This document shows positions 1 to 64,000 of a stretch of 64,000 bases of DNA, piece after piece (the first letter of the stretch is position 1; every line of letters starts with the position of its first letter). The DNA is from Nocardioides kongjuensis (lineage in GTDB: Bacteria > Actinomycetota > Actinomycetes > Propionibacteriales > Nocardioidaceae): the NCBI RefSeq assembly GCF_013409625.1, contig NZ_JACCBF010000001.1, positions 2,297,001 to 2,361,000 of the forward strand, in the 5' to 3' direction. The position numbers and the translations under genes are program-made. Below the pieces are notes generated by a model that worked only from the letters and a program-made list of their open reading frames with translations, was not told the DNA's origin and ran no database searches.

Positions 1-732
1 GACCGCCTCGACGACGACGTCGGCCGGCAGCACGCGGCCCGAGCCGAGGACGACGCCCTCGACCCGCTCCCCGCCGAGGTAGCCGGTGATCCCGGTGCCG
101 AGGACGAAGCGGATGCCGGCGGCCTCCAGGTGCCGCTGGATCGCGGTCGACGCCACGGCGCCGATCACCCGCTCCATCGGCGTCCCGACGGGTTCGACGA
201 CCGTCACGTCGTGGCCGAGCGTGCGCAGGGTGGCCGCTGACTCGCAGCCGATGAATCCCGCGCCCACCACGACCACGCGCTGCCCGGGCCGGCGTCCGAG
301 GTCGGCGCGGAGCGCGTGGCTGTCCTCGACCGTGCGCAGGACGTGCCGGCCCGCCGTGGGGCCGGGGACGTCGAGACGGCGGGGTCGCAGCCCGGTCGCG
401 ACGACCAACCCTTCGTAGGGCGTCGCGGCACCGGATCCGGTCCACACGACGCCTGCGCGCAGGTCGGAGGCGACGACCGGGTCGCCGAGCCTGAAGTCGA
501 CGTCCGCCGTGCTCGCCCGGCGCCGGAACGCGAGGCGCTCGGCCAGCTCGGCCGGCGGTAGGTGGTCGCCCGACGCGAGCACCTCCTTCGACAGCGGCGG
601 GCGGTTGTAGGGCAGGTGCGGCTCGGCGCCCAGGACCGTGATCGAGCCGGTGTGGCCGGCGACGCGCAGCTGCTCGGCGGCGCGCAGGCCACCGAGCGAG
701 CCGCCGACCACGACGACGCGCGGGGTGCTCAT
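1..732 (-). CDS. NAD(P)H:ferredoxin reductase, FAD-dependent (3' end cut by window)
   Basis: Probably passes electrons from NAD(P)H through FAD to the neighbouring ferredoxin, which feeds the P450. The visible 244 codons start at an ATG and run off the left edge. An N-terminal FAD dinucleotide motif (VVVVGGSLGG, residues 6-15) is followed by the PYNRPPLSK block near residue 41, typical of putidaredoxin/rhodocoxin-reductase-like proteins. A second, NAD-binding GxGxxG lies at residues 157-162 (GAGFIG). Only the dimerisation domain and part of the FAD domain should be missing, since relatives are about 400 residues. It lies 7 bp downstream of the ferredoxin gene and is last of the visible P450-ferredoxin-reductase operon. 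The physiological partner is inferred from adjacency. Confidence 0.93.
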   Translation of the reverse strand, partial: MSTPRVVVVGGSLGGLRAAEQLRVAGHTGSITVLGAEPHLPYNRPPLSKEVLASGDHLPPAELAERLAFRRRASTADVDFRLGDPVVASDLRAGVVWTGSGAATPYEGLVVATGLRPRRLDVPGPTAGRHVLRTVEDSHALRADLGRRPGQRVVVVGAGFIGCESAATLRTLGHDVTVVEPVGTPMERVIGAVASTAIQRHLEAAGIRFVLGTGITGYLGGERVEGVVLGSGRVLPADVVVEAV

Positions 733-739
733 GGTCGGC

Positions 740-928
740 TCAGTCCGCGATCAGGATGGCCTGGACGGGGCACACGTCCGCCGCCTCCTCGACGTACTCG
801 AGCAGCTCGTCGCTCGGCGTGCCGTCGTACTCGAGGTGGCCCTCCTCGTTGATCCGGAAGACCTCGGGCGCGGCGATCGCGCACTGGCCGTGGTCCTGGC
901 ACATCGTCATGTCGACGGTGACCTTCAT
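740..928 (-). CDS. Small P450-associated ferredoxin, CxxHxxC type
   Basis: A 62-residue acidic iron-sulfur protein, the expected one-electron carrier between the reductase (1-732) and the P450 (959-2161). Cysteines are C10, C16 and C53 (followed by Pro). The usual second cysteine is replaced by His13 (CQDHGQC), so the cluster is probably 3Fe-4S or a His-ligated 4Fe-4S, as in many actinobacterial P450 redox partners. Length is normal for the family. It starts 30 bp after the P450 stop with a GAGGAGTCACC-type ribosome binding site, and the reductase follows within 7 bp, so the three are surely one transcript. Confidence 0.94.
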   Translation of the reverse strand: MKVTVDMTMCQDHGQCAIAAPEVFRINEEGHLEYDGTPSDELLEYVEEAADVCPVQAILIAD

Positions 929-958
929 GGTGACTCCTCGGGTGGTCGTTGGGTGGGG

Positions 959-2161
959 TCAGGAACCGGGCGTGAACCCGATGGGCAGGCTCGTCGGGCC
1001 GGTGTTGCCGGAGTCGGGGAGCCACGCGTCGCCGGGCAGCAACCGGATGTCGCGCATCCGGCGGGCGAGCAGCGGGAGGGCCTCGCTCATGTCCGATCGG
1101 GCCACGAAGTGCCCCAGGCAGTGGTGGGCTCCGCCGCCGAAGCCGAAGTGGGGCTTGCGCTCCGCGGTGATGTCGAAGCCCTCCGCGAACACGCGCGGGT
1201 CGGTGCCGGCGGACTCGCTGTAGAGGTGGACCGTGGTCCCGGTCGTGAGCTGGACGCCCTCGAACTCGAAGTCCTCGAGCACCTCGCGGGTCACCCAGCG
1301 CACCGTCGGGTTCACCCGCATGACCTCCTCGACCGCGGCCCGGCCGAGGTCGGGGCGCTCGGCGAGCAGGCGCCACTGGTCGAGGTGGCGGCTGAATGTC
1401 TGCATCGCGAGGCCGAGCTGGTTGCGCGTGGTGTCGAAGCCGCCGAAGATCAGCAGCACCATGGCGTCACGCAGCTCGGTGTCGCTGAGCCGGCCGTCCT
1501 CCTCGCGCGAGGCGTTGACGAGGGCCGTCACGAAGTCGTCACGGGGGTGGGCGCGACGGTCCGCGATGAGCTCGTCGGAGTAGGCGTAGAGCCGCTCGAG
1601 CGCCGCCTCGATCTGCGGGAGGTCCTCCTTGAGGGTCACGCCCATCGCGAGCCCGATGGTCACCGACTCGCGGGCGATCACGGGCCACTCCTCCTCGGGC
1701 AGGCCGAGCATGATCGCGATGACGCGCGCGGCGTAGGGCTCGGCGAACTCGCTGACGAACTCGCACCGGTCCCTCGCCGCGAAGCCGTCGATCAGCTCGG
1801 TGGCGAGCGCCTGGAAGCGCGGCACCAGAGCGCCGATCAGCTTGGGCGAGAAGGCCGGGTTCATCAGGCGGCGCAGCCGGTGGTGCTCGGCGCCCTCCTT
1901 GTTGAGGATCCAGCTGGCCCACCACTGCGCGAAGGGCCCGTCGACGACGCCGTTGTGCGCCGGCCACGCCACGCTGCCCTGGCGCAGCCTGGGGTGCTTG
2001 ATGAGGCGGCTCATCTCGTCGTAGCGGAGCACGGCGATGCCGTACGGCGTGGTCGCGTACCAGCTGGCCTCGCGGGCGGCGTGCACCTGCGGGGAGGTGA
2101 TCGAGAAGGCGGGGTCGGCGACGTCGAGGACGGGCGCGACGACCGGGCTGGTGGCCTGCAT
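959..2161 (-). CDS. Cytochrome P450
   Basis: A 400-residue soluble class I P450. The haem loop FGFGGGAHHCLGH carries the proximal ligand Cys348. The I-helix oxygen-activation motif is GGFDTT, the ExxR is in VEEVMR, and HHRLRR in the B-C region is typical. It is first in an operon with its own ferredoxin and reductase, so electron supply is self-contained. Context (GntR regulator, APC permease, amine-handling genes downstream) suggests hydroxylation of an amine or nitrogen heterocycle. Known precedents are the mycobacterial morpholine and piperidine P450 systems; substrate cannot be read from the sequence. The promoter with a candidate operator lies directly upstream. Confidence 0.96.
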   Translation of the reverse strand: MQATSPVVAPVLDVADPAFSITSPQVHAAREASWYATTPYGIAVLRYDEMSRLIKHPRLRQGSVAWPAHNGVVDGPFAQWWASWILNKEGAEHHRLRRLMNPAFSPKLIGALVPRFQALATELIDGFAARDRCEFVSEFAEPYAARVIAIMLGLPEEEWPVIARESVTIGLAMGVTLKEDLPQIEAALERLYAYSDELIADRRAHPRDDFVTALVNASREEDGRLSDTELRDAMVLLIFGGFDTTRNQLGLAMQTFSRHLDQWRLLAERPDLGRAAVEEVMRVNPTVRWVTREVLEDFEFEGVQLTTGTTVHLYSESAGTDPRVFAEGFDITAERKPHFGFGGGAHHCLGHFVARSDMSEALPLLARRMRDIRLLPGDAWLPDSGNTGPTSLPIGFTPGS

Positions 2162-2204
2162 GGGGCAACCTCCGAAGCAGAGTGGTCAACGTGTGAGGTC
2201 AAAC

Positions 2205-2232
2205 ACTCTAAAACTGGAGGTTTATCTGTCAA
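2205..2232 (-). promoter_or_regulatory. P450 operon promoter with embedded palindromic operator
   Basis: On the minus strand a consensus -35 TTGACA (2232-2227) is followed after 16 bp by TAGAGT (2210-2205). The spacer holds the near-palindrome TAAAACTGGAGGTTTA (2209-2224, plus-strand reading; 6 of 8 pairs). The same core matches 11 of 15 bases in the permease/GntR intergenic region at 3828-3842. A repressor bound here would sit between -35 and -10. The GntR protein encoded at 2987-3733 is the obvious candidate by proximity. Confidence 0.6.
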
Positions 2233-2237
2233 GCCCT

Positions 2238-2990
2238 TCAGCCCACGTTCTTCGCGCCCTCCTCCGCAACCACGAGACCGAGGACCCAGCCCATGCCCGG
2301 CAGCAGGGGCTCCACGGCGGCGTAGACGATCCCGCCCTCGGCACGCCCCACCTCGGGCGCCGCGGCGAGCCGGGTGCCCAGGACCCAGCGCGGGCTGTTG
2401 GCCGCGATCACCCGGCGCTCGGCATTGACGATCACAGCCTCGAACGGCTCCTTGCGCAGCACGTCGACCAGGCGCCGCTCGAGCTCGCCGAAGAGCAGGT
2501 CGGCGCCGGTGACGCCCACGAAGCGACCGTCCACCAGCACGGGGACCGCGGTGGTCACGATGTAGAGCTCCGAGCCGGAGTAGTCGACGTAGGGCCCCAT
2601 GGCGACCCGGGCGCGCCCCGCCGCGGGCTGCTGGAACCACTCCATCTCGACGTAGTCGTAGACGTCGATGCTGGAGCGGTCGAAGTTGAGCCGCAGGCGC
2701 GTGGTGCGCCCGTCGTTGCGCTGCCACCACATCATCGCGCGCTCCTGGCCCGCGATCACCAGAGGCGCCGGGACGAAGCCCATGCCGACCAGGGCGTCGT
2801 CCTCGACGATCGAGGCCACGATGCGCTCCTGCACCGGGGCGAGGTCGGACTCGGTCCACTCGCCGGGGGGCGCCGGCGTCGCCGCGACCGTGGCCGCGAC
2901 GCGCTCGATGCGCTCGTAGACGGGCAGCAGGATGGCGCAGAGTGCGGCGGCGACCCGCGGCGCCTCCTCAGCGGCAGTGGTCTCGCTCAT
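2238..2990 (-). CDS. Cache/PDC-like sensor domain protein, soluble
   Basis: A 250-residue protein with no signal peptide or membrane segment. The central part (residues ~50-190: VEDDALVGMGFVPAP, WWQRNDGR, DYVEMEWFQQP, PYVDYSGSELYIVTTAVPV, FVGVTGADLL) has the layout of a Cache/PDC ligand-binding domain like those of chemoreceptors and sensor kinases, but nothing is attached to signal through. It starts inside the stop of the GntR gene (4-bp ATGA overlap), so the two are translationally coupled. I infer a small-molecule sensing or ligand-delivering role with the regulator. The identification rests on motif layout and should be treated as moderate. Confidence 0.75.
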   Translation of the reverse strand: MSETTAAEEAPRVAAALCAILLPVYERIERVAATVAATPAPPGEWTESDLAPVQERIVASIVEDDALVGMGFVPAPLVIAGQERAMMWWQRNDGRTTRLRLNFDRSSIDVYDYVEMEWFQQPAAGRARVAMGPYVDYSGSELYIVTTAVPVLVDGRFVGVTGADLLFGELERRLVDVLRKEPFEAVIVNAERRVIAANSPRWVLGTRLAAAPEVGRAEGGIVYAAVEPLLPGMGWVLGLVVAEEGAKNVG

Positions 2991-3733
2991 GCCTCGGTTC
3001 CTTCGTCGATGAGCCGCAGGTGGGCCGCGGTCAGCAGCCGGAGCACGCCGGCGACGTGCTGCTCCGCGAGGCGCCGCGCCTCGGCGCCGTCCTCGGCGAG
3101 CACCGCGGCGGCGATCGCGTGGTGCTCCTCCACGTGCGCGGTCACGTCCACGCCGGCCTCGGGCAGGAGCCACAGCATCCCCGACACCTCGGCCTGCAGG
3201 CCGACCTCGCGGCGCGTGAGGCGCGAGGACTGCGACGCGACCGCCACCTCGATGTGGAAGCGGCAGTCGGCGCGGACCCGGTCGCCGGGCGTCATGGCGC
3301 TGCCGAGCTGCTCGGTGAGCGCGAACAGGCGCCGGGCGTTGGACGCCGACGCGCGTTCGGCCGCCAGGCGGGCGGCCTGCCCAGCCACACCCTGGTGCTC
3401 GTCGACGAGGTCCCGCAGCCCGGAGATCGTCATGGCGACCAGGCGCTGGCGCACCGGCCCCACGGGCGGCGACGACGGCCGGCGCACGAACGACCCGCCA
3501 CTGCGGCCGCGCTTGGTCTCGACCAGGCCCTCGGCACGCAGCGCCGCCAGCGCGTCGCGCATCGTCATCGGGGCGACGCCGAACTGCGCCGCGAGCTCCA
3601 CCTCCGACGGGAGCCGCTCGCCGTCTCCGAGCAGGCCGAGGTGGATCGCCTCGCTGATGCGCTGCACGACCTCGTCGGCGCGACCGCCGACAGCACTCGG
3701 CGAGATCAAGGGGGTCAACCCGGACACCGGCAC
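2987..3733 (-). CDS. GntR-family transcriptional regulator (FadR/FCD subfamily)
   Basis: A 248-residue DNA-binding protein. Residues ~15-80 are a GntR winged helix (LPSEVELAAQFGVAPMTMRDALAAL then GLVETKRGRSGGSFV). The C-terminal part is an all-helical FCD-type effector domain (DCRFHIEVA, EHHAIAAAV with metal-ligand-like Asp and His residues). It is divergent from the APC permease and cotranscribed with the Cache-domain gene. The intergenic region contains the AAAA..G.AGGTTT box also found in the P450 promoter, so I infer autoregulation plus control of the permease and P450 operon. The effector is unknown; FCD regulators usually bind carboxylates or amino acids. Confidence 0.9.
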   Translation of the reverse strand: MPVSGLTPLISPSAVGGRADEVVQRISEAIHLGLLGDGERLPSEVELAAQFGVAPMTMRDALAALRAEGLVETKRGRSGGSFVRRPSSPPVGPVRQRLVAMTISGLRDLVDEHQGVAGQAARLAAERASASNARRLFALTEQLGSAMTPGDRVRADCRFHIEVAVASQSSRLTRREVGLQAEVSGMLWLLPEAGVDVTAHVEEHHAIAAAVLAEDGAEARRLAEQHVAGVLRLLTAAHLRLIDEGTEA

Positions 3734-3811
3734 ACCTCCTTCTCGACGCTCGGCCCGACGGCGCTCATGTTAGGTGCAGGCGATGGTGCGCGGATCGATC
3801 CGGCGTACCCC

Positions 3812-3842
3812 TTGACGTTAATCCAACAAAATCGTAGGTTTT
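3812..3842 (+). promoter_or_regulatory. APC permease promoter with overlapping operator
   Basis: A -35 TTGACG (3812-3817), 17-bp spacer and -10 TAGGTT (3835-3840) face the permease. The box AAAATCGTAGGTTTT (3828-3842) covers the -10, is palindromic in its outer parts (AAAAnC...GnTTTT), and matches 11 of 15 positions with the box in the P450 promoter. It is the only AT-rich stretch in this intergenic region. Confidence 0.6.
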
Positions 3843-3891
3843 CGCGCAACTGTTACCCGGGTCACACCCGGCCACACGAACGGGAATGCGG

Positions 3892-5409
3892 ATGACGAGC
3901 TCGACCAGTCCCGTCGGCGAGGCCGACGGTTTCTACCAGTTCCACGACCACGACGACGCGGCCCACCTGCACGCGCTGGGCTACGAGTCGGAGTTCAAGC
4001 GCGACATGAGCCCCTGGGCGAACTTCTCGCTCGGCTTCACCTACCTCTCGCCGGTCGTCGGCGTCTACACCCTCTTCGCCTACGCCCTCGCGACCGGGGG
4101 GCCACCGATGATCTGGAGCTTCGTGATCGTCGGCCTCGGCCAGCTGATGGTCGCCCTCGTCTTCAGCGAGGTCGTGGCCCAGTACCCCGTCGCCGGTGGC
4201 GTCTATCCCTGGGCGCGGCGGCTGTGGGGCAGGAGGTATGCCTGGATGACGGGTTGGGTCTACCTGATCGCCCTGCTCGTCACCATCGCCTCGGTCGTCT
4301 ACGGCGCCGGCCCCTACATCGCCGCGGCGTTCGGCTTCGAGGCCACCGTCGACAACGTCATCGTGTGCGCCCTCGTGCTGCTCGCGCTCGCCACCGCCAT
4401 CAACTTCATGGGCACCAAGGTGCTCGCGATGGCCGCCCTCATCGGCTTCACCGCGGAGATCATCGGCGCCCTGGTCGTCGGCGGCTGGCTGCTCATCGCC
4501 CACCGCGAGCACGGCCTCGGCGCGCTCTTCGACTCCTTCGGGGCCGGCGACGGCGGCAGCTACCTGCCGGCCTTCGCGGCGGCCGCCCTGATCGGCGTCT
4601 ACCAGTACTACGGCTTCGAGGCCTGCGGCGACGTGGCCGAGGAGGTCCCCGACCCCGGCCGCCTCATCCCCAAGGCGATGCGTCGCACCATCTACATCGG
4701 CGGAGCAGCGGCCACCTTCGTGTGCCTGGCACTCGTGCTCTCGGTCACCGACATCGGTGCGGTGATCGCGGGCGAGGACACCGACCCGGTGAGCACCCTG
4801 CTCAACGACGCGTTCGGCACCACCGGCGCCCGCGTCGTGCTGCTCGTGGTCCTGCTGTCCTTCCTCTCCTGCGCCATGAGCCTGCAAGCGGCCGCCAGCC
4901 GGCTCGCCTACTCCTACGGCCGCGACGGCATGATCATGGGCAGCTCGCTGCTCAAGAGGTTCTCGCCGACGCGCCACGTGCCGCCGTACGCCCTCGTCGT
5001 CGCGGCGGTCGTCCCCGCGCTGATCGTGGTCGGCTCCAAGGTCTCCACCGACGCCATCACCAAGATCATCAGCTTCGCCGCGCTGGGCATCTACATCGGC
5101 TTCCAGATGGTCGTCCTCGCGGCGTTGCGCGCCCGGCTCAAGGGCTGGGTGCCGAGCGGCAAGTACACCCTGGGACGGTGGGGCCTGCCCGTCAACGTCG
5201 CCGCCCTGGTCTACGGCATCGTCGCGATGGTCAACATGGCCTGGCCGCGCACGCCCGACGTCTCGTGGTACGACAACTGGATCGTGGCACTCTCCGGGGT
5301 CGTCGTGATCGCCGTCGGCCTCGTCTACATGGCCGTCCACCCCCTCCACGACCGCAGCACCGCGCCCTACGACGACGCCATCCCGAAGAAGGGGACGGCC
5401 GGCCGGTAG
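3892..5409 (+). CDS. APC-superfamily amino acid/amine permease
   Basis: An integral membrane transporter of about 505 residues with 12 predicted hydrophobic segments, in the amino acid-polyamine-organocation superfamily. The N-terminal SPWANFSLGFTYLSPVVGVY block matches the conserved TM1 of the amino acid/choline (ACT-like) branch, and QYPVAGGVYPWARRL and YYGFEACGDVAEEVPDP are typical TM3 and TM6-7 segments. It probably imports an amino acid or amine by proton or sodium symport. I prefer the ATG at 3892 because GGGAA precedes it by about 6 nt; 3886 is an alternative. It is divergent from the GntR gene under a box-containing promoter and ends 17 bp from the convergent DAO-type oxidase. Confidence 0.92.
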   Translation: MTSSTSPVGEADGFYQFHDHDDAAHLHALGYESEFKRDMSPWANFSLGFTYLSPVVGVYTLFAYALATGGPPMIWSFVIVGLGQLMVALVFSEVVAQYPVAGGVYPWARRLWGRRYAWMTGWVYLIALLVTIASVVYGAGPYIAAAFGFEATVDNVIVCALVLLALATAINFMGTKVLAMAALIGFTAEIIGALVVGGWLLIAHREHGLGALFDSFGAGDGGSYLPAFAAAALIGVYQYYGFEACGDVAEEVPDPGRLIPKAMRRTIYIGGAAATFVCLALVLSVTDIGAVIAGEDTDPVSTLLNDAFGTTGARVVLLVVLLSFLSCAMSLQAAASRLAYSYGRDGMIMGSSLLKRFSPTRHVPPYALVVAAVVPALIVVGSKVSTDAITKIISFAALGIYIGFQMVVLAALRARLKGWVPSGKYTLGRWGLPVNVAALVYGIVAMVNMAWPRTPDVSWYDNWIVALSGVVVIAVGLVYMAVHPLHDRSTAPYDDAIPKKGTAGR

Positions 5410-5426
5410 CACGGCCGCCCCCGCGC

Positions 5427-6758
5427 TCAGCCCCGTCGCGCCCTGCGCCGGCTCCCGTTGACCCGGTCGTTGAACCTGTCGACGGCCCAGATCGTCCGGA
5501 GCCCGGCACGGCCCATCATGATCGGCCGTGGGAACCGCGGCTCGTCGTGCCACAGGGTCCGCAGGTCCTCGGGCAGCTCGTCGTCGACGATCGCGTCGGC
5601 GACGAGCGTCCCGACGTACGGCGCCTGCGCCAGGCCGTGGCCGTTGCACGCGATCGAGTAGTGGACGTTGTCGCCGACCCGGCCCGCGACCGGCAGCCAC
5701 GACGAGGTGATCGCGATCCACCCGCCCCAGGCCCGGTCGAGCGCCACGTCGGCGAGCGAGGGGAACCGGAGGGCGAAGGCGCCGGCCAGCTCCTCGACCA
5801 GGGCTCGGTCCGGCACCTTCTCCGGCAGCGGGTACGACGTGCCGCGCTCGAGCCGGCGCACCCCGAACACGATGGTGTTGCGCGGGGTGAGCCGGTAGTT
5901 CTCCATGATCGCGTGCTGGGTGACCAGGCCCATCCCGCTGGTCCACCCGAGGGCGGCGATCCGCACGGGGTCGATCGGCTCGGTCTCGACCTCGACCACG
6001 TAGATCGGCACCGACAGGTTCCGCGGGGTGATGTCCCACTCGCCGGCGAACGCGTTGGTGGCCAGCACGACATGGTCGGCACGGACCCGGCCGTGCGGGG
6101 TCGTGACGACGACCTGCTCGCCGTCGCGGACCACGTCGGTGACCTTCGTCTGCTCGAAGACCCGGGCGGCGGAGTCGAGCAGGACCCGGCGCATGCCGAG
6201 GCTGAACCTGCCCGGGTTCATCCGTCCGCCGATGACCTCGCGCATGCCTCCGACGAAGCCACGCGGGATCCCGAGCTCCGCAGCCGTCCCGACCTCGACG
6301 TGACCACCGGCGCGGGTGACGATCCTCGCGACCCGGCGCACCCGGCCCATCTGCCCGCGCGACACCGCGGCGAACGCGTTGCCGGTCGGCTCGTACTCGC
6401 AGTCGATGTCGTGCTTCGCGATGAAGTCCTCGACGTGGTGGGCGGCGTGCTCGGCGAGCCGCATCATGCCGGGCATCTTCTTGCGGGACAGCAGGTTCAG
6501 CAGCTGCAGGTCTCCGCCCGGAGCGCCGGCCAGCTGACCGGCGTTGCGCGAGCTGGACCCGTGGCCGCAGAACTCGGCCTCGAGCAGGACGACGTCCTGA
6601 CCGCGCTCCGTGAGCCGCAGCGCGGTCGACATCCCGTTGATGCCGCCGCCGATCACGGCCACCCGGCAGTCGATGTCCTCGTCCAGCGCGGGCCGTGGGT
6701 CGGTGGGCGGATCCACCCAGCCGGTGAAGGAGGTGTACTCGACGTGGTCGGTGTTCAT
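5427..6758 (-). CDS. FAD-dependent oxidoreductase of the DAO family (PuuB-like amine oxidase)
   Basis: A 443-residue flavoprotein. The FAD Rossmann motif GGGINGMSTA begins at residue 37, followed by LLEAEFCGHGSSSRNAG, the signature region of glycine/D-amino-acid/gamma-glutamylputrescine oxidases. The C-terminal GGWIAITSSWLPVAG and CNGHGLAQAP blocks fit the same fold. Expected chemistry is oxidation of a C-N bond to an imine and then an aldehyde, reducing O2. It overlaps the upstream 7-TM gene by 4 bp and is third in the MFS transporter operon behind a TetR-type operator. With the GS-like ligase, gamma-glutamyl hydrolase and aldehyde dehydrogenase of the same predicted regulon it completes a Puu-like gene set. 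Substrate unproven. Confidence 0.9.
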   Translation of the reverse strand: MNTDHVEYTSFTGWVDPPTDPRPALDEDIDCRVAVIGGGINGMSTALRLTERGQDVVLLEAEFCGHGSSSRNAGQLAGAPGGDLQLLNLLSRKKMPGMMRLAEHAAHHVEDFIAKHDIDCEYEPTGNAFAAVSRGQMGRVRRVARIVTRAGGHVEVGTAAELGIPRGFVGGMREVIGGRMNPGRFSLGMRRVLLDSAARVFEQTKVTDVVRDGEQVVVTTPHGRVRADHVVLATNAFAGEWDITPRNLSVPIYVVEVETEPIDPVRIAALGWTSGMGLVTQHAIMENYRLTPRNTIVFGVRRLERGTSYPLPEKVPDRALVEELAGAFALRFPSLADVALDRAWGGWIAITSSWLPVAGRVGDNVHYSIACNGHGLAQAPYVGTLVADAIVDDELPEDLRTLWHDEPRFPRPIMMGRAGLRTIWAVDRFNDRVNGSRRRARRG

Positions 6759-7513
6759 GCCCGGACCGCCCTGCTGCGCTCGTGGGCCGGCGCGGCACCG
6801 CGCGCCACGTCGTGGTCGTGCAGGGCGCGGTAGCCGAAGTAGTACGTGAGCAGCTGCAGGCCCCAGACGGTCAGCGCGAACGTGTAGAAGAGCGGGCGGT
6901 CCTCGATCGGGTCGACCGAGTCGGGCAGCGGGAAGAAGTCGTAGGTCAGCGCGACGACCGTCGCCGCGAGGCTGACCGCGAGGGTCGCGACCGCCGTCCG
7001 GGTCGCTCCGATGTCCCGCAGCCGCTTGGCCAAGTAGACCAGGAAGAGCAGCGTCAACAGGTTCCCCACCAGGAAGAAGGTGGCCGGCCCCTGGTGCAGC
7101 ACGAACTCACCGTTGGCGTCCACGTGCTCGCGGTACTTCGGCTGCGACAGGTAGAGCCCGCAGCCGATCGCCAGGACGAAGATGCCCACCTCGACCGCCA
7201 GGCTCGCCTTGTAGCGGTGCGTCACGGCCATCAGCCCGACCACCAGCAGCAGCGTGATGCCGATCGACCGCGAGAAGGCGTCGAAGAAGAAGGCGACGGC
7301 GTACTGGGGGCTCGCCATGCCCGCCTCGGGATCGTCGGTGAAGCGCAGCGCCCAGACCAGGAAGTTCAGCCCGGAGGTCGCCACGATGAACCACTCGATG
7401 CCGATCAGGTAGTTGCGGTAGTGCTTGATGAAGCGCCAGCCCGCCCAGTAGCCGGCCACGATCATGACCAGGTCGGCGACCAGGAAGGTCAGGCCGTAGA
7501 TCTCTTCCTTCAT
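6755..7513 (-). CDS. Seven-TM membrane protein of unknown function
   Basis: A 252-residue polytopic protein with roughly seven hydrophobic helices: an N-terminal pair (LTFLVADLVMIVAGYWAG, then WFIVATSGLNFLVWAL), and a C-terminal LFYTFALTVWGLQLLTYYFG. Short charged loops contain PKYREHVDANGEF and DSVDPIEDRP. I do not recognise the family, and there is no ATP-binding or catalytic motif. It lies 48 bp downstream of the MFS transporter and overlaps the oxidase by 4 bp, so it is cotranscribed. It might be a transport accessory, or a membrane electron acceptor or anchor for the flavin oxidase. Both ideas are inference from position only. Confidence 0.8.
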   Translation of the reverse strand: MKEEIYGLTFLVADLVMIVAGYWAGWRFIKHYRNYLIGIEWFIVATSGLNFLVWALRFTDDPEAGMASPQYAVAFFFDAFSRSIGITLLLVVGLMAVTHRYKASLAVEVGIFVLAIGCGLYLSQPKYREHVDANGEFVLHQGPATFFLVGNLLTLLFLVYLAKRLRDIGATRTAVATLAVSLAATVVALTYDFFPLPDSVDPIEDRPLFYTFALTVWGLQLLTYYFGYRALHDHDVARGAAPAHERSRAVRA

Positions 7514-7561
7514 TTCGGTTTCCTTCGGGTGAGTCGGATGGGTCGGGTGGTCGCGGCCCGG

Positions 7562-9031
7562 TCAGGCCGCGACCCGGCGGGTGCGCCGGCGGGTGCGGGC
7601 GCTGGAGACGGAGACGGTGAGCACCACCGCGAGGGCGAGTGCTCCGGAGAGCCAGTAGCCGACGCCGTACAGGCCCTGCGCGGCGACCTCGAGAGTGGTG
7701 CCGGGCACGGGGACGAGGGAGGCACTGAGGTCGGCGCTGACCAGGGCGGTGCCGAACGCGAAGCCGACCGCGAGGAAGGTGCCGGCGACCCCGGTCGCCA
7801 TCCCTGCCTTCTCCTCGGGCACGGCCAGCTGCACCAGCGTGAAGCCGGCCGCGTACCCGATGCTGCAGCCGAGACCGATGACCGCGGCGCCGACGAGGTA
7901 GTGCCACTTCTGGTCGTGGGCGAGGGCGAGCCACGTGAGCCCTGCGGCACTGATGATCGCGCCGCTGACGAAGACCGGCACCACCCGGCCGTTGTTGACG
8001 GGGCGGTCGGCGATGACGCCGCCGACGACGAAGGTCAGCGCGAAGGGCAGCATCAGCCAGCCGGTCTCGAGCGCGCTGAGGCCCAGGCCGTAGGAGTCGA
8101 TCGGGCGCAGCGCCTCGGGGATGATCTGCGCGTAGGTGCTGACGAGCAGCAGGAACGCCGAGTTCACGGCCGCGAAGAGCGCGATGCAGATGCACGAGGC
8201 GGTGACGAGCGGGGCCTTCATCAGCGCGACGTCGAAGACGGCCGACGAGGAGCGTCGCTCGACCCGGAACCACGCGATGCCGCCGACGACGCCGAGCACG
8301 AGCGGGATCAGCGCCGCGTTGCCCCACACGAGGCCCTGGGTCATGGTCAGCAGGACGGCCGCGACCCACGCGATCATCCACACGGTGCCGACGACGCCGA
8401 TGCGCCCGTTGCGCTCGGCCGGCGGGGCGTGCGGGATCAGGAGGTACGACGCGACCGTGGTCACCACCCCGATTGCGGTGAGCACCACGAAGAAGCTCTG
8501 CAGCGACAGGCTCTGCACGATCAGCCCGCCGCCGATCATCCCGGCGACGATGCCGACGCCCGTGCCGATGACCAGGACCGCGACCGCGATGGCGATGCCG
8601 CTCTCCCCCAGGCCGCGGCGCAGGAACCCCAGCGGGAGCACCTGGGCCGCCCCGCCGAAGCCCATCAGGGCGCAGCCGACGAGGAGGGTCGGGTAGGAGT
8701 CGCCGATCGCCGGCACGAGGGCGCCGGCGGTGAGGAAGACGGCAGCCGCGACGTTCGCGTTCCGGTCCCCGTGCAGGTCCGCCAGCCGGGGCAGCAGGAT
8801 GAATCCCGCGCCGCCGCCGAGGGTGAGGACGGTGTAGAGCCAGGTCGTCTCCGCGACCGTGGCGAGGCCGTACTGCGCCTGGATGACCGGCAGCAGCGGC
8901 GGGAGGATGAAGATGATGGCGTTGGTCAGGACGACCAGCAGCGCCCCGATGCCGACGAGGGCGCCCCTTCCGCGAACGGCTCCTGCCGTCGATGTGCGGG
9001 CGAGTCCGCCCGGGTGCTCGATCTGTGTCAT
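7562..9031 (-). CDS. MFS transporter
   Basis: A 489-residue major facilitator protein with 12-14 hydrophobic segments. The cytoplasmic loop after TM2 reads LPRLADLHGDRN, the position of the family motif A (GxLaDrxGrr). The PEEKAGMATGVAGTFLAVGFAFGTAL segment resembles drug-efflux and aromatic-acid MFS members. It is divergently transcribed from the TetR regulator across 192 bp containing several TTAGTCA/TGACCAA half sites. First gene of an operon with the 7-TM protein and the DAO oxidase. Direction of transport is not evident: context favours substrate uptake, but TetR-MFS pairs are more often efflux. Confidence 0.92.
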   Translation of the reverse strand: MTQIEHPGGLARTSTAGAVRGRGALVGIGALLVVLTNAIIFILPPLLPVIQAQYGLATVAETTWLYTVLTLGGGAGFILLPRLADLHGDRNANVAAAVFLTAGALVPAIGDSYPTLLVGCALMGFGGAAQVLPLGFLRRGLGESGIAIAVAVLVIGTGVGIVAGMIGGGLIVQSLSLQSFFVVLTAIGVVTTVASYLLIPHAPPAERNGRIGVVGTVWMIAWVAAVLLTMTQGLVWGNAALIPLVLGVVGGIAWFRVERRSSSAVFDVALMKAPLVTASCICIALFAAVNSAFLLLVSTYAQIIPEALRPIDSYGLGLSALETGWLMLPFALTFVVGGVIADRPVNNGRVVPVFVSGAIISAAGLTWLALAHDQKWHYLVGAAVIGLGCSIGYAAGFTLVQLAVPEEKAGMATGVAGTFLAVGFAFGTALVSADLSASLVPVPGTTLEVAAQGLYGVGYWLSGALALAVVLTVSVSSARTRRRTRRVAA

Positions 9032-9082
9032 GACTGGTCTCCGATCGGTGCGGTGTGATCCGGCTCATACGCTAGGCCGAAG

Positions 9083-9124
9083 TTAGTCAGACGATCAAGA
9101 TGTATGACCAAGATGTTTGACCAA
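9083..9124. promoter_or_regulatory. TetR operator A between MFS operon and tetR
   Basis: TTAGTCA (9083-9089), 15 bp, TGACCAA (9105-9111): the same 7-15-7 layout as sites B and C. A second TGACCAA (9118-9124) follows 13 bp later, and a further half site, TGACTAA, is at 9169-9175 within TTGACTAAATCAA. The cluster lies in the divergent region between the regulator and the transporter, where an autoregulated TetR protein is expected to bind. Confidence 0.72.
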
Positions 9125-9223
9125 GTTTTCGCCGCTGGAGTGGCGAGGGCGTGCTGATATGCTCGCTTTGACTAAATCAAGCGCCCAACTGAAGGCGGGC
9201 GCCCCGGCACCCCGGAGGACCTG

Positions 9224-9853
9224 ATGGCACGGATCCCGGTCGCCCAGCGACGACGCGACTTCATCGATGCCGCCGTCGAGGTGATCGCCTCCCACGGCAT
9301 CGACGGCGCGACCACGCGCCGGATCGCCGAGCAGGCCAAGGCCAACGTCGCGATGCTGCACTACTGCTACGACTCGAAGGAGGACCTGTTCGCGGACGTC
9401 TACGAGTTCGTGACGGGCAAGTACCGCGAGGTCATCGAGGGCAGCGACCCGCACACCGACCTCCCCGACGCGGCGGAGCAGATCCTGCGGGGTGTCATGC
9501 AGTGCTACCTGGAGTCGCCGAGCTTCACCGCCACGACCTTCGAGCTGGTCAGCTGGGCCCGGCGCCAGCACGGCGACCGCGGCATCGCGGTCTACGACCA
9601 GGCGTTCGACACGGTGCGCAAGGCGCTGCAGGAGGCGGCCGCCGCCGACCCCGTCACGCCGGAGCTCATCGACGAGATCGCCTACGTCCTCGCCACCCTC
9701 GCCGACGGCTTCGGCGTCAACTGGCTGACCTACGGCGACGCCGACGTGGCGCGCGCGCAGATGGAGATCAACTGCTCGGTCCTCGACACGTGGCTGTCGG
9801 GCCGGCTCGCCGCCACCAAGCCGGCGCGACGCAAGCGCGCGGCCCGGGCCTGA
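9224..9853 (+). CDS. TetR-family transcriptional regulator of the amine-catabolic regulon
   Basis: A 209-residue repressor. The N-terminal helix-turn-helix occupies about residues 10-55 (FIDAAVEVIASHGIDGATTRRIAEQAKANVAMLHYCYDSK has the standard TetR spacing, with TTRRIAEQA as recognition region). The remainder is a helical ligand-binding domain and an Arg/Lys-rich tail. It is divergent from the MFS operon. Its presumed operator TTAGTCA-N15-TGAC(T/C)AA recurs before the two catabolic operons at 17.6-17.8 kb, so one regulator probably controls about 13 genes. The ligand is likely the substrate or an intermediate; this is inference. Confidence 0.92.
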   Translation: MARIPVAQRRRDFIDAAVEVIASHGIDGATTRRIAEQAKANVAMLHYCYDSKEDLFADVYEFVTGKYREVIEGSDPHTDLPDAAEQILRGVMQCYLESPSFTATTFELVSWARRQHGDRGIAVYDQAFDTVRKALQEAAAADPVTPELIDEIAYVLATLADGFGVNWLTYGDADVARAQMEINCSVLDTWLSGRLAATKPARRKRAARA

Positions 9854-9883
9854 CCGGCCCCTGACCGCGCGCCGCGCCTGGTC

Positions 9884-11341
9884 TCACATCGGCAGGTCGG
9901 GCGAGTCGACGCCGACCACCCGGTCGCCGCAGAAGACCCGGACCGACTCGGCCGGGCCGTGGCCACCGACGCCGGCGGGCCCCCAGAAGCTCTGGGCGGA
10001 GTCGTCGCCGAGGTCGGCGACCTTGGCGCCGTTGACCCGCACCTCCCCCGCGACGATGCGGGAGCCGACCTCGATCGCGCGGTCGGTGTCGGTGCCGAAC
10101 ACGTAGGCGTCGAGGCCCGAGGGATGGGCGTTGGCGATCCGCAGCGCCTGCTCGGCGGAGTCGACGGCGTGCAGCGAGACCAACGGGCCGAACAGCTCGG
10201 CGGTCGCGGCCGAGGGGTCCGCGCCCGAGGCGAGTGTCGGCGAGAGGAACCAGCCGCCCAGGTCGGGCAGTGCGGCAGGCTGGTCGATCTCGGCGCCGAG
10301 GTCGCGCAGACCCTCGATCCGGGACTGCAGCGTGTGGAAGTGCGCTCCGTTGGAGATCGGGCCGACCTGGGCGTCGTCGTCGAGGGAGTGGCCGACGACC
10401 AGCGTGGCGATCCGCTCGGTGAGCGCCTCTCGCAACGGCCCGACCAGGTGGTGGGGTGCCAGGACCTTGCCCGGTCCCTCGCACCACTGGCCGTTGAGCT
10501 TGGTCATCCCGTCGAGGATGCCGTCGGCGGTGACGTCGAGGTCGGCGTCGTCGAGGACGATCACCGGGTTGTTGCCGCCGAGCTCGAGCTGGAGGACCTT
10601 GAAGTCCTCGACGGCCGCGCGGGCGATGGCCCGGCCGGCGCCCGGTCCGCCGGTGAACGAGACGATCTTGATCCGCGGGTCGCCCGTCACCTGCGCGCCG
10701 ACCTCGCCTGCGCCGTGCACCAGCTGCAGCGCACCGGACGGGAGTCCCGCCTGGACGAAGCAGTCGACGACGACCTGGGCGCTGGCCGGGGCGTGCTCCG
10801 ACGGCTTGAGGACGACCGGGCAGCCGGCCGCGATGGCGCTGACGACCTTGGCGGCGGGGATGAAGCTCGGACCGTTCCACGGGGTGAGGATCGCGGCCGG
10901 GCCCCACGGCACCTTGTGCAGCCTGACGTCGCGCCCTCCGGCCTCGAGCGCGGTGACGCGCGGGATGTCACGCAGGTCCTGGGCCGCCGAGCGGATCCGG
11001 TACGGCAGGAAGGCCGCGACCTTGCGGGTGGCGCCGATCGGCGTACCGCTGGTCAGTGCGTCGGTGCGGGCGATGTCCTCGATGCGGGCCTCGAGGTTGT
11101 CCGCCACCCGGTCGAGCACGGCGGCCCGTTCGTGACGCGCCTCGTCGTCCCACCGGCCGACGTCGTAGGACGCCTCCGCGTGCCGGAGTGCGCGCTCGAC
11201 CTCGTCGGCGTCGGTCGTGACGCTGCGGTGGAGGGGTTCGCGCGTGTTGGGGTCGACGTTCCAGCTGTCGAGGGTCCTGCACTCGCTCCAGTGGTCGGCG
11301 ATGTAGTTGACCGGCTGCGCGACGGTGGCCACGTTGCTCAT
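9884..11341 (-). CDS. Aldehyde dehydrogenase, NAD(P)+-dependent
   Basis: A 485-residue member of the ALDH superfamily oxidising an aldehyde to a carboxylate. The general base is Glu253 (LELGGNN) and the nucleophile Cys287 (GQWCEGPGK). The cofactor-binding region holds the PWNGPSFIPAAK block and FTGGPGAGRAI. The NGQWCEGPGK context differs from the usual GQxC..-R loop and may reflect an unusual substrate. It is last in the seven-gene operon and overlaps the alcohol dehydrogenase stop by 4 bp. Together they fit two-step oxidation of an omega-hydroxy acid to a dicarboxylate. An alternative role is the PuuC-like oxidation of a gamma-glutamylated aminoaldehyde. Confidence 0.94.
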   Translation of the reverse strand: MSNVATVAQPVNYIADHWSECRTLDSWNVDPNTREPLHRSVTTDADEVERALRHAEASYDVGRWDDEARHERAAVLDRVADNLEARIEDIARTDALTSGTPIGATRKVAAFLPYRIRSAAQDLRDIPRVTALEAGGRDVRLHKVPWGPAAILTPWNGPSFIPAAKVVSAIAAGCPVVLKPSEHAPASAQVVVDCFVQAGLPSGALQLVHGAGEVGAQVTGDPRIKIVSFTGGPGAGRAIARAAVEDFKVLQLELGGNNPVIVLDDADLDVTADGILDGMTKLNGQWCEGPGKVLAPHHLVGPLREALTERIATLVVGHSLDDDAQVGPISNGAHFHTLQSRIEGLRDLGAEIDQPAALPDLGGWFLSPTLASGADPSAATAELFGPLVSLHAVDSAEQALRIANAHPSGLDAYVFGTDTDRAIEVGSRIVAGEVRVNGAKVADLGDDSAQSFWGPAGVGGHGPAESVRVFCGDRVVGVDSPDLPM

Positions 11342-12450
11342 CGGAGCTCCTCTCCGGCCCGCAGGTCGACGACGATGCGGGTCACGTCACCGGACTTCAT
11401 CTGCTCGAAGCCCTCGTTGATCTCGGCGAACGGCACGACCCGGGTGACCATCTCGTCGAGCAGCAGGCGGCCCTGCTGGTAGAGCCGGGCGAACTGGGTG
11501 ATGTCCTCGCGGGCCTGGCCCGAGCCCATGTAGGAGCCGATCAGCCGCTTCTCCTGGAAGAAGAAGTCGAGTGCGGGCACCGTGAGCTCGGTGCCCATGG
11601 GGGCGATCCCGACGAGGCAGGCGGTCCCGGTCGCCCGCACCAGGGCCAGTGCCGTCTCGGCGGTGCGGGCGGAGCCGACGGCCTCGAAGGCGTAGTCGAC
11701 GCCGTCGCCGAGGAGCCGCTGCAGCTCGGCGACGGGGTCACCGTCCCCACCGTTGATGGTGTGGGTGGCGCCGTAGGTGCGAGCCGCCTTGAGCCGGTCG
11801 TCGTCGAGGTCGATCGCCACGACGGCCGAGGCGCCGGCGAGCCGCGCGCCCTGGACGATGGCCGACCCGACGCCACCGCAGCCGATGACGGCGACGGTGC
11901 TGCCGGGGCGTACCTGCGCGCCGCGGAAGACCGCACCGACGCCGGTGACGATGCAGCACGACAGGAGGCAGCCGACGTGCAGCGGTACGTCGTCGGGCAG
12001 CCGCACCAGCGCGGTCTCGCGCAGCAGGATGTGCTGGGAGAAGGCGCCGATGGCAGCGAGGCGCTCGATCGGCCGGCCGTCGACGGTCTCGAAGGCGGGC
12101 CGCTGCCGCAGGCGGACCTCGTCGAGGCGCGTGCACTGCGTCGAGTGTCCGACCTCGCAGTTGACGCAGCGGCCGCACGACGGGGTGAGTGCCCCCGTGA
12201 CGCGATCGCCGGGTCGCAACGTGGTCACGGCCGTGCCGACCGACTCGACGACACCGGCGACCTCGTGCCCGACCACGACCGGCAGCTCGGTGGGCACGGT
12301 CCCGGTCATGTAGTGCAGGTCGCTGTGACACAGCCCGACGTGCGTCACCGCGACCCGCACCTCGTGCGGCTCCGGGTCGTCGACCCGGATGTCGGTGAGC
12401 TCCAGCGGTGCGCCGATCTCGTTCAGGACGGCGGCTCGGGTGGTGATCAT
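11338..12450 (-). CDS. Zinc-dependent alcohol dehydrogenase (class III-like MDR)
   Basis: A 370-residue medium-chain dehydrogenase. Catalytic zinc ligands are Cys41 (GLCHSD) and His62-Glu63 (GHEVAG). The structural zinc cysteines are C92, C95, C98 and C106. The NAD-binding GCGGVGSA follows. The GHSTQCTRL and MGSGQAREDI blocks resemble NDMA-dependent and benzyl-alcohol-type actinobacterial ADHs. The start at 12450 overlaps the enoyl-CoA hydratase stop by 4 bp, and the stop overlaps the ALDH start by 4 bp, so translation is coupled across all three. Probable role: oxidation of the hydroxy acid released by lactone hydrolysis, to the semialdehyde. Confidence 0.94.
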   Translation of the reverse strand: MITTRAAVLNEIGAPLELTDIRVDDPEPHEVRVAVTHVGLCHSDLHYMTGTVPTELPVVVGHEVAGVVESVGTAVTTLRPGDRVTGALTPSCGRCVNCEVGHSTQCTRLDEVRLRQRPAFETVDGRPIERLAAIGAFSQHILLRETALVRLPDDVPLHVGCLLSCCIVTGVGAVFRGAQVRPGSTVAVIGCGGVGSAIVQGARLAGASAVVAIDLDDDRLKAARTYGATHTINGGDGDPVAELQRLLGDGVDYAFEAVGSARTAETALALVRATGTACLVGIAPMGTELTVPALDFFFQEKRLIGSYMGSGQAREDITQFARLYQQGRLLLDEMVTRVVPFAEINEGFEQMKSGDVTRIVVDLRAGEELR

Positions 12451-13220
12451 GCGGTGGTCTCCCTCGTCTTCCAGAAGCCGGCGACGCCGGCGGTGAGCAG
12501 TCCGCTCGTCCACGCCTCGTGGGCGGCGGTGTCCTCGCGCTCGAACGCGGCCTCGACCTCGGCGAGCAGCGGGCGCAGCAGCGCGAGGTGGAGAGCGGTC
12601 GTGTTGCCCTCGGGGGTCCAGGCGTGGACCGTCGCGATGGCATGGTCGAGCAGTACGTCGGTCGCGACGACCTCGTCGAGGAGACCGATCCGCAGCGCCT
12701 CCTCGGCGGGGACCCGTGGCGAGCCGAGGACCATGCAGGTGGCGTGGTTGCCGACGAGCCGGCGCAGCAGCAGGCTCGTGGCGTTGGAGATGGTGAGGCC
12801 GCGACCGTTCTCCGGCTGGAAGTACTCGGCGGCAGGCGAACCGATCCGGGCGTCGCAGCACAACGTGATCTCCGAGGCGCCACCGACGGCCAGCCCGTTG
12901 ACGGCAGCCACGACCGGCACCCGGGTCTGCAGGATCGCGCGGGTGATGTCGTGGAAGCTCTCGAACGCCGCATGCACCTCGGCCTCGGTGGTGGGCGTCT
13001 GGGTGAGGTCCTCCCCCGCCGAGAACGCTCGCCCCGCGCCGGTGAGCACGATGCCGCGCACGGTCTCGCCGGTGCCGTGCTCGCGGATCAGTGCGGCCAG
13101 CCGCAGCCGGGTGGCGACGTCGAGGGCGTTGAGCCGGTCGGGGCGGTTGAGGGTGAGGACGGCGACGTCGCGGACGACGTCCACGTCGACGTACCCGTCC
13201 AGGGTGGTGGTCGTGGTCAA
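12447..13220 (-). CDS. Enoyl-CoA hydratase/isomerase family protein, TTG start
   Basis: A 257-residue crotonase-fold protein. The oxyanion-hole strand is GAGRAFSAGEDL and the second hole segment is NGLAVGGASEITLCCDARI, with the usual catalytic-Glu region around EYFQPENGRG. I place the start at TTG (13220-13218) because AAGGAG lies 8 nt upstream and no ATG or GTG exists between it and the previous gene's stop. It sits 5 bp after the acyl-CoA ligase stop. It probably hydrates the unsaturated acyl-CoA made from the product of that ligase. No acyl-CoA dehydrogenase lies in this operon; the one at 21801-22991 is in a different transcript. Confidence 0.9.
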   Translation of the reverse strand: MTTTTTLDGYVDVDVVRDVAVLTLNRPDRLNALDVATRLRLAALIREHGTGETVRGIVLTGAGRAFSAGEDLTQTPTTEAEVHAAFESFHDITRAILQTRVPVVAAVNGLAVGGASEITLCCDARIGSPAAEYFQPENGRGLTISNATSLLLRRLVGNHATCMVLGSPRVPAEEALRIGLLDEVVATDVLLDHAIATVHAWTPEGNTTALHLALLRPLLAEVEAAFEREDTAAHEAWTSGLLTAGVAGFWKTRETTA

Positions 13221-13225
13221 GGCGA

Positions 13226-14845
13226 TCAGCTCCTTCGCGGGGAGAGGTCGTGGGTGGTGCCCGGCGCCTCGGCGGCGCGGGCCTTCAGGGCGGGCTTGGA
13301 GACCCGCTCGGACGGTGTGCGGGGGAAGTCGGCGACGAACTCGACGTAGCGGGGCACCTTGAAGCGGGCGAGCTCGGCGCCGGCGCGCGCCACGATGTCC
13401 TCCGCGGTCGCCCGGTCCGCCGGGACGCCCGCCGCCAGCTGGAGGAACGCCTTGACCTCCTCGCCCAGCACCTCGTCGGGCTCGGCGACGACGGCGGAGG
13501 CGACCACGCGCTCGTCGCGCTCCAGGGCGGCCTCGACCTCGACGCAGGCGACGTTCTCGCCGCCACGGCGGACCATGTCCTTGATCCGGCCGACGAGCTG
13601 GACACCGCCGTCGGGACGGCGTACGACCAGGTCGCCGGTGTGCAGCCAGCCGTCCCGCAGCGTCTGGTCGGTGGCATCGGGCCGGTTCCAGTAGCCCTTC
13701 ATCATCGGCCGACCCGAGATCACGAGCTCGCCCGGTCGACCGGCGGCGACCTCGGCCCGGGTCGGGTCCGCCGGGTCGACGACACGGACCTGCTTGGTCG
13801 GGACCGGGCCGCCCAGGCTGCCACTGCCGACCGAGCCGGTGTCGGCGAACGGGCTGAACAGGTCGATGCCCGACTCGGTCATCCCGTAGACCTCGCGCCA
13901 CGGCGCTCCCCAGCGCTCCTCGAGCTCGGCGTGGAGGGCGACCGGGATGCCGGAGCAGAGCACCATGCGCAGGTCGTTGTCACGGTCCGCCGCGGTGGGG
14001 AGCTGCTTGGCCAGCAGGGTCGGCATCGAGCCCAGCACGTAGAAGAAGGTGGCCCGGTGCCGTCGTACGTCGGCCATGAACGTCGAGGCGGAGAAGCGCG
14101 GCAGGACCACCAGCGGCGCGCCGACGGTCAGCGCGACGGCGGTGTTCCACTGCGGGTCCATGTAGGAGAACGGCTGCGAGGTCAACAGCACGTCGTCGCC
14201 GCCGAGACCGGTCACGGCCGCGCAGATCCAGCCGAGCCGGGTCCAGTAGCCGTGGGTCAGCATGCAGGCCTTGGGGAACCCGGTGGTGCCCGAGGTGTAC
14301 TGCAGGTTCGCCAGGGTGCCGGCGTGGCTCGCCGTCGTCGGCGGCGCGGAGCACGGGAAGCCCTCGGAGCCGTCGTCGGCGAGGTCGAGGACGCGGACGT
14401 CACCGAGGCCGTCCTCGCTCGCGACGACCTCGGCGACCAGGTGCGCGTGCTCGGCGTCGGTGACCACGACCCGGGCGCCGGAGTCGCCGAGCACGAACGC
14501 GAGGTCGGCCCGCTGGTAGCCGCTGTTGACCGGTACGACGACCGCGCCCGCCTTGAGCGCCGCGAGCCAGGACACCGGCCAGTGCACGACGTTGGGCAGC
14601 ATCAGGGCGACCCGGTCGCCCGGCCGGACGCCGTCGACCTCGATCAGCCGGTGCGCCAGCCGCGACGTCCAGGCGTCGATCTCGGCGAAGGTCCACGACC
14701 ACTCCCCGAAGCGCAGGAACTCGCGGTCCCCCGCGTCGAGTGCGCGCTGTGCGAGCAGCCCGGTCAGGGTCGGGACGGCCGGGTCCTCGGCCATCCGGTC
14801 GCCGGCGACGACGGGGCGCCGTCGTACCTGGGGGACGTGGGTCAT
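13226..14845 (-). CDS. AMP-forming acyl-CoA ligase (CaiC/fatty-acid ligase type)
   Basis: A 539-residue member of the adenylate-forming superfamily. The P-loop is YTSGTTGFPKACMLTH, the A5 motif YGMTESG, the A7-A8 region GWLHTGDLVVRRPDGG then GRIKDMVRRGGENV, and the C-terminal catalytic lysine lies in PSERVSKPALK. It activates a carboxylate with ATP and couples it to CoA. The layout resembles crotonobetaine and cyclohexanecarboxylate-type ligases more than benzoate ligases. The ATG at 14845 overlaps the gamma-glutamyl hydrolase stop by 4 bp. In this operon it would activate the mono- or dicarboxylate produced by the alcohol and aldehyde dehydrogenases. Confidence 0.95.
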   Translation of the reverse strand: MTHVPQVRRRPVVAGDRMAEDPAVPTLTGLLAQRALDAGDREFLRFGEWSWTFAEIDAWTSRLAHRLIEVDGVRPGDRVALMLPNVVHWPVSWLAALKAGAVVVPVNSGYQRADLAFVLGDSGARVVVTDAEHAHLVAEVVASEDGLGDVRVLDLADDGSEGFPCSAPPTTASHAGTLANLQYTSGTTGFPKACMLTHGYWTRLGWICAAVTGLGGDDVLLTSQPFSYMDPQWNTAVALTVGAPLVVLPRFSASTFMADVRRHRATFFYVLGSMPTLLAKQLPTAADRDNDLRMVLCSGIPVALHAELEERWGAPWREVYGMTESGIDLFSPFADTGSVGSGSLGGPVPTKQVRVVDPADPTRAEVAAGRPGELVISGRPMMKGYWNRPDATDQTLRDGWLHTGDLVVRRPDGGVQLVGRIKDMVRRGGENVACVEVEAALERDERVVASAVVAEPDEVLGEEVKAFLQLAAGVPADRATAEDIVARAGAELARFKVPRYVEFVADFPRTPSERVSKPALKARAAEAPGTTHDLSPRRS

Positions 14846-15603
14846 CGGGTGCTCCCCTCGTCGAGCAGTCGGGCCGCCTCGTCGACGACCCACGACAGCG
14901 CCGGATCGGCGCTCTTCATCCACTCGGGGTGCCACTGCACGCCGAGGACCGGACGGCCGGGCACCTCGATCGCCTCGGCGACGCCGTCGCTGGCGCGGCC
15001 GGTGACGACGACCCCGACGCCGCAGCGGTCGACGGCCTGGTGGTGCCAGGAGTTGGTGATCGTGTCCTCGCCGTACAGCCCGGCGGCGACGGAGCCGGCT
15101 GCGAAGGCGACGACGTGGTCGACGTTGCCGTCGGTGGGTGCGGTCTCGGGCGACAGGTGGCACACGGCGCTGGCCGGCAGGTCGGCGACCAGCGTGCCGC
15201 CGAGGGCGACGTTGAGCACCTGCATGCCGCGACACACGCCCAGGACCGGGATGCCGCGGTCGAGCGCGGCCCGCACCACGGCGATCTCGTAGGCGTCGCG
15301 CTCGGGGTCGTGGACCATCGGGTCGGTGCGGGGGTCGATGCCGCGCACCACGGAGGTGTCGCCGCCCCAGCAAGCCGGGTGCAGGTCCTGCCCGCCGGTG
15401 ATCACGACAGCCGAGAGCCACTCGCACACGGCGGCCGGTTCGGTCTCGTAGGACAGCTGGACGGGAAGCCCGCCCGCCTCGGCGACCCGCGTCGAGAAGT
15501 CGGACATGGAGGTGTCGACGCACCGGTCGCCGTACCTCTCGTCGGCGCCCCGGAGCAGGGACAGCCGGAAGCGACGGCCGGTGATGCCGATCAGCGGCCG
15601 CAT
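14842..15603 (-). CDS. Class I glutamine amidotransferase-like gamma-glutamyl hydrolase (PuuD family)
   Basis: A 253-residue class I GATase-fold hydrolase of the peptidase C26 family. The triad is complete: Cys124 (GVCRGMQ), His225 and Glu227 (HPEW). The GGQDLHPACWG segment is typical of gamma-glutamyl-GABA hydrolases. Expected reaction: removal of glutamate from a gamma-glutamylated amine or amino acid, undoing the modification placed by the GS-like enzyme encoded next door. The start is immediately behind the ligase gene's stop (1-bp overlap). A PuuA/PuuD-like pair in an operon with CoA-pathway enzymes also recalls the aniline/gamma-glutamylanilide systems, where such a pair captures the amine. 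Confidence 0.93.
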   Translation of the reverse strand: MRPLIGITGRRFRLSLLRGADERYGDRCVDTSMSDFSTRVAEAGGLPVQLSYETEPAAVCEWLSAVVITGGQDLHPACWGGDTSVVRGIDPRTDPMVHDPERDAYEIAVVRAALDRGIPVLGVCRGMQVLNVALGGTLVADLPASAVCHLSPETAPTDGNVDHVVAFAAGSVAAGLYGEDTITNSWHHQAVDRCGVGVVVTGRASDGVAEAIEVPGRPVLGVQWHPEWMKSADPALSWVVDEAARLLDEGSTR

Positions 15604-16955
15604 CACGGGAGCTCGAAGTAGCGCGTGGACTCCCACTCGGAGAGCGAGGCGTTCGGGTCGCCGCCCTTGGTGTGGAACTCCATCCACTCCCAGCGGCGCG
15701 AGGCGACCCAGAAGTCGACGAACTCGTCGCCGAGGTAGGTGCGCAGCAGCGGGTCCGCGGCGAGCGCGGCGCCGGCCTTCGACATGGTGTCGGGGATCCG
15801 TTCCACACCGCAGTCCTCGGGCAGGCACCAGGCCATGTCGGTGACCTCGGCGGGCGGTTCGATCCGTCCCTCGACGCCGGCCAGCACACCGGCCAGCACC
15901 GCCGCGAGGGCCAGGTAGGGATTCACGTCGGAACCGGGCAGCCGGTACTCGAGCCGCGAGTACTTCGGGTGCCCGGTGATCGCCCGCACCGCCGCCGTCT
16001 TGTTGTTGACGCCCCAGCTGACGGTGGTCGGCGGTCCCGTGAGGTCGACGAGGCGTCGGTACGACGTGATCTGCGGCATCACGACCGACGTCGCCCCCGC
16101 CATCGTGGCGAGCAGCCCGCCGACAGAGTGCCGCATCAGCTCGGAGGGGCCGTCCTCGGCGAAGTACTCGTTCACGCCGTCGCGCTGCAACGAGATGTTG
16201 ATGTGCGCGCCCTGGCCGAATCCCGCGGTGGGCTTGGCCATGAACGAGACCGTGTGCCCCTGCTCGAAGGCGACCTCACGCATCACCTGACGGGTCCGCG
16301 CCCAGCCGTCGGCCAGCCGGACCGGGTCGGTCGGGGCCAGGTTGAGCTCGGTCTGCCCGGGGGCCGCTTCGTCGGTCCAGGCCTCCCAGGGGATCCCGAC
16401 CTGGTCGAGCCGCGCGACGACGGCCTCCATGTAGTCGACCCAGTCGCTGGAGCGGGCCAGGTGGTACGTCGCGCCGGTGCTGCCGCCCAGCGGGGTCAGG
16501 TCCCGGTAGCCCTTGCCTCGGGCCTCCTGGACCGACTCCTCGAAGAGCGTCGCCTCGATCTCGACCGCGACGGTGGCGGTGTAGCCGTGCTCGGTGAGCC
16601 GGGCCACGAGTCGCTTGACCAGGTTGCGCGGGCAGATCGGGACGGGGCTGCCGTCCTTGAGCCAGTAGTCGCCGATCACCGAGTCCAGGCCGGGCTTCCA
16701 CTCCACGAGCGTCGACAGGTCGGGGACCATCGCGATGTCGTAGAGGTTGCCCCGCCAGTCGGGGAAGGCGTCGCCGAGGACGATCTCGTTGCTGAGGTCG
16801 ATCGCGAACAGGATGTCGGCGAACGCGAAGCCGCTGTCCTTGCCGGCCTCGAACTTGGCGGGCGAGACGTTCTTGCCGAGCAGGCTGCCCTCGTGGTTGG
16901 TCGCCTCGAGGCGGACGGCCTTGCGGGTGCTGGTGGCGGTGCTGGTCTCAGACAT
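15603..16955 (-). CDS. Glutamine synthetase-like gamma-glutamyl-amine ligase
   Basis: A 450-residue member of the GS type III-like group used for gamma-glutamylation of amines (PuuA, GlnA3/GlnA4, aniline-type enzymes). Catalytic-domain landmarks are VAVEIEATLFE (metal glutamates), GFGQGAHINISL (the HxN substrate motif), WGVNNKTAAVRAI, and LEYRLPGSDVNPYL. No adenylylation Tyr loop typical of GlnA is evident. The expected reaction joins glutamate to an amine using ATP. It is encoded directly before the gamma-glutamyl hydrolase (1-bp overlap) and 8 bp inside the upstream unknown gene. The amine is unknown; by context it may be the primary substrate of the whole regulon. Confidence 0.93.
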   Translation of the reverse strand: MSETSTATSTRKAVRLEATNHEGSLLGKNVSPAKFEAGKDSGFAFADILFAIDLSNEIVLGDAFPDWRGNLYDIAMVPDLSTLVEWKPGLDSVIGDYWLKDGSPVPICPRNLVKRLVARLTEHGYTATVAVEIEATLFEESVQEARGKGYRDLTPLGGSTGATYHLARSSDWVDYMEAVVARLDQVGIPWEAWTDEAAPGQTELNLAPTDPVRLADGWARTRQVMREVAFEQGHTVSFMAKPTAGFGQGAHINISLQRDGVNEYFAEDGPSELMRHSVGGLLATMAGATSVVMPQITSYRRLVDLTGPPTTVSWGVNNKTAAVRAITGHPKYSRLEYRLPGSDVNPYLALAAVLAGVLAGVEGRIEPPAEVTDMAWCLPEDCGVERIPDTMSKAGAALAADPLLRTYLGDEFVDFWVASRRWEWMEFHTKGGDPNASLSEWESTRYFELP

Positions 16956-17601
16956 CGAAGCGGACCTTCCAGGAGGCGGCGGTCATGACGGACAGCTGGG
17001 ACAAGGTGCCCTTGACCTGCAGGCCGGCACCGAGCGCGGCGAGGAAGTCGTCGGCCCCGGTGAAGACACCGGCGAGCAGGTCGGCGGGCCCGGTCACCTC
17101 GTAGGCGGTGGCGCCCTCGCCGAACCGACCCTCCTCCGGACCGTCAGGGCCCGTGACGTGGACGACCAGGACGTCGGGAATGCCCGGGATCGCGCGGGTC
17201 TCCTGCCAGAAACGGGCCGCCGCCTCCCTCCAGTGCGGGAGCGGCCGACGCAGCGCACGCAGCACTCCGGCCGCCAGCACGGCGTCACCGGTTGGCTCCT
17301 CGGTCGCCGCGAAGCGGTCGTGCAGGTCGACGACGACGGTCGCATCGGGCTCCGCGAGGACCCCGCCACTCACCTCGATCGTCGCACCGAGGGTGATGGT
17401 CGCCGCCTGCGGCGTGTCGTGCGACCGGACTGCGACGGTGCCACCGCTGCGGCTCAGCTCGTCGAGCGGGTGACCGGCCAGGACGGCCTCGCGCAGGGTG
17501 CGGCCGAGCTGGCGGACCAGCGGCGCGGCGTCGTCCTCGATCGCGACGTGGACCAGCTCCTGCCGCACGGGCGGCGGGGCGACGGTCGTGGGTGCGGACA
17601 T
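16948..17601 (-). CDS. Unknown protein, first gene of the catabolic operon; weak SCP2-like resemblance
   Basis: A 217-residue cytoplasmic protein with no recognised catalytic motif. The middle (TITLGATIEVSGGVL, ATVVVDLHDRFAA) and the end (ADDFLAALGAGLQVKGTLSQL) loosely recall sterol-carrier-protein-2 domains, but I do not claim it. The ATG at 17601 follows GAGGACGAAGAG. An upstream ATG at 17664 would put the start inside operator B and is rejected. It overlaps the GS-like gene by 8 bp and opens the operon, so it is probably required stoichiometrically with the ligase. Possible roles are substrate carrier or a subunit of the ligase or oxygenase; both are guesses. Confidence 0.8.
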   Translation of the reverse strand: MSAPTTVAPPPVRQELVHVAIEDDAAPLVRQLGRTLREAVLAGHPLDELSRSGGTVAVRSHDTPQAATITLGATIEVSGGVLAEPDATVVVDLHDRFAATEEPTGDAVLAAGVLRALRRPLPHWREAAARFWQETRAIPGIPDVLVVHVTGPDGPEEGRFGEGATAYEVTGPADLLAGVFTGADDFLAALGAGLQVKGTLSQLSVMTAASWKVRFDV

Positions 17602-17635
17602 CTCTTCGTCCTCTCGGGAGTCCCAGCAGCCATAG

Positions 17636-17664
17636 TTAGTCATATGACTCGATTGATTGACCAA
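17636..17664. promoter_or_regulatory. TetR operator B, upstream of the seven-gene catabolic operon
   Basis: TTAGTCA (17636-17642), 15 bp, TGACCAA (17658-17664), the same layout as at 9083-9111. The last AAGATG flank is also shared with site A. It lies 34 bp upstream of the ATG at 17601, consistent with a position overlapping the promoter. Confidence 0.72.
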
Positions 17665-17771
17665 GATGGTGCGTGCTCCAGGTCACGTTGTCAACAGCCC
17701 CGCCCGAACGAGTCGGGACGGATCACGGATTCACCGCGAGCCCTTGACGGACCGTGACCCGGGACACACAC

Positions 17772-17800
17772 TTAGTCATCCGGCTCAATCAAATGACTAA
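17772..17800. promoter_or_regulatory. TetR operator C, upstream of the Baeyer-Villiger operon
   Basis: The most symmetrical copy: TTAGTCA (17772-17778), 15 bp, TGACTAA (17794-17800), a perfect 7-bp inverted repeat. It ends 26 bp before the ATG of the monooxygenase, with an AGAAGGAAG ribosome binding site between. A TTGACG at 17744-17749 could be the -35, with the operator at or just downstream of the -10. Confidence 0.75.
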
Positions 17801-17826
17801 GTACGGCGACCAAGAAGGAAGCGGAC

Positions 17827-19353
17827 ATGAAGCACAGCAACGACACCGAGACCGTCGACATCGTCGTCATCGGCGCCGGGCTCTCCGGCATCGGTGCCGC
17901 GAAGTACCTGACCGACGACTTCCCCGACAAGTCGGTCCTGCTGCTCGAGGGGCGCGACGCGATCGGCGGCACCTGGGACCTGTTCCGCTATCCCGGGGTC
18001 CGATCCGACGACGCGGTGCACCACTACGGCTACGCGTTCAAGCCCTGGCTCCACGAGGACGCGATCGCCGCGGGCGGGCTGATCCGTGACTACATGGGCG
18101 AGACCCTCACCGAGTTCGGGCTGGACGAGATCCTGCGGCTGCGCCACCGGGTCACCGCCGCCGACTGGTCCAGCGAGGAGGCGCGGTGGACGCTGCACGT
18201 CACCGTGGCCGACGAGGCCGGCAACGAGACCCCCAAGCTCATCAAGGCCGGGTTCGTCTTCAGCAGCACCGGCTACTACCGGTACGACGAGGGCTACGAG
18301 CCCCACTTCGAGGGCCGGGACGACTTCCGTGGTGACATCCTGCACCCGCAGCACTGGCCGGAGGACTACGACCACAGCGGCAAGCGCGTGGTCATCATCG
18401 GCAGCGGCGCCACCGCCGTGACGATGCTGCCCGCGATGGTGACGGGTGAGGGCGCGGCAGCCCACGTCACGATGCTCCAGCGCACCCCGAGCTACGTCGC
18501 GTCGATCCCGCGGGTGGACAAGGTCGCCCAGGCGCTCGTGAGGATCTTCGGCGTCGAGCGCGGGTACGCGCTGACCCGGTTCAAGAACATCTGGCGCGAC
18601 CACTTCACCGTGACCGTGATGTGCCGGTTCCCGAACCTCGGACGCAGGCTGCTGCGCCGCATGACCGCCAAGGAGCTGCCGGCCGGGTTCGACGTGGACA
18701 CCCACTTCGCGCCGCCGTACAGCCCCTGGGACCAGCGCCTGTGCGCCACTCCCGACGGTGACTTCTTCGCCGCCATCCGCGACGGGAACGCCGACGTCGT
18801 CACCGACCAGATCGAGCGGTTCACACCGGAGGGCATCCGGCTGAAGTCGGGCCGGACGCTCGAGGCCGACGTCATCGTCACCGCGACCGGCCTCGTGATG
18901 CAGATGCTGGGCGGCATCGAGCCGACGGTGGACGGCACACCGGTCAGGATGACGGACTCGGTGCTCTACCGGGGCGCCCTGATCTCCGGCGTGCCCAACT
19001 GGGGGATGATGCTCGGCTTCACCAAGGCGACCTGGACCCTGCGCATCCGCAACGTGACACGCCTCGTCGCCGAGGTGATCCGCGAGATGGACGACAACGG
19101 CTACGACACGGCGGTTCCCACCGCGCCCGAGGGCATGCCGACGCAGGCCCTCTTCGACCTCTCGGCCGGCTACATGCAGCGCGGCCAGGCGGTCCTCCCC
19201 CGCCAGGGCACCAGCCTGCCGTGGCAGATGCACACCACCTTCGTCAGGGACAACCGGCTCTTCCGGGGACGCCTGATCCACGAGGACATCAAGTTCTCGC
19301 AGCGCGCCGTCGCCGCCGCTCCGCAGCTGACCAGCGTGGAGGCGGCGTCATGA
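17827..19353 (+). CDS. Type I Baeyer-Villiger (class B flavin) monooxygenase
   Basis: A 508-residue FAD/NADPH monooxygenase. The FAD motif VIGAGLSGIGAAKYL is at the N-terminus. The Baeyer-Villiger fingerprint FxGxxxHxxxWP is exact (FRGDILHPQHWP, residues 167-178), and the NADPH motif GSGATAVTM follows. A VTATGL segment lies in the C-terminal half. The enzyme should insert oxygen next to a ketone to give an ester or lactone; sulfoxidation or N-oxidation is possible. It is first in an operon with an HSL-type hydrolase (4-bp overlap), the natural partner for opening a lactone, and a flavin amine oxidase that could produce the ketone. Operator C lies directly upstream. Confidence 0.95.
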   Translation: MKHSNDTETVDIVVIGAGLSGIGAAKYLTDDFPDKSVLLLEGRDAIGGTWDLFRYPGVRSDDAVHHYGYAFKPWLHEDAIAAGGLIRDYMGETLTEFGLDEILRLRHRVTAADWSSEEARWTLHVTVADEAGNETPKLIKAGFVFSSTGYYRYDEGYEPHFEGRDDFRGDILHPQHWPEDYDHSGKRVVIIGSGATAVTMLPAMVTGEGAAAHVTMLQRTPSYVASIPRVDKVAQALVRIFGVERGYALTRFKNIWRDHFTVTVMCRFPNLGRRLLRRMTAKELPAGFDVDTHFAPPYSPWDQRLCATPDGDFFAAIRDGNADVVTDQIERFTPEGIRLKSGRTLEADVIVTATGLVMQMLGGIEPTVDGTPVRMTDSVLYRGALISGVPNWGMMLGFTKATWTLRIRNVTRLVAEVIREMDDNGYDTAVPTAPEGMPTQALFDLSAGYMQRGQAVLPRQGTSLPWQMHTTFVRDNRLFRGRLIHEDIKFSQRAVAAAPQLTSVEAAS

Positions 19354-20417
19354 GCGCGCAGACCTTCACGGCGGCGCAGCGCCTCCAGCGCGGACTGCTC
19401 GTCCTTCTCAGCCGGCTGCCGGCGAGCCTGCAGCGGATGCTCGCCCGGCCCGCGACCAACACGGCCGGCGACACCATGGCGCCCGACGTCGCGCTGCTGA
19501 TGAAGCTCACCGAGAGCGGCCCGGACTACAGTGACCTGCCGCCGGCCGAGGCTCGTGCGACCACCGAGCGCGACCTGGCCCTCTTCGCGTCGCGCATCCC
19601 CGCGTGCGCCGTCGAGGAGGAGATCGAGATCGGCGACGGCCTCCTGGCCACCCGCTACAGCAACGGCACGCCCGACCGGGGTCTCGTCCTGTTCTTCCAC
19701 GGCGGCGGCTTCGTCATCGGCAGCCGGGCGAGCTACACGGCCCCGGCGCGGATGCTCGCGCACGGCACCGGCGCGGACGTCGTCTCCGTCGAGTACCGCC
19801 TCGCGCCGGAGCACCCCTTCCCCGCCGCCCAGGACGACGCCCTCCTCGCCTGGCACCACGTCGTCGAGCACGCCGCCGGATGGGGGGCCGACCCGCACCG
19901 GATCGTCGTCGCCGGCGAGAGCGCGGGCGGCAACATCGCCGCCGTCCTGTGCCAGCAGGTGCGCGACGAAGCAGTGCGGCCGATGCTCCAGGTGCTCATC
20001 CAGCCGGTGACCGACCTCGTCGAGCACCGGCCCTCGCAGGACGAGTTCGCCGGCTCCCCCGCCCTCTCGGCCAAGCAGGTCGCGTGGTTCGTCGACAACT
20101 ACCTGCCCGACGGCACCGACGTCGCCGACCCGCGCGTCTCTCCCTACCGGGCGGCCTCGCTGGACGGGCTACCGCCCGCGATCGTCAACCTCGCCGGCTT
20201 CGACCCCCTCCACGACGACGGCCTGGCGTACGCGACGGCCCTGCTCGAGGCCGGCGTACCCACCCAGGTGGACCGGGAGGCGGGCCTGGTGCACGGCTAC
20301 CTGTCCTACACCGCGATCAGCCCGAGCTGCCGGGAGGCGACCGAACGGCTCGTCGCCTCGGTCTCCACGGTGCTGGACCGCGCCGCCCACACCACCCCGA
20401 CCAGGAAGGCGAGCTGA
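19350..20417 (+). CDS. Alpha/beta hydrolase, hormone-sensitive lipase (HSL) family
   Basis: A 355-residue esterase/lactonase. The HSL oxyanion motif HGGG is at residues 117-120 and the nucleophile Ser191 in GESAGG. The acid is probably Asp in AGFDPLHDDG and the histidine in GLVHGYL. YRLAPEHPFPAA is the family YRLAPE block. The start ATG overlaps the monooxygenase stop (ATGA), and the amine oxidase follows 5 bp after the stop. Expected job: hydrolysis of the ester or lactone produced by the Baeyer-Villiger enzyme. The N-terminal ~80-residue helical cap is of ordinary length. Confidence 0.94.
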   Translation: MSAQTFTAAQRLQRGLLVLLSRLPASLQRMLARPATNTAGDTMAPDVALLMKLTESGPDYSDLPPAEARATTERDLALFASRIPACAVEEEIEIGDGLLATRYSNGTPDRGLVLFFHGGGFVIGSRASYTAPARMLAHGTGADVVSVEYRLAPEHPFPAAQDDALLAWHHVVEHAAGWGADPHRIVVAGESAGGNIAAVLCQQVRDEAVRPMLQVLIQPVTDLVEHRPSQDEFAGSPALSAKQVAWFVDNYLPDGTDVADPRVSPYRAASLDGLPPAIVNLAGFDPLHDDGLAYATALLEAGVPTQVDREAGLVHGYLSYTAISPSCREATERLVASVSTVLDRAAHTTPTRKAS

Positions 20418-20422
20418 GCACC

Positions 20423-21841
20423 ATGACCACCGCACGCAAGGACAAGATCCGCGAGGAGACCCACGAGGTCGTCGTCATCGGCGCCGGGATGGCCGGCCTG
20501 ATGGCCGCGACCACGCTCGCCGAGCGCGACGTCGTCGTCCTCGAGGCGGCCGATCGCGCCGGCGGCCGGGTCGACACGGTTCGCAGGGGCGAGTACTGGA
20601 TCAATGTCGGCACCCAGTTCACCGAGGGGACCGGCCCCCTGATCGACGCGCTCCACCGGCACCAGGTCCCCCTGGGCACGCTGGAGGGTAAGTCGGTCGC
20701 CCTCAACATCGGGGGCAAGCAGGTCGACACCTCGAACCCCTTCTCGCTCATGCTCAGGTCGAGGATGACGTGGCGCGACCGGTTCGGCCTGGCCCTCGTC
20801 GGCTCCCGGATCCTCGCGAACGTGCCCTTCCTCGAGATGAGCGAGGACAACCGGTGGGCGAACCGCGTCCGCGCGAAGCTCGACCGCCGCCGCGCCGACT
20901 TCGTGCTCCGTGGCGTCAGCTCCGAGCTCGCCCACGAGATGGTCCGCTCCTGGTCCGGGCAGTGGATGGGCTGTGAGCCGGAGGAGACCGCCGCACGCCA
21001 GTTCGTGTTCTCCATGGGCATCCTGCTCACCGACCCCGAGAAGGTCCCGAACCTGACCCTTCCGCAGGGCGGCAACCAGACCCTCACCGACATCCTCGCC
21101 GCCGACCTCGGCGACCGGGTCCGGCTCGGCTCGCCGGTCAGCTCCGTGCAGTGGACCGACGACGGCGTCGTCGTCGACTACCGGGACGCCGACGGACCGG
21201 TCCGGATCCGAGCCGACCGCGCGATCGTCGCCGTGCCCGCCGACATCGCCGTGCGGATCATGCCCGACCTGCCGACCGAGTACCGGACGGCCTTCGAGGC
21301 CATCCGCTACGGCCGGTACGTCGTGGTCGGCTTCTTCACCCACGAGGACGGCGAGCCCCAGCGGTGGGACGACTACCTCGCGGTGTCGACCCCAGGAAGA
21401 GCGTTCCAGGCCGTCTTCAACCACGCGGCCGCCGTACGGCGTGGAGGCGTCCGCAAGCCCGGGGGCGCCCTGGCCTGCTTCGCCGGCGGTGCCGAGGCGG
21501 ACCGGCTCTTCGAGCTCAGCGACGAGGAGATCGTCGCGCGGTTCACGGCAGACCTGCTCGACCTCTACCCGGAGCTCGCCGGCAAGGTCGACCCCGGCAT
21601 CCTGCGCCGCCACCCACGGGTCGTGCCGTTCTGGGCCCCGGGCGGACGCGCCTGCCTGGACACGCTCAGGCAGAGCCTGGGCCCGGTCCACCTCGCCGGC
21701 GACTACCAGCTCGACGTCCCCTCCCTCGCCGACGCCGCCGCGTCGGGCGAGCGTGCCGGGCAGCTGGTGCTGGCCAGCCTCGAGGAGCGGGGAGCCGAGC
21801 TCAGCGGAACGCCGCGTGGCCCGTCATCGCCTGGCCGATGA
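20423..21841 (+). CDS. Flavin-containing amine oxidase family protein
   Basis: A 472-residue FAD oxidoreductase of the monoamine oxidase fold. The FAD motif VVVIGAGMAGL begins at residue 16, followed by EAADRAGGRVDT, and the C-terminal substrate/FAD closing segment includes HLAGDYQLDVPSLADAAASG. Likely chemistry is oxidative deamination of an amine to a carbonyl, as in monoamine and cyclohexylamine oxidases; the fold also includes carotenoid and porphyrin desaturases. In this operon, an alicyclic amine turned to a ketone would feed the Baeyer-Villiger step. The 3' end overlaps the convergent acyl-CoA dehydrogenase gene by 41 bp. Confidence 0.9.
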   Translation: MTTARKDKIREETHEVVVIGAGMAGLMAATTLAERDVVVLEAADRAGGRVDTVRRGEYWINVGTQFTEGTGPLIDALHRHQVPLGTLEGKSVALNIGGKQVDTSNPFSLMLRSRMTWRDRFGLALVGSRILANVPFLEMSEDNRWANRVRAKLDRRRADFVLRGVSSELAHEMVRSWSGQWMGCEPEETAARQFVFSMGILLTDPEKVPNLTLPQGGNQTLTDILAADLGDRVRLGSPVSSVQWTDDGVVVDYRDADGPVRIRADRAIVAVPADIAVRIMPDLPTEYRTAFEAIRYGRYVVVGFFTHEDGEPQRWDDYLAVSTPGRAFQAVFNHAAAVRRGGVRKPGGALACFAGGAEADRLFELSDEEIVARFTADLLDLYPELAGKVDPGILRRHPRVVPFWAPGGRACLDTLRQSLGPVHLAGDYQLDVPSLADAAASGERAGQLVLASLEERGAELSGTPRGPSSPGR

Positions 21842-22991
21842 CCAGGGTGTGCATCTCGACGGTGCCCTCGTAGGTCAGCACGGACTCGAGGTTGTTGGCG
21901 TGGCGGATCACCGGGTACTCCAGCGAGATGCCGTTCGCGCCCAGGACCGTGCGGGCGGTGCGGCAGATCTCGAGAGCCTCACGGACGTTGTTGAGCTTGC
22001 CCAGGGACACCTGCTCGGGACGCAGCGTGCCGGCGTCCTTGCGGCGGCCGAGGTGCAGCGCGAGCAGCACGCCCTTGGTGTACTCCAGGTTCATGTCGAC
22101 CAGCTTCTGCTGGGTGAGCTGGAACGCCGAGATCGGCTTGCCGAACTGGATCCGCTGGTTCGCGTAGTCCAGTGCTGCCTGCAGGGACGAGCGCGCCGCG
22201 CCCATCGCACCCCACACGATGCCGTAGCGGGCCTCGTTGAGGCAGGACAGCGGCCCCTTGAGCCCGCGCACGTCGGGGAACGCCGCCGAGTCCGGCAGCC
22301 GGACGCCGTCGAGCACGATCTCGCCGGTGACGGAGGCGCGCAGGGACTGCTTGTGCTTGATCTCCGGGGCGGAGAAGCCCGGGGTCGAGGTGGGGACGAC
22401 GAAGCCGCGCACGCCCTCCTCGGTCTGGGCCCAGACGACGGCGACGTCGGCGACGGAGGAGTTGGTGATCCACATCTTGCGGCCGTCGAGCACCCAGTCG
22501 GAGCCGTCCCGGCGGGCCCGGGTGCGCATGCTGCCCGGGTCGGAGCCCGCGTCCGGCTCGGTCAGGCCGAAGCAGCCGATCGCCTCGCCCGCCGCCATGC
22601 GGGGCAGCCACTGGGTCTTGTGCTCCTCCGAGCCCCAGCGCCAGATCGCGTACATCGCGAGCGAGCCCTGCACGGACACCAGGGAGCGGATGCCGGAGTC
22701 GGAGGCCTCGAGCTCGAGGCAGGCCAGGCCGTAGTCGGTGGCCGACATGCCGGCGCAGCCGTAGCCCTCCAGGTGCATGCCCAGCAGACCGAGGGAGCCG
22801 AGCTCCTTGGCCAGGCCGCGGATGTCGTCGATGGTGCCGCGCTCGAACCAGTCGGCGACGTACGGGTCGACCCGCTCGGCACACAGCTGACGAACCGAGG
22901 CGCGCACGGCCTTCTCGTCGTCACTCAGCAGGTCGTCGATGCCCGCGGGGTCGAGCGGCTCGAACGGCGGAAGGGTGGTCGGGGTGCTCAT
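21801..22991 (-). CDS. gcdH: Glutaryl-CoA dehydrogenase (decarboxylating)
   Basis: A 396-residue acyl-CoA dehydrogenase converting glutaryl-CoA to crotonyl-CoA and CO2, with electrons to ETF. The sequence follows the GcdH pattern closely: LEGYGCAGMSATDYGLACLE, SVQGSLAMYAIWRWGSEEHK, GCFGLTEPDAGSDPGSM, KMWITN, and the catalytic base Glu375 in TYEGTVEMHTL. It starts 4 bp inside the CoA-transferase gene and is the last gene of the pucR-linked gab/gcd operon. With the CoA-transferase it completes glutarate to crotonyl-CoA. This identification is the strongest clue that a five-carbon dicarboxylate is the exit point of the cluster. Confidence 0.94.
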   Translation of the reverse strand: MSTPTTLPPFEPLDPAGIDDLLSDDEKAVRASVRQLCAERVDPYVADWFERGTIDDIRGLAKELGSLGLLGMHLEGYGCAGMSATDYGLACLELEASDSGIRSLVSVQGSLAMYAIWRWGSEEHKTQWLPRMAAGEAIGCFGLTEPDAGSDPGSMRTRARRDGSDWVLDGRKMWITNSSVADVAVVWAQTEEGVRGFVVPTSTPGFSAPEIKHKQSLRASVTGEIVLDGVRLPDSAAFPDVRGLKGPLSCLNEARYGIVWGAMGAARSSLQAALDYANQRIQFGKPISAFQLTQQKLVDMNLEYTKGVLLALHLGRRKDAGTLRPEQVSLGKLNNVREALEICRTARTVLGANGISLEYPVIRHANNLESVLTYEGTVEMHTLVIGQAMTGHAAFR

Positions 22992-24163
22992 CGCGGGTTC
23001 TCCTGGTTGTCCTGAGGGATGCTCAGCATGGTTCGTACGTCGTCGTTGTGCTCGCCCAGCCCGGGCGGAGCGGTGTAGGTCGTCACGGGCGTCGCGGAGA
23101 AGGTCAGCGGGCTGCGGACCTGGCGGGCCCGGCCGTGGCCGACGTCGACGGTCGGCTCGAGCCCCAGCCTCGTGGCGAGCTCGAAGCCGTCAGCGACCGA
23201 GCCCACCTTGCCGACCGGGAGCCCCGAGCCGGCGAGCCGCTCCACCCACGTGTCCACGGTATCGGCAGCCAGCGCGTTCTCGAGCAGGCCGACGAGGTCC
23301 TCGCGGTGCGCGACCCGGTCGCCGTTGGTGACGAAGCGTGGGTCCGCGGCCAGGCCGGGCAGGCCGACGGCGGACACGAGCCGGGCGAACTGGCCGTCGT
23401 TGCCGCAGCACACCGCGACATGGCCGTCCTTGGCGCGCAGCGTCTCGTACGGCGCGATCGAGGGGTGCTGGTTGCCCATCGCGACCGGGGCGGCGCCCGT
23501 CGTGAGGTACGCCGAGGCCTGGTTCGCCAGCGAGCCGAGCAGGCTCGAGAGCAGGTTGACCTCGACCCGCTGGCCGCGCCCCTCGGCGTGCCGGTCACGG
23601 GCCCGGAGAGCCGCGAGGATGCCGACGACGGCGTCCTTGGACGTCAGCACGTCGACGAGCGCGACGCCAGCCTTGGTCGGCTCGTCGGGCCGGCCGGTGA
23701 TGCTCATCAGGCCGCCCACGGCCTGGACGAGGAAGTCGTAGCCGGCGAGGTCCGCTCCCCCGCCGCTGCCGAAGCCGGTGATGGAGGCATAGACGACGCC
23801 GGGGTTGCGGGCCGCCACGGCGTCGTACCCCAGGCCGTGCCGGTCGAGGGAACCGGCCCGGAAGTTCTCGATCAGCACGTCGCAGCGGGCCGCGAGCTCC
23901 CGGGCGACCGCGAGGTCGGCGGGATCGGCCAGGTCGAGCTCGACCGACTTCTTCGACCGGTTGGCGCACTCGAAGTAGGAGCTCGAGCTGCCGGCAGGCG
24001 TCTCGGTCCACGGCGGGCCCCAGTGCCGGGTGTCGTCACCGACCCCGGGGCGCTCGACCTTGATCACCTCGGCGCCGAGGTCGGCGAGGGTCGCCGCGGC
24101 GAGCGGACCCGCCAGCACCCGGCTGAAGTCGGCGACCAGCACCCCGTCGAGAGGCAGGCTCAT
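22988..24163 (-). CDS. CaiB/BaiF (class III) CoA-transferase, probable succinyl-CoA:glutarate type
   Basis: A 391-residue class III CoA-transferase. Family landmarks are SRVLAGPLAAATLADLGAEVIKVE at the N-terminus and the conserved Asp171 (VALVDVLTSK) that carries the acyl intermediate. It also has SITGFGSGG and YDFLVQAVGGLMSITG. The direct pairing with gcdH (4-bp overlap) matches the known gcdG/SUGCT arrangement, so transfer of CoA from succinyl-CoA to glutarate is the likely reaction. Class III enzymes act on varied acids, so the substrate is inferred from its neighbour. Upstream it overlaps the aldehyde dehydrogenase gene by 4 bp. Confidence 0.92.
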   Translation of the reverse strand: MSLPLDGVLVADFSRVLAGPLAAATLADLGAEVIKVERPGVGDDTRHWGPPWTETPAGSSSSYFECANRSKKSVELDLADPADLAVARELAARCDVLIENFRAGSLDRHGLGYDAVAARNPGVVYASITGFGSGGGADLAGYDFLVQAVGGLMSITGRPDEPTKAGVALVDVLTSKDAVVGILAALRARDRHAEGRGQRVEVNLLSSLLGSLANQASAYLTTGAAPVAMGNQHPSIAPYETLRAKDGHVAVCCGNDGQFARLVSAVGLPGLAADPRFVTNGDRVAHREDLVGLLENALAADTVDTWVERLAGSGLPVGKVGSVADGFELATRLGLEPTVDVGHGRARQVRSPLTFSATPVTTYTAPPGLGEHNDDVRTMLSIPQDNQENPR

Positions 24164-25644
24164 GAGCGCCTCCCGTTCACCCGGCGCGGCAGTCCCCACG
24201 GGTTGGCGGCCTGCGCCTCGGGCGGGAGCCACCCGTCGTGCGCGGACTGGTAGGCCACCGGACGGACGAACCGCGACAGGCCAGCCGCCCCCACCGAGGT
24301 CGACGCCGGGGAGGAGGTCGAGGGCCAGGGGCCTCCGTGCTGCTGGGCCCAAGTGAACGCGACACCGGTCGGCCACTCGTCGACCGCGACCCGCCCGACC
24401 TTGCCGCTGAGCAGCGCGATGACCTGGGCGGCCTGGTCGTCGTCCGCGCCACCGGTGATGACGCTGGCAGCCAGCGACCCCTGCAGCCGGCCGAGCACGT
24501 CGGCGAGCTCCGGCGCACCGTCGTACTCGACGACGAGGGCGACGGCGCCGAAGGTCTCCTCCAGGAGCCGGCTGCCGGGCACCAGGGCCGATGCGGGCGC
24601 GGCGAGGACGGCGGCCGGCGCAGCCCAGCCCCCGGAGCCCGCGGGCACCTCGCCGACGAGCTCGGCACCCGCGTCGAGCATCGCCGCGACACCGGCGGCG
24701 ACGCCGTCCGCGATGGCCTCGGTCAGCATCACCGGTTCGGGTCCCGCTGCGCGCAGCGCGCCCGCCACCGCGTGCGCGGCGCCCGAGCCGACCGGCGCGA
24801 GCAGGAGGCCGGGCTTCGTGCAGAACTGACCGCTGCCCAGGGTGAAGGAGCCGACGAACCCCTTGGCGACTGCGTCGATGTCGACCGCACCGCCCGAGGT
24901 GACGACCACCGGGTTGACCGTGCCCATCTCGGCGTACACCGGGATGACGACCTCGCGCTCGTTGGCGATGCGCCACAACGCCAGGCCGCCCGCCTGGGAG
25001 CCGGTGAAGGCGACCGCCGTGGTCTCGGGAGCCTCGACGAGGTCGACGCCGGTCCGGTGACCGCTCACGACCGCGAAGGAGCCGCGCGGGGCACCGGCGC
25101 CGGCCAGCGCCTCACCGGCGATCTCGGCCTGGCGCAGCGAGAGACCGACGTGCGCAGGGTGCGCCTTGGCCACGACCGGGCACCCAGCGGCGAGCGCTGC
25201 GGCCGTGTCGTTGCCGAGCACGCTGAACGCGAACGGGAAGTTGCTCGCGCCGAAGACCGCGACCGGACCGAGTGGCCGGTTGACCCGGACCAGGCCGGGC
25301 GTGGTGGCGGTCGGCTCGTCGACGGTGACGTCGAGGTACGAGCCCTCGGCCGCGACGTCGGCGTAGAACCGGAGCTGGCCGGCCGCCCGGGTGACCTCAC
25401 CGGTCAGCCGCTCGAGACCGAGGGCGGTCTCGAGGTCGGCGAGGCGCGCGAGCTCGGTGCGGTGCAGCTCGAGCGCGTCGGCGACGGCGTACAGCCAGGT
25501 ACGGCGCTCGACCGGGCTCGTGGCGCCCAGCCGCGGCGCGGCGGAGGTCGCGGCCGCCAGGGTCGAGCGCAGCTCGTCGGGGCTGGTGTCGGCGACCGTG
25601 GCGACGACCGCCCCCGTACGCGGGTCGAAGGAGGTGACGCTCAT
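24160..25644 (-). CDS. Aldehyde dehydrogenase, ketoglutarate-semialdehyde dehydrogenase-like
   Basis: A 494-residue ALDH of the NADP+-type group that includes alpha-ketoglutaric semialdehyde dehydrogenases (FGASNFPFAFSVLGND and AAGCPVVAKAHPAH are its marks). The general base lies in YAEMGTVNP and the nucleophile is Cys275 (GQFCTKPG). It lies between the gabT-like aminotransferase (4-bp overlap) and the CoA-transferase (4-bp overlap). It therefore probably oxidises the omega-semialdehyde made by that aminotransferase: succinate semialdehyde from GABA, or glutarate semialdehyde from 5-aminovalerate. The gcdG/gcdH neighbours favour the latter. Confidence 0.93.
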   Translation of the reverse strand: MSVTSFDPRTGAVVATVADTSPDELRSTLAAATSAAPRLGATSPVERRTWLYAVADALELHRTELARLADLETALGLERLTGEVTRAAGQLRFYADVAAEGSYLDVTVDEPTATTPGLVRVNRPLGPVAVFGASNFPFAFSVLGNDTAAALAAGCPVVAKAHPAHVGLSLRQAEIAGEALAGAGAPRGSFAVVSGHRTGVDLVEAPETTAVAFTGSQAGGLALWRIANEREVVIPVYAEMGTVNPVVVTSGGAVDIDAVAKGFVGSFTLGSGQFCTKPGLLLAPVGSGAAHAVAGALRAAGPEPVMLTEAIADGVAAGVAAMLDAGAELVGEVPAGSGGWAAPAAVLAAPASALVPGSRLLEETFGAVALVVEYDGAPELADVLGRLQGSLAASVITGGADDDQAAQVIALLSGKVGRVAVDEWPTGVAFTWAQQHGGPWPSTSSPASTSVGAAGLSRFVRPVAYQSAHDGWLPPEAQAANPWGLPRRVNGRRS

Positions 25645-26984
25645 CGGACACCCCGGATCGCGTCGACGAGGACGTCGATGGCCTCGTCGAGGAGGTCGAA
25701 CGGGATGACCAGTGGCGGCAGCAGCCGGATGACGTTGCCGTAGGTGCCGCACTGGAGCGTGAGGACCCCCTGCTCGTGACAGCGTTCGACGACGGCCTTC
25801 GCGATCGCCGGCGCCGGCTGCGTGGTTCCGGGCTCCACGAGCTCCAGCGCCAGCATCGCGCCGCGCCCGCGGACCTCGCCGACGACCGAGCCGGCGACGA
25901 CCAGCTCCGCGAGGCGAGGAAGGACCCGCTCCTCGATCTCGCGCGCCCGGGCCACCAGGCCCTCGGACTCGATCGCCTCGAGGGCGCCGAGTGCCGCGGC
26001 GCAGGCGACCGGGTTCCCGGCGTACGTGCCGCCGAGGCCGCCGGCCGCCACGGCGTCCATGATCTCGGCGCGACCGGTCACCGCGGCGAGCGGCATCCCT
26101 CCCGCGAGGGCCTTGGCGGTCGTGACCAGGTCGGGGACGACGCCCTCGTGCTCGCACGCGAACATCGCGCCGGTGCGGCCCAGACCGGTCTGGATCTCGT
26201 CGGCCACGAACACGATGCCGTGCTCGGTGGCGAGCTCCTGGACCGCCTTGAGGTAGCCCGGTGGCGGGACGATGAAGCCGCCCTCGCCCTGGATGGGCTC
26301 GACCACGATCGCGGCGACGTTGGTCGCACCGACCTGGATGGTCACGATGTCCTTCAGCGCGGCGAACGCCTCCTCGGCGGCGCGCTCGGGGCCGGACGGC
26401 CATCGGTAGGGATAGGGCGACGGGACCCGGTACACCTCCGGCGCGAGCGGTCCGAAGCCCTGCTTGTACGGCACGTTCTTCGCGGTCATCGCCATCGTCA
26501 GGTTGGTCCGGCCGTGGTAGGCGTGGCCGAGCACGACGACCGCGGGCCGCCCGGTCGCCGTACGCGCGATCTTGATCGCGTTCTCGACGGCCTCGGCACC
26601 CGTGCTGAACAACGCGGTCTTCTTGGCGTGGTCGCCCGGGGTGAGCCGGTTGAGCGCGGCGGCGACGTCGACGAAGCCGTCGTACTCCGTCACGAGGAAG
26701 CAGGTGTGGGTGAACCGCGCGGCCTGCTCGGCGATCCGCCGGGTCACCGCGGGATGGGCAGCACCGACGGACGTGACGGCGATGCCCGAGGCGAGGTCGA
26801 TGATGTGGTTGCCGTCGACGTCGACGAGGATGCCGCCGCCGGCGCGGTCGACGAAGACCGGCATCGTCGTGCCGAGTCCGTTGGCCAGCTCCGCCTTGCG
26901 CTGCGCCTGCCGTTCCAGCGACAGCGGGCCCGGGATGGCCGTGGCGAGGATCCGGCGCTGCTCCGGTTGGGTCGAGGTCGTCAT
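25641..26984 (-). CDS. gabT: 4-aminobutyrate/5-aminovalerate aminotransferase, class III PLP
   Basis: A 447-residue omega-aminotransferase. Class III marks: STGAEAVENAIKIARTATGR (cofactor phosphate region), HAYHGRT, DEIQTGLGRTG, and the PLP Lys291 in TAKALAGGMPLAAV. The overall sequence is GabT-like, moving the terminal amino group of GABA or 5-aminovalerate to 2-oxoglutarate. It is the first gene of a tightly overlapping four-gene operon (aminotransferase, ALDH, CoA-transferase, GcdH), 92 bp downstream of pucR. I could not see a clear Shine-Dalgarno sequence before the ATG at 26984; the upstream region has TTTCGGCATTTCG repeats on the minus strand that may bind the regulator. Confidence 0.93.
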   Translation of the reverse strand: MTTSTQPEQRRILATAIPGPLSLERQAQRKAELANGLGTTMPVFVDRAGGGILVDVDGNHIIDLASGIAVTSVGAAHPAVTRRIAEQAARFTHTCFLVTEYDGFVDVAAALNRLTPGDHAKKTALFSTGAEAVENAIKIARTATGRPAVVVLGHAYHGRTNLTMAMTAKNVPYKQGFGPLAPEVYRVPSPYPYRWPSGPERAAEEAFAALKDIVTIQVGATNVAAIVVEPIQGEGGFIVPPPGYLKAVQELATEHGIVFVADEIQTGLGRTGAMFACEHEGVVPDLVTTAKALAGGMPLAAVTGRAEIMDAVAAGGLGGTYAGNPVACAAALGALEAIESEGLVARAREIEERVLPRLAELVVAGSVVGEVRGRGAMLALELVEPGTTQPAPAIAKAVVERCHEQGVLTLQCGTYGNVIRLLPPLVIPFDLLDEAIDVLVDAIRGVR

Positions 26985-27076
26985 GTGCCCGACCGTAGGA
27001 GGCGCCGATCCCTGCGTCTTGGGACGATCCACACAAGTTGCAGCACGCCTTGGTCGAAATGCCGAAACGATCATCC

Positions 27077-28534
27077 TCAGCCGGTGGCGCCGCGGTCCCG
27101 CAGGGCCAACCAGGTCTCGGCGGCGACGTCCGGGTCGTCGAGGTCGAGGCCGAGCAGCTCGGTGGCCCGCCCGACCCGGTAGCGCAGCGTGTTGCGGTGG
27201 ACCCCGAGCGCAGCGGACGCCGCCTCCCACTGGCCGCGGTGGCGCAGCCAGGCGACCAGCGCGGCGCGGAGGTCAGGCCCCGCGGCCGCGACGAACCCGT
27301 CGACGGCGTGCGCGACTCGCTGGGGTGTCGCACGCGCCGGGGCCACCGAGCCTCCCGGCTCCACCGCGGCCAGGTCGCGCTGCAACCGTGCCCGGACCGC
27401 TCCGGCGTTCTCGACGGCCACCAGTCCGGAGAGCACGGTGGCCGCGGACGAGTCGGCCGCGTCGAGCCGGCGGCGCAGTTCCTCGGCCGTGCCGTGGTCG
27501 TCGGGCAGCAGGAACCAGGCCGCGGTCCGGTCCACGGCGACGCCGAGGGCCGACGGGCACCAGCGCTCCACCACCTGGGCGAGCACCTCGCTGTCCCGGC
27601 CCCGGACGACGAGCAGCGCGACCTCGCGCGTGGGCGCCGGGCAGTCGCTCGCGGCCGCCAGCCGCCGCGCGGCGTCGACCAGGCCGAGGTCGACGAGGAC
27701 GGCGACGCAGCGGCGGGTGGCGGTCAGCGCGGACTCGACCTGCTGGCGCCGTACGGCATCGAGGCTGAGCAGGGCGCCGGCCGTCAGCACGACGCGCCGT
27801 CGCGCGGCGTCGAGCTGGCCGCGCGAGCCCGCCGCGAGGTAGCCCACCACCTGGTTGCCGACGGCCAGCGGGAAGACGGCGGCGACGTGGTCACCGACCG
27901 GGAAGGACGCCGAGGAGTGCACGCCCGCCACGTCGAGCCGGGCGACCTCGGCCTCGAGGACGCGGAGCTCCTCGCCGAGCGAGGGCGGGTGGACCAGGTC
28001 GACCGAGCCGGTGGCGTCGAGCAGCACCGCCCAACCGTCCAGCCAGCGGGCGAGCCGGCTGAGCAGTGACGCCGCCGGGTCGGGGGCGGCGGCCGCCTCG
28101 ACCAGGGCGCGGTGCGCGGACACCACGTCGTTGAGCCGTTCCTCGGTCGAGCGTGACTGCGCCGTCCAGTACGCCCGGGTCACCGTGAGGAAGGGTGTGG
28201 CCGGCGGCACGAGCAGCAGGGCCACGCCCCGGTCCCGGCACGCCTCGAGGAGCACCTCGGGCGGCGTCTGGTGGACCGGGCCGAGGCCGAGGACGAGGGC
28301 ACTCACCTCGGCGGCCCGGACCCGGTCGACGTACGCCCCGACGCCGGCCTCGTCGTCCGGCAGCGCCAGCCCGGTCGTCAGCAGCAGCTCGCCGCCCGTG
28401 AGGTAGGCGCCCGGGTCGAGCAGCTCGCTGATGTGCACCGCCGTGACCTCGGTGCCCGGCGCCCGGAAGCCCGCGGCAGGCACCAGGTGGCTCCCCAGCG
28501 CGGTGCACAGGGAGGCGACGGTGGGTACGGACAT
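27077..28534 (-). CDS. PucR-family transcriptional regulator
   Basis: A 485-residue regulator. The N-terminal ~120 residues (GFRAPGTEVTAVHISELLDPGAYLTGGELLLTTG in layout) are the PucR effector domain; the middle is a GGDEF-like CdaR segment. The C-terminus carries the PucR helix-turn-helix (WEAASAALGVHRNTLRYRVGRA). PucR proteins usually activate purine, GABA or proline catabolic genes. It is encoded on the same strand and just before gabT, so activation of the gab/gcd operon is likely. The start ATG at 28534 follows a weak ribosome binding site. The 221 bp upstream to the terminator at 28756 show nothing else. Confidence 0.92.
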   Translation of the reverse strand: MSVPTVASLCTALGSHLVPAAGFRAPGTEVTAVHISELLDPGAYLTGGELLLTTGLALPDDEAGVGAYVDRVRAAEVSALVLGLGPVHQTPPEVLLEACRDRGVALLLVPPATPFLTVTRAYWTAQSRSTEERLNDVVSAHRALVEAAAAPDPAASLLSRLARWLDGWAVLLDATGSVDLVHPPSLGEELRVLEAEVARLDVAGVHSSASFPVGDHVAAVFPLAVGNQVVGYLAAGSRGQLDAARRRVVLTAGALLSLDAVRRQQVESALTATRRCVAVLVDLGLVDAARRLAAASDCPAPTREVALLVVRGRDSEVLAQVVERWCPSALGVAVDRTAAWFLLPDDHGTAEELRRRLDAADSSAATVLSGLVAVENAGAVRARLQRDLAAVEPGGSVAPARATPQRVAHAVDGFVAAAGPDLRAALVAWLRHRGQWEAASAALGVHRNTLRYRVGRATELLGLDLDDPDVAAETWLALRDRGATG

Positions 28535-28755
28535 GGCGGCCTTCGACGGGGGACGGTGCCGACAGGTTAGTGGGCGTCCGGTGCGGTCGGCAGTGCACCG
28601 ACCCGGCGCGGACGCCAGCGAGCTGCCTGTCGTGCCAGAGGCCGCGAACGCGTCGTCCGCGCCGGAGCGCCTGACCTCGATGGTGCGGGCGTCCCCGCTC
28701 TGGCACAGCGCATGGTCGCGCAGCCGGGAGCCGGACGGGCCAGCTCGCAAGAAGC

Positions 28756-28793
28756 GTCAAGGCCCGGAGATCCGTGGATCTCCGGGCCTTGAC
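28756..28793 (-). terminator. Strong hairpin downstream of tRNA-fMet
   Basis: A perfect 18-bp inverted repeat with a 2-nt loop (GTCAAGGCCCGGAGATCC, GT, then its complement). It lies 5 bp after the 3' end of the tRNA, so it is most simply the tRNA terminator. There is no proper U-tract on the minus side (TTCTT only), which is common for actinobacterial terminators. Confidence 0.75.
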
Positions 28794-28798
28794 CTTTG

Positions 28799-28872
28799 TA
28801 GCGGGGGCAGGATTTGAACCTGCGACCTCTGGGTTATGAGCCCAGCGAGCTACCGAGCTGCTCCACCCCGCG
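28799..28872 (-). tRNA. Initiator tRNA-fMet (CAT anticodon)
   Basis: A 74-nt gene starting CGCGGGGTGGAGCAG. The anticodon loop is CTCATAA with anticodon CAT on a stem of three consecutive G-C pairs (GGG/CCC), the initiator hallmark. Position 1 (C) is unpaired with position 72 (T), the other initiator feature; C1-U72 replaces the E. coli C1-A72. The T arm GGTTCAAATCC is normal. The 3' CCA is not encoded. It stands alone between pucR and a TRIC channel gene and marks the switch from accessory catabolic genes to the conserved block. Confidence 0.97.
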
Positions 28873-28932
28873 TCGGTGAAACCAACGTTAGAGCATGCCC
28901 CCAAACCCCGCCAAATCGGGGGCGATCGACCG

Positions 28933-29550
28933 TCACGAGGACGGCGGTCCCAGGCGCGGAACGGGGGCTCGCCACCCTCGTTGGTCGGCGATCAGCCGCC
29001 ACCCCGTGGTGACCAGGGCGGCCGGGGCGATGATCACTGCGTGGGCGACGCCGAGCTCGGCCCCGGTCGCGGCGATGGCTGCGCCGGCGAGGGCGGGGAT
29101 GGCGTAGAGCTCGCCGTGCCGGAAGATCACGGGGATGCGGCCGGCGAGCAGGTCGCGGATGATGCCGCCACCGACGCCGGTGACCATGCCGAGCGCGGCA
29201 GAGGGGGCGGGGCCCAGGCCGTACTCCTGGGCCTTGAGGGCGCCGGCCACGCAGAACAGGCCGAGGCCGAAGGCGTCGAAGACGTTGATCTCCCGCTCGA
29301 GCCGGCCGACGGCGGGGTGCAGCCAGAAGGTGACCAGGCCGGCGACCACGGGGATCAGCAGGTAGCGCCAGTCGGCGATCGCCGGTGGGGGCACGGCACC
29401 GATCACGACGTCACGGATGACTCCCCCGCCGAGGCCGGTGGCCATCGCCAGCACCACGACCCCGACGATGTCGAGCTGGTTGCGCACGGCGACCAGTCCG
29501 CCGGAGATCGCGAAGACGAAGATCCCGACCAGGTCGAGGGTCAGCAGCAT
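28933..29550 (-). CDS. TRIC cation channel family membrane protein (UPF0126)
   Basis: A 205-residue membrane protein with about six or seven helices arranged as two repeats, each holding the signature GGG-R-D element (GLGGGVIRD near residue 40, GVGGGIIRD near residue 127). The bacterial relatives form trimeric monovalent-cation channels. The start ATG at 29550 lies 18 bp after the stop of the large UPF0182 gene, so it may be cotranscribed with it. The last 20 residues are Pro/Arg rich. Its physiological role in bacteria is unclear. Confidence 0.93.
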   Translation of the reverse strand: MLLTLDLVGIFVFAISGGLVAVRNQLDIVGVVVLAMATGLGGGVIRDVVIGAVPPPAIADWRYLLIPVVAGLVTFWLHPAVGRLEREINVFDAFGLGLFCVAGALKAQEYGLGPAPSAALGMVTGVGGGIIRDLLAGRIPVIFRHGELYAIPALAGAAIAATGAELGVAHAVIIAPAALVTTGWRLIADQRGWRAPVPRLGPPSS

Positions 29551-29568
29551 GCCGCGATGATGCCGCAG

Positions 29569-32526
29569 CTACTGCTTTGGGGTCTCCTCGGCAGCCTTCC
29601 TGTCGCGCTCGTCCGCGAGCTTCACGGCCTTCTCGACCTCGTCCTGGGCGATCTCGAGCTGCTTGGCCCACGTCACGGTGTCCCCCGCGGCCTGGGCCTC
29701 GCTCGCCGCCTTGAACGCGTCGTCGGCCTTCCGCAGAGCCGCCGCGATCTGCTCCTCGAGGGTCCCGCTCGGCTCCTCCGGCGTGCCGGGGGTCTCCGGC
29801 GTGCCCGGCTCGGGCGTCGGTGTCCCGGTCGACGGGTCGACCCCGAACGCGTCCGCCAGCGCGAGCGGCAGCGTCTCGCCGATGCCGACGTTCTCGCCGT
29901 ACTTGACGATGACGTACTGCAGGATCGGGAAGCTGGACGACCCGGTGGTCCGTACGACGTAGATCGGCTCGATGTAGATCAGCCCGCCCTCGACCGGCAG
30001 GGTGAGCAGGTTGCCGTAGCGCGGCGGGGTGTCGCGCTGCACGTTGAGGTCACGCAAGGTGTCGGTGACCTTCTTCTCCTGCTTCATCTCGTTGACGACC
30101 TGGCCGGGTCCCGGCGAGTTCTGGTCGGTCATCTCGAGCAACCGCAGCCTGCCGAAGGAGTCCGCCTTGGTCGCGTCCGAGTTGACCTGCAGGTACGACG
30201 CCACCGTGCCCTTGCGGTACGGGACGAAGACCGAGGTCAGCGACCAGTCGTTGTCGACCGAGTCCGCGGCGCCGGTCGAGTAGAGCCGGTACGGCGGCTG
30301 GAAGACCTGGCGCGAGGCGTTCGGGTCCTCGGGGACCTGCCAGCGGTTGTTGCCCTGATAGAAGTCGCCGGCGTCGGTCACGTGGTAGCGCGCCAGCTGG
30401 TAGCGCTGCACCTTGAACAGGTCCTCGGGGTAGCGGATGTGCTTGAGCAGCTCGTCGTCGATCGCCGACCTCGGCTTCACGGCGCCGGGGAACGTCTTCA
30501 TCCACGTCTTGAGGATCGGGTCGCTCTCGTCCCACTGGTAGAGCGTGACCGTGCCGTCGTAGGCGTCGACCGTGGCCTTGACCGCGGAGCGCATGTAGTT
30601 GATCTCGTCGGTCGGGATCGTCTGCAGGCCGGTGTCCTGCTGCAGCGAGTCGTCGATCATCGCCGCGAACGACTCGCGCTGCGCATTCGGGTAGCGGTCG
30701 GTGGTCGTGTAGCCGTCGAGGATCCACACGATCTTGCCGTCGACCACCGCCGGGTACGGGTCGCCGTCGACGGTCAGCCACGGCGCGACCTTCTCCACCC
30801 GCTCGGTGGGCGTGCGGTTGTAGAGCACCTTCGAGTTGCCGTTGACGCGCCCCGAGAGCAGGAAGTTCGGCTCCCCGAACTTGATCGCGTACATCAGCTG
30901 GTTGAACGTGCTGCCGATCGGGACACCGCCCTTGCCGTCGTACGTCGTGCGCTGCACGTCCGAGGAGCTGCCGGCGTTGGCGAGACCGAGCTCGACACTG
31001 GCGTCCTTGGCGCTGGCCTTGCCGACGATCGAGTACGACGGGCTCAGCTCGCCGTAGTAGAGGCGGGTCTCGAACTTGCTGGTGTCGGTGAGGTCGGTGC
31101 GGCCACTGGTGCCGCTGCCGATGCCCTCGGCCCACACGATCCGGCCGTTGACCTCGTCGCTGGTCGCGACCTGGTTGGCGTACGCCGCGATCAGGCCCTC
31201 GCCGTGGGTGTAGACGGTGTGCAGGTTCGACCAGTTCTGGTCGGAGGCGTCGATGCCGGACTGGTCGAGCTCGCGCGCACCGAGGACGAGCGGCTCGTTC
31301 TTGCCGTTGATCTCGTAGTGGTCGACGTCGAGCACCTTCGGCACCGAGTAGTACGACCGGATCTGCTGGCGCTGCTGGAAGGTGTCGCGCACCTGCTGCG
31401 GGTCGACGACCGGCGCCTCGGTGAGCTGGCCGAGCACGGCCTGGGCGGTGGTGGCGTCCGGGGCCGTCCCGGTGGGCGCTCCGGGGAACGGCTCGGTCGC
31501 GACGTCGCTGAGGCCGTAGGCCTCGCGGGTGGCCTCGATGTTGGCCTTGATGTAGGAGTTCTCCTTGTCGGCCTCCGACGGCTTGACCTGGAAGTTCTGC
31601 ACGATGGCGGGCCAGATCATGCCCAGCAGGACGGCCGACAGGGCGAGCAGCGCGAGGCCGACCGACGGCAGCTGCCAGGTCTTGCGCCACACGTTGAGGA
31701 AGAACAGCACCGCACAGATCAGCGCGACGCCGACCAGGATGTTGCGGGCAGGCAGCATGGCGTTCTCGCCGGCGTAGTTCATGCCGGTGAAGAGCCGGTG
31801 GTCGTCGGCGACGAGGTCGTAGCGGTCGAGGTAGTAGTCGACCGACTTCATCAGCACGAACGCGCCGAGCAGCACCGAGAGCTGGACCTGGGCAGCCGGC
31901 GAGAAGCGGTCGTGAGCGACCTGGAGCCGGATGCCGCCGTACAGGTAGTGGACGATCGCCGTGGCGATCAGCGACACGATGGCGACCGCCATCACGAAGT
32001 CGATGACGAAGTTCCACCACGGCAGGTCGAAGACGTAGAAGCCGATGTCCTTCTTGAAGTAGGCGTCCTTGCTCCCCCACGGCTCCGCGTTGCGCCACAG
32101 CAGGAAGGTGCGCCACTGCCCGATCGCCGACGTGCCGGCGAAGATGCCGACCACCACGCCGACGCCGGCGAGCAGCCAGCCACGGATCGGCGTGACGGCG
32201 TCGCGGTAGCGGTCGACCCCGTCGGGCCCGGCCATCAAGAACAGCGGCCGGAAGCGGAACGCGAGGTACATGTTGAGCGCGACGACGCCGCCCATCACCG
32301 CGCCGAAGGCGAGGAACAGCCCGACCCGGGTCCACAGCAGCTTGCTGAAGACCCCGCCGAAGCCGACCTCCTTGTACCAGAGCCGGTCGGTGTAGAGGCC
32401 CGCGAAGGCGCTGAGCAGGAAGAACCCGACGATGAGCACCACACCGGTGATCACCAGCGCACGGGTACGACGGCCGGTCCGCTCGGGCGCGGGGCGCTCC
32501 GGCTCCTCGTCGAACAGCTCACTCAT
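29569..32526 (-). CDS. UPF0182 family large membrane protein
   Basis: A 985-residue protein matching the actinobacterial UPF0182 family (M. tuberculosis Rv3193c-like) in size and layout. A cytoplasmic N-terminus is followed by about seven TM helices in residues ~20-320, then a long extracytoplasmic domain with conserved WAEGIGSGTSGRTDL-type and LLPVEGGLIYIEP-type segments. The C-terminal ~100 residues are low complexity (Pro/Glu/Gly/Thr) and a charged helix rich in Ala, Glu and Lys, probably coiled coil. Function unknown. It overlaps the PPA1309-type gene by 8 bp and lies in the conserved order UPF0182 - PDZ protease. Confidence 0.93.
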   Translation of the reverse strand: MSELFDEEPERPAPERTGRRTRALVITGVVLIVGFFLLSAFAGLYTDRLWYKEVGFGGVFSKLLWTRVGLFLAFGAVMGGVVALNMYLAFRFRPLFLMAGPDGVDRYRDAVTPIRGWLLAGVGVVVGIFAGTSAIGQWRTFLLWRNAEPWGSKDAYFKKDIGFYVFDLPWWNFVIDFVMAVAIVSLIATAIVHYLYGGIRLQVAHDRFSPAAQVQLSVLLGAFVLMKSVDYYLDRYDLVADDHRLFTGMNYAGENAMLPARNILVGVALICAVLFFLNVWRKTWQLPSVGLALLALSAVLLGMIWPAIVQNFQVKPSEADKENSYIKANIEATREAYGLSDVATEPFPGAPTGTAPDATTAQAVLGQLTEAPVVDPQQVRDTFQQRQQIRSYYSVPKVLDVDHYEINGKNEPLVLGARELDQSGIDASDQNWSNLHTVYTHGEGLIAAYANQVATSDEVNGRIVWAEGIGSGTSGRTDLTDTSKFETRLYYGELSPSYSIVGKASAKDASVELGLANAGSSSDVQRTTYDGKGGVPIGSTFNQLMYAIKFGEPNFLLSGRVNGNSKVLYNRTPTERVEKVAPWLTVDGDPYPAVVDGKIVWILDGYTTTDRYPNAQRESFAAMIDDSLQQDTGLQTIPTDEINYMRSAVKATVDAYDGTVTLYQWDESDPILKTWMKTFPGAVKPRSAIDDELLKHIRYPEDLFKVQRYQLARYHVTDAGDFYQGNNRWQVPEDPNASRQVFQPPYRLYSTGAADSVDNDWSLTSVFVPYRKGTVASYLQVNSDATKADSFGRLRLLEMTDQNSPGPGQVVNEMKQEKKVTDTLRDLNVQRDTPPRYGNLLTLPVEGGLIYIEPIYVVRTTGSSSFPILQYVIVKYGENVGIGETLPLALADAFGVDPSTGTPTPEPGTPETPGTPEEPSGTLEEQIAAALRKADDAFKAASEAQAAGDTVTWAKQLEIAQDEVEKAVKLADERDRKAAEETPKQ

Positions 32527-33079
32527 CGGTCTCGTCCTCCGCGTCGTCGAGCAGGGTGGCGCGCAGCAGCTCGAGGAGCCCCGGCACCAGGTCGTTGCCG
32601 CCCATCACGGCCATGTCCTCGTCCTGGCTGCGCATCCGCAGCGCGCAGTAGCTCGCACCGTGCCGGGTGACGCCCGCGATGATGCGGACCTCCTCGGCAT
32701 CGGGGTGCTCACGGGCGAACTCCGCAGCCGCAGCCGGGTCGTCGGGCACCTGGCCGTCGGCGGCAGGCGGCAGCACGAGTCGCTCCACCACCGCCGCGCA
32801 GCCCGCGACCACAGCGGGCCAGTGGATGCCGGGGAGCACCTCCTCCAGCTGCTGGCCCGCGGGCAGGTCCTCCTGCTCCACGGGGGTCAGCGAGCCCTGC
32901 GCGGCCGGCTCGTCCAGGCCGAGCTGCGCAGCCAGCGCGGGCTCCTGGGCCACCAGCCGCGCGGTGTCGACGAGGGCGTAGAGCCGGGCCGGCTGGTCCC
33001 AGCCCGCCCGGGCGTGGTGCCCCTCGATCTCGAGCACCGCGGCGGCCAGGGCCGGGTCGACGTCCAGCTCGTAGTCCAT
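32519..33079 (-). CDS. PPA1309 family protein, function unknown
   Basis: A 186-residue acidic cytoplasmic protein. It resembles the small family named after Propionibacterium PPA1309, found beside the UPF0182 and PDZ-protease genes in actinobacteria; this supports Propionibacteriales-like ancestry. Visible features: LDVDPALAAAVLEIEGHHARAGWDQPARLYALVDT at the N-terminus, HGASYCALRMRSQDEDMAVMGG-type segment near the end, and a very acidic tail (DDAEDETDE). I place the start at the ATG 33079, since an in-frame upstream extension is arginine-rich junk. The stop overlaps the UPF0182 start by 8 bp. Confidence 0.85.
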   Translation of the reverse strand: MDYELDVDPALAAAVLEIEGHHARAGWDQPARLYALVDTARLVAQEPALAAQLGLDEPAAQGSLTPVEQEDLPAGQQLEEVLPGIHWPAVVAGCAAVVERLVLPPAADGQVPDDPAAAAEFAREHPDAEEVRIIAGVTRHGASYCALRMRSQDEDMAVMGGNDLVPGLLELLRATLLDDAEDETDE

Positions 33080-33108
33080 GGTCCTTGCTCCGTCGTCCGG
33101 TCGGTCCG

Positions 33109-34146
33109 TCAGCAGGTCGGCAGGGCGGCGTCGTGGTCGCCGACCCACTTGTCCAGCGCGAGGCGGGCCTCGTGCATCGTGGTCGCCTTCACGAGGCGCA
33201 GGTCGGGGTGGAGGCCCTTGACGTCGGCGCAGTTGTCCTTCGGCACGAAGAACAGCTTCGCCCCGGCCGCCTCGGCTCCGGCGATCTTCTGCTCGATGCC
33301 GCCGATCGGGCCGACCGTGCCGTCGGGCGCCAGCTCGCCGGTGCCCGCGACGGTCGCGCCGCCGGTCATCGAGCCCGGGGTGAGCGTGTCGTAGATCGCC
33401 AGCGAGAACATCAGGCCGGCGCTCGGGCCCCCGACCTGCGGGTCGACGCGCAGGTTGATCGTGAACGGGAACTCGTAGCCGAGGCCGAGCGAGACACCGA
33501 CGCGCGGCTTCCCGTCGATCTGCTTGGGCTTGATCCGCACGGTCAGCTCGCGCTTGTCGCGCAGGATCCGGAACTCCACGAGCGAGCCGTCGTCGTGCTT
33601 GCGGACCGCGGCGATGATCTGGTCGGCCTTCGTGACCGGCTCGCCGTCGACCTCCTTGAACACGTCGTGGACGAGCAGCTTGTCCTTCGCCGGCCCGTCC
33701 TCGTCGACCATCGCGACCTGCACGGCGGTGGGGACCTTCAGCCCGAGTTCGCTCATCGCCACGGCCTTCGCGACGTCCTGCGAGGTCGTCATCTGGACCG
33801 CGCCCTCGGCCTTCTCGTCGGCCTGCGAGGTCTGGGGCGGGTGCACGACGTCGTACGGGAGGATCGCCTTGTTCGGGTCCAGCCAGCGCGACAGGGCCTC
33901 GCCCAGCGACAGCTTCTGGCCGTAGGACGACGCGACCACGGTCGTGAAGCGCATCTGGCCCTTGTCGTAGTACGCCTCGTGCCCGTCGACCTGCACGACC
34001 TCAGCGTTGTCGGCGTCCTTGCCGAGGATGTCGTACGTCGGACCGGGGCTGTAGGACGCGTACGGAAGCGGCACCACGAGCGCGATGCCGCCCAGGATCA
34101 GCACCAACGGGGCCGCGATGCACGCGGCGATCAGGCGCTGGCTCAT
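33109..34146 (-). CDS. Membrane-anchored PDZ/Lon-like (S16) serine protease
   Basis: A 345-residue protein: an N-terminal membrane anchor (residues ~5-27), a PDZ domain in the middle (~130-210: VDEDGPAKDKLLVHDVF, GSLVEFRILRDK), and a C-terminal Lon-type proteolytic domain. The catalytic dyad is Ser242 (GGPSAGLMF) and Lys287 (GGIEQKIAGA). It has no AAA+ ATPase, so it should work as an ATP-independent extracytoplasmic protease, as in the YlbL and Rv3194c group. The start at ATG 34146 gives a proper anchor. It lies 29 bp upstream of the PPA1309 gene on the same strand. Confidence 0.94.
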   Translation of the reverse strand: MSQRLIAACIAAPLVLILGGIALVVPLPYASYSPGPTYDILGKDADNAEVVQVDGHEAYYDKGQMRFTTVVASSYGQKLSLGEALSRWLDPNKAILPYDVVHPPQTSQADEKAEGAVQMTTSQDVAKAVAMSELGLKVPTAVQVAMVDEDGPAKDKLLVHDVFKEVDGEPVTKADQIIAAVRKHDDGSLVEFRILRDKRELTVRIKPKQIDGKPRVGVSLGLGYEFPFTINLRVDPQVGGPSAGLMFSLAIYDTLTPGSMTGGATVAGTGELAPDGTVGPIGGIEQKIAGAEAAGAKLFFVPKDNCADVKGLHPDLRLVKATTMHEARLALDKWVGDHDAALPTC

Positions 34147-34173
34147 GGCGCCTACCTTGTCAGATGCGTCCAA

Positions 34174-34494
34174 TCAGGATGCGCGCCGGTCGCCCGTGGC
34201 GTCCGGCGCCTCGACCGGAACCTCCGCCGCGGGTGCGTCCCCTGCGTCACCGGCGACCACGGACGGTCGCGCCTGCGACGCGCGCAGGGCCACCCCGGTG
34301 TGCCGTTCCGGCGCTCGCTCGGGCGCGGCGTACCCGGGTCGCGAGCGCTGCTCGCGGGTCAGTGCCTCGCCGAGCCGCCGGGCCGCGGTCTCGCGGTCGA
34401 CCTGGCCCCGGCCCTCACGGCCCCACCACGCGACCCACGCCATCGAGGCGAGGGTGAGCACGGCGGCCGGCAGCAGCCAGAACAGGATCTCCAC
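34174..34494 (-). CDS. Hypothetical single-TM protein
   Basis: A 106-residue protein with one N-terminal hydrophobic helix (ILFWLLPAAVLTLASMAWVAWW, about residues 3-24) followed by a charged, disordered tail rich in Arg, Ala and Pro. GRGQVDRETAARRLGEALTRE is the only well-structured-looking part after the helix. It lies 27 bp upstream of the PDZ protease gene on the same strand and is probably cotranscribed. I do not recognise the family; similar short anchored proteins occur at this place in other actinobacteria. The start ATG is at 34494. Confidence 0.75.
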   Translation of the reverse strand: MEILFWLLPAAVLTLASMAWVAWWGREGRGQVDRETAARRLGEALTREQRSRPGYAAPERAPERHTGVALRASQARPSVVAGDAGDAPAAEVPVEAPDATGDRRAS

Positions 34495-34539
34495 CCCACG
34501 AGGGTAGGTCGGCTCCCCTCGCCGTCCGGTCAGGACACG

Positions 34540-34968
34540 CTACGGCGAGCCGACCCACTCGTCGGATCCGTCGCTGAACCGCTGGTGCTTCCAGATCGGC
34601 ACCTCCGCCTTGAGCGTGTCGATCAGGGCACGGCTGGCCTCGAACGACGAGCCGCGGTGCCCGGCGGTGGTGGCGACGACGACGGCGAGGTCGCCGATCT
34701 CGAGGTCCCCGACCCGGTGCACCGCCGCGACCGCCGTGACGTCGTGGGCCCCGGCGATCCGTTCGCACACCTCCTGCAGCCGGTCGAGCGCGGAGGGGTG
34801 GGCGGAGTACGACAACCCGGTCACGCCCTGCCCGTGGTCGTGGTCGCGGACCCGGCCGACGAACAGCACCAGGCCGCCGGACGCGGCGTCGTCGAGGCTG
34901 TCGAGCACGTCGCTCACCTGGAGCGGCTGGTCGGAGATCGCGACGAGGCGCACGGCGGGGTGGGACAT
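34540..34968 (-). CDS. moaE: Molybdopterin synthase catalytic subunit MoaE
   Basis: A 142-residue protein, normal length for MoaE. Conserved segments include LFVGRVRDHDHGQGVTGLSYSAHPSA in layout, AVHRVGDLEIGDLAVVV, RALIDTLKAEVPIWKHQRF (active-site lysines) and the final EWVGS. It uses the thiocarboxylated MoaD to convert precursor Z to molybdopterin. No moaD, moaA, moaC or mog lies nearby, so the pathway partners are elsewhere. The MoeZ at 59165-60373 is the likely sulfurtransferase for MoaD. The gene is divergent from the DUF2342 gene. Confidence 0.95.
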   Translation of the reverse strand: MSHPAVRLVAISDQPLQVSDVLDSLDDAASGGLVLFVGRVRDHDHGQGVTGLSYSAHPSALDRLQEVCERIAGAHDVTAVAAVHRVGDLEIGDLAVVVATTAGHRGSSFEASRALIDTLKAEVPIWKHQRFSDGSDEWVGSP

Positions 34969-35041
34969 GCGGCCCACTCTAGGGGTCCGCTCAGGGCTGT
35001 CCCCGACACCGTCGGTTGTGGATCGGGCGTAGTTTTGACCC

Positions 35042-36394
35042 ATGACCGACAACCCGGGCGACGACCAGCCGAACCCGTTCAAGGGCACGCCGTTCGAGCA
35101 GATCTTCGGCGCCCTCGGCGGCGCCTTCCCCGGTGGCGCCGGCGGCGGGATGGCCTTCTTCCAGCAGCTGCAGTCGCTGATGCAGCCCCACGACGGCCCG
35201 CTGAACTGGAACGCCGCGAGCGACATGGCCCGCAAGGCCGTCGCCCAGGAGCCGGACCCGTCCCCCACGCAGCGCGACCAGGACCGCGTCGCCGACGCCG
35301 TCCGGCTCGCCGACCACTGGCTCGACACCGCCACCGGCTTCCCCTCCGGCGTCGCCACGACGGCCGCCTGGAGCCGCGCCGAGTGGCTGGTCGAGACCCA
35401 GCCGGTGTGGCAGGTCCTCGTCGAGCCGGTCGCGGCCCGCTCCGTGACCGGCCTGTCCAGCGGCCTGCCCGAGGAGATGAAGGCCGCGGCCGGCCCGCTG
35501 GTCGGCATCATCGGCCAGGCGGTCGGCGGGATGATGGCGATGCAGATCGGGCAGGGCCTCGGCGCGCTGGCCGGCGACGTGCTCACCGCCTCCGACATCG
35601 GCCTGCCCCTCGGCGCCCCCGGCAAGGCGGCGCTGGTCATGACCAACGTCCGCGCGTTCGCCGAGGGCCTCGACGTCACCGAGGACGACGTGGTGCTCTA
35701 CCTCGCGCTGCGCGAGGCCGCCCACCAGCGGCTGTTCGCCCACGTGCCGTGGCTGCGCGAGCACCTCATCGGTGCGGTCACCGACTACGCCCGCGGCCTC
35801 GAGATCAACGCCCAGCAGATCCAGGACCGGGTCCAGGAGCAGCTGCGCGGCATCGACCCCACCAACCTCGAGGCGATGCAGGGCCTGCTCGAGGGCGGCA
35901 TGTTCGACCCGCCGCAGACCGAGGCGCAGACCGCCGCCCTGTCGCGGCTCGAGATCGCGCTCGCCCTGGTCGAGGGCTGGGTCGACGAGGTCGTCGGCCA
36001 GGCCACCGCCGACCGGATGCCCGCCGCCGCCAAGCTGCGCGAGGCCGTACGCCGCCGCCGCGCCGCCGGTGGACCGGCCGAGCAGACCTTCGCCGCCCTC
36101 GTGGGCCTCGAGCTGCGCCCGCGGCGGCTGCGCGACGCGTCCACGCTGTGGGGCGGACTGCGCACCCGCTCCGGGCAGGAGGCCCGTGACGGGGTGTGGA
36201 TGCACCCCGACCTGCTGCCCACCGCGGCCGACCTCGACGACCCGCTGTCCTTCCGCGACGAGGCCACCCAGCCGGAGGCGCTCAGCGAGGACGAGTTCGA
36301 CGCGGAGCTGCGCAAGCTGCTCGACGGCCCCGGGACGCCCGACTCCCCCGACAACCCCGACAACCCCGACAACCCCGACACCCCCGCCGAGTGA
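35042..36394 (+). CDS. DUF2342 zinc-dependent metalloprotease-like protein
   Basis: A 450-residue protein of the actinobacterial DUF2342 family (Rv3195-like; sometimes labelled F420-associated). Conserved core: SRAEWLVETQPVWQVLVEPV, GLPLGAPGKAALVMTN and LREAAHQRLFAHVPWLREHL, the last being the putative metal/catalytic helix. No signal peptide. The N-terminus contains a Gly-rich GALGGAFPGGAGGG stretch. The C-terminus ends in a tandem Pro-Asp-Asn repeat (see 36341-36385). A GTGA overlap couples it to the NUDIX gene. It lies opposite the PDZ protease group, the same arrangement as in mycobacteria. Confidence 0.92.
   Translation: MTDNPGDDQPNPFKGTPFEQIFGALGGAFPGGAGGGMAFFQQLQSLMQPHDGPLNWNAASDMARKAVAQEPDPSPTQRDQDRVADAVRLADHWLDTATGFPSGVATTAAWSRAEWLVETQPVWQVLVEPVAARSVTGLSSGLPEEMKAAAGPLVGIIGQAVGGMMAMQIGQGLGALAGDVLTASDIGLPLGAPGKAALVMTNVRAFAEGLDVTEDDVVLYLALREAAHQRLFAHVPWLREHLIGAVTDYARGLEINAQQIQDRVQEQLRGIDPTNLEAMQGLLEGGMFDPPQTEAQTAALSRLEIALALVEGWVDEVVGQATADRMPAAAKLREAVRRRRAAGGPAEQTFAALVGLELRPRRLRDASTLWGGLRTRSGQEARDGVWMHPDLLPTAADLDDPLSFRDEATQPEALSEDEFDAELRKLLDGPGTPDSPDNPDNPDNPDTPAE
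36341..36385 (+). repeat. Five 9-bp tandem units at the 3' end of the DUF2342 gene
   Basis: Three exact copies of GACAACCCC (36350-36376) are flanked on each side by one variant (GACTCCCCC and GACACCCCC). In the protein they give an acidic Asp-Asn/Ser/Thr-Pro tail. Such units can slip during replication, so copy number may vary between strains. Confidence 0.85.
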
Positions 36395-36933
36395 GCCTCC
36401 ACGCGGACGCCCTGGGCGTCCTCACGAGCTGGCGCGCGCCCGACGCCGTCGAGGAGGCCCTGCGCGAGCGGTACGTCGCGCACCTCGCCTCCACGCCGGA
36501 GGGGATGCGGCGTGCGTCGTACCCCGACCACATCACGGCCGGCACCCTCGTCATCGACGCGACCGGTGAGCGGGTGCTGCTCAACCTGCACCGCAAGGCC
36601 GGCCGCTGGTTCCACTTCGGCGGGCACTGCGAGGACGACGACGCCACCCTCGCCGCCGTCGCGCTGCGCGAGGCGCACGAGGAGAGCGGGCTGCGCGAGC
36701 TGGCCTTCCATCCGGAGCCGGTCCAGCTCGACCTGCACACGGTGCCCTTCTGCGGGGAGCGCGGCGACGTCAACCACCTCGACGTGCGCTACGTCGCCGC
36801 CGCGCCGGTCGACGCGACGGCCGTGGTCAGCGACGAGTCCCTCGCCGTGCGCTGGTGGCCGGTCGACGACCTGCCCGAGCTCGAGCCGGCCATGCACGCC
36901 CTCATCGCCCGGGCCCGCGCGATCCTGGTCTGA
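36391..36933 (+). CDS. NUDIX hydrolase
   Basis: A 180-residue protein starting at GTG, overlapping the DUF2342 stop by 4 bp (GTGA). The NUDIX helix core LREAHEESGL is present, preceded by FHFGGHCEDDDATLAAV, the place of the Gly-loop; spacing to the first Gly is one residue longer than canonical. WWPVDDLPEL at the C-terminus is a common NUDIX ending. It hydrolyses some nucleoside diphosphate derivative, but the substrate cannot be read. Translational coupling links it to the upstream gene, which is unusual; in mycobacteria the DUF2342 gene is followed by the ThiF-like gene instead. Confidence 0.9.
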   Translation: MSLHADALGVLTSWRAPDAVEEALRERYVAHLASTPEGMRRASYPDHITAGTLVIDATGERVLLNLHRKAGRWFHFGGHCEDDDATLAAVALREAHEESGLRELAFHPEPVQLDLHTVPFCGERGDVNHLDVRYVAAAPVDATAVVSDESLAVRWWPVDDLPELEPAMHALIARARAILV

Positions 36934-36936
36934 GGA

Positions 36937-37494
36937 TCAGTCGACGTCCTCGCCCGGGACGACCTGCTCCGAGGGCGGCCGGTCGATCCGGGCGGCGTCG
37001 GACCAGCCGGCGAGGTAGCCCTTTGCCTTCTCGGCCGCCGGGTAGTGGGCGACCCAGGCCCAGAACCTCTCGTCGTGGTGCGGCTCGATGAGGTGGGCGA
37101 GCTCGTGGACGATGACGTAGTCGATCACCCACTCCGGCATCCGCTGCAGCCGCTCGGAGAGCCGGATGGTGCGGTCGCGCGGCGTGCACGAGCCCCAGCG
37201 GGCGCGCTGGTTGCCCACCCAGCGGATCGACTCGGGCACCGCGATCCCACCGAGGTACTCGTCGCTCAGCTCGTGGGCGCGCTCCATCAGGTCCTCGTCG
37301 TCCCAGCGGCGGGGCGTGGCGGCGCGCAGCTCCTTGCGCTGGACCCGGGCGACCATCTTGGAGACCCAGGCGCGCTCCTCGGTGACCGAGAGGTTGTCGG
37401 GCATCAGCACGACGATGGTCTCGCCCTCGCGATAGGCCGTGACCGTACGACGGCGGCGCTGCGACCGTCGTACCTCCACGCGCGGGGTGGGCAT
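36937..37494 (-). CDS. YgjP/SprT-like zinc metallopeptidase (M48-type motif)
   Basis: A 185-residue protein of the YgjP-like (DUF45) metallopeptidase family. The zinc site HELAHLIEPHHDERFW contains HExxH and the third ligand His. QRARWGSCTPRDRTIRLSERL is the characteristic upstream block. The N-terminus is strongly basic (RRSQRRRRT). It is cytoplasmic. The family occurs next to uvrD2 and whiB7-region genes in actinobacteria and is often linked to restriction or DNA-repair genes, but its target is unknown. It ends 4 bp from the convergent NUDIX gene. Confidence 0.92.
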   Translation of the reverse strand: MPTPRVEVRRSQRRRRTVTAYREGETIVVLMPDNLSVTEERAWVSKMVARVQRKELRAATPRRWDDEDLMERAHELSDEYLGGIAVPESIRWVGNQRARWGSCTPRDRTIRLSERLQRMPEWVIDYVIVHELAHLIEPHHDERFWAWVAHYPAAEKAKGYLAGWSDAARIDRPPSEQVVPGEDVD

Positions 37495-37594
37495 GTCTCG
37501 ACCCTAGATGATCAGCTCCGAGGGAGCGTGCAAACCAGCGACGCTCAGCGCGTGCGCTGGCACGGCGCAGGCGCGAGGGCATGCTGGGGGCACG

Positions 37595-38644
37595 TCATCT
37601 GGGCCTTGCCCACTCCAGCAGGCGCTGGACGGGCCACGTGTTGACGATCCGATCCGCGTCGATGCCGGCGGCCTCGGCGCGCTCGCAGCCCAGCAGCGGG
37701 TAGTCGAGCTGCCCCGGCGCGTGCGCATCGCTGTCGATGGAGAACAGGCAGCCGACGTCGCGGGCCAGCTCCAGCAGCCGGGTCGGCGGGTCGCGCCGCT
37801 CCGGGCGGGAGTTGATCTCGACCGCCACGCCCTCCTGCGCACATGCCTCGAACACCGCGCGGGCGTCGAACCGCGACTGCGGACGGGTGCCGCGGCTACC
37901 GGTCACCAGCCGGCCCGTGCAGTGGCCGAGCACGTTGGTGAACGGGTTGCGCACCGCGGCCACCATCCGCCGGGTCAGCGGCTCGGGGTCCATCGCGAGC
38001 TTGGAGTGGACGCTGGCGACCCGGACCTCGAGCCGGGAGAGCATCTCGTCGCTCTGGTCGAGCGAGCCGTCGTCGAGGATGTCGACCTCGATCCCCTTGA
38101 GCAGCCGGAAGCCGGCGCCAGCGAGGTGCGCGTTGACCGCCTCGACCACCGCGAGCTGCCGGGTGAGCCGCTCGGCCGAGAGGCCGCGGGCGACCTTGAG
38201 GCGCGGCGAGTGGTCGGTGAGCACGAGGTAGTCGTGGCCCACCTCGATCGCGGTCATCGCCATCTCCTCGATGGGCGAGCCACCGTCGGACCAGTCCGAG
38301 TGGGAGTGCAGGTCGCCACGCAGTCGCGCCCGCAGGCCGGTCCCGGCGCCCTCCACGGTGAGTGGGCCGCCGTACTGCTCCTCGACCTCGGCCAGCTTGT
38401 CCGGCAGCCGGCCTGCCGCGGCCTGCGCGATCACCCGTGCGGTGCTGGCGCCCACGCCGGGCAGGTCGGTCAGCGTCCCGGCCCTCGCCCGGGCGGCGAC
38501 GTCGTCGGGGTCCAGCGGCAGGATCGCCGCGGCCGCGCCGCGGTACGCCTTGACCTTGTAGCTGTCCGCGCGCCCGCGCTCCAGGAGGAACGCGATGCGG
38601 CGCAGCGCCGCCACCGGCGTGCCGTCGTACTCCTGCTCGCTCAC
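37595..38644 (-). CDS. PHP-domain phosphoesterase with N-terminal helix-hairpin-helix (PolX C-terminal-like)
   Basis: A 349-residue protein built like the non-polymerase part of DNA polymerase X. An N-terminal helical and HhH region (ALRRIAFLLERGRADSYKVKAYRGAAAAI in layout, then LPGVGASTARVI) is followed by a PHP domain with metal motifs DLHSHSDWSDGG, LTDHS, GIEVDILDDGS, and later EINSRP and SIDSDAH. PHP domains of this type act as DNA exonucleases or phosphatases. The polymerase palm is absent. I choose the GTG at 38644, near a GATGAGGAC site; a GTG at 38677 is possible but has no ribosome binding site and lies in the DnaA-box-like cluster. Confidence 0.88.
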   Translation of the reverse strand: MSEQEYDGTPVAALRRIAFLLERGRADSYKVKAYRGAAAAILPLDPDDVAARARAGTLTDLPGVGASTARVIAQAAAGRLPDKLAEVEEQYGGPLTVEGAGTGLRARLRGDLHSHSDWSDGGSPIEEMAMTAIEVGHDYLVLTDHSPRLKVARGLSAERLTRQLAVVEAVNAHLAGAGFRLLKGIEVDILDDGSLDQSDEMLSRLEVRVASVHSKLAMDPEPLTRRMVAAVRNPFTNVLGHCTGRLVTGSRGTRPQSRFDARAVFEACAQEGVAVEINSRPERRDPPTRLLELARDVGCLFSIDSDAHAPGQLDYPLLGCERAEAAGIDADRIVNTWPVQRLLEWARPR

Positions 38645-38987
38645 GTCCTCATCCGTCCTCGAGAAATGTCTGTCCACAGGCCGTGGACGAGCCTGTGGGG
38701 ACCATCCTTGCTGGTCAACCCGCGGTACGGCGCCCGTGGGGTCGATCTTGCCAACGGTTCCTCCACAGGCCGATCAGGGTTCTCCCCCGTCCATCCACGG
38801 GCAGGGCGCTCGATCCACAGGTTTCTCCACAGCAGTGTCCACAGCCCGCGTGCCGCGCGGATTGACCGCGCCCGCTGCGATGCCTAGGTTCGTCCCGACG
38901 AGGCCCCTCGGGGCCGCAGCACCTCGCTCGCAAGGGGAAGGCAAGCGAGAGGCGGCGGCACCGGGGGTCTCTTCACGTTCCGGCCCC
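38645..38987. promoter_or_regulatory. Gene-free 343-bp region with a cluster of DnaA-box-like TCCACA repeats
   Basis: Between the PHP gene (start) and an enoyl-CoA hydratase gene (end), both minus strand. TCCACA(G) occurs at 38673, 38762, 38814, 38826 and 38838 in the same orientation; the last three are exactly 12 bp apart. Near-inverse copies (GTGGAC, CCTGTGGGG) occur at 38681-38700. The box CTGTCCACA (38670-38678) is one mismatch from the high-GC actinobacterial DnaA box TTGTCCACA. No gene is visible. Possible roles: DnaA binding or titration, or regulation of the PHP gene. Confidence 0.5.
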
Positions 38988-39809
38988 TCAGCGCCCGGTG
39001 AAGACCGGCGGCCGCTTCTCCTGGGCGGCCCGGATCCCCTCGAGCAGGTCCTCGGTGGCGAGCGTGACCGGCTGGGCCAGGCCCTCCCACTCCAGTGCGG
39101 TCTCGATGCTCGCGTGCCCGTGCTGCAGCGCACGCTTGGTGAGCCTGGTCGCGATCGGCGCCGCGCCGGCGATGTCGGCGGCCGCCTCCAGCACGCCGTC
39201 GAGGAAGTCCGCGGGCTCCCACACCCGCGAGACCAGGGCGAGGCCGAGCGCCTCGTCGGCGTCCACGAGCCTGCCGGTCAAGAACAGGTCCCGCGCGGCG
39301 GCCGGGCCGACCACGTCGGGCAGCAGGTGGGTGCCCGCCATGCCCGGGTGGATCCCCAACCTGGTGAACGGCACGCCCATCCGGGCGCCGCGGGCGGCGT
39401 ACCTCAGGTCGCAGGCCAGCGCCATGCACAGCCCCGCCCCGATCGCCGCGCCGTTGATCGCGGCGATGGTCGGCACCTCCAGGCGCCGGATCGAGAGCCA
39501 GGCCCGGTAGAACGGGAGCATCCGGGCGCGCAGGTCGTCGACGGTCGCGTCCGGCTCGGACGCCAGCCACGACAGGTTGCCGCCGGAGCAGAACCCCTTG
39601 CCCTCGCCGGTCACCACGACCACCCGCACGGTCGGGTCGCCGGCGAGGTGGTCGACCGCCCGTACCCACGACTCGGTCATCTCGTCGCTCATCGCGTTGC
39701 GCAGCTCGGGCTGGTCCAGGACCAGCAGCGCGACGCCCTCGGAGGGTCGTTCGAGGCGCAGGTGCGTCAGGGACGGCGACGTGGGCCGGTTCACAGCGGA
39801 TTCAGACAT
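38988..39809 (-). CDS. Enoyl-CoA hydratase/isomerase family protein
   Basis: A 273-residue crotonase-fold protein. Oxyanion-hole segments are TGEGKGFCSGGNLSWL and NGAAIGAGLCMALACDLRYA, followed by MGVPFTRLGIHPGMAGTHLLPDVVG, an enoyl-CoA hydratase-like active-site region. C-terminal ATRLTKRALQHG and EKRPPVFTGR are standard family endings. The start may be ATG 39809 or the in-frame GTG at 39818. It stands alone between the DnaA-box-like region and a divergent small gene, so the pathway is not indicated; general beta-oxidation is the default view. Confidence 0.92.
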   Translation of the reverse strand: MSESAVNRPTSPSLTHLRLERPSEGVALLVLDQPELRNAMSDEMTESWVRAVDHLAGDPTVRVVVVTGEGKGFCSGGNLSWLASEPDATVDDLRARMLPFYRAWLSIRRLEVPTIAAINGAAIGAGLCMALACDLRYAARGARMGVPFTRLGIHPGMAGTHLLPDVVGPAAARDLFLTGRLVDADEALGLALVSRVWEPADFLDGVLEAAADIAGAAPIATRLTKRALQHGHASIETALEWEGLAQPVTLATEDLLEGIRAAQEKRPPVFTGR

Positions 39810-39950
39810 GCGGGGCACGCTACTGCGACTCCGAGGCGGCGTGCCGTAGGGTCAGAGAGGTTCGGAGTGCTGCTCCGGACCCCGGCGGGCTTCCCCCCAT
39901 GTCCCCCGTCGCGACGACCGAACGAACAAAAGATGAGCAAGGAGGCCGTC

Positions 39951-40109
39951 ATGGCGGAGACCTGGAGCGGCGAGTTCTACTGCGTCAAGTGCAAGGAGAA
40001 GCGCGAGGCCGAGGGCGAGGTCAAGGTCAACGAGAAGGGCACCCGGATGGCCAAGGCCGTCTGCCCCGTCTGCGGCACGAACCTCAACCGCATCCTCGGC
40101 AAGGCCTGA
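39951..40109 (+). CDS. Small zinc-ribbon protein, DUF5679 type
   Basis: A 52-residue protein with two CxxC knuckles (YCVKCKEK and AVCPVCGTNLNRIL) forming a likely zinc ribbon. The middle is rich in Glu and Lys. An AAGGAGG ribosome binding site 5 nt before the ATG at 39951 decides the start over the ATG at 39933. Small proteins of this type are widespread and abundant in actinobacteria, function unknown. A strong terminator follows at 40132. Confidence 0.88.
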   Translation: MAETWSGEFYCVKCKEKREAEGEVKVNEKGTRMAKAVCPVCGTNLNRILGKA

Positions 40110-40131
40110 TCCACAGGCACCAGCCGACTTT

Positions 40132-40174
40132 CACGGGCGGCTCCACTGCGGTGGAGCCGCCCGTGGCGTGTTTT
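40132..40174 (+). terminator. Intrinsic terminator after the zinc-ribbon gene
   Basis: A perfect 15-bp stem (CACGGGCGGCTCCAC and its complement) with loop TGCG, followed by GCGTGTTTT. It starts 22 bp after the stop codon of the 52-residue gene. Confidence 0.9.
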
Positions 40175-40253
40175 CCACCGGCCCGCGCACGTCGAGATCC
40201 ACCCCTGTGGAGGACCACAGCGCACCGCGGGGCGCCCGTGCCACGCTGCCGCC

Positions 40254-41093
40254 ATGGCGTACCGGCCCCTCCTGCTGCGCCCCGGCATCCCGGTGCTGAG
40301 CCGCTCCCCGGGCGTGCTCCAGGTCGGCCTGGTCGGTCCCTGCCTCCGGCTCCCCGACGTCCCGGCCGTCCGCGCCCTCCTCGACGAGCTGGCCGAGCCC
40401 GGCGGTCACCTGCCGGCCGACGACCTCCCGCCGGAGGCGGCCGAGGCGCTGACCCGGCTCGTCGACGCGGGCCTCGCCGTCCCAGCGGTGCCCGACGTGG
40501 ACCCGCACCTGCTCGCCCAGGCCGGCCCGGACGCCGTACGACGCCGCGCGGCCCACGCCGCCGCCCCGGTCGCCGTCGACGCCCCTGAGGGCGCCCACGC
40601 CCACCTCGGCCCGCTGCTGGCCGCGGCCGGGCTCCCCCTGGCGGCACCGGAGGACGCCGCGGTCCGCCTCGTCGTCTCCGACGGCACCCTGTCCCGCGAG
40701 CGGGTGGACCCGTTGGTGCGCGCGTCGGTCCCCCACCTGCTGGTCAGCGGCGACGCCACGGGCGTGCGGCTCGGACCGTTCGTCGCCCCGGGCCGCACCG
40801 CCTGCCTGCGGTGCGTGGACGCCCACGAGTCACTCCACGACCAGCGCCTGCCGCTGCTCGTCGCCCAGGCGGCTCGGCACGGCGTGCAGCGCCCGCCGCC
40901 TCGCGACCCCGTGCTCGACCAGCTCGTCCTCGCCTGGGCGGTGCGCGACCTGACCCGGTTCGCGGAGGGCGACGAGCCGAGCACCTGGTCGACGACCGTG
41001 GACCTCGCCCCCGGCGGCGCGCCGGTGCTCACCCGGTGGGGGCGCCACCCCTGGTGCGGCTGCGCGTGGGACGGCTTCCTCGACCTGCCGTGA
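40254..41093 (+). CDS. ThiF/cyclodehydratase-like protein with zinc-site cysteines (Rv3196-like)
   Basis: A 279-residue protein resembling the N-terminal ThiF-like partner of azole-forming (TOMM) cyclodehydratases. The mark is GPFVAPGRTACLRCVDAH. Cys184, Cys187, Cys268 and Cys270 (CLRC and WCGC) would form the structural zinc site seen in E1-like proteins. No Walker-type GxGxxG for ATP is visible, so it is probably not an active E1 enzyme. No cyclodehydratase, oxidase or obvious precursor peptide lies beside it. The gene belongs to the conserved uvrD2-whiB7 neighbourhood. It is convergent with the small zinc-finger gene, 3 bp away. Confidence 0.85.
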   Translation: MAYRPLLLRPGIPVLSRSPGVLQVGLVGPCLRLPDVPAVRALLDELAEPGGHLPADDLPPEAAEALTRLVDAGLAVPAVPDVDPHLLAQAGPDAVRRRAAHAAAPVAVDAPEGAHAHLGPLLAAAGLPLAAPEDAAVRLVVSDGTLSRERVDPLVRASVPHLLVSGDATGVRLGPFVAPGRTACLRCVDAHESLHDQRLPLLVAQAARHGVQRPPPRDPVLDQLVLAWAVRDLTRFAEGDEPSTWSTTVDLAPGGAPVLTRWGRHPWCGCAWDGFLDLP

Positions 41094-41096
41094 GCG

Positions 41097-41261
41097 CTAC
41101 CACCACTCGCTGTCGAGCTTGGCCTCCATCGAGCGCAGGTGGGTGCGCGAGCACTCGTCGCAGTAGCGGCGCACGCGCCCCCGCTCGACGGCCGTGGTCC
41201 AGGTCAGCGGCGCCTCCTCGCCCTCGACCTGGCGCCCGCAGAAGTCGCAGGTGACGCTCAT
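41097..41261 (-). CDS. Small zinc-finger protein (two CxxC)
   Basis: A 54-residue protein: MSVTCDFCGRQVEGEE... to ...YCDECSRTHLRSMEAK, ending in SEWW. The two CxxC pairs (C5/C8 and C34/C37) indicate one zinc finger. ATG at 41261. It lies downstream of a terminator at 41286 and is convergent with the ThiF-like gene 3 bp away. Unknown function; short zinc-binding proteins at this place occur in other actinobacteria. Confidence 0.8.
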   Translation of the reverse strand: MSVTCDFCGRQVEGEEAPLTWTTAVERGRVRRYCDECSRTHLRSMEAKLDSEWW

Positions 41262-41285
41262 GGGCCCAGCCTACGCAGAAATGCC

Positions 41286-41324
41286 GGAAGGGCCGGCCCG
41301 ACGATCAGTCGGTCCGGCCCTTCC
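41286..41324 (-). terminator. Terminator after the whiB7/small-protein transcript
   Basis: An 11-bp stem GGAAGGGCCGG/CCGGCCCTTCC that continues after one mismatch with 5 more pairs (CCGAC/GTCGG) around a GATCA loop. On the minus strand it lies 72 bp after the stop of the 55-residue gene and is followed by GGCATTTCTG. The structure is symmetrical and could act in both directions. Confidence 0.7.
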
Positions 41325-41396
41325 TTCTCACCCGCGATCAGGTGCCCTTCGAGGAGGCCCCGAAGAATTCCGGTCTCGCTGGTCCGCGGTGCGGAC

Positions 41397-41564
41397 TCAG
41401 AGTGCGCGAGCGAGGGCGAGACGAGCCTGCTGCGCTGCACGCTCGGCCTTGCGGCTCAAGCGGCGTGCGCGGGCCATCCTGCTGGCCGCGCGCAGCTGCT
41501 GCGCCTCTCCCAGGCGCATGGCCATGTGGGCCCGCGCCAGGTCTTCGTTCATGAACTGCGTCAT
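41397..41564 (-). CDS. Small Arg/Ala-rich helical protein downstream of whiB7
   Basis: A 55-residue basic protein, starting MTQFMNEDLARAHMAMRL and continuing as one long amphipathic helix of repeated Ala, Arg, Gln and Leu (SRKAERAAQQARLALARAL at the end). TGGAGC precedes the ATG by 7 nt. It lies 52 bp downstream of whiB7 on the same strand, before a terminator, so the two are probably cotranscribed. The helix carries 13 Arg/Lys and few acidic residues, suggesting ribosome, RNA or DNA binding. I do not recognise the family. Being induced with whiB7 would make it a candidate resistance-related factor; inference only. Confidence 0.68.
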   Translation of the reverse strand: MTQFMNEDLARAHMAMRLGEAQQLRAASRMARARRLSRKAERAAQQARLALARAL

Positions 41565-41616
41565 CTCAAGCTCCAGGGGTGTGGTGGTACGGAATGGGTT
41601 CGAGTGGATGGGTGGA

Positions 41617-41883
41617 CTACGCCGCGGCGTCCTTGCGCGGGCGGCCCCGGGGCCGCTTGCGCGGGATCACCACGCCGGCCAGGAACAGCTCGCCGCCCCA
41701 GACGCCCCACGGCTCACGCCGCTCCAGGGCGCCGGACAGGCACATGCTCTGGACCGGGCAGTCCAGGCACAGCGCCTTCGCGGCCTCGACGTCCGACGGG
41801 GACTCTGCGAACCACAGCTCCGCGTCGTTCAGCCGGCACGGCAGCAGCTCGTCCAGCGTCGGCTCGAGAACACTGGTCGTCAT
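41617..41883 (-). CDS. whiB7: WhiB7 iron-sulfur transcriptional regulator
   Basis: An 88-residue WhiB-like protein. Cluster ligands are Cys16, Cys39, Cys42 and Cys48 (CLDCPVQSMC). The G[IV]WGG turn is GVWGG at 60-64. The C-terminal AT-hook PRKRPRGRPRK (74-84) is the mark that separates WhiB7 from other Wbl proteins. WhiB7 binds the primary sigma factor and AT-rich DNA upstream of -35 boxes to induce intrinsic antibiotic-resistance genes. AGGAGGTG precedes the ATG at a good distance. It lies beside uvrD2, as in mycobacteria, and has a long leader with an upstream ORF and attenuator (41975-42441). Confidence 0.97.
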   Translation of the reverse strand: MTTSVLEPTLDELLPCRLNDAELWFAESPSDVEAAKALCLDCPVQSMCLSGALERREPWGVWGGELFLAGVVIPRKRPRGRPRKDAAA

Positions 41884-41974
41884 CTGCTTTTCACCTCCTC
41901 AACTTCTGACCTGATCGCGTTGTCATTTCGGGTGGGGATCCGGACTTCGCGTATCTCGGTCTGAGAAGTACGAA

Positions 41975-42010
41975 GGCCGCGGATCCCGGTCTGATTCGGG
42001 TTCCGCGGCC
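41975..42010 (-). terminator. whiB7 leader attenuator hairpin
   Basis: On the minus strand a 14-bp stem with one mismatch (GGCCGCGGAACCCG and CGGGATCCGCGGCC) and an 8-nt loop, followed by TTCGTACTTCTC. It stands 24 nt after the stop of the leader ORF and 91 nt before whiB7. WhiB7/WblC genes in other actinobacteria are controlled by ribosome-sensing attenuation using just such a leader terminator. Downstream (41947-41964) is a copy, 15 of 18 bases, of the loop and 3' arm (41977-41994). Confidence 0.75.
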
Positions 42011-42034
42011 TGGAGGCTGCCGAGCTGATGTGTG

Positions 42035-42301
42035 TCAGATCGGTGGGCTCCAGGCGTGGACACCCGGGACGTAGGCGGCGTTGCTGCCACGGTGGTCCGT
42101 GCCGGCGATGCGCTCCCGCTTGACGGCCTTGGCCGCCACGGCGAACGGCGCAAAACCGGTCGCAGCCGTGGCCGGACGCGCGGCGATGCCCTGGACCTCG
42201 AGGGTCGCGAGGGCAGAGGTGGCGCAGCCGAGGGTCGCGGACAGCGTGGGCTGCCAGGCGGACGTCATCACCGGGAAGACCGGGTTCGTCATGTTCTCCA
42301 T
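42035..42301 (-). CDS. whiB7 leader ORF (88 codons)
   Basis: An ORF occupying the whiB7 leader, starting at ATG 42301 with a perfect AAGGAGG 8 nt upstream. The peptide begins MENMTNPVFPVMTSAW and ends VPGVHAWSPPI. There is no recognisable domain; it is hydrophobic/Ala-rich in the middle with a basic AAKAVKRERIAG segment. Its stop lies 24 nt before the attenuator hairpin, so translating or stalled ribosomes near the end could affect hairpin formation. Published whiB7 leader ORFs are usually much shorter, so either this is an unusually long one or it is a separate small gene. Confidence 0.6.
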   Translation of the reverse strand: MENMTNPVFPVMTSAWQPTLSATLGCATSALATLEVQGIAARPATAATGFAPFAVAAKAVKRERIAGTDHRGSNAAYVPGVHAWSPPI

Positions 42302-42376
42302 CAGGGCCACCTCCTTCGGTGCGTGCGGGCGCCGGCCTTGTCAGGGCCGTGGTGCGCAGTTTGAACGTGCCTGACG

Positions 42377-42441
42377 ACCGTAATGGCCGGTCAGCGAAGG
42401 GCGCAAATCATTTATCGAAGTTTTTTCGAGGTTTTTTCAAA
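42377..42441 (-). promoter_or_regulatory. whiB7 promoter with AT-rich WhiB7-binding element
   Basis: On the minus strand: -35 TTGCGC (42406-42401), 18-bp spacer, -10 TACGGT (42382-42377). Immediately upstream (42405-42441) is a 37-bp stretch of only about 27 percent GC in a roughly 72 percent GC window, with two copies of AAAAAACNTCGA. An AT-rich element just before the -35 is the known recognition feature for WhiB7's AT-hook, which fits autoactivation. The same stretch also lies just past the uvrD2 stop. Confidence 0.68.
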
Positions 42442-42460
42442 CCCTGCTCCGAGGGGGCGC

Positions 42461-44536
42461 TCAGGCCCCTTCGGCGACGAGCGCGAGCACCGCGTCGCCG
42501 TAGCGCTCGATCTTGCTCGGCCCCACGCCGTTGACCTTCGCCAGCGCCGCCATCGAGGCCGGCTTGTGCTCGGCGATCAGCTCCAAGGTGGCGTCGGTGA
42601 ACACGACGTACGCCGGCAGCGGCTTGCCGTCCTCACCCGCCTCGCGCGCCGTCTCCAGCCGCCACGCCTTGAGCCGCTCGAACAGCGCCTCGTCGTAGCG
42701 CACCGGGTGGTGCGCACAGCGCCCGCGCTTCTTCTCCGCGGCCGTGGTCAGCGGCTGGAGGCAGTCGCGGCAGCGGGCCACCTTGGTGCGGGTGCGGGAC
42801 TGCTGCGGCTGCTGGCTGGCGGGCAGCATCGGCACGATGAACCGCGACGGCTGACGGCGCGGAGCCTGCCCCGGGTTGCGTGCCGCCGCCCAGGACACCA
42901 TCAGCTCGCGCCGGGCCCGGGTCACGCCGACGTAGAGGAGGCGCCGCTCCTCCTCGACCGCGTCGGGACGCGCGCCGCCCTGCTCGGCGTACACGATCGG
43001 AACGGTGCCGTCCTGGACGCCGCAGCAGAACACGGCGTCCCACTCGAGGCCCTTGGCGGCGTGGAAGGTCGCGAGGGTGACGCCGTCGGCGGTCGGGGCG
43101 TGCTGCTCGGCCGCGCGGCGGTCGAGCTCCTCGACGAAGGTGGCGATCGACGCCTCGATGCCGCGCTCGGTGGCGAACTCGTCGGCCTGGTCGGCGAGCG
43201 CCTGGAAGGACTCCCAGCGGTCGCGGACCTGGCCGCGCGACGTCGGCGGCTCCGCCGTCCAGCCCATGCCACCGAGGACGTCCTTGACCACCTCGAGCCA
43301 CGGGCTGCCGTCGCTCTCGCCCGAGCGGGCAGCACCACGCAGCCGGGTGACCGCCTCGAGCACCTCGCGCCGGTCGAAGAACCGGGCCGCGCCGCGCACG
43401 ATGTAGGGGATGCCCCGGTCGGCCAGCGCGTCCTCGAAGGTCTCGGACTGGGCGTTGATCCGGAACAGGACCGCCATCTCGCCGTACGGCGTCCCGGCGC
43501 GCTGCAGCCGCAGGATCCGGTCGGCGACGCTGCGGGCCTCGGCGACCTCGTCGGGCTCGCCCTGGAAGCGCACTGCCGAACCGGGCTTCTGCTGCGAGCG
43601 CAGCTCGACCCCGGCGCTGGGCGTGCCGGCCAGCAGCGAGTTGGCGGTCTCGACCACCTGGGGCGTCGACCGGTAGTTGCGGACCAGCTCGATCGAGGTC
43701 GTGCCCGGGTAGCGCTTCGGGAAGTCCCGCAGGTAGTCGGCGTCGGCGCCGGCGAAGCTGTAGATCGTCTGCGCCGGGTCGCCGACCACGCACAGCTCGT
43801 CGCGCCCGCCCAGCCACAGGTCGAGCAGCGCCGACTGGAGCGGCGAGACGTCCTGGAACTCGTCGACGACGAACCACTTGTACTGCCGGCGCACCTGCGC
43901 CGCGACCCGCTCGTCGGAGGCCAGCACGCCCGCGGTCAGCAGCAGCACGTCCTCCATGTCCATCCGCCCCTGGTCGCGCTTGACCAGCTCGTAGGCGTCG
44001 ATGACCCTGCCGATCATCTCGGGGGTCTGGTCCGCCACGGAGCGGCCCTTGGCCGGAGCGATGCGCGGGTAGTCGTCGGCCCCGACGTTGCTCACCTTGG
44101 CCCACTCGATCTCGGAGGCGAGGTCGCGCAGCAGGGCCTGCTCGGCCCGCATCCCGAGGTGGCGGCAGGCGGCGGCCAGCATCGGGATCTTGGACTCGGT
44201 CAGCGTCGGGAGCTCGGTGCCGTGGACGTGCGGCCAGAAGTAGCGCAGCTGGCGCAGCGCCGCGCTGTGGAAGGTCCGCGCCTGCACACCCGGCGCGCCC
44301 AGCTGGCGCAGCCGCTGGCGCAGCTCGCCCGCGGCCCGGGTGGTGAAGGTCACCGCCAGCACCTCCGTCGGCGCGTAGACCCCGGACATCACGCCGTGCG
44401 CGATGCGGTGGGTGATCGCCCGCGTCTTGCCCGTCCCCGCACCGGCCAGCACCCGCACCGGGCCCCGCAGCGTCTCCGCGACCTGCCGCTGCTCCGGGTC
44501 GAGCGCGGAGAGGAGCCGTTCGATGGACTCGGACAT
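42461..44536 (-). CDS. uvrD2: UvrD2-type SF1 DNA helicase with HRDC domain
   Basis: A 691-residue 3'-5' superfamily 1A helicase. Walker A GAGTGKT is at residues 32-38; motif II VVDEFQD, motif III GDPAQTIYSFAGA, motif IV ELVRNYRST, motif V TFHAAKGLEWDAV and motif VI LLYVGVTRAR are all present. A Cys/His cluster (CRDC...CAHH) precedes the C-terminal HRDC domain, which ends in VNGVGPSKIERYGDAVL. This domain order is specific to UvrD2, essential in mycobacteria. I use ATG 44536; an upstream in-frame extension is not family-like. It is next to whiB7 in the conserved order. Confidence 0.96.
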   Translation of the reverse strand: MSESIERLLSALDPEQRQVAETLRGPVRVLAGAGTGKTRAITHRIAHGVMSGVYAPTEVLAVTFTTRAAGELRQRLRQLGAPGVQARTFHSAALRQLRYFWPHVHGTELPTLTESKIPMLAAACRHLGMRAEQALLRDLASEIEWAKVSNVGADDYPRIAPAKGRSVADQTPEMIGRVIDAYELVKRDQGRMDMEDVLLLTAGVLASDERVAAQVRRQYKWFVVDEFQDVSPLQSALLDLWLGGRDELCVVGDPAQTIYSFAGADADYLRDFPKRYPGTTSIELVRNYRSTPQVVETANSLLAGTPSAGVELRSQQKPGSAVRFQGEPDEVAEARSVADRILRLQRAGTPYGEMAVLFRINAQSETFEDALADRGIPYIVRGAARFFDRREVLEAVTRLRGAARSGESDGSPWLEVVKDVLGGMGWTAEPPTSRGQVRDRWESFQALADQADEFATERGIEASIATFVEELDRRAAEQHAPTADGVTLATFHAAKGLEWDAVFCCGVQDGTVPIVYAEQGGARPDAVEEERRLLYVGVTRARRELMVSWAAARNPGQAPRRQPSRFIVPMLPASQQPQQSRTRTKVARCRDCLQPLTTAAEKKRGRCAHHPVRYDEALFERLKAWRLETAREAGEDGKPLPAYVVFTDATLELIAEHKPASMAALAKVNGVGPSKIERYGDAVLALVAEGA

Positions 44537-44648
44537 GGGTGCGGGCGCTCCTTCGGGGGCTGCGTCGGGTCGGTTCGGGGTGAGGAACCAACCTAGACGC
44601 AGCCCCCGACACGAGCTCACCGACGGGGTCGGCCCGGGACGTCCGGGG

Positions 44649-46013
44649 TCAGCGGCGGACCTTCACCACGCCCGAGGTCGCCGAACGGTCGGCGTACCCG
44701 CCCCTGTGGACGGTGACGCGGACCTGGATCCGCTTGCCGCGGTCGGCCTTGCCGAGCTTGTACGTAGCGCCGGTGCGACCCGCGACGACCTTGCCGTTGC
44801 GCAGCCAGGTGTAGGTGACCGACGTCGGTGAGGGCGACCAGGTGCCCGCGCTGGCGTGCAGCTTCCTGCCCACCTTCGCCTTGCCGGACACGACCGGCGC
44901 CGTGCCGGGGACGAAGGCGTGGCCGCTGGTCCCGCCACCGCCGGCTCCACCGCCGGGTCCGCCGGCCGGGGGCGCGGAGAGCGGGGCGGGCGACCAGTCC
45001 GGCTCGGTGCCGCCGGCCGCGATCTTCGCGATCGTCGTCTCCGCGGAGCATGCGGCGAGTCCCTTGATGACCCACAGGTCGCCACCCTCGCTGTAGGCGG
45101 CCGAGTCGCTGTCGGGCCCGAAGCTCGGGTCCGTCGCGACCGGCTGCCCGGGATCCGGCGTGAGGTAGCACTCGGGGCTGGCCGTCGGCGGAGCGGGCTT
45201 GCCGGCCCGCGGGTCGCCGACCGTCGTCTTCATCGCGAGGCCGCCGGCGCTCCCGAAGATCACCCGCTTGCCGTCGCGCGAGACCTCGGCCTCCTGCAGC
45301 TCGATGAACTGCCCGAAGATGTCGTTGGAGTAGAACCACACCACCGACTCCTGCCCCAGGTCGTCCAGGTGGACGTCGCCCGACCGGTTGAGGGTCAGCC
45401 GGCTGTTGGTCACCCACGACGGCTGGCTGCCCCGCACGATGCCGTACTTGTCGGGCCCCACCCACTGGGCCGCGTCGGTGACGCCGACCAGCGCCTCGGT
45501 CTCCAGGTAGCCGCCGGCGCCGCCGTACCGCTCCAACCGGAGCTGGCTGTAGGTGATCTTGGTGCCGTCGGGCGAGATCTCCGGGTCGTGGATCGGGCTG
45601 ATCACCACGGTGCCGTAGTCGGGGACGAACAGGTCCTCGGGGTTGATCCGGTTGTAGACCGCGCCGTCCTGGCCCATCCGGACGATCAGGTCGCCCTTCA
45701 TCACCGCGATGACGCCGGCGTCGGACATGGTCGGGTGCTCGTACGGCGACGCCTCGGTCCCGTCCACCGTCACGGCCCGCTGGCCGCTCCCGTCGGGCCG
45801 GCTCAGCCACACGTTGAAGCCGTGGATGTAGACGATCGAGCCGTCGGCCGCGGTCGCCGCGGCCGGGGTGGCGGACCTGGCCTCGCTCGTGGTGATGGTG
45901 GTGTCGGTCGGGGTCGCCGTGGTCGCCGCCAGCGCCGGGTCGGCGACGGAGAGCAGCGAGGCCGTCGCGAGGGCGCTCACGGAGAGCAACGCGGCGGTAC
46001 GGGTGCGGGACAT
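44649..46013 (-). CDS. Secreted beta-propeller-like protein with C-terminal Ig-like domain
   Basis: A 454-residue exported protein. The signal peptide is residues 1-29 (MSRTRTAALLSVSALATASL, cleavage after ALA). The body has WD40/TolB-like repeats with the recurring phrase ISPDGTKITYS, VSRDGKRVIFGS and SDSAAYSEGGDLWVI. A Gly-rich linker (PAGGPGGGAGGGGTSG) leads to a C-terminal domain of Ig-like fold (GTWSPSPTSVTYTWLRNGKVVAG, then YADRSATSG). No enzyme motif. GAGGAGGACTG precedes the ATG. Role unknown, maybe surface ligand binding. It is not part of the mycobacterial gene order, so it is an insertion between uvrD2 and mycoredoxin. Confidence 0.88.
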   Translation of the reverse strand: MSRTRTAALLSVSALATASLLSVADPALAATTATPTDTTITTSEARSATPAAATAADGSIVYIHGFNVWLSRPDGSGQRAVTVDGTEASPYEHPTMSDAGVIAVMKGDLIVRMGQDGAVYNRINPEDLFVPDYGTVVISPIHDPEISPDGTKITYSQLRLERYGGAGGYLETEALVGVTDAAQWVGPDKYGIVRGSQPSWVTNSRLTLNRSGDVHLDDLGQESVVWFYSNDIFGQFIELQEAEVSRDGKRVIFGSAGGLAMKTTVGDPRAGKPAPPTASPECYLTPDPGQPVATDPSFGPDSDSAAYSEGGDLWVIKGLAACSAETTIAKIAAGGTEPDWSPAPLSAPPAGGPGGGAGGGGTSGHAFVPGTAPVVSGKAKVGRKLHASAGTWSPSPTSVTYTWLRNGKVVAGRTGATYKLGKADRGKRIQVRVTVHRGGYADRSATSGVVKVRR

Positions 46014-46195
46014 CAGTCCTCCTCGAGATGCGGGGGGTTGGTGTCGCCGACCTTCGCGGGCCCGGTGTCCCGGCGGGCAGTGGCAGGTGTCCCGGGTCGC
46101 GTCCCGACCTGCCACCCCGGACCGGTCCCCGGAACAAGACGACCGGCTCCGTGGTTGAGTGGAGGCGAACCCCGACCGGAGAGAAAGCGCCCCCG

Positions 46196-46441
46196 ATGAC
46201 CTTCACGATGTACACGACCCCCTGGTGCGGCTACTGCCACCGCCTCAAGAGCCAGCTGGACCGCGAGGGCATCGCCTACGACGTCATCGACATCGAGCAG
46301 CAGCCCGAGGCGGCCGCGATCGTCGAGTCCGCCAACAACGGCAACCAGACGGTCCCGACCCTCGTGTACTCCGACGGCACCGCGCACACCAACCCCAGCG
46401 TCGCCCAGGTGAAGGCGAAGCTCGAGGCGCTCAGCGCCTGA
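46196..46441 (+). CDS. mrx1: Mycoredoxin (glutaredoxin-like, mycothiol-dependent)
   Basis: An 81-residue thioredoxin-fold protein with the active site WCGYC (Cys11, Cys14), the cis-proline region TVPTLVY and the GLxxG-like end region. Short length, CGYC site and position beside nudC and uvrD2 match mycoredoxin-1, which reduces mycothiol-mixed disulfides in actinobacteria. The ATG at 46196 gives the usual MTFTMYTTPWC start. It is divergent from the secreted protein gene; the 182-bp gap contains a 9-bp-stem hairpin (46080-46115). Confidence 0.94.
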   Translation: MTFTMYTTPWCGYCHRLKSQLDREGIAYDVIDIEQQPEAAAIVESANNGNQTVPTLVYSDGTAHTNPSVAQVKAKLEALSA

Positions 46442-46465
46442 GCGGCGCCGCCCGGCTTCCCGGCG

Positions 46466-47380
46466 TCACCAGCTGCCGGGGAGCGGGCCGCCGTACCAGT
46501 CCTCGACCAGCGAACGGCTGATCGAGACGCCGCTCCCGGGCAGCACCAGGGTGCCCGCCTCGGTCTGGCGCAGCATCTCGTCGCGGGTGAACCAGCGTGC
46601 GTCCTCGACGTCGTCGTCGTCGAGCCGGATCTCCTCGGACACGGCCCGGCCGTGGAACCCGAGCATCAGGCTCGACGGCAGCGGCCACGGCTGGTTGCCG
46701 AAGTAGCTCACCTCGCCGACGACGACGCCTGTCTCCTCGAGCACCTCACGGCGCACGGCGTCCTCGAGCGACTCCCCCGGCTCGCAGAACCCGGCCAGGG
46801 TCGAGAAGCGTCCCGTCGGCCAGCTGTGGTTGCGCCCCAGCAGGCAACGCTCGTCGGGCGCGCCCGGCTCCCCGGCCGCGATCAGCATGATCACCGCCGG
46901 GTCCGAGCGCGGGAACTGCGGCTTGCCGCACTCGGTGCACACCAGCTCGTGCCCCGCCGCGCGCGCCACCAGCGTGCCGCCGCACCGAGGGCAGTACCGG
47001 TGGGCCCAGTGCCACTCCGCCAGCCCGATCGCGTGGAACACCAGCGGCGCCTGGCGGACCCGCTCGCCGTCGAGGAACGGCAGCAGCCCGCGCAGCGGCA
47101 ACCAGCGCTCCGGCTCGGACCTCGCCACCTCGCCCGGCACGATCACCGCCCACCACGTCACGCCGTCCCGCTCCCCGAGCAGCACGCGTACGCCCTCCGG
47201 TGCCTCCGCCGTCGAGACCCACTCCAGCCCGTCGGGCCCGGGCCTGACCCGGGTGCCGGCGATCACGAGCACCCGACCCGACGGGTCGGACCAGCGCTCG
47301 TCGAGCCACGCGTCGTCCGTGCGGAGCAGACCCAGGCGGTCGTGCGGATCGGCGGCCAGGGACTCGTGCGGGAACGTCAC
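46466..47380 (-). CDS. nudC: NADH pyrophosphatase NudC
   Basis: A 304-residue NUDIX enzyme. A zinc ribbon (YCPRCGG and CTECGK, four Cys) separates the N-terminal domain from the NUDIX domain, whose box is GFCEPGESLEDAVRREVLEETGVVVG in layout; the SQPWPFPxS equivalent NQPWPLPSSLMLGF confirms NudC. It cleaves NAD(H) to NMN and AMP and can remove NAD caps from RNA. The order mycoredoxin-nudC is as in mycobacteria, though here the two are convergent. Confidence 0.95.
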   Translation of the reverse strand: MTFPHESLAADPHDRLGLLRTDDAWLDERWSDPSGRVLVIAGTRVRPGPDGLEWVSTAEAPEGVRVLLGERDGVTWWAVIVPGEVARSEPERWLPLRGLLPFLDGERVRQAPLVFHAIGLAEWHWAHRYCPRCGGTLVARAAGHELVCTECGKPQFPRSDPAVIMLIAAGEPGAPDERCLLGRNHSWPTGRFSTLAGFCEPGESLEDAVRREVLEETGVVVGEVSYFGNQPWPLPSSLMLGFHGRAVSEEIRLDDDDVEDARWFTRDEMLRQTEAGTLVLPGSGVSISRSLVEDWYGGPLPGSW

Positions 47381-47422
47381 GGAGCGAGCCTAGCCACGCC
47401 CCTCCTGCGGCTAACCTGAGCC

Positions 47423-47926
47423 ATGGACGCCAGCACCCTGCGCGCCGCGCAGGCACCGTTGAAGGAGCGCTACCGCTCCGATCCCGCCACGGCCCGCACC
47501 GCCACCGCTGCCACCGGCGACTACGGCGCCCCGGACGTCACGGCCACCATCGACGGCTGGGCCGGACCGATCCGCGCCGGTCTGCACCCGGCCACCGGAG
47601 GCGACGGGAGCGACGCCTGCTCGGCCGACCTCCTGCTGCAGGCGGTGCTGGCGTGCGCCGGGGTCACCCTGCGCGCGGTCGCCACCGCCATGGGCGTCGA
47701 GGTCCGCTCCGCGCAGCTGCGTGCCGACGCCTGGTGGGACGCCCGCGGCACCCTCGGCATCGACCGTGGGGCCCCCGTGGGGGTCCAGGACATCGTGCTC
47801 ACGCTCGCCCTCGACACCGACGCGGACGACGCCACCCTGGGCCGCCTCGCGACCGCGACCGAGCGCTACTGCGTCGTCGGCCGCACCTTGGCCCAGCCTC
47901 CCGAGATCCGGGTCGTGCGCGCCTGA
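47423..47926 (+). CDS. OsmC/Ohr-family protein
   Basis: A 167-residue protein with the OsmC fold. The first conserved Cys lies in SDACSADLLLQAVLACAGVTL and the second in TERYCVVGRTLAQ, the two-Cys peroxidase pair (Cys70 and Cys153 region). OsmC-like proteins reduce organic hydroperoxides, but some act on other thiol substrates. It is divergent from nudC across 42 bp and convergent with adnB, 33 bp away. It may share a promoter region with nudC, both related to redox stress. Confidence 0.9.
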   Translation: MDASTLRAAQAPLKERYRSDPATARTATAATGDYGAPDVTATIDGWAGPIRAGLHPATGGDGSDACSADLLLQAVLACAGVTLRAVATAMGVEVRSAQLRADAWWDARGTLGIDRGAPVGVQDIVLTLALDTDADDATLGRLATATERYCVVGRTLAQPPEIRVVRA

Positions 47927-47959
47927 CCCGGTCCCGGCCATGCCGCCGCTGTCGCGGCC

Positions 47960-50900
47960 TCACCGCAGGAGTGCCTCCACCTCTTCCCTGCCCGGGAGCT
48001 CGTCGTGCACCACGAGCTCACCGGTCCGCACGTAGAAGAAGCCTGCCCGCACCCGCTCCGGGTCGACCCCCTCGAGCTCGGCCCAGGCCAACCGGTAGAG
48101 CGCGAGCTGGAGCGCATCGGCGTCCTGACGGGAGCTGGTCTTCCAGTCGACGACGAGGTAGGAGCCGTCGGGCTCGACGTAGACGGCGTCGATGCGCCCC
48201 CGCACGACCTGTCGCCGGCCCTCCCCTGCTCCGAGCACCAGCGCGAACGGGGCCTCGACCGCGTGCGGCTCCCGGCTGCCGAACGGGCCCTCCTCGAACC
48301 GGACGATGAGCTCCTTGAGGTCTGCCTCGTCGTCGATCCCGGCGTCTGCCCGCCCGGCCAGCTCGTCGGGGTCGAACAACCCCTGCTGACCGAACCGGGC
48401 CTCGACCCAGGCGTGGAATCGGGTACCGAACCGCGCCGCCGGTGCCGGTGGCCGTGGCATCGGCCGAGCCAGGTCACGGGCGAAGCCCTCGGGGTCGTCG
48501 CGCAGCCGGCCGAGCGCGGTCGCCGACAACGAGGACGGCAGCGGCACCTCGACGGCGCTGCCCGCTCCCGCCGCGAGTCGCGCCTCCCTGAGCAGCTGGT
48601 CGATCTCGGCGTCCCACTCGGCCACCCGGGCCGCGGTCAGCACGTCGAGGTCGGGATCGGGAGCATCGGGGTCTGCCTGCGCCACACGCGTCGCGGCCTC
48701 CAGCCGCAGCCGCGCCTCCTCTCCCACGCCGTCGACCGGCCACGGTCGCGAGGGGTCCTCGGCGTCGTAGGGGTTCGCCGCACCCTTCCCCGGACGCACC
48801 AGCCAGGGCTCGGGAGCCAGTCCCCAGGAGGTGAGCACCTCACGGACCGACTCCTGGTAGGACGACGGTCCGTAGGGGGTCTTCCGTGGGCCCCACTGGT
48901 AGGACGTCACCGCCAGCCGGTGGGCGGCACGCGTGAACGCGACGTAGCCGAGCCGCAGCTCCTCGTCGGCCTCGTGCGCCTTCGACCGCTGGCGGTAGTC
49001 GTCGAGGGCGGTCTTGTCATGACCCTCCAGCTGGGGAAGGTCGGCGGCGTCGCCGCGCAGGGGTGCCGGCAGCACTGCCGGCGAGGACACCCACAGCGTC
49101 CGTCCCTGGGCCGAGGGGAACCGGGACTCGCACACGCCGACGCAGAAGACCGTGCTCCACTCGAGGCCCTTCGAGCGGTGGACGGTCAGCAGCTTCACCG
49201 AGTCGGCCTCGGTCGGCGTCGCGATGTCGAGGCCGTTGCCCTGGTCGTCCTCGGCGGTGAGGTACGCCAGCAGCGCAGGCAGGGTGACGTCGCCGTCGAC
49301 GGCCTGGAAGTCGGCCACCGCCTTGACGAACAGGTCGAGGTTGTCGCGACGCGCCGCGGCGGCCGGGCTCACGGCCGAGGCGAGCTCGACGTCCGCGCCC
49401 GTCACGTCGATGATCCGGCGCACCAGGTCGAGGAGGGGCTCGCCGACCGCGGAGCGCAGCAGCCGCAGCTCGTCGCGCAGCAGGCCGAAGCGCGCCACGG
49501 CCTCGTCCGAGTAGGGGCCCTCCCCCGGGTCGGCCAGCGCGTCGTCGAGGCACGGGATCTCCGCCGGGTCGATGCCGTCGGCGATCGCGACGAGCTGCTC
49601 GGCGACAGACACCTGCTCGCCGGAACGACCACGGCGCCCGGCCAGCTCCCCGGCGCGCTGGCCGAGCAGCCGCAGGTCCCGGGGGCCGATCGCCCACCGA
49701 GGTCCGGCCAGCAGGGTCAGCAGGGCGGCGTTGTCGGTCACGTCGTGCAGGAGCCTGAGCACGGCGACGATCTCGGCGATCTCCGGGAGCCGCAGCAGGC
49801 CCGAGAGACCGACGATCTCGACCGGGACGCCGGCCGCGGTCAGCGCGTCGAAGACCAGCTCCGCGTGCGCGTTGTCCCTCGTCAGCACACCGATCTGCGC
49901 CCAGTCGCCGGCCTCGCCGCCGTGAGCACCGCGCACCGCCCCGGCCAGCCAGGCCAGCTCGTCGCGCTGGGTCTCGAAGGTGTGGGCCTCGACCGTGCCG
50001 TCCACCGCCCCCTCGGGCGCCCGGAGCCGGGCCACGCCGGCTCCACGCGCCTCCAGGGCGTCGTACAGCGGTTCGGCGAGGTGGCTCGCGACGTCGAGGA
50101 TGCGGCGGTCGGAACGCCGGTTGACGGTGAGCGCGTAGGTGGTGGCGGTCCCGTCGGCGGCGGGGAAGGTGTCGGCGAAGTTGAGGATGTTGGCCACCGA
50201 CGCCCCGCGCCAGCCGTAGATCGCCTGGTTGGGGTCGCCCACCGCCGTCACCGCGTGGCCGAGTCCCCGGCCGGGACCCGGACCGGAGAAGAGCCGCGAC
50301 AGCATGATCGCCTGGGCGACCGAGGTGTCCTGGTACTCGTCGAGGAGCACCACCTTGAATCGCCCGCGCTCGACCTCACCCACCTCGGGACGCTCGGCAG
50401 CCAGCCGGGCGCCGAGCTCGATCTGGTCGGAGAAGTCCATCAGCCCGAGGTCTCGCTTGAGCTTGCGGTACGACGCCACGAGTCCCAGCAGCTCCTCGCG
50501 CCGGTCGATCGCCGACAACGCCTTGTCGATCGCATCGACGTAGGTCTTGCGGGCCTTGCCGGCGAGCTCCTCGCCGCGGGCGCGCTCGAACCCGCGACGG
50601 GCAGCGGCGTCGTGGGCACGCACGTCGTCGGGACCGACGAGGTGCTCGCTCATCGCCGAGTCGAGGGCGAGCAGGTTCTGGATGGCGGTCTCGGGATGGT
50701 CCGTCAGGTGCTCGACCTCGCCCGTGTAGCGATCGACCACCCGGGCGCCGAGCTGGTAGCGAGCCGCGTCGGTGATCACGCGGGTGTCGGGCTCGTGCCC
50801 GATGCGCAGGCCGTGGTCGGTCAACAGCCCCGAGGCATAGGCGTTGTAGGTCGCCACGGTCGGCTCGAGGACCTCGTCGACGTCGTCCTCACCAGGCCCG

Positions 50901-51229
50901 CGCCCGGCTTCGCCACCGAGGTCCAGCGCACCGGCGTCACGCAGTGCCGTGCGGATGCGCTGCCGGAGCTCGGCGGCGGCCTTGGTCGTGAAGGTCAGTC
51001 CGAGGACCTCCTCGGGCCGGACCTGGCCCGTCAGCACGAGGTAGACCACTCGCGCCGCCATCAGCGTCGTCTTGCCCGAGCCGGCGCCGGCGATCACGAC
51101 CGCCGGGCGCAACGGGGCGCTGATCGCGGCCCACTGCTCCTCGCTCGGCGGGAACTTCGCCTTCATGGCCCGCTGCAGCGCCTCGGGCGAGTCGATGGTC
51201 ATCGGGATCGGTGTCGTGGGGCTGATCAC
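47960..51229 (-). CDS. adnB: AdnB-like UvrD-family helicase-nuclease subunit
   Basis: A 1089-residue SF1 helicase with a C-terminal RecB-type nuclease. Walker A is GAGSGKTT (48-55). Motif II is VVLLDEYQDTS, motif III GDPNQAIYGWRGAS, motif V TVHRSKGLEWSTVF and motif VI LGYVAFTRAAHRL. The nuclease carries the metal motifs RGRIDAVYVEPDGSYLVVDWKTSS, with Asp and Lys in the usual order. No Fe-S cysteines. It starts at GTG inside the adnA stop (GTGA), so subunit synthesis is coupled. With AdnA it forms the mycobacterial-type double-strand break end-resection motor. Confidence 0.94.
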   Translation of the reverse strand: MISPTTPIPMTIDSPEALQRAMKAKFPPSEEQWAAISAPLRPAVVIAGAGSGKTTLMAARVVYLVLTGQVRPEEVLGLTFTTKAAAELRQRIRTALRDAGALDLGGEAGRGPGEDDVDEVLEPTVATYNAYASGLLTDHGLRIGHEPDTRVITDAARYQLGARVVDRYTGEVEHLTDHPETAIQNLLALDSAMSEHLVGPDDVRAHDAAARRGFERARGEELAGKARKTYVDAIDKALSAIDRREELLGLVASYRKLKRDLGLMDFSDQIELGARLAAERPEVGEVERGRFKVVLLDEYQDTSVAQAIMLSRLFSGPGPGRGLGHAVTAVGDPNQAIYGWRGASVANILNFADTFPAADGTATTYALTVNRRSDRRILDVASHLAEPLYDALEARGAGVARLRAPEGAVDGTVEAHTFETQRDELAWLAGAVRGAHGGEAGDWAQIGVLTRDNAHAELVFDALTAAGVPVEIVGLSGLLRLPEIAEIVAVLRLLHDVTDNAALLTLLAGPRWAIGPRDLRLLGQRAGELAGRRGRSGEQVSVAEQLVAIADGIDPAEIPCLDDALADPGEGPYSDEAVARFGLLRDELRLLRSAVGEPLLDLVRRIIDVTGADVELASAVSPAAAARRDNLDLFVKAVADFQAVDGDVTLPALLAYLTAEDDQGNGLDIATPTEADSVKLLTVHRSKGLEWSTVFCVGVCESRFPSAQGRTLWVSSPAVLPAPLRGDAADLPQLEGHDKTALDDYRQRSKAHEADEELRLGYVAFTRAAHRLAVTSYQWGPRKTPYGPSSYQESVREVLTSWGLAPEPWLVRPGKGAANPYDAEDPSRPWPVDGVGEEARLRLEAATRVAQADPDAPDPDLDVLTAARVAEWDAEIDQLLREARLAAGAGSAVEVPLPSSLSATALGRLRDDPEGFARDLARPMPRPPAPAARFGTRFHAWVEARFGQQGLFDPDELAGRADAGIDDEADLKELIVRFEEGPFGSREPHAVEAPFALVLGAGEGRRQVVRGRIDAVYVEPDGSYLVVDWKTSSRQDADALQLALYRLAWAELEGVDPERVRAGFFYVRTGELVVHDELPGREEVEALLR

Positions 51230-54200
51230 TGGGACACCACCGCTCCTGCGCTCTTGGCCGGGCACAACGACACGAACGTGCAGGTCCGGCACTGCTGGCC
51301 GGCCACCGCCGGGAACTGCTCCTCGCGGATCAGGTGAGCCGCGTGGCTCAGGCGCGCCCGCAGCTCGTCGCGCTCGGGCCCGTCCTCGGCGTGGACCGGT
51401 TGCCGCTGGACCGTGGCGTCCGGTCCGCCGTCGGTCAGGCCGAGCTGCACGAGCTCGGCTCCGCCCGCCTGGTGCGGGGCGCCGCCCGGCTCCCCCAGCT
51501 GCGGGTCGAGCGCGCCGTGGTCGACGGCGTACTGGTACAGCGCCAGCTGGACGTGGCTCCTGACCGAGGTGCCGCTGGGCTTGTTGCGACCGGTCTTCAG
51601 GTCCACCACGACCACCCGGCCGTCGGCGTCGAGCTCGACGCGGTCGGCGTACCCGGTGACCTGGACCAGCTCGCCGTCGACCTCGACCACCGTCGAGAAC
51701 CGCTCCTCCCGTCCGACCAGGGTGCGCGGGTTGGCCTCGTGCCAGTCGACGAAACGCTCCAGCGCCGCGCGCACGCGGTCGTGCTCGCGCTGCTTGGACC
51801 ACGGCGTGCGGAAGTCGAGGCGGTCCCACACCTCGTCGACGTGGGCCATCAGGGCGGCGGGTTCGGGAGGCGCGTCGCCGGAGGCCACCCGCTCGGCCAG
51901 GGCGTGCACCAGCTCGCCGAGGTTGGCCGACTGGTGGGCGCGGCCCACACCGCCCGCCTCACGGGTCAGGAACCACTGGGTCGGGCAGACGGCCAGCGAG
52001 TCGAGCATGCTCGCCGACACCGGCACCGGCCGGTCGTCGTCACGGATCGGCTGGGCCGAGCGGCTGACCGCGCGGGTGCCCCACCAGTTGGCCGGGTCCG
52101 CCGCCGGGACGGCGGCACGCCGACCGACCCGCTCGCGACTGAGCCGCGCCAGCCTCCGTGCCGCGGCGTCGCGCAGCGCCGGGTCCGCGTCGGGGTCGGC
52201 GAGGGTACGGCGCAGCTCGGCCACCAACCCGTCGAGCGACAGGGGCCGCGGTGGCCGACCGACGACGTGGACCACGGTCGAGCCGAGCTCGTCGAGGAAG
52301 CGCGAGGGTTGGTCGCCCTCGTCCTCGGCCGACTGGACGGCGGTCACCACGAGCCGCTCGCGGGCGCGCGTGCACGCGACGTAGAACAGGCGACGCTCCT
52401 CCATCAGCAGCTCGCGGACGGTGAGCGGCGGAACGACCGACCCGACCAGCCCGCCCGAGGTCGACGGTCCGATCCGGTCGGCCTGGAGCAGGGTCGAGCG
52501 GCGACGCAGGTCGGGCCAGCCCTCTGCCTGGACGTGGGCGACCACGACCAGGCGCCACTCCAGCCCCTTGCTCCGGTGGGCGGTCAGCAGCCGGACCGCG
52601 GCGCCACGCGCGCCGCGGTCGGCGAGCGTGTCGGCCGGGATCTCCTGCTGCACGAGGCTCTCCAGGAACGGGGCGACCGCGAGGTGCTCGCGCCGCTCAC
52701 CGGCCCGGACCGCGACGTCGAAGAGCGCGCAGATCGAGTCGAGGTCGCGGTGCGCTCGCCGGGCCGCGCCGCCACCCGTCTCGACCGAGCGCCGCAGCCG
52801 CTGGGGCCAGGTGGTGCCGGACCACAGCGTCCAGAGCAGCTCCTCGGCGCTCGCGCCGGCCTCGAGGTCGGCCCGGGCCCGGGCCAGCAGGCCGGCCAGC
52901 CCCCGCGCCCGCTCCGCCTCAGGAGCGTCGATCGAGGCGAGGTAGGACGCATCGAGCACCGCGAGCCGGACCAGCTCGCGCGACCCGCGCGGGGTCCCGC
53001 CGGTCTCCTGGCACAGGTCCTTCTCCCGGTTGCGGAGCAGGCGTGCGAGCCGGCGCACGTCACCGGCGTCGAGACCGCCGAGCGGACCGGTCAGCAACGC
53101 CTCCGCTCGCGATGCGTCCACGTGCTCGACGTGCTCGGGGTCGTCGTTGTCGAGGTTGACCACGGCGCGCAGCGCGTCGAGCAGCGGCAGCACCGCCGGG
53201 TCGCGGACGAGCGGCACCTCGTCGCGCGCGACCTCGACCGGCACGCCGGCAGCACCGAGCGCGCGCCGCAGCGGCGCGATGCTCGCCCTGCCCGAGCGCA
53301 CCAGCACGGCCATCTCGTCCCAGGCGACGCCGTCCTCGAGGTGGGCGCGGCGCAGCAGGTCGGCGAGGTGCTCGGCCTCGGCCCGCTCGGTGTCGAACGT
53401 GCGGACCTGCACCCGCCCCGGTCCGTGGGACGTGGCCTCGGCCTGCGGCGCGAGGAACCGCTCGCGCGCCTCGGCGGGGATGGTCCCGCGGAGTCCGATC
53501 CGGCCGGCGACCCGCTGGGCGGGCGCGAGGATGCCGGGACCGAAGCGGCGCACCGTGCGCAGCGCGACCACGTCGGCGGGCGAGCCGTCGGCGCGGGGGA
53601 ACTGGGTGGGGAACTCGAGGATGCCGCGCACCTCGGCACCGCGGAACCCGTAGATCGACTGGTGCGGGTCCCCGACCGCGACGAGGTCGCGTCCGTCGCC
53701 CGCGAGCGCCTGCAGCAGCGCGACCTGGCCGGGGTCGGTGTCCTGGTACTCGTCGACGAACACGTGGCGGAACTCCTCGCGCAGCTCGGCGCGGTGGTAC
53801 TCCGCCTCGATCCGCGCGCGCCGGATGAGGTCGGCGTAGTCGGTGGCGCCGAGGGAGTCGAGGGAGTCGAGGTACTGCTCGAGGAACAGGCCGGCGGCGA
53901 CGTACTCGTCGATGCCCTCGGCCTCGCCCAGCCGGCGCAGCGCGTCCCCGTCGAGCCCCTTCTCGCGGGCGCGGCCGAGCACGGCGTGCACCTCGCGGGC
54001 GAACCCGCGGGTGGCCATGGCCTGGCGGAACCGGTCGGGCCAGCGCACCGACTCGGGGTGGTCGGCCAGGAGCTCGCGCAGGACGACGTCCTGCTCGGGC
54101 GCGGACAGCAGCCGCAGGGGCGCCTCGTAGAGGCCGGCCGGTGCGTAGCGGCGGACGAGGGCGTAGGCGAAGGAGTGGAACGTCGAGCTCAGCTGGGTGC

Positions 54201-54498
54201 CGGTCGTGCGGCCCAGACGCGCGCTCACCCGGTCGCGGAGCTGGTCGGCGGCCTTGCGGGAGAAGGTCAGCGCGAGCACCTGGTCGGGCCGTGCGCCCCG
54301 TCGCTCGATCCGGTCGACGATCGCCTCGACCAGCGTCGTCGTCTTCCCCGTGCCGGGGCCGGCCAGCACCAGCAGCGGACCACCGGGGTGGTCGACGACC
54401 TGGCGCTGGTGCTCGTCGAGCTGCGGCACCGCTGCGACCGGCGGAGCCGGGGCGAATCGGTAGCGGGTCGGAGCGGTCGAGGAGTCCACGGGCGTCAC
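51226..54498 (-). CDS. adnA: AdnA-like UvrD-family helicase-nuclease subunit with Fe-S cysteines
   Basis: A 1090-residue SF1 helicase-nuclease. Walker A GPGTGKTT (47-54); motif II HVFVDEYQDTDPG; motif III GDPHQSIYGFRGAE; motif V TAHRSKGLEWRLVVV; motif VI LFYVACTRARERL. The C-terminal nuclease has VTGYADRVELDADGRVVVVDLKTGR and a cysteine set (one in AVCPTQWFL, three in CRTCTFVSLC) suiting a 4Fe-4S staple as in AddB and Cas4. In mycobacteria AdnA is encoded just before AdnB, as here. The two together replace RecBCD/AddAB as the resection nuclease. Confidence 0.95.
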   Translation of the reverse strand: MTPVDSSTAPTRYRFAPAPPVAAVPQLDEHQRQVVDHPGGPLLVLAGPGTGKTTTLVEAIVDRIERRGARPDQVLALTFSRKAADQLRDRVSARLGRTTGTQLSSTFHSFAYALVRRYAPAGLYEAPLRLLSAPEQDVVLRELLADHPESVRWPDRFRQAMATRGFAREVHAVLGRAREKGLDGDALRRLGEAEGIDEYVAAGLFLEQYLDSLDSLGATDYADLIRRARIEAEYHRAELREEFRHVFVDEYQDTDPGQVALLQALAGDGRDLVAVGDPHQSIYGFRGAEVRGILEFPTQFPRADGSPADVVALRTVRRFGPGILAPAQRVAGRIGLRGTIPAEARERFLAPQAEATSHGPGRVQVRTFDTERAEAEHLADLLRRAHLEDGVAWDEMAVLVRSGRASIAPLRRALGAAGVPVEVARDEVPLVRDPAVLPLLDALRAVVNLDNDDPEHVEHVDASRAEALLTGPLGGLDAGDVRRLARLLRNREKDLCQETGGTPRGSRELVRLAVLDASYLASIDAPEAERARGLAGLLARARADLEAGASAEELLWTLWSGTTWPQRLRRSVETGGGAARRAHRDLDSICALFDVAVRAGERREHLAVAPFLESLVQQEIPADTLADRGARGAAVRLLTAHRSKGLEWRLVVVAHVQAEGWPDLRRRSTLLQADRIGPSTSGGLVGSVVPPLTVRELLMEERRLFYVACTRARERLVVTAVQSAEDEGDQPSRFLDELGSTVVHVVGRPPRPLSLDGLVAELRRTLADPDADPALRDAAARRLARLSRERVGRRAAVPAADPANWWGTRAVSRSAQPIRDDDRPVPVSASMLDSLAVCPTQWFLTREAGGVGRAHQSANLGELVHALAERVASGDAPPEPAALMAHVDEVWDRLDFRTPWSKQREHDRVRAALERFVDWHEANPRTLVGREERFSTVVEVDGELVQVTGYADRVELDADGRVVVVDLKTGRNKPSGTSVRSHVQLALYQYAVDHGALDPQLGEPGGAPHQAGGAELVQLGLTDGGPDATVQRQPVHAEDGPERDELRARLSHAAHLIREEQFPAVAGQQCRTCTFVSLCPAKSAGAVVSQ

Positions 54499-54557
54499 TC
54501 AACCACCACCGCCCGACACAAGCCCGGCCGGCCGGAAGGGGACGTGCGGGAGCACGG

Positions 54558-54971
54558 TCAGGCGAGCTCGAAGTCCGCGAAGTCGAAGCCCGGCGAGACC
54601 AGGCAGCTGACCAGGGCGTCCGCGCCCGACACGACGGTGCGTTGCCACACCCCGGCCGGGACCAGCCCCTGTCCGCTCCCCGGCCCGACCACCACCGACG
54701 TCGCGCCCGCCTCGTCCGGCACGGCGCCGTCGCCGCCGAGCTCGACGGTGACCGTGCCCTCGTGGGCCAGCCACATCTCGTCGGAGGAGACCCGGTGCCA
54801 CGCCGACGACTCGCCCGCCGGGAGCAGGAAGTAGATCAGCGTGGCCGTCGGCCGCACCCGGCCGTCCGACAGGGTCACGCTCACGGGCGAGGCCCAGGTC
54901 TGCCGGTACCACCCGCCCTCGGGGTGTGGCTGCAGGTCGAGCTGGACGGCGAGAGGTGGACGGTCGGCCAT
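54558..54971 (-). CDS. DUF985 cupin protein
   Basis: A 137-residue single-domain cupin. HPEGGWYRQTW at the start, YFLLPAGESSAWHRVSSDEMW (cupin motif 1 with its His) and GPGSGQGLVPAGVWQRT (cupin 2 region) are the DUF985 marks. The end SPGFDFADFELA is highly conserved in the family. Function uncertain; some members are sugar-isomerase-like. It is followed after 59 bp by adnA's start on the same strand, and is preceded by a strong terminator at 55011-55046 that isolates it from anything upstream. Confidence 0.93.
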   Translation of the reverse strand: MADRPPLAVQLDLQPHPEGGWYRQTWASPVSVTLSDGRVRPTATLIYFLLPAGESSAWHRVSSDEMWLAHEGTVTVELGGDGAVPDEAGATSVVVGPGSGQGLVPAGVWQRTVVSGADALVSCLVSPGFDFADFELA

Positions 54972-55483
54972 GCGCCCAGTCTGCCGGGAGCGCACCCCGG
55001 CCAAAAAGGTGAAGGGCCCTCGTGAGTATGAGTCACAAGGGCCCTTCGGGTGACCGGTACTGGTGACGCTCCCGGTCGACCACCCGGCTGCTGCGATCCC
55101 GCGAACCTCGTCACCCGGCTCGCGCGGCCGGCGTCCCCGTGAGGGGCCGCCTCGCTCCGACCCGAAGGTCTCGGCCTGGCCGGCTGGATCGATGCCTTCC
55201 GGCTGATCCCGCTCTCCCGGAGGAGTGCGTGGGAGAAGTTCTACGCCCGTCCATCGCCGCGCCACAAGGGGTTCTGCCCAGGTTTTTCGAGGGTTTCTCG
55301 TCATCCACCGGTGCGCGGCGTGTCGTCCACAGGTCGCCCGGTTGCTGTCCACAGGACGACCGCTCGTCGTCCCCAGATGGTGGGCAGGCCTGTGGACAAA
55401 CCGGGCCGCTGAGTACCGGCACTCAGACGGGACTGAGTGGCTGCCTGCTGCCGGACGAGTACGCGGGATGGCGCAATGGAGCC
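54972..55483. other. Gene-free 512-bp region with terminator and DnaA-box-like sites
   Basis: No convincing coding frame exists between the cupin (minus) and the zinc-ribbon membrane protein (plus). The region holds a strong hairpin at 55011-55046 with a T-run on the minus side, then about 240 bp of GC-rich sequence that could fold but that I cannot name, then TCGTCCACA (55323-55331), CTGTCCACA (55345-55353) and a perfect TTGTCCACA on the minus strand (55399-55391). A minus-strand non-coding RNA ending at the hairpin is possible. Confidence 0.45.
55011..55046 (-). terminator. Terminator hairpin upstream of the cupin gene
   Basis: Stem GAAGGGCCCT/AGGGCCCTTC extended by a mismatch and GTGA/TCAC around loop GTATGAG. 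On the minus strand it is followed by ACCTTTTTGG, a U-tract rare in this window, so it ends a minus-strand transcript. No minus-strand gene precedes it. Confidence 0.8.
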
Positions 55484-57949
55484 ATGCGCTACGCCGACCC
55501 GCTCCTGTGCCCCGACTGCCGCTCCGGTCTTCCCGCGGGCGCCCCCGTGTGCCCGACCTGCCACCTGCTGGTCCGCCACCCGCTGGCCGTCGAGCTGTTC
55601 GGCGCCCTCCAGCGGGCCGACGGGCTCCTCGCCCGGCTCCGCACGGCGAGCGACGCCGTCCACGCCGTGCCGAGCTCGCCGGCCGCACCGGTGCCGGCCG
55701 GGAGCGCGCCGGCGGCCGGGCTGCCGACGTACCCGGCTCCCCCGCCGGCGCCGCCCAGCCCCGCGGGCGTCTCGTTCGCCTCGGTCCCGAAGATCCTGCT
55801 CGGGCTCGGGGCGTTCTGCCTGCTCGTCGCGGCGGTGATCTTCCTGGCGGTGTCGTGGTCGACGCTCGGCGTCGGCGGACGGACCGCCGTGCTCGCCGGC
55901 CTGACGCTCGCGGCCGGCGCCTCCGCCCTGCTGCTGCACCGTGCCGGGCTGCGGATCGCCGGGGAGTCCCTGGTCGTGGTGGCGCTCGGGATGCTCGCCC
56001 TCGACGTCGTCGGTGCCGGCACCGCCGGCTGGTTCGGCGACGCCGGAGCCGCTGCGATCGCCTGCGCCACGGGCGGCGTGGTCGCACTCGCGGGCGTTGC
56101 GCTCGGCCTGGTCCGCGTCGCCGGCCGGCCGCGCCTGGTCGCACCGCAGGTGATCGCCGGCATCGGCATCGTGGTCGGGTACGCCGGCGCGGTCGGCGCC
56201 ACGGACCACTGGCTCGTCGCTGGTCACGTCGTCACCGCGGTGGGCGTCGCCGTCGTGCTGCTGGCCCGGCGCGTCGACGCCCCGGTCCTGCTCTGGAGCG
56301 GCGCCGGCGGGTCCGCCCTCACCTGGCTGGGCACCGCCGGCGCCGGGTTCGTCGAGTCCGTCCTGACCCCGGACCTCCACCAGCTGTGGGCCGACGGCTC
56401 GGGCTGGTCGCTGCTCGCCAGCGCCGCCGTCCTCCTCGTCCCCGGCGCCGTCGCGCGGCACCACGACCTGCTCCTCGCCGGCGCCAGCGGCGCCGCGATG
56501 CTCGTCACCGTCGTGCTCACGCTGCCGTGCGTCGACACCGACGCCCGCACGGTCGGCCTCGTCGCCCTCGGTACGACGGCCGCCTGGGTCCTCGCGCTCG
56601 GCGTGCTCCCCCGGCCCGTCCGCGTCATCGCCTTCGCTCCTGCCGGGGCCGGGTGCCTGGTGCTGCTGGCCCTGGCGGCCGAGACCGCCGGCACCGCGCT
56701 GGACCGCTGGAGCCGGGTGAGCGACGTCTTCGACCGGTCGTTCGGCGTCCGGCTGACCTCGCCCGACGCCGCCACCGAGCCGCTGCTGCTGGTGCCCTCG
56801 CTGCTGACCGTGCTCGCGTGCGTCGCGCTGGTCGACCGCGACCGCGCCCGGCGCTCACTGCCTGGCTGGGCTCGCGTCGCGGGCGTGGTGACCGGGCTCG
56901 GCGCCGCCACCACCGTGGCGTCGTACGACGTCCCGCTGGCCGCGCCCGTCGCCGTCCTCACCGCCACGGCGCTCGGCGTTCTCGCACTGTCCCTGCTGAC
57001 CGCCGGCGCCGAGGCGACCGCGTGGGCGCTCGCCGGCTCTGCGGTGACGGCCGGGGTCGCACTGGGCGCGCTGCCGAGCGACGGCCTGGTCCTCGCGAGT
57101 CTCGCGCCCCTCGCGGCCGCTCTGACCGGGATCGCGGTCGCGGGTCGGCAGCCGGCCACCCGGGTCGTGGCCGGCGTCGGGGCGCCGGCCGCCCTCGGTC
57201 TCGCGACGGCGGCCGCCGCGATGGTGGTCGCCGACGACGCCGCCTGGGTGTCGGTGCCGGTGCTGCTCGCCGTCGGGGTGCTCGCGCTGGCACTTCCCCG
57301 CCTCGAGGTCGAGCTCCCTGCGGTCGCGGTGGCGGGCCTCTCCCTCCCCGTGTCGCTCGTGACCGCCTCGGACACGGGCGGCTACGCCGCGCTGTGGCTG
57401 ACCGTCGCCGGCTGCCTCTTCGGCGCCACCGCCCTGCTGCACGAGTCCCGCCGCGGCTGCGCGGTCGTCGGCACCGCCCTGCTCCTGCTGGCGAGCTGGG
57501 TCCGGCTGGCCGACCTCGAGGTGAGGGCGCCGGAGGCGTACACGCTGCCGCTCGCCGTCGGCCTGCTCGGCCTGGGCGCCTGGCGGCTGCAGCGCTCGAC
57601 CGCCGTCGGCACCCTGGAGGCTCTGCTGCCCGGGTTGCTGCTGGCGACGATCCCCTCGCTGCTGTGGGTGTTCGGAGACCCGGTGTCGCTGCGGGCGCTG
57701 GCGCTCGGTGCCGGCTGCCTGGTGCTGACGGTCGCGGGGGCGACGATGCGCTGGAGTGCCCCGCTGGTGGTGGGCGCGAGTGTCGGTGCCGCGGTGGTGC
57801 TGCGCGAGCTCGGGCCGTACGCCGGGGAGTTCCCGAAGTGGGTCTGGATCGGCCTGGCGGGCGCGTTGCTGACGGTCGTCGGCATCACCTGGGAGCGTCG
57901 GCTCCTCGACGTCCGCCAGGCGGTCGGCTTCCTCGGCCGGCTCCGGTGA
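55484..57949 (+). CDS. Multi-TM membrane protein with N-terminal zinc ribbon (SCO7613-like)
   Basis: An 821-residue protein. Residues 9-27 form a zinc ribbon (CPDCRSGLPAGAPVCPTC), followed by a ~40-residue helical part and a Pro/Ala-rich linker. The remainder holds about 20 hydrophobic helices from residue ~100 to ~810, almost without extramembrane domains, beginning VPKILLGLGAFCLLVAAVIFLAVSW. This is the layout of the SCO7613 C-terminal domain family of actinobacterial membrane proteins. No transporter motif is evident. The ATG at 55484 gives the zinc ribbon directly at the N-terminus. Function unknown. Confidence 0.88.
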   Translation: MRYADPLLCPDCRSGLPAGAPVCPTCHLLVRHPLAVELFGALQRADGLLARLRTASDAVHAVPSSPAAPVPAGSAPAAGLPTYPAPPPAPPSPAGVSFASVPKILLGLGAFCLLVAAVIFLAVSWSTLGVGGRTAVLAGLTLAAGASALLLHRAGLRIAGESLVVVALGMLALDVVGAGTAGWFGDAGAAAIACATGGVVALAGVALGLVRVAGRPRLVAPQVIAGIGIVVGYAGAVGATDHWLVAGHVVTAVGVAVVLLARRVDAPVLLWSGAGGSALTWLGTAGAGFVESVLTPDLHQLWADGSGWSLLASAAVLLVPGAVARHHDLLLAGASGAAMLVTVVLTLPCVDTDARTVGLVALGTTAAWVLALGVLPRPVRVIAFAPAGAGCLVLLALAAETAGTALDRWSRVSDVFDRSFGVRLTSPDAATEPLLLVPSLLTVLACVALVDRDRARRSLPGWARVAGVVTGLGAATTVASYDVPLAAPVAVLTATALGVLALSLLTAGAEATAWALAGSAVTAGVALGALPSDGLVLASLAPLAAALTGIAVAGRQPATRVVAGVGAPAALGLATAAAAMVVADDAAWVSVPVLLAVGVLALALPRLEVELPAVAVAGLSLPVSLVTASDTGGYAALWLTVAGCLFGATALLHESRRGCAVVGTALLLLASWVRLADLEVRAPEAYTLPLAVGLLGLGAWRLQRSTAVGTLEALLPGLLLATIPSLLWVFGDPVSLRALALGAGCLVLTVAGATMRWSAPLVVGASVGAAVVLRELGPYAGEFPKWVWIGLAGALLTVVGITWERRLLDVRQAVGFLGRLR

Positions 57950-57995
57950 TGGACGGGGTGGCGGAGGGCTCGTGGCGACCTGCTAGACAAGACGC

Positions 57996-58487
57996 ATGGC
58001 TACCACTGCACTCGGGGGCAACCCCGTCAACACCGTCGGCGAGCTGCCCGCCGTCGGCTCCGCCGCCCCGTCGGTCTCCCTGGTCGGCGCGGACTTCGGC
58101 TCCGTGACCCTCCCGGAGGGCCAGCGCACGGTCCTCAACATCTTCCCGAGCATCGACACCGGCGTGTGCGCCGCGAGCGTGCGGAAGTTCAACGAGCTCG
58201 CCGCGGGCCTCGAGAACACCGCCGTCATCAACGTCTCCCAGGACCTGCCGCCGGCCCTCAACCGGTTCTGCGGCGCCGAGGGCATCGAGAACGTCCAGGT
58301 CGGCTCCGCCTTCCGCTCCTCCTTCGGCGAGGACTACGGCGTGAAGATGACCGACGGCAAGCTCGAGGGCCTGTTCGCCCGCTCGATCGTCGTGCTCGAC
58401 GCCGACGGCACGGTGCTCCACTCACAGCTCGTCCCCGAGATCGCGACCGAGCCCGACTACGACGCCGCCGTCGCGGCGCTCGCCTGA
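57996..58487 (+). CDS. tpx: Thiol peroxidase Tpx (atypical 2-Cys peroxiredoxin)
   Basis: A 163-residue peroxiredoxin. The peroxidatic Cys58 is in PSIDTGVCAASVRKF and the resolving Cys92 in LNRFCGAEG, the spacing of Tpx. The SQDLP and SFGEDYGV blocks are characteristic. It detoxifies hydrogen and alkyl peroxides with electrons from thioredoxin. It starts 46 bp after the membrane-protein gene and is followed by the convergent alkyltransferase-like gene 16 bp away. Confidence 0.96.
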   Translation: MATTALGGNPVNTVGELPAVGSAAPSVSLVGADFGSVTLPEGQRTVLNIFPSIDTGVCAASVRKFNELAAGLENTAVINVSQDLPPALNRFCGAEGIENVQVGSAFRSSFGEDYGVKMTDGKLEGLFARSIVVLDADGTVLHSQLVPEIATEPDYDAAVAALA

Positions 58488-58503
58488 TCCACCCCGGCCG
58501 GGG

Positions 58504-58818
58504 CTAGTCCCCGGTCTCCGGGTCCCAGAAGGCCCGGCGCATGTCGAGGGCGCCGCTGCTGTTGCGCAGCGGCGTCCCCTCGGCGAGGTAGTGCTCGCGG
58601 GCCCGGTCGTCGTGGCTCGGTGGGAGCGTGCCGTCGGCACGCACGACCCGCCACCACGGCACCGGGCCGCCGTACCTCGCCATGACGGACCCCACCTGGC
58701 GCGGTCCTCCTCCGGCGACGGCCGCCACGGCGCCGTACGTCGTCACCCGTCCCGGCGGGACCTGCTCGACCAGGTCGAGCACCCGCTCGACGTATCCCTC
58801 GTCCACGACGCCGATCAT
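58504..58818 (-). CDS. Alkyltransferase-like protein (ATL), MGMT fold without catalytic Cys
   Basis: A 104-residue DNA-binding protein of the MGMT C-terminal fold. The helix-turn-helix and arginine-finger region PPGRVTTYGAVAAVAGGGPRQVG is complete. Where MGMT has PCHRVV, this protein reads PWWRVV (residues 54-59): the alkyl-acceptor Cys is Trp55. Such ATL proteins bind O6-alkylguanine and hand it to nucleotide excision repair. Position corresponds to Rv3204 in the mycobacterial order. The start is ATG 58818; a hairpin lies just upstream at 58841. Confidence 0.94.
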   Translation of the reverse strand: MIGVVDEGYVERVLDLVEQVPPGRVTTYGAVAAVAGGGPRQVGSVMARYGGPVPWWRVVRADGTLPPSHDDRAREHYLAEGTPLRNSSGALDMRRAFWDPETGD

Positions 58819-58840
58819 GCCGTGGCGCCGGACACGCAGA

Positions 58841-58867
58841 GAGCCCCGTCCGGTCCGAACGGGGCTC
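58841..58867. terminator. Hairpin upstream of the ATL gene
   Basis: A 9-bp stem GAGCCCCGT/ACGGGGCTC with a 9-nt loop, 22 bp before the ATL start codon. It may be a terminator shielding ATL, or a structure in its leader. There is no T-run on either side. Confidence 0.5.
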
Positions 58868-59107
58868 CCGATGCTCCCTCGGTGCAGCCCGGGTGCCCGG
58901 GCGCCCTCCGATTGGTGCGACGCGGCAGCACGGCCGCGTGCCAAGAACAACGACGACACCGCGTCGCGGTCACGGCCCGCACCTCGACCGCGGGGTGCCG
59001 GCGACGAATTTCCGCCGCGACCCTTGCGTGGCACCACGATCTTCGTGTGGGCTACGTCCCTGCGCCGGATCGTTCGCAAGCGCCGGCGCTGCTCGGGCCG
59101 GGGACAA

Positions 59108-59147
59108 GAACGGGCCCCGCGATCCAGGAGGATCGCGGGGCCCGTTC
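59108..59147 (-). terminator. Terminator of moeZ
   Basis: A perfect 18-bp stem (GAACGGGCCCCGCGATCC and its complement) with a 4-nt loop, 17 bp downstream of the moeZ stop codon on the minus strand. It is followed by TTGTCCCCGG, with no long U-tract. Confidence 0.85.
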
Positions 59148-59164
59148 GACGTGCCGGGCTGTGC

Positions 59165-60373
59165 TCAGTAGCTGGGCTGGCTCGGGTCGATCTGGTTGAC
59201 CCAGGCCACCACGCCACCGCCCACGTGGAGGGCGTCGTCGTACCCGGCACCCTTGACGATCGCCAGGCACTCGGCCGAGCGGACGCCGCTCTTGCAGTGC
59301 AGGACGACCTGCTTGCCGGAGTCGACCGGCGGCAGCTGGGCGAGGGCGGTGCCGTTGAGGAAGTCGCCCTTGGGGATCAGGACCGCGCCGGGGATGTGGT
59401 TGATCTCGGCCTCGGCGGGCTCGCGCACGTCGATCAGGACGAAGTCGCGGCTGCCCTCCTCCTTCTCCTTGATCATCGAGGCGAGCTGGGTGACCGAGAT
59501 GGTGGCGTCGACGGCGGCGTCGGCGGCCTCCTCGGAGATCGCACCGCAGAAGGCGTCGTAGTCGATCAGGCCGGTGACGGTCGGGTTCTCACCGCACAGC
59601 GCGCAGTTGGGGTCCTTGCGGACCTTCAGCTTGCGCCACTCGAGCTCGAGTGCGTCGTAGATGACCAGCTTGCCGATGGCCGGGTCGCCGGCGCCGATGA
59701 GCAGCTTGATGGCCTCATTGACCTGGATCGAGCCGATGCTCGCGCACAGCACGCCCAGCACGCCGCCCTCGGCGCAGGAGGGGACCATGCCCGGCGGCGG
59801 CGGCTCCGGGTAGAGGCAGCGGTAGCACGGGGCGTCGTCGGCCATGGTGGGCGCGAAGACCGAGGCCTGGCCGTCGAAGCGGTAGATCGAGCCCCAGACG
59901 TAGGGAATGCCGAGGAAGTACGCCGCGTCGTTGACCATGTAGCGCGTGGCGAAGTTGTCGGTGCCGTCGACGATCAGGTCGTAGCCACGGAACACGTCCA
60001 TGACGTTGTCGTTGTCGAGCCGCTCCTCGTGGAGGACCACGTTGACGAGCGGGTTGATCTCGAGGATCGACTCCTTGGCGGACAGGCCCTTCGGCTTGCC
60101 GAGGTCGGACATGCCGTGGATGACCTGGCGCTGCAGGTTGGACTCGTCGACCTCGTCGAACTCGGCGATGCCGAGCGTGCCGACGCCGGCCGCGGCCAGG
60201 TAGAGCAGCGCCGGGCTGCCGAGGCCGCCGGCGCCGATCACGAGCACCTTGGCGTTCTTGAGGCGCTTCTGACCGTCCATCGCCACGTCGGGGATGATCA
60301 GGTGACGGCTGTAGCGGCGGACCTCGTCGATGGTCAGCTCGGCGGCCGGCTCGACCAGCGCGGGAAAGCTCAC
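59165..60373 (-). CDS. moeZ: MoeZ: ThiF-type adenylyltransferase fused to rhodanese sulfurtransferase
   Basis: A 402-residue two-domain protein. The E1-like ThiF/MoeB domain has GAGGLGSP (47-54), zinc cysteines C183, C186, C257 and C260, and Cys200 (PSCAEGG). The C-terminal rhodanese domain has the persulfide Cys360 in LHCKSGVRS. It activates and thiocarboxylates small sulfur carriers such as MoaD, CysO and ThiS. Start is GTG 60373 with GAGGAG 7 nt upstream. It gives MoaE (34540-34968) its sulfur through MoaD. The gene corresponds to Rv3206c in the mycobacterial order. Confidence 0.96.
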   Translation of the reverse strand: MSFPALVEPAAELTIDEVRRYSRHLIIPDVAMDGQKRLKNAKVLVIGAGGLGSPALLYLAAAGVGTLGIAEFDEVDESNLQRQVIHGMSDLGKPKGLSAKESILEINPLVNVVLHEERLDNDNVMDVFRGYDLIVDGTDNFATRYMVNDAAYFLGIPYVWGSIYRFDGQASVFAPTMADDAPCYRCLYPEPPPPGMVPSCAEGGVLGVLCASIGSIQVNEAIKLLIGAGDPAIGKLVIYDALELEWRKLKVRKDPNCALCGENPTVTGLIDYDAFCGAISEEAADAAVDATISVTQLASMIKEKEEGSRDFVLIDVREPAEAEINHIPGAVLIPKGDFLNGTALAQLPPVDSGKQVVLHCKSGVRSAECLAIVKGAGYDDALHVGGGVVAWVNQIDPSQPSY

Positions 60374-60537
60374 GGTGTTGCTCCTCGAGTACTGCAGGTG
60401 GATTGGGGGTCCAGGGCGGAACGCCCGGGCGGCCCCGGGTTGTTCCCTCGACCCTGCCATGGTCCCTGTCCGGTCCAGGGGCCGGGCGCCACGTCCCGCC
60501 ATCCGGACCCCGGCTACCAGCGAGTAGTCTCGTGTCC

Positions 60538-61188
60538 GTGGTGACCGAGCAGTACGACCTGGACGAGCCGCGGCCGCGCGGCGTACGACTCCCGCGGCGT
60601 GAGCGACGCGCTCAGCTGCTGTCCGCTGCCCTCGAGGTCTTCGTCGCCCAGGGCTACCACGCCGCGGCGATGGACGACATCGCCGAGCGGGCCGGGGTCT
60701 CGAAGCCGGTGCTCTACCAGCACTTCCCCGGCAAGCTCGAGCTCTACCTCGCGATCCTCGACGCCGCCTGCGACTCGATCATCGCCAACTGCCGCAAGGC
60801 GCTCGACTCGACCCACGACAACAAGCAGCGGGTGGCGGCGACCATCGACGCCTTCTACGCCTACGTCGGTCACGACACCGGTGCCTTCCGGCTCGTGTTC
60901 GAGTCCGACCTCACCAACGAGCCCGCCGTCCGCGGCCACATCGACCGGGTCACCACCGAGTGCGCCGACCTGATCGCGACGGTCATCGCCGAGGACACCG
61001 CCCTGCCGCCCGCAGCCTCCCAGCTGCTCGCCGTCTCCCTCGTGGGAATGGCCCAGGTCAGCGCCCGGTTCTGGCTGACCGAGAACGAGGGCGCCATGGC
61101 CGGCCTGGGCCGCGACGAGGCGACCGCCCTGGTGGCGGGACTCGCGTGGCGCGGCATCCGGGGCTACCCCAAGACCGACGAGAGCTGA
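60538..61188 (+). CDS. TetR-family regulator (Rv3208-like), probably leaderless
   Basis: A 216-residue TetR repressor. The helix-turn-helix is residues ~22-66 (LLSAALEVFVAQGYHAAAMDDIAERAGVSKPVLYQHFPGK in layout). Two adjacent GTG codons (60538, 60541) could start it. A -10-like TAGTCT (60525-60530) ends 7 nt before 60538 and no Shine-Dalgarno sequence is present, so the mRNA is probably leaderless. Paired with the DUF3107 gene 49 bp downstream, as Rv3208-Rv3208A in M. tuberculosis. Confidence 0.91.
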   Translation: MVTEQYDLDEPRPRGVRLPRRERRAQLLSAALEVFVAQGYHAAAMDDIAERAGVSKPVLYQHFPGKLELYLAILDAACDSIIANCRKALDSTHDNKQRVAATIDAFYAYVGHDTGAFRLVFESDLTNEPAVRGHIDRVTTECADLIATVIAEDTALPPAASQLLAVSLVGMAQVSARFWLTENEGAMAGLGRDEATALVAGLAWRGIRGYPKTDES

Positions 61189-61237
61189 CCGACCAGCCTC
61201 TGGCTAGGCTGGCGTCCCCACGAACGAGGAGTGTGAC

Positions 61238-61468
61238 ATGACCGTCGAGGTCAAGATCGGTGTGCAGAACACCGCCCGTGAGCTGGTCATCGAGACCGAC
61301 GAGTCCAACGAGGCCGTCGCGAAGCTGGTCGCGGACGCCATCGCCGCTGCCGACGGCGTGATCACGCTGACCGACACCAAGGGCAAGGTCACCGTCGTCC
61401 CGGCCGCCAAGCTCGCCTACGTCGAGATCGGCCGCAGCACCGCCGGTCAGGTGGGCTTCCGGAGCTGA
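61238..61468 (+). CDS. DUF3107 small protein (TB9.4-like)
   Basis: A 76-residue protein beginning MTVEVKIGVQNTARELV and ending AYVEIGRSTAGQVGF, almost the consensus of the actinobacterial DUF3107 family. The region VKIGVQNTARELVIETDES and LAYVEIG suggest a small alpha/beta fold. Mycobacterial TB9.4 is a T-cell antigen of unknown cell function. CGAGGAGTG precedes the ATG. It sits behind the TetR gene in the conserved arrangement. Confidence 0.94.
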   Translation: MTVEVKIGVQNTARELVIETDESNEAVAKLVADAIAAADGVITLTDTKGKVTVVPAAKLAYVEIGRSTAGQVGFRS

Positions 61469-61524
61469 CGCTCCCGGGAACTCCGGCGCCCCTCCCGGGC
61501 GTTGAACAGGCACGACCCCGGGAG

Positions 61525-62343
61525 GTGAGCACCCTGCTCCAGTTCCGCTTCGCCGCGCGCAGCGAGACCGGTCGCGTGCGCACCAACAACGAGGACGGCG
61601 GCTTCGCCGGCCCCTACCTGCTCTGCGTGGCCGACGGCGTCGGTGGCGCCGAGGCCGGCGAGATCGCCTCGGCCACGACGTCGTACGTCGTCAGCGCGCG
61701 GGCCCTGGCCCACCCCGGTCACGAACCGGCGCGGCTGCTCGGGGCGGCCACCCGCGAGGCGCACGCCCAGCTCGCTGCCGGGATCGCCGCCGACCCGCGG
61801 CGCACCGGCATGGCGACGACGCTGACCGCGGTGCTGACCGACGGTGTCCACACCGCGCTGGCCCACGTCGGCGACTCGCGGGCCTACCTGCTGCGCGACG
61901 GCGAGCTGAGCCAGCTCTCGCACGACCAGACCCTGGTGCAGTCGATGGTCGACGACGGGCAGCTGACGCCGGCCCAGGCCGCCGCGTCGCCGTACCGCAA
62001 CGTGGTGCTGCAGGCCGTCGACGGCGAGCACGTGCCCGACCCCGACCTGCTCATGCTGGACCTGCGGCCGGGCGACCGGCTGCTGCTGTGCAGCGACGGC
62101 CTGAGCGACGTCCTCTCCCCCGCCGCGATCGCGCTCGGGCTCGGCCTCGACAGCAGGTCCATGGCGGTCGACCGGCTGGTGCTCGCCGCGCTCGACGGCG
62201 GCAGCCGCGACAACGTGACGGCGATCGTCGCCGACGTCGTCGACGCGCCGCCGATCTCGGCCAACGGCCAGGTGCTGGGCGCCGCGATCGACCTCACGAA
62301 CGTGGTCGACCCGGCCGCCGTACGCCCGCTGCGCTCTGCCTGA
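61525..62343 (+). CDS. PP2C-family serine/threonine protein phosphatase
   Basis: A 272-residue cytosolic phosphatase of the PPM/PP2C (PrpC/Stp) type. Metal-binding motifs are NNEDGG, CVADGVGG, VGDSRAYLL, LCSDGLSDVL and SRDNVTAIV. It removes phosphates placed by Ser/Thr kinases; no kinase or FHA gene lies nearby. The start is uncertain: the GTG at 61525 touches its own GGGAGG, which is too close. The CTG at 61534 has a normal distance, and leaderless initiation is also possible. Confidence 0.9.
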   Translation: MSTLLQFRFAARSETGRVRTNNEDGGFAGPYLLCVADGVGGAEAGEIASATTSYVVSARALAHPGHEPARLLGAATREAHAQLAAGIAADPRRTGMATTLTAVLTDGVHTALAHVGDSRAYLLRDGELSQLSHDQTLVQSMVDDGQLTPAQAAASPYRNVVLQAVDGEHVPDPDLLMLDLRPGDRLLLCSDGLSDVLSPAAIALGLGLDSRSMAVDRLVLAALDGGSRDNVTAIVADVVDAPPISANGQVLGAAIDLTNVVDPAAVRPLRSA

Positions 62344-62371
62344 CGTCCGTCCCTGGCCCTACACTGGAGGC

Positions 62372-62743
62372 GTGAGCGCGAAGCGGTCCTTCGAGTACGC
62401 GCGCCTGTGGGTGCCGCTGTACGACACTGCCGCGCTCGCCGTCCTCCGGCCGGTCTACCTGATCGAGGCAGCCGACGGCTTCGAGGGCATCGCCGCCGAG
62501 AAGAACACCACCCTGATGGGCCTGTTCAACGAGCTCGGCCGGGCCGGCTGGCGGATCGACACCACGGCGCAGCGGGTCGAACACCCCTCGCCGGAGCTCC
62601 AGTTGCTCATCGATGCCACCCTCGACGAGGCCGACCACGCGATGGCCCCCGACGAGGTGGCGCACGCGGTCGGCTCGGGTGGCGATCCGGCGGGTGCGGT
62701 CACCGAGTTCGACGTCTACCCGATGCGGCGCCGCCACTCCTAG
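62372..62743 (+). CDS. Hypothetical protein, probably leaderless
   Basis: A 123-residue acidic protein of unknown family. It starts MSAKRSFEYARLWVPLYD and holds LIEAADGFEGIAAEKNTTLMGLFNELGRAGWRID in layout, then an acidic helical part. A -10-like TACACT (62360-62365) ends 6 nt before the GTG, and GGAGG also lies at 62366-62370, too close to act normally, so transcription probably begins at or beside the GTG. It is between the PP2C gene and the convergent LigD-type polymerase. Confidence 0.75.
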   Translation: MSAKRSFEYARLWVPLYDTAALAVLRPVYLIEAADGFEGIAAEKNTTLMGLFNELGRAGWRIDTTAQRVEHPSPELQLLIDATLDEADHAMAPDEVAHAVGSGGDPAGAVTEFDVYPMRRRHS

Positions 62744-62751
62744 CGGTCGGC

Positions 62752-63669
62752 TCAGGCGAACAGGTCGCCGTACTCCTCGACGCGCTCCAGCACCTGGGTC
62801 GGCGTGAACTGGTCGAGCCCGAGCGGGTCCTGTGCCCCCTCGGCGACCTCGTCCCACCCGACGGGGGTGGCGACCTGGGGGCGCGGGGTGCCCCGCAGGG
62901 AGTACGGCGCCACCGTGGTCTTCGAGCCGGCGTTCTGGGACCAGTCGAGGAACACCTTCCCCCGCCTGCGCGCCTTGGTCATGGTGGCGGTGACCAGGTC
63001 GGGACGGGCGGCCTGGAGCTCCTCGGCGATCTCCTTGGCCAGCTCGCTGGTCTCGGCCGACGGCAGCGGCTCGGCGAGAGGTGCGTACAGGTGCAGGCCC
63101 TTGCTGCCGCTGGTCACCGCGAGGGCGTCGAGGTCCCGCTCGGCGAGCGCCTCCTGCACCAGCAGCGCGACCTGGCAGCACTCGTGCAGACCGGCCGGCT
63201 CGCCGGGGTCGAGGTCGATGACGATCCGGTCGGCGCCGACCGGCTCGTCGTCCTCGTCGACGGTCCACTGGTGGACGTGCAGCTCGAGGGCGGCGAGGTT
63301 GACCGCCCAGACCAGCGTCGGGAGGTCCTCGATGATCGGGAAGACGAGGGTGTCGCCGTGCCGGCTGGGGCCACGGCTGCCGGTGGTGGGCACCTCGGCG
63401 GTGCGCACCCAGCTCGGGGTGCCGCGCGGTGCGTTCTTCTCGAAGAAGCTCAGGTCGCCGACACCGTGCGGCCAGCGGATCCGGGTGACCGGGCGACCGG
63501 CGAGGTGCGGCAGCAGGACGGGTGCGATCCTCACGTAGTAGTCGAGGACCTCGCCCTTGGTGGTGCCGGTGCTCGGGTAGAGCACCTTCTCCAGGTTGGT
63601 CAGCCGCAGAGTGCGGCCCTCGACGTCGACGTGGACCTCGGTCTGGGGGTGCTCGGCCTTCTTCGGCAT
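62752..63669 (-). CDS. LigD-type polymerase/primase domain protein (stand-alone)
   Basis: A 305-residue archaeo-eukaryotic primase-fold protein like the POL domain of LigD (non-homologous end joining). Landmarks: LTNLEKVLYPSTGTTKGEVLDYY, HGVGDLSFFEKNAPRG, the metal DxD in IVIDLDPGE, TSGSKGLHLY, and FLDWSQN. It extends DNA or RNA ends and fills gaps. Here it is a separate gene, just overlapping the stop of the ligase gene (1 bp). No Ku gene is visible in the window. ATG at 63669. Confidence 0.93.
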   Translation of the reverse strand: MPKKAEHPQTEVHVDVEGRTLRLTNLEKVLYPSTGTTKGEVLDYYVRIAPVLLPHLAGRPVTRIRWPHGVGDLSFFEKNAPRGTPSWVRTAEVPTTGSRGPSRHGDTLVFPIIEDLPTLVWAVNLAALELHVHQWTVDEDDEPVGADRIVIDLDPGEPAGLHECCQVALLVQEALAERDLDALAVTSGSKGLHLYAPLAEPLPSAETSELAKEIAEELQAARPDLVTATMTKARRRGKVFLDWSQNAGSKTTVAPYSLRGTPRPQVATPVGWDEVAEGAQDPLGLDQFTPTQVLERVEEYGDLFA

Positions 63670-64000
63670 CACAGGTCCTCGGGGCTCAGATCGGTGCGCA
63701 CGCCCTGGTACGACGGCTGCCGGAGCCGCTCGTAGCCCAGCCCGTGCGTGTCGACGTCGACGACCACGACCGGCTCCACCCACGTCGTGCCCTCGGCGTC
63801 GACCCGCGGCACCTCGTCGGCGAACGGGCTGGAGGCGCGCGCGAGCGGGGACAGCAGCGCGGCGAGGGCGCGGGACTGCTTCGGCCCGATGCCGCTGCCG
63901 ACCCGGCCGCGGTAGGCGAGCCCGCCGGCGGTCGGCTCCCCCACCAGCAGCGCGGCCAGCCGGTCGCTCGTGCCGACCTGCGCGCGCCAGCCGCCCACCA
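63669..64000 (-). CDS. ATP-dependent DNA ligase, C-terminal part (5' end beyond window)
   Basis: The visible 110 residues form the OB-fold end of an ATP-dependent ligase: GGLAYRGRVGSGIGPKQSRALAALL, SSPFADEVPRVDAEGTTWVEPVVVVDV, and a GYERLRQPSYQGVRTD ending. These are the LigD/LigC OB-domain marks. The catalytic lysine domain lies outside. It is upstream of, and just overlaps, the polymerase-domain gene on the same strand, so POL and LIG functions are encoded by two adjacent genes instead of one fusion. Confidence 0.88.
   Translation of the reverse strand, partial: VGGWRAQVGTSDRLAALLVGEPTAGGLAYRGRVGSGIGPKQSRALAALLSPLARASSPFADEVPRVDAEGTTWVEPVVVVDVDTHGLGYERLRQPSYQGVRTDLSPEDL

Follow-up and report, generated by a model that had tools for sequence, protein, structure and literature searches.

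A conserved actinobacterial gene cluster that may join glutamate tagging of amines to Baeyer-Villiger cleavage

Do the amine- and ketone-handling genes of a Nocardioides kongjuensis locus form one pathway, and does that pathway end in glutarate? The window, that is, the whole 64 kb stretch of contig NZ_JACCBF010000001.1 that was analysed and whose positions are used throughout, contains two units: unit 1 (genes A-N, 5427-21841) and unit 2, a gabT-ALDH-CaiB-GcdH operon (Table 1). Families were assigned from profile matches to Pfam and NCBIfam, and every gene type named in the first-pass annotation is present with family support. The 14 genes of unit 1 form a single catabolic cluster, which is kept in soil actinobacteria and is apparently co-controlled.

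Table 1. Features of the window, in positional order
Feature	Description	Position	Strand	Details
Reductase (start)	Ferredoxin reductase of left-edge P450 set	1..732	-	PF07992; continues left of window, L009:14509-15732
Ferredoxin	Ferredoxin of left-edge P450 set	740..928	-	PF13459
P450	P450 of left-edge set	959..2161	-	PF00067; synteny with Q-P-O; outside unit 1
A	DAO-family flavin oxidase, PuuB-like	5427..6758	-	PF01266, 184 bits
B	Membrane protein, usually adjoining A or L	6755..7513	-	in 33 of 46 loci
C	MFS transporter	7562..9031	-	PF07690
Palindrome	Between C and D	9083..9111	.	2 mismatches
D	TetR regulator	9224..9853	+	PF00440
E	Aldehyde dehydrogenase, PuuC-like	9884..11341	-	PF00171
F	Zinc alcohol dehydrogenase near NDMA-dependent and mycothiol types	11338..12450	-	
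G	Enoyl-CoA hydratase family	12447..13184	-	PF00378; start uncertain, 13184 or 13220
H	AMP-binding CoA ligase	13226..14845	-	PF00501
I	Peptidase C26 gamma-glutamyl hydrolase, PuuD-like	14842..15606	-	PF07722
J	GS-like gamma-glutamyl-amine ligase (predicted)	15603..16955	-	PF00120
K	SCP2-fold protein (predicted)	16948..17601	-	
Palindrome	Upstream of K	17636..17664	.	2 mismatches
Palindrome	Upstream of L	17772..17800	.	perfect
L	Type I BVMO	17827..19353	+	fingerprint and PDB BVMO matches
M	HSL-family hydrolase	19350..20417	+	PF07859, 229 bits; HGGG and GESAGG
N	Divergent flavoprotein, Amino_oxidase superfamily	20423..21841	+	PF01593, 134 bits
O	Acyl-CoA (glutaryl-CoA-like) dehydrogenase, GcdH-type	21801..22991	-	outside unit 1
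P	CaiB-type, succinate-glutarate CoA-transferase-like	22988..24163	-	NF052585, 349 bits, cut-off 750; outside unit 1
Q	Semialdehyde dehydrogenase-like ALDH	24160..25644	-	outside unit 1
R	GabT, GABA/5-aminovalerate-type transaminase	25641..26984	-	TIGR00700, over NCBIfam cut-off; outside unit 1
S	PucR-type regulator beside O-R	27077..28534	-	PF07905

Unit 1 was compared with 46 other actinobacterial loci, selected by similarity of the GS-like ligase J (52% or more); these are non-independent, and two of them (L062 and L077) overlap. Left out of the counts are 20 of the 66 loci (L078 and L080-L098, J identity 33-46%), which hold K and I in two each, an H-like gene in five, and a G-like and a BVMO-like gene in one each. 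The J-bearing cluster is present in Nocardioides, Amycolatopsis, Nocardia, Rhodococcus, Gordonia, Mycobacterium and Streptomyces, and its amine substrate ought therefore to be widespread. Synteny in relatives shows the gene order of unit 1 to be kept across genera, so that the grouping of A-N lies far beyond chance. Among the 46 loci, I is found in all, K and E in 45, F in 44 and H in 42; a BVMO-type gene is present in 44 and a hydrolase in 43, within a distance of about 10 kb. G and H share one ORF in 21 of the 36 called H ORFs of other loci. Genes for amine-oxidising enzymes of any kind are less constant (36 of 46), and A is found in 27, many stretches ending in or before it; both counts weigh against the explanation we prefer. 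B has no Pfam or NCBIfam match; in some records it is annotated 'transporter'.

The two divergent promoter regions of unit 1 contain three sites of an operator-like palindrome, TTAGTCAT-N13-ATGACTAA; at three mismatches or fewer, there is one further site elsewhere in the 5.67 Mb genome. The heptamer TTAGTCA occurs five times in the 64 kb, always in these two regions (0.34 expected; none of 100 shuffles gives as many). In zones set by hand, it is found in 18 of the 19 loci whose D reaches 55% identity, versus 8 of the 27 others. This heptamer was chosen by eye from the output of an earlier 18-mer comparison of both promoters, which was not significant (14/18 matches, reached in 5/60 shuffles), and the genome-wide and cross-species counts serve as a check. 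The palindrome is kept in relatives, where it also precedes non-orthologous BVMO and PhyH genes. From these sequence patterns, TetR D is proposed to bind it, and the one-regulator design makes unit 1 testable with a reporter. Synteny, the common palindrome and the enzyme swaps described below tie the Puu-like set to the BVMO, hydrolase, alcohol and aldehyde dehydrogenases, CoA ligase and hydratase, as the first-pass annotation had proposed.

The explanation that we prefer, with a probability of about 0.6, is that A-N are a catabolic regulon under TetR D, in which an amine is tagged with glutamate and its chain is then cleaved by a BVMO and an esterase. We infer the reactions, their order, the substrate and the binding by D as follows. 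J would join glutamate to a primary amine, with K probably delivering a hydrophobic substrate, and flavin oxidase A and/or N would oxidise the C-N bond to give an imine or ketone. The BVMO L would turn the ketone into an ester for M to hydrolyse, the freed alcohol would be oxidised to an acid by F and E, H and G would make and then hydrate the acyl-CoA, and I would recover the glutamate. In the Puu pathway, the rationale of the tag is that it prevents cyclisation of amino-carbonyl intermediates, and the tag would do the same here; our best inference is that BVMO and esterase cleave an amino-ketone whose amine is shielded by glutamate.

For the tagging half, J, A, E and I are nearly full-length counterparts of E. 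coli PuuA, PuuB, PuuC and PuuD in BLASTP (29-30% identity: 30% for J, E and I, and 29% over 405 columns for A), so that a GS-like ligase, flavin oxidase, ALDH and C26 hydrolase occur together as in a Puu-type set. J scores 174.6 bits against the gamma-glutamylputrescine synthetase model NF045547, well below its cut-off of 650. With residue equivalences mapped by motif, the six metal ligands of J (E132, E134, E196, E203, H251 and E336) are invariant in 8 sequences, and the ammonium-site flap Glu is lost, J having GPPTT where the L001 GS of the same genome has GYEAP. Compared with the L001 and L002 GS of this genome, J carries an N-terminal insertion. F reaches 296 bits against TIGR03989, under the model cut-off of 440.

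K is by prediction an SCP2 fold. Its AF2 model has pLDDT 90, and Foldseek pairs it with SCP2 structures at a best E of 1.1e-3 and probability 1.00 (TM 0.23-0.30 by query and 0.43-0.58 by target), and no match reaches E 0.001; the K of the window matches no Pfam or NCBIfam family, SCP2 included. For the searches, the K ORF was extended to the TTG at 17664, while relative L034 starts at a Met equivalent to 17601. Imine reductase homologues are present in 11 of the 46 loci, and the two tested match the R-imine reductase 3zgy at 2.1e-34 (L055) and 2.2e-32 (L076). Together with the predicted fold of K, they point to an imine stage and to an amine that is hydrophobic; the substrate is possibly an oily amine. 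The relatives of unit 1 also give a setting for imine reductases, whose biological contexts are described in the excerpted text of PMC10851217 as little known.

For the cleavage half, the Type I BVMO fingerprint is FxGxxxHxxxW[PD], and L in the window carries FxGxxxHxxxWP. The fingerprint is present in 33 of 34 ORFs of the L cluster (the one miss is a short ORF call) and in 4/4 of another cluster, and in its strict form in 0/5 PtlE-like monooxygenases, a gap that counts against the preferred explanation. The first-pass annotation had called 20423-21841 an amine oxidase. The Amino_oxidase family match of N bears out part of this name; a canonical, MAO-type enzyme is rejected, since the best match of N to solved amine oxidases, with a profile, is a distant 3e-18 and the GTETA..GY motif is absent, whereas the oxidase of a sister locus matches them at 1.5e-104 and has the motif. 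N stands in place of a MAO-type oxidase in 3 of the 12 loci of one clade, 8 others having the MAO type, and was not found beside J in two near relatives (L035 and L047); this, like the lack of canonical amine-oxidase motifs in N, counts against the preferred explanation. Elsewhere, the same roles are filled by an alpha/beta hydrolase, a MAO-type oxidase, a PtlE-like monooxygenase and a diaminopentanoate-dehydrogenase-like enzyme. On a J tree built by a quick method, with characters labelled by hand from the 46-locus role table, the amine-oxidising type and the BVMO type each change four times and the lyase six; the hydrolase swap is one change and so not a repeated event.

One possibility for unit 1, which we hold to be rather unlikely, is a 'trap and cleave' pathway that would handle cyclic amines with a substituted ring, for instance alkaloids of the 2-alkyl pyrrolidine or piperidine type. 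Oxidation of the ring amine would give a cyclic imine, which equilibrates with an amino-ketone in open form, and J and K would capture the open form as a gamma-glutamyl amide. BVMO and esterase would then cut next to the ketone, and the last steps would fall to F, E, I, H and G, joined in some genera by a beta-aminoacyl-CoA lyase. If this were true, the imine reductase homologues would take a catabolic role, and the P450-GS set at the left edge would serve unsubstituted rings as the aldehyde counterpart, with glutarate as its end.

It is unlikely that unit 1 instead breaks down a lipid-like amine or amino alcohol, K presenting a long-chain or terpenoid amine to J while the alcohol end of that amine is oxidised by F and E, on the pattern of the GlnA4 ethanolamine route. 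The predicted fold of K would suit this, as would the ten most distant loci, which keep J, F, I and E in all and K in nine; several matches there are weak (E 27-34% in 10 loci, H 27-33% in 6, M-like 37-46% in 8) and may be unrelated neighbours, which weighs against the preferred explanation. The GlnA4 cluster, as excerpted, likewise comprises ligase, dehydrogenase, ALDH and amidotransferase (PMC6529630). Such a route would, however, make the recurring amine-oxidising enzymes and imine reductases superfluous, and SCP2 folds can have other roles.

Breakdown of an ordinary diamine or polyamine (1,3-diaminopropane, spermidine), passing through gamma-Glu-beta-alanine and then CoA activation and hydration with the BVMO incidental, is quite unlikely. 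The PuuA-D likeness of J/A/E/I favours it, as do amino acid permeases of one cluster in 19/46 loci, some at 25-40% only, and a 3-aminobutyryl-CoA ammonia-lyase homologue in 13/46 loci (12 distinct genes, given the overlap of L062 and L077). The lyase of a sister locus, the one of the 13 tested, scores 151 bits against an NCBIfam cut-off of 160, so its identity is likely but not certain; the best match in the N. kongjuensis genome scores 24.8 bits, and BVMO, esterase and SCP2 protein are left unexplained.

It is improbable that the cluster is two independent systems, with A-K a polyamine pathway of the Puu type and L-N a BVMO operon for lipids or ketones. L-N do lie on the opposite strand, and BVMO-esterase pairs occur elsewhere, MymA-LipR being one. 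AcmA-AcmB is another (PMC6215540, as excerpted). Against this, the palindrome is common to both divergent promoters and also stands before the replaced monooxygenase genes, and the BVMO-type gene accompanies J almost throughout, as counted above.

The first-pass annotation had run unit 1 on into unit 2, taking a C5 alicyclic amine to a dicarboxylate and, through the adjacent gabT-GcdH operon, to glutarate; this is very improbable, even though the units adjoin in the window and O-R are a plausible route from 5-aminovalerate to glutaryl-CoA, because none of O, P, Q and R, at a threshold of 50%, lies beside unit 1 in any of the 46 other loci (stretches that mostly end within A, its far side being seen only in the synteny comparison of relatives), no palindrome site was found at O-S, and the operon adjoins a different amine set. 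Glutarate as the end of unit 1 is rejected. Q at E 1e-90 occurs in 65 of 245 family genomes and J at E 1e-60 in 8; in favour of the chain, three of these 8 also carry Q (59% or more; nominal p 0.026) and two the P450 set (nominal p 0.044), both values uncorrected for kinship. Against it, genomes G127 and G201 have both units, but widely separated or on different contigs. Of ten genomes picked non-randomly by best Q matches, four have at least Q-P-O adjoining a P450-ferredoxin-reductase-GS-ALDH set, and S is next to R in L138, L139, L143, L144 and L146. With unit 2 absent beside unit 1 in the other 46 loci, palindrome-less here and adjoining the P450-GS set in those four genomes, a cyclic amine ending in glutarate probably fits the left-edge P450-GS set, and unit 2 probably belongs to another amine pathway than unit 1.

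How does unit 1 compare with known systems? It would share with E. coli Puu an amine that is tagged, oxidised and then freed of glutamate, and it adds an alcohol dehydrogenase, CoA ligase, hydratase, SCP2-like K, BVMO, hydrolase and TetR. GoaS-type clusters feed ring dioxygenases or alaninol. GoaS enzymes (NpaA1, aniline and isopropylamine ligases) are GS-like and, as J does, lack the ammonium-site flap glutamate (PMC11335346, as excerpted). J is only distantly related to NpaA1 (8wwu, 151 bits); according to the excerpt, GoaS enzymes have lost Glu357 and Asp50, whereas J retains E336, which we equate with Glu357. The GlnA4 ethanolamine cluster of Streptomyces has, in common with unit 1, a ligase, dehydrogenase, ALDH, glutamine amidotransferase, membrane protein and transporter, and the genes listed in the excerpt include no BVMO, M-kind hydrolase, CoA ligase or SCP2 protein (PMC6529630). 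The AcmA-AcmB acetone operon of Gordonia, compared by gene kinds, also places BVMO and esterase genes together, taking a ketone to an ester and then to acid and alcohol; amine or glutamyl genes are not mentioned in the excerpted text (PMC6215540). The first-pass annotation knew of no described cluster with all these parts, and none joining a Puu-like set to a BVMO and the rest was found in titles and abstract openings of the open-licence PMC literature; if our explanation is true, unit 1 combines the tagging of amines by glutamate with Baeyer-Villiger cleavage, a pairing likewise not found there. For the left-edge set, with contiguous P450, ferredoxin, reductase and GS genes of the piperidine/morpholine kind, the closest match is the pip/mor P450 clusters, likened by gene kinds; in Gulosibacter, an electron-transfer protein, ferredoxin reductase, P450 and GS have consecutive locus tags in the excerpted text (PMC9477822).

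Genes A to S of the window (G000:C1:2297001-2361000, within the 5.67 Mb N. kongjuensis genome) were called from frame-specific GC content and family searches, and every enzyme type named in the first-pass annotation is found among them. A match to the GS-like ligase J at E 1e-60 or better is present in 8 of the 245 family genomes, N. kongjuensis included; the closest named J is that of Pimelobacter simplex (92%). In the neighbourhoods of the seven other J genomes, the A-N block (unit 1) is kept in order in G201, G127, G105 and G230, with the MFS gene C absent and the flavoprotein gene N in two pieces in G105, and J in two pieces in G230. The block lacks N in G102 and G080, and G066 has a shorter core only. 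Nocardioides luteus and Nocardioides albus likewise have the A-N block. N occurs in five of the 245 genomes, every one a J carrier.

Scanning genome contigs with the J alignment gives 66 loci, and roles were counted in the 46 with J identity of at least 52%, all actinobacterial, within about 10 kb to either side. The roles found are the C26 hydrolase I (46 loci), the SCP2-fold protein K (45), the aldehyde dehydrogenase E (45), the alcohol dehydrogenase F (44), the CoA ligase H (42) and the enoyl-CoA hydratase G (34), together with a BVMO-type enzyme (44), a hydrolase (43) and an amine-oxidising enzyme (36); the DAO-family oxidase A is found in 27 and the membrane protein B in 33, absences being upper bounds because some stretches stop at contig ends or within A. 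An APC permease (19), an ammonia lyase (13 loci, 12 distinct genes, as L062 and L077 overlap), an imine reductase (11) and PhyH (10) also occur. In the ten most distant loci (L068-L074, L076, L079 and L099), the weak matches to E (27-34%) and, where present, to H (27-33%) and the HSL hydrolase M (37-46%) may be unrelated neighbours. The ten glutarate loci used as controls contain no BVMO, hydrolase or K; I, J and E are present there only as 29-44% paralogues, with an H-like ligase (33%) in one locus and an oxidase-like gene (29%) in one. Judged by gene order and content, unit 1 is one conserved cluster. Three genomes carry two differing versions: A. regifaucium (L046 and L053), N. stalactiti (L035 and L054) and Amycolatopsis sp. 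NBRC 101858 (L062 and L077, on one contig about 14 kb apart).

Enzymes are exchanged while their roles are kept. The hydrolase is of the alpha/beta type in 13 of the 46 loci (Gordonia, Nocardia, Rhodococcus, Tsukamurella, Mycobacterium, some Amycolatopsis, one Nocardioides and one Streptomyces), nine of which have a canonical monoamine-oxidase-type flavoenzyme as the oxidase. The monooxygenase is PtlE-like in five loci, and a 2,4-diaminopentanoate-dehydrogenase-like enzyme (six loci) or another flavin oxidase (one) may substitute for amine oxidation. In a quick tree of J, one clade of 12 loci has N in three (L058, L059 and L061), the monoamine-oxidase type in eight and neither in one. The usual amine-oxidase motifs are absent from N, but its place inside a clade where eight other loci have the monoamine-oxidase type supports amine oxidation by N. 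H and G form a single ORF in 21 of the 36 called H ORFs, and so probably work in one route; in 13 others, mainly from Nocardioides and Pimelobacter, they are distinct ORFs, and two ORFs are cut short.

The order of the unit 1 steps is read from enzyme classes. In the 13 loci with an ammonia lyase homologue, that gene points to a beta-aminoacyl-CoA, which would fit cleavage of a gamma-amino-ketone; in the N. kongjuensis genome, the best ammonia lyase match reaches 24.8 bits. Imine reductase homologues stand immediately after E in six loci and elsewhere in five more, and the two checked, from 2 of the 11 loci, both match solved imine reductases. Taken together, the two kinds of homologue make an imine or amino-ketone intermediate more likely, but do not prove one. 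K has no Pfam or NCBIfam match, and its predicted structure (pLDDT 90) best matches solved SCP2 domains over about half of K, with modest E-values (1e-3 to a few 1e-2) and probabilities mostly near 1; on this model, the fold of K is that of SCP2. Domains of this kind bind hydrophobic ligands. Since K adjoins J in nearly all loci, its fold suggests a hydrophobic amine as the J substrate.

The 64 kb window contains five copies of the heptamer TTAGTCA, which was chosen by eye from a preceding 18-mer comparison whose own test was not significant; dinucleotide shuffles have a mean of 0.34 copies (five reached in 0 of 100). The palindrome TTAGTCAT-N13-ATGACTAA, with up to three mismatches, has four places genome-wide, and a reversed control pattern has one. 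Of the 74 heptamers counted across the 46 loci, 70 sit where a cluster gene begins (K, the BVMO gene L or the monooxygenase that replaces it, D, C, B and PhyH); these zones make up no more than roughly a third of a locus. The heptamer is present in 18 of 19 loci with the TetR-type D at 55% or above, versus 8 of the 27 others. From this distribution we infer that D would bind the palindrome and that unit 1 would form one regulon.

Positions of features in the window, and in fetched loci (L) and genomes (G)
Feature	Where	Position	Remark
TTAGTCA	window, C/D gap	9083, 9169	
TTAGTCA	window, K/L gap	17636, 17772, 17794	
Palindrome	window	17772	0 mismatches
Palindrome	window	9083	2 mismatches
Palindrome	window	17636	2 mismatches
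Palindrome	far away in the genome		3 mismatches
Membrane protein B	window	6755-7513	no known family; usually adjoins A or L
P450, ferredoxin, ferredoxin reductase, GS2, solute-binding protein, two C26 hydrolases, ALDH	window; L009	1-2161; 9498-17000	
P450 set at the glutarate operon	G162, G127		faces R-S side
P450 set at the glutarate operon	G050, G040		faces Q side
Imine reductase after E	L051, L052, L053, L055, L057, L075	17187, 17244, 17332, 17154, 17148, 17099	in locus order
Imine reductase elsewhere	L070, L072, L076, L079, L099		
Fused H-G ORF	L043-L058, L060, L065, L067, L075, L077		775-820 aa
N of G105	L025	18078-19434	split over two frames: frameshift or sequencing error
J of G230	L030	12391-13732	split over two frames: frameshift or sequencing error
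Large UPF0182 protein	window	29569-32526	unconnected to the unit 1 finding

For the glutarate operon, ten other places were fetched, picked from the best hits to the aldehyde dehydrogenase Q. O-P-Q (GcdH-type, CaiB-type and Q) is intact in all ten; the GabT-type R adjoins it in seven of them and lies at a greater distance in one more. In four relatives the operon directly abuts a P450-ferredoxin-reductase-GS2-SBP-C26-C26-ALDH2 set; the order is slightly altered in G127, and R does not adjoin in G050 and G040. The N. kongjuensis set, of the piperidine/morpholine type, begins at window position 2161 and extends left; unit 1 separates it from O-S, which lies about 18 kb away. P450 orthologues (at least 64%) are found in 11 of 245 genomes and Q (at least 59%) in 22, with nine genomes in common (nominal p 3e-9, kinship ignored); of the eight J genomes, three also have Q (p 0.026) and two the P450 (p 0.044), again nominal and ignoring kinship. 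In Gulosibacter, the locus tags of an electron-transfer protein, a ferredoxin reductase, a P450 and a GS are consecutive, with P450s 52-53% identical to PipA and MorA (PMC9477822). A consistent reading of the P450 set with O-R would run from piperidine to 5-aminopentanal, through gamma-glutamylation to 5-aminovalerate, and by R-Q-P-O to crotonyl-CoA. The glutarate operon probably belongs with the P450 set, not unit 1. The earlier proposal that unit 1 ends in glutarate is most likely wrong, given that the operon abuts the P450 set in relatives; with the piperidine reading, its title, amine degradation ending in glutarate, may be right for the P450 set, which it had omitted.

The unit 1 combination is real and widespread, a new arrangement of known enzyme families that is undescribed as far as searches of open-licence PMC papers reach. 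The six metal ligands of J are invariant in the eight sequences compared, and a replacement stands at the position where ammonium-using GS has its flap glutamate, an anatomy that suggests a ligase for organic amines. J shares this replacement with GlnA4, for which it is described (PMC6529630). In the NpaA1 paper (PMC11335346), Glu357 and Asp50 are listed as lost in GoaS enzymes; J differs in retaining the residue equated with Glu357, and the position matching Asp50 could not be located in J. Over nearly their full length, J, A, E and I show 29-30% identity to PuuA, PuuB, PuuC and PuuD, respectively.
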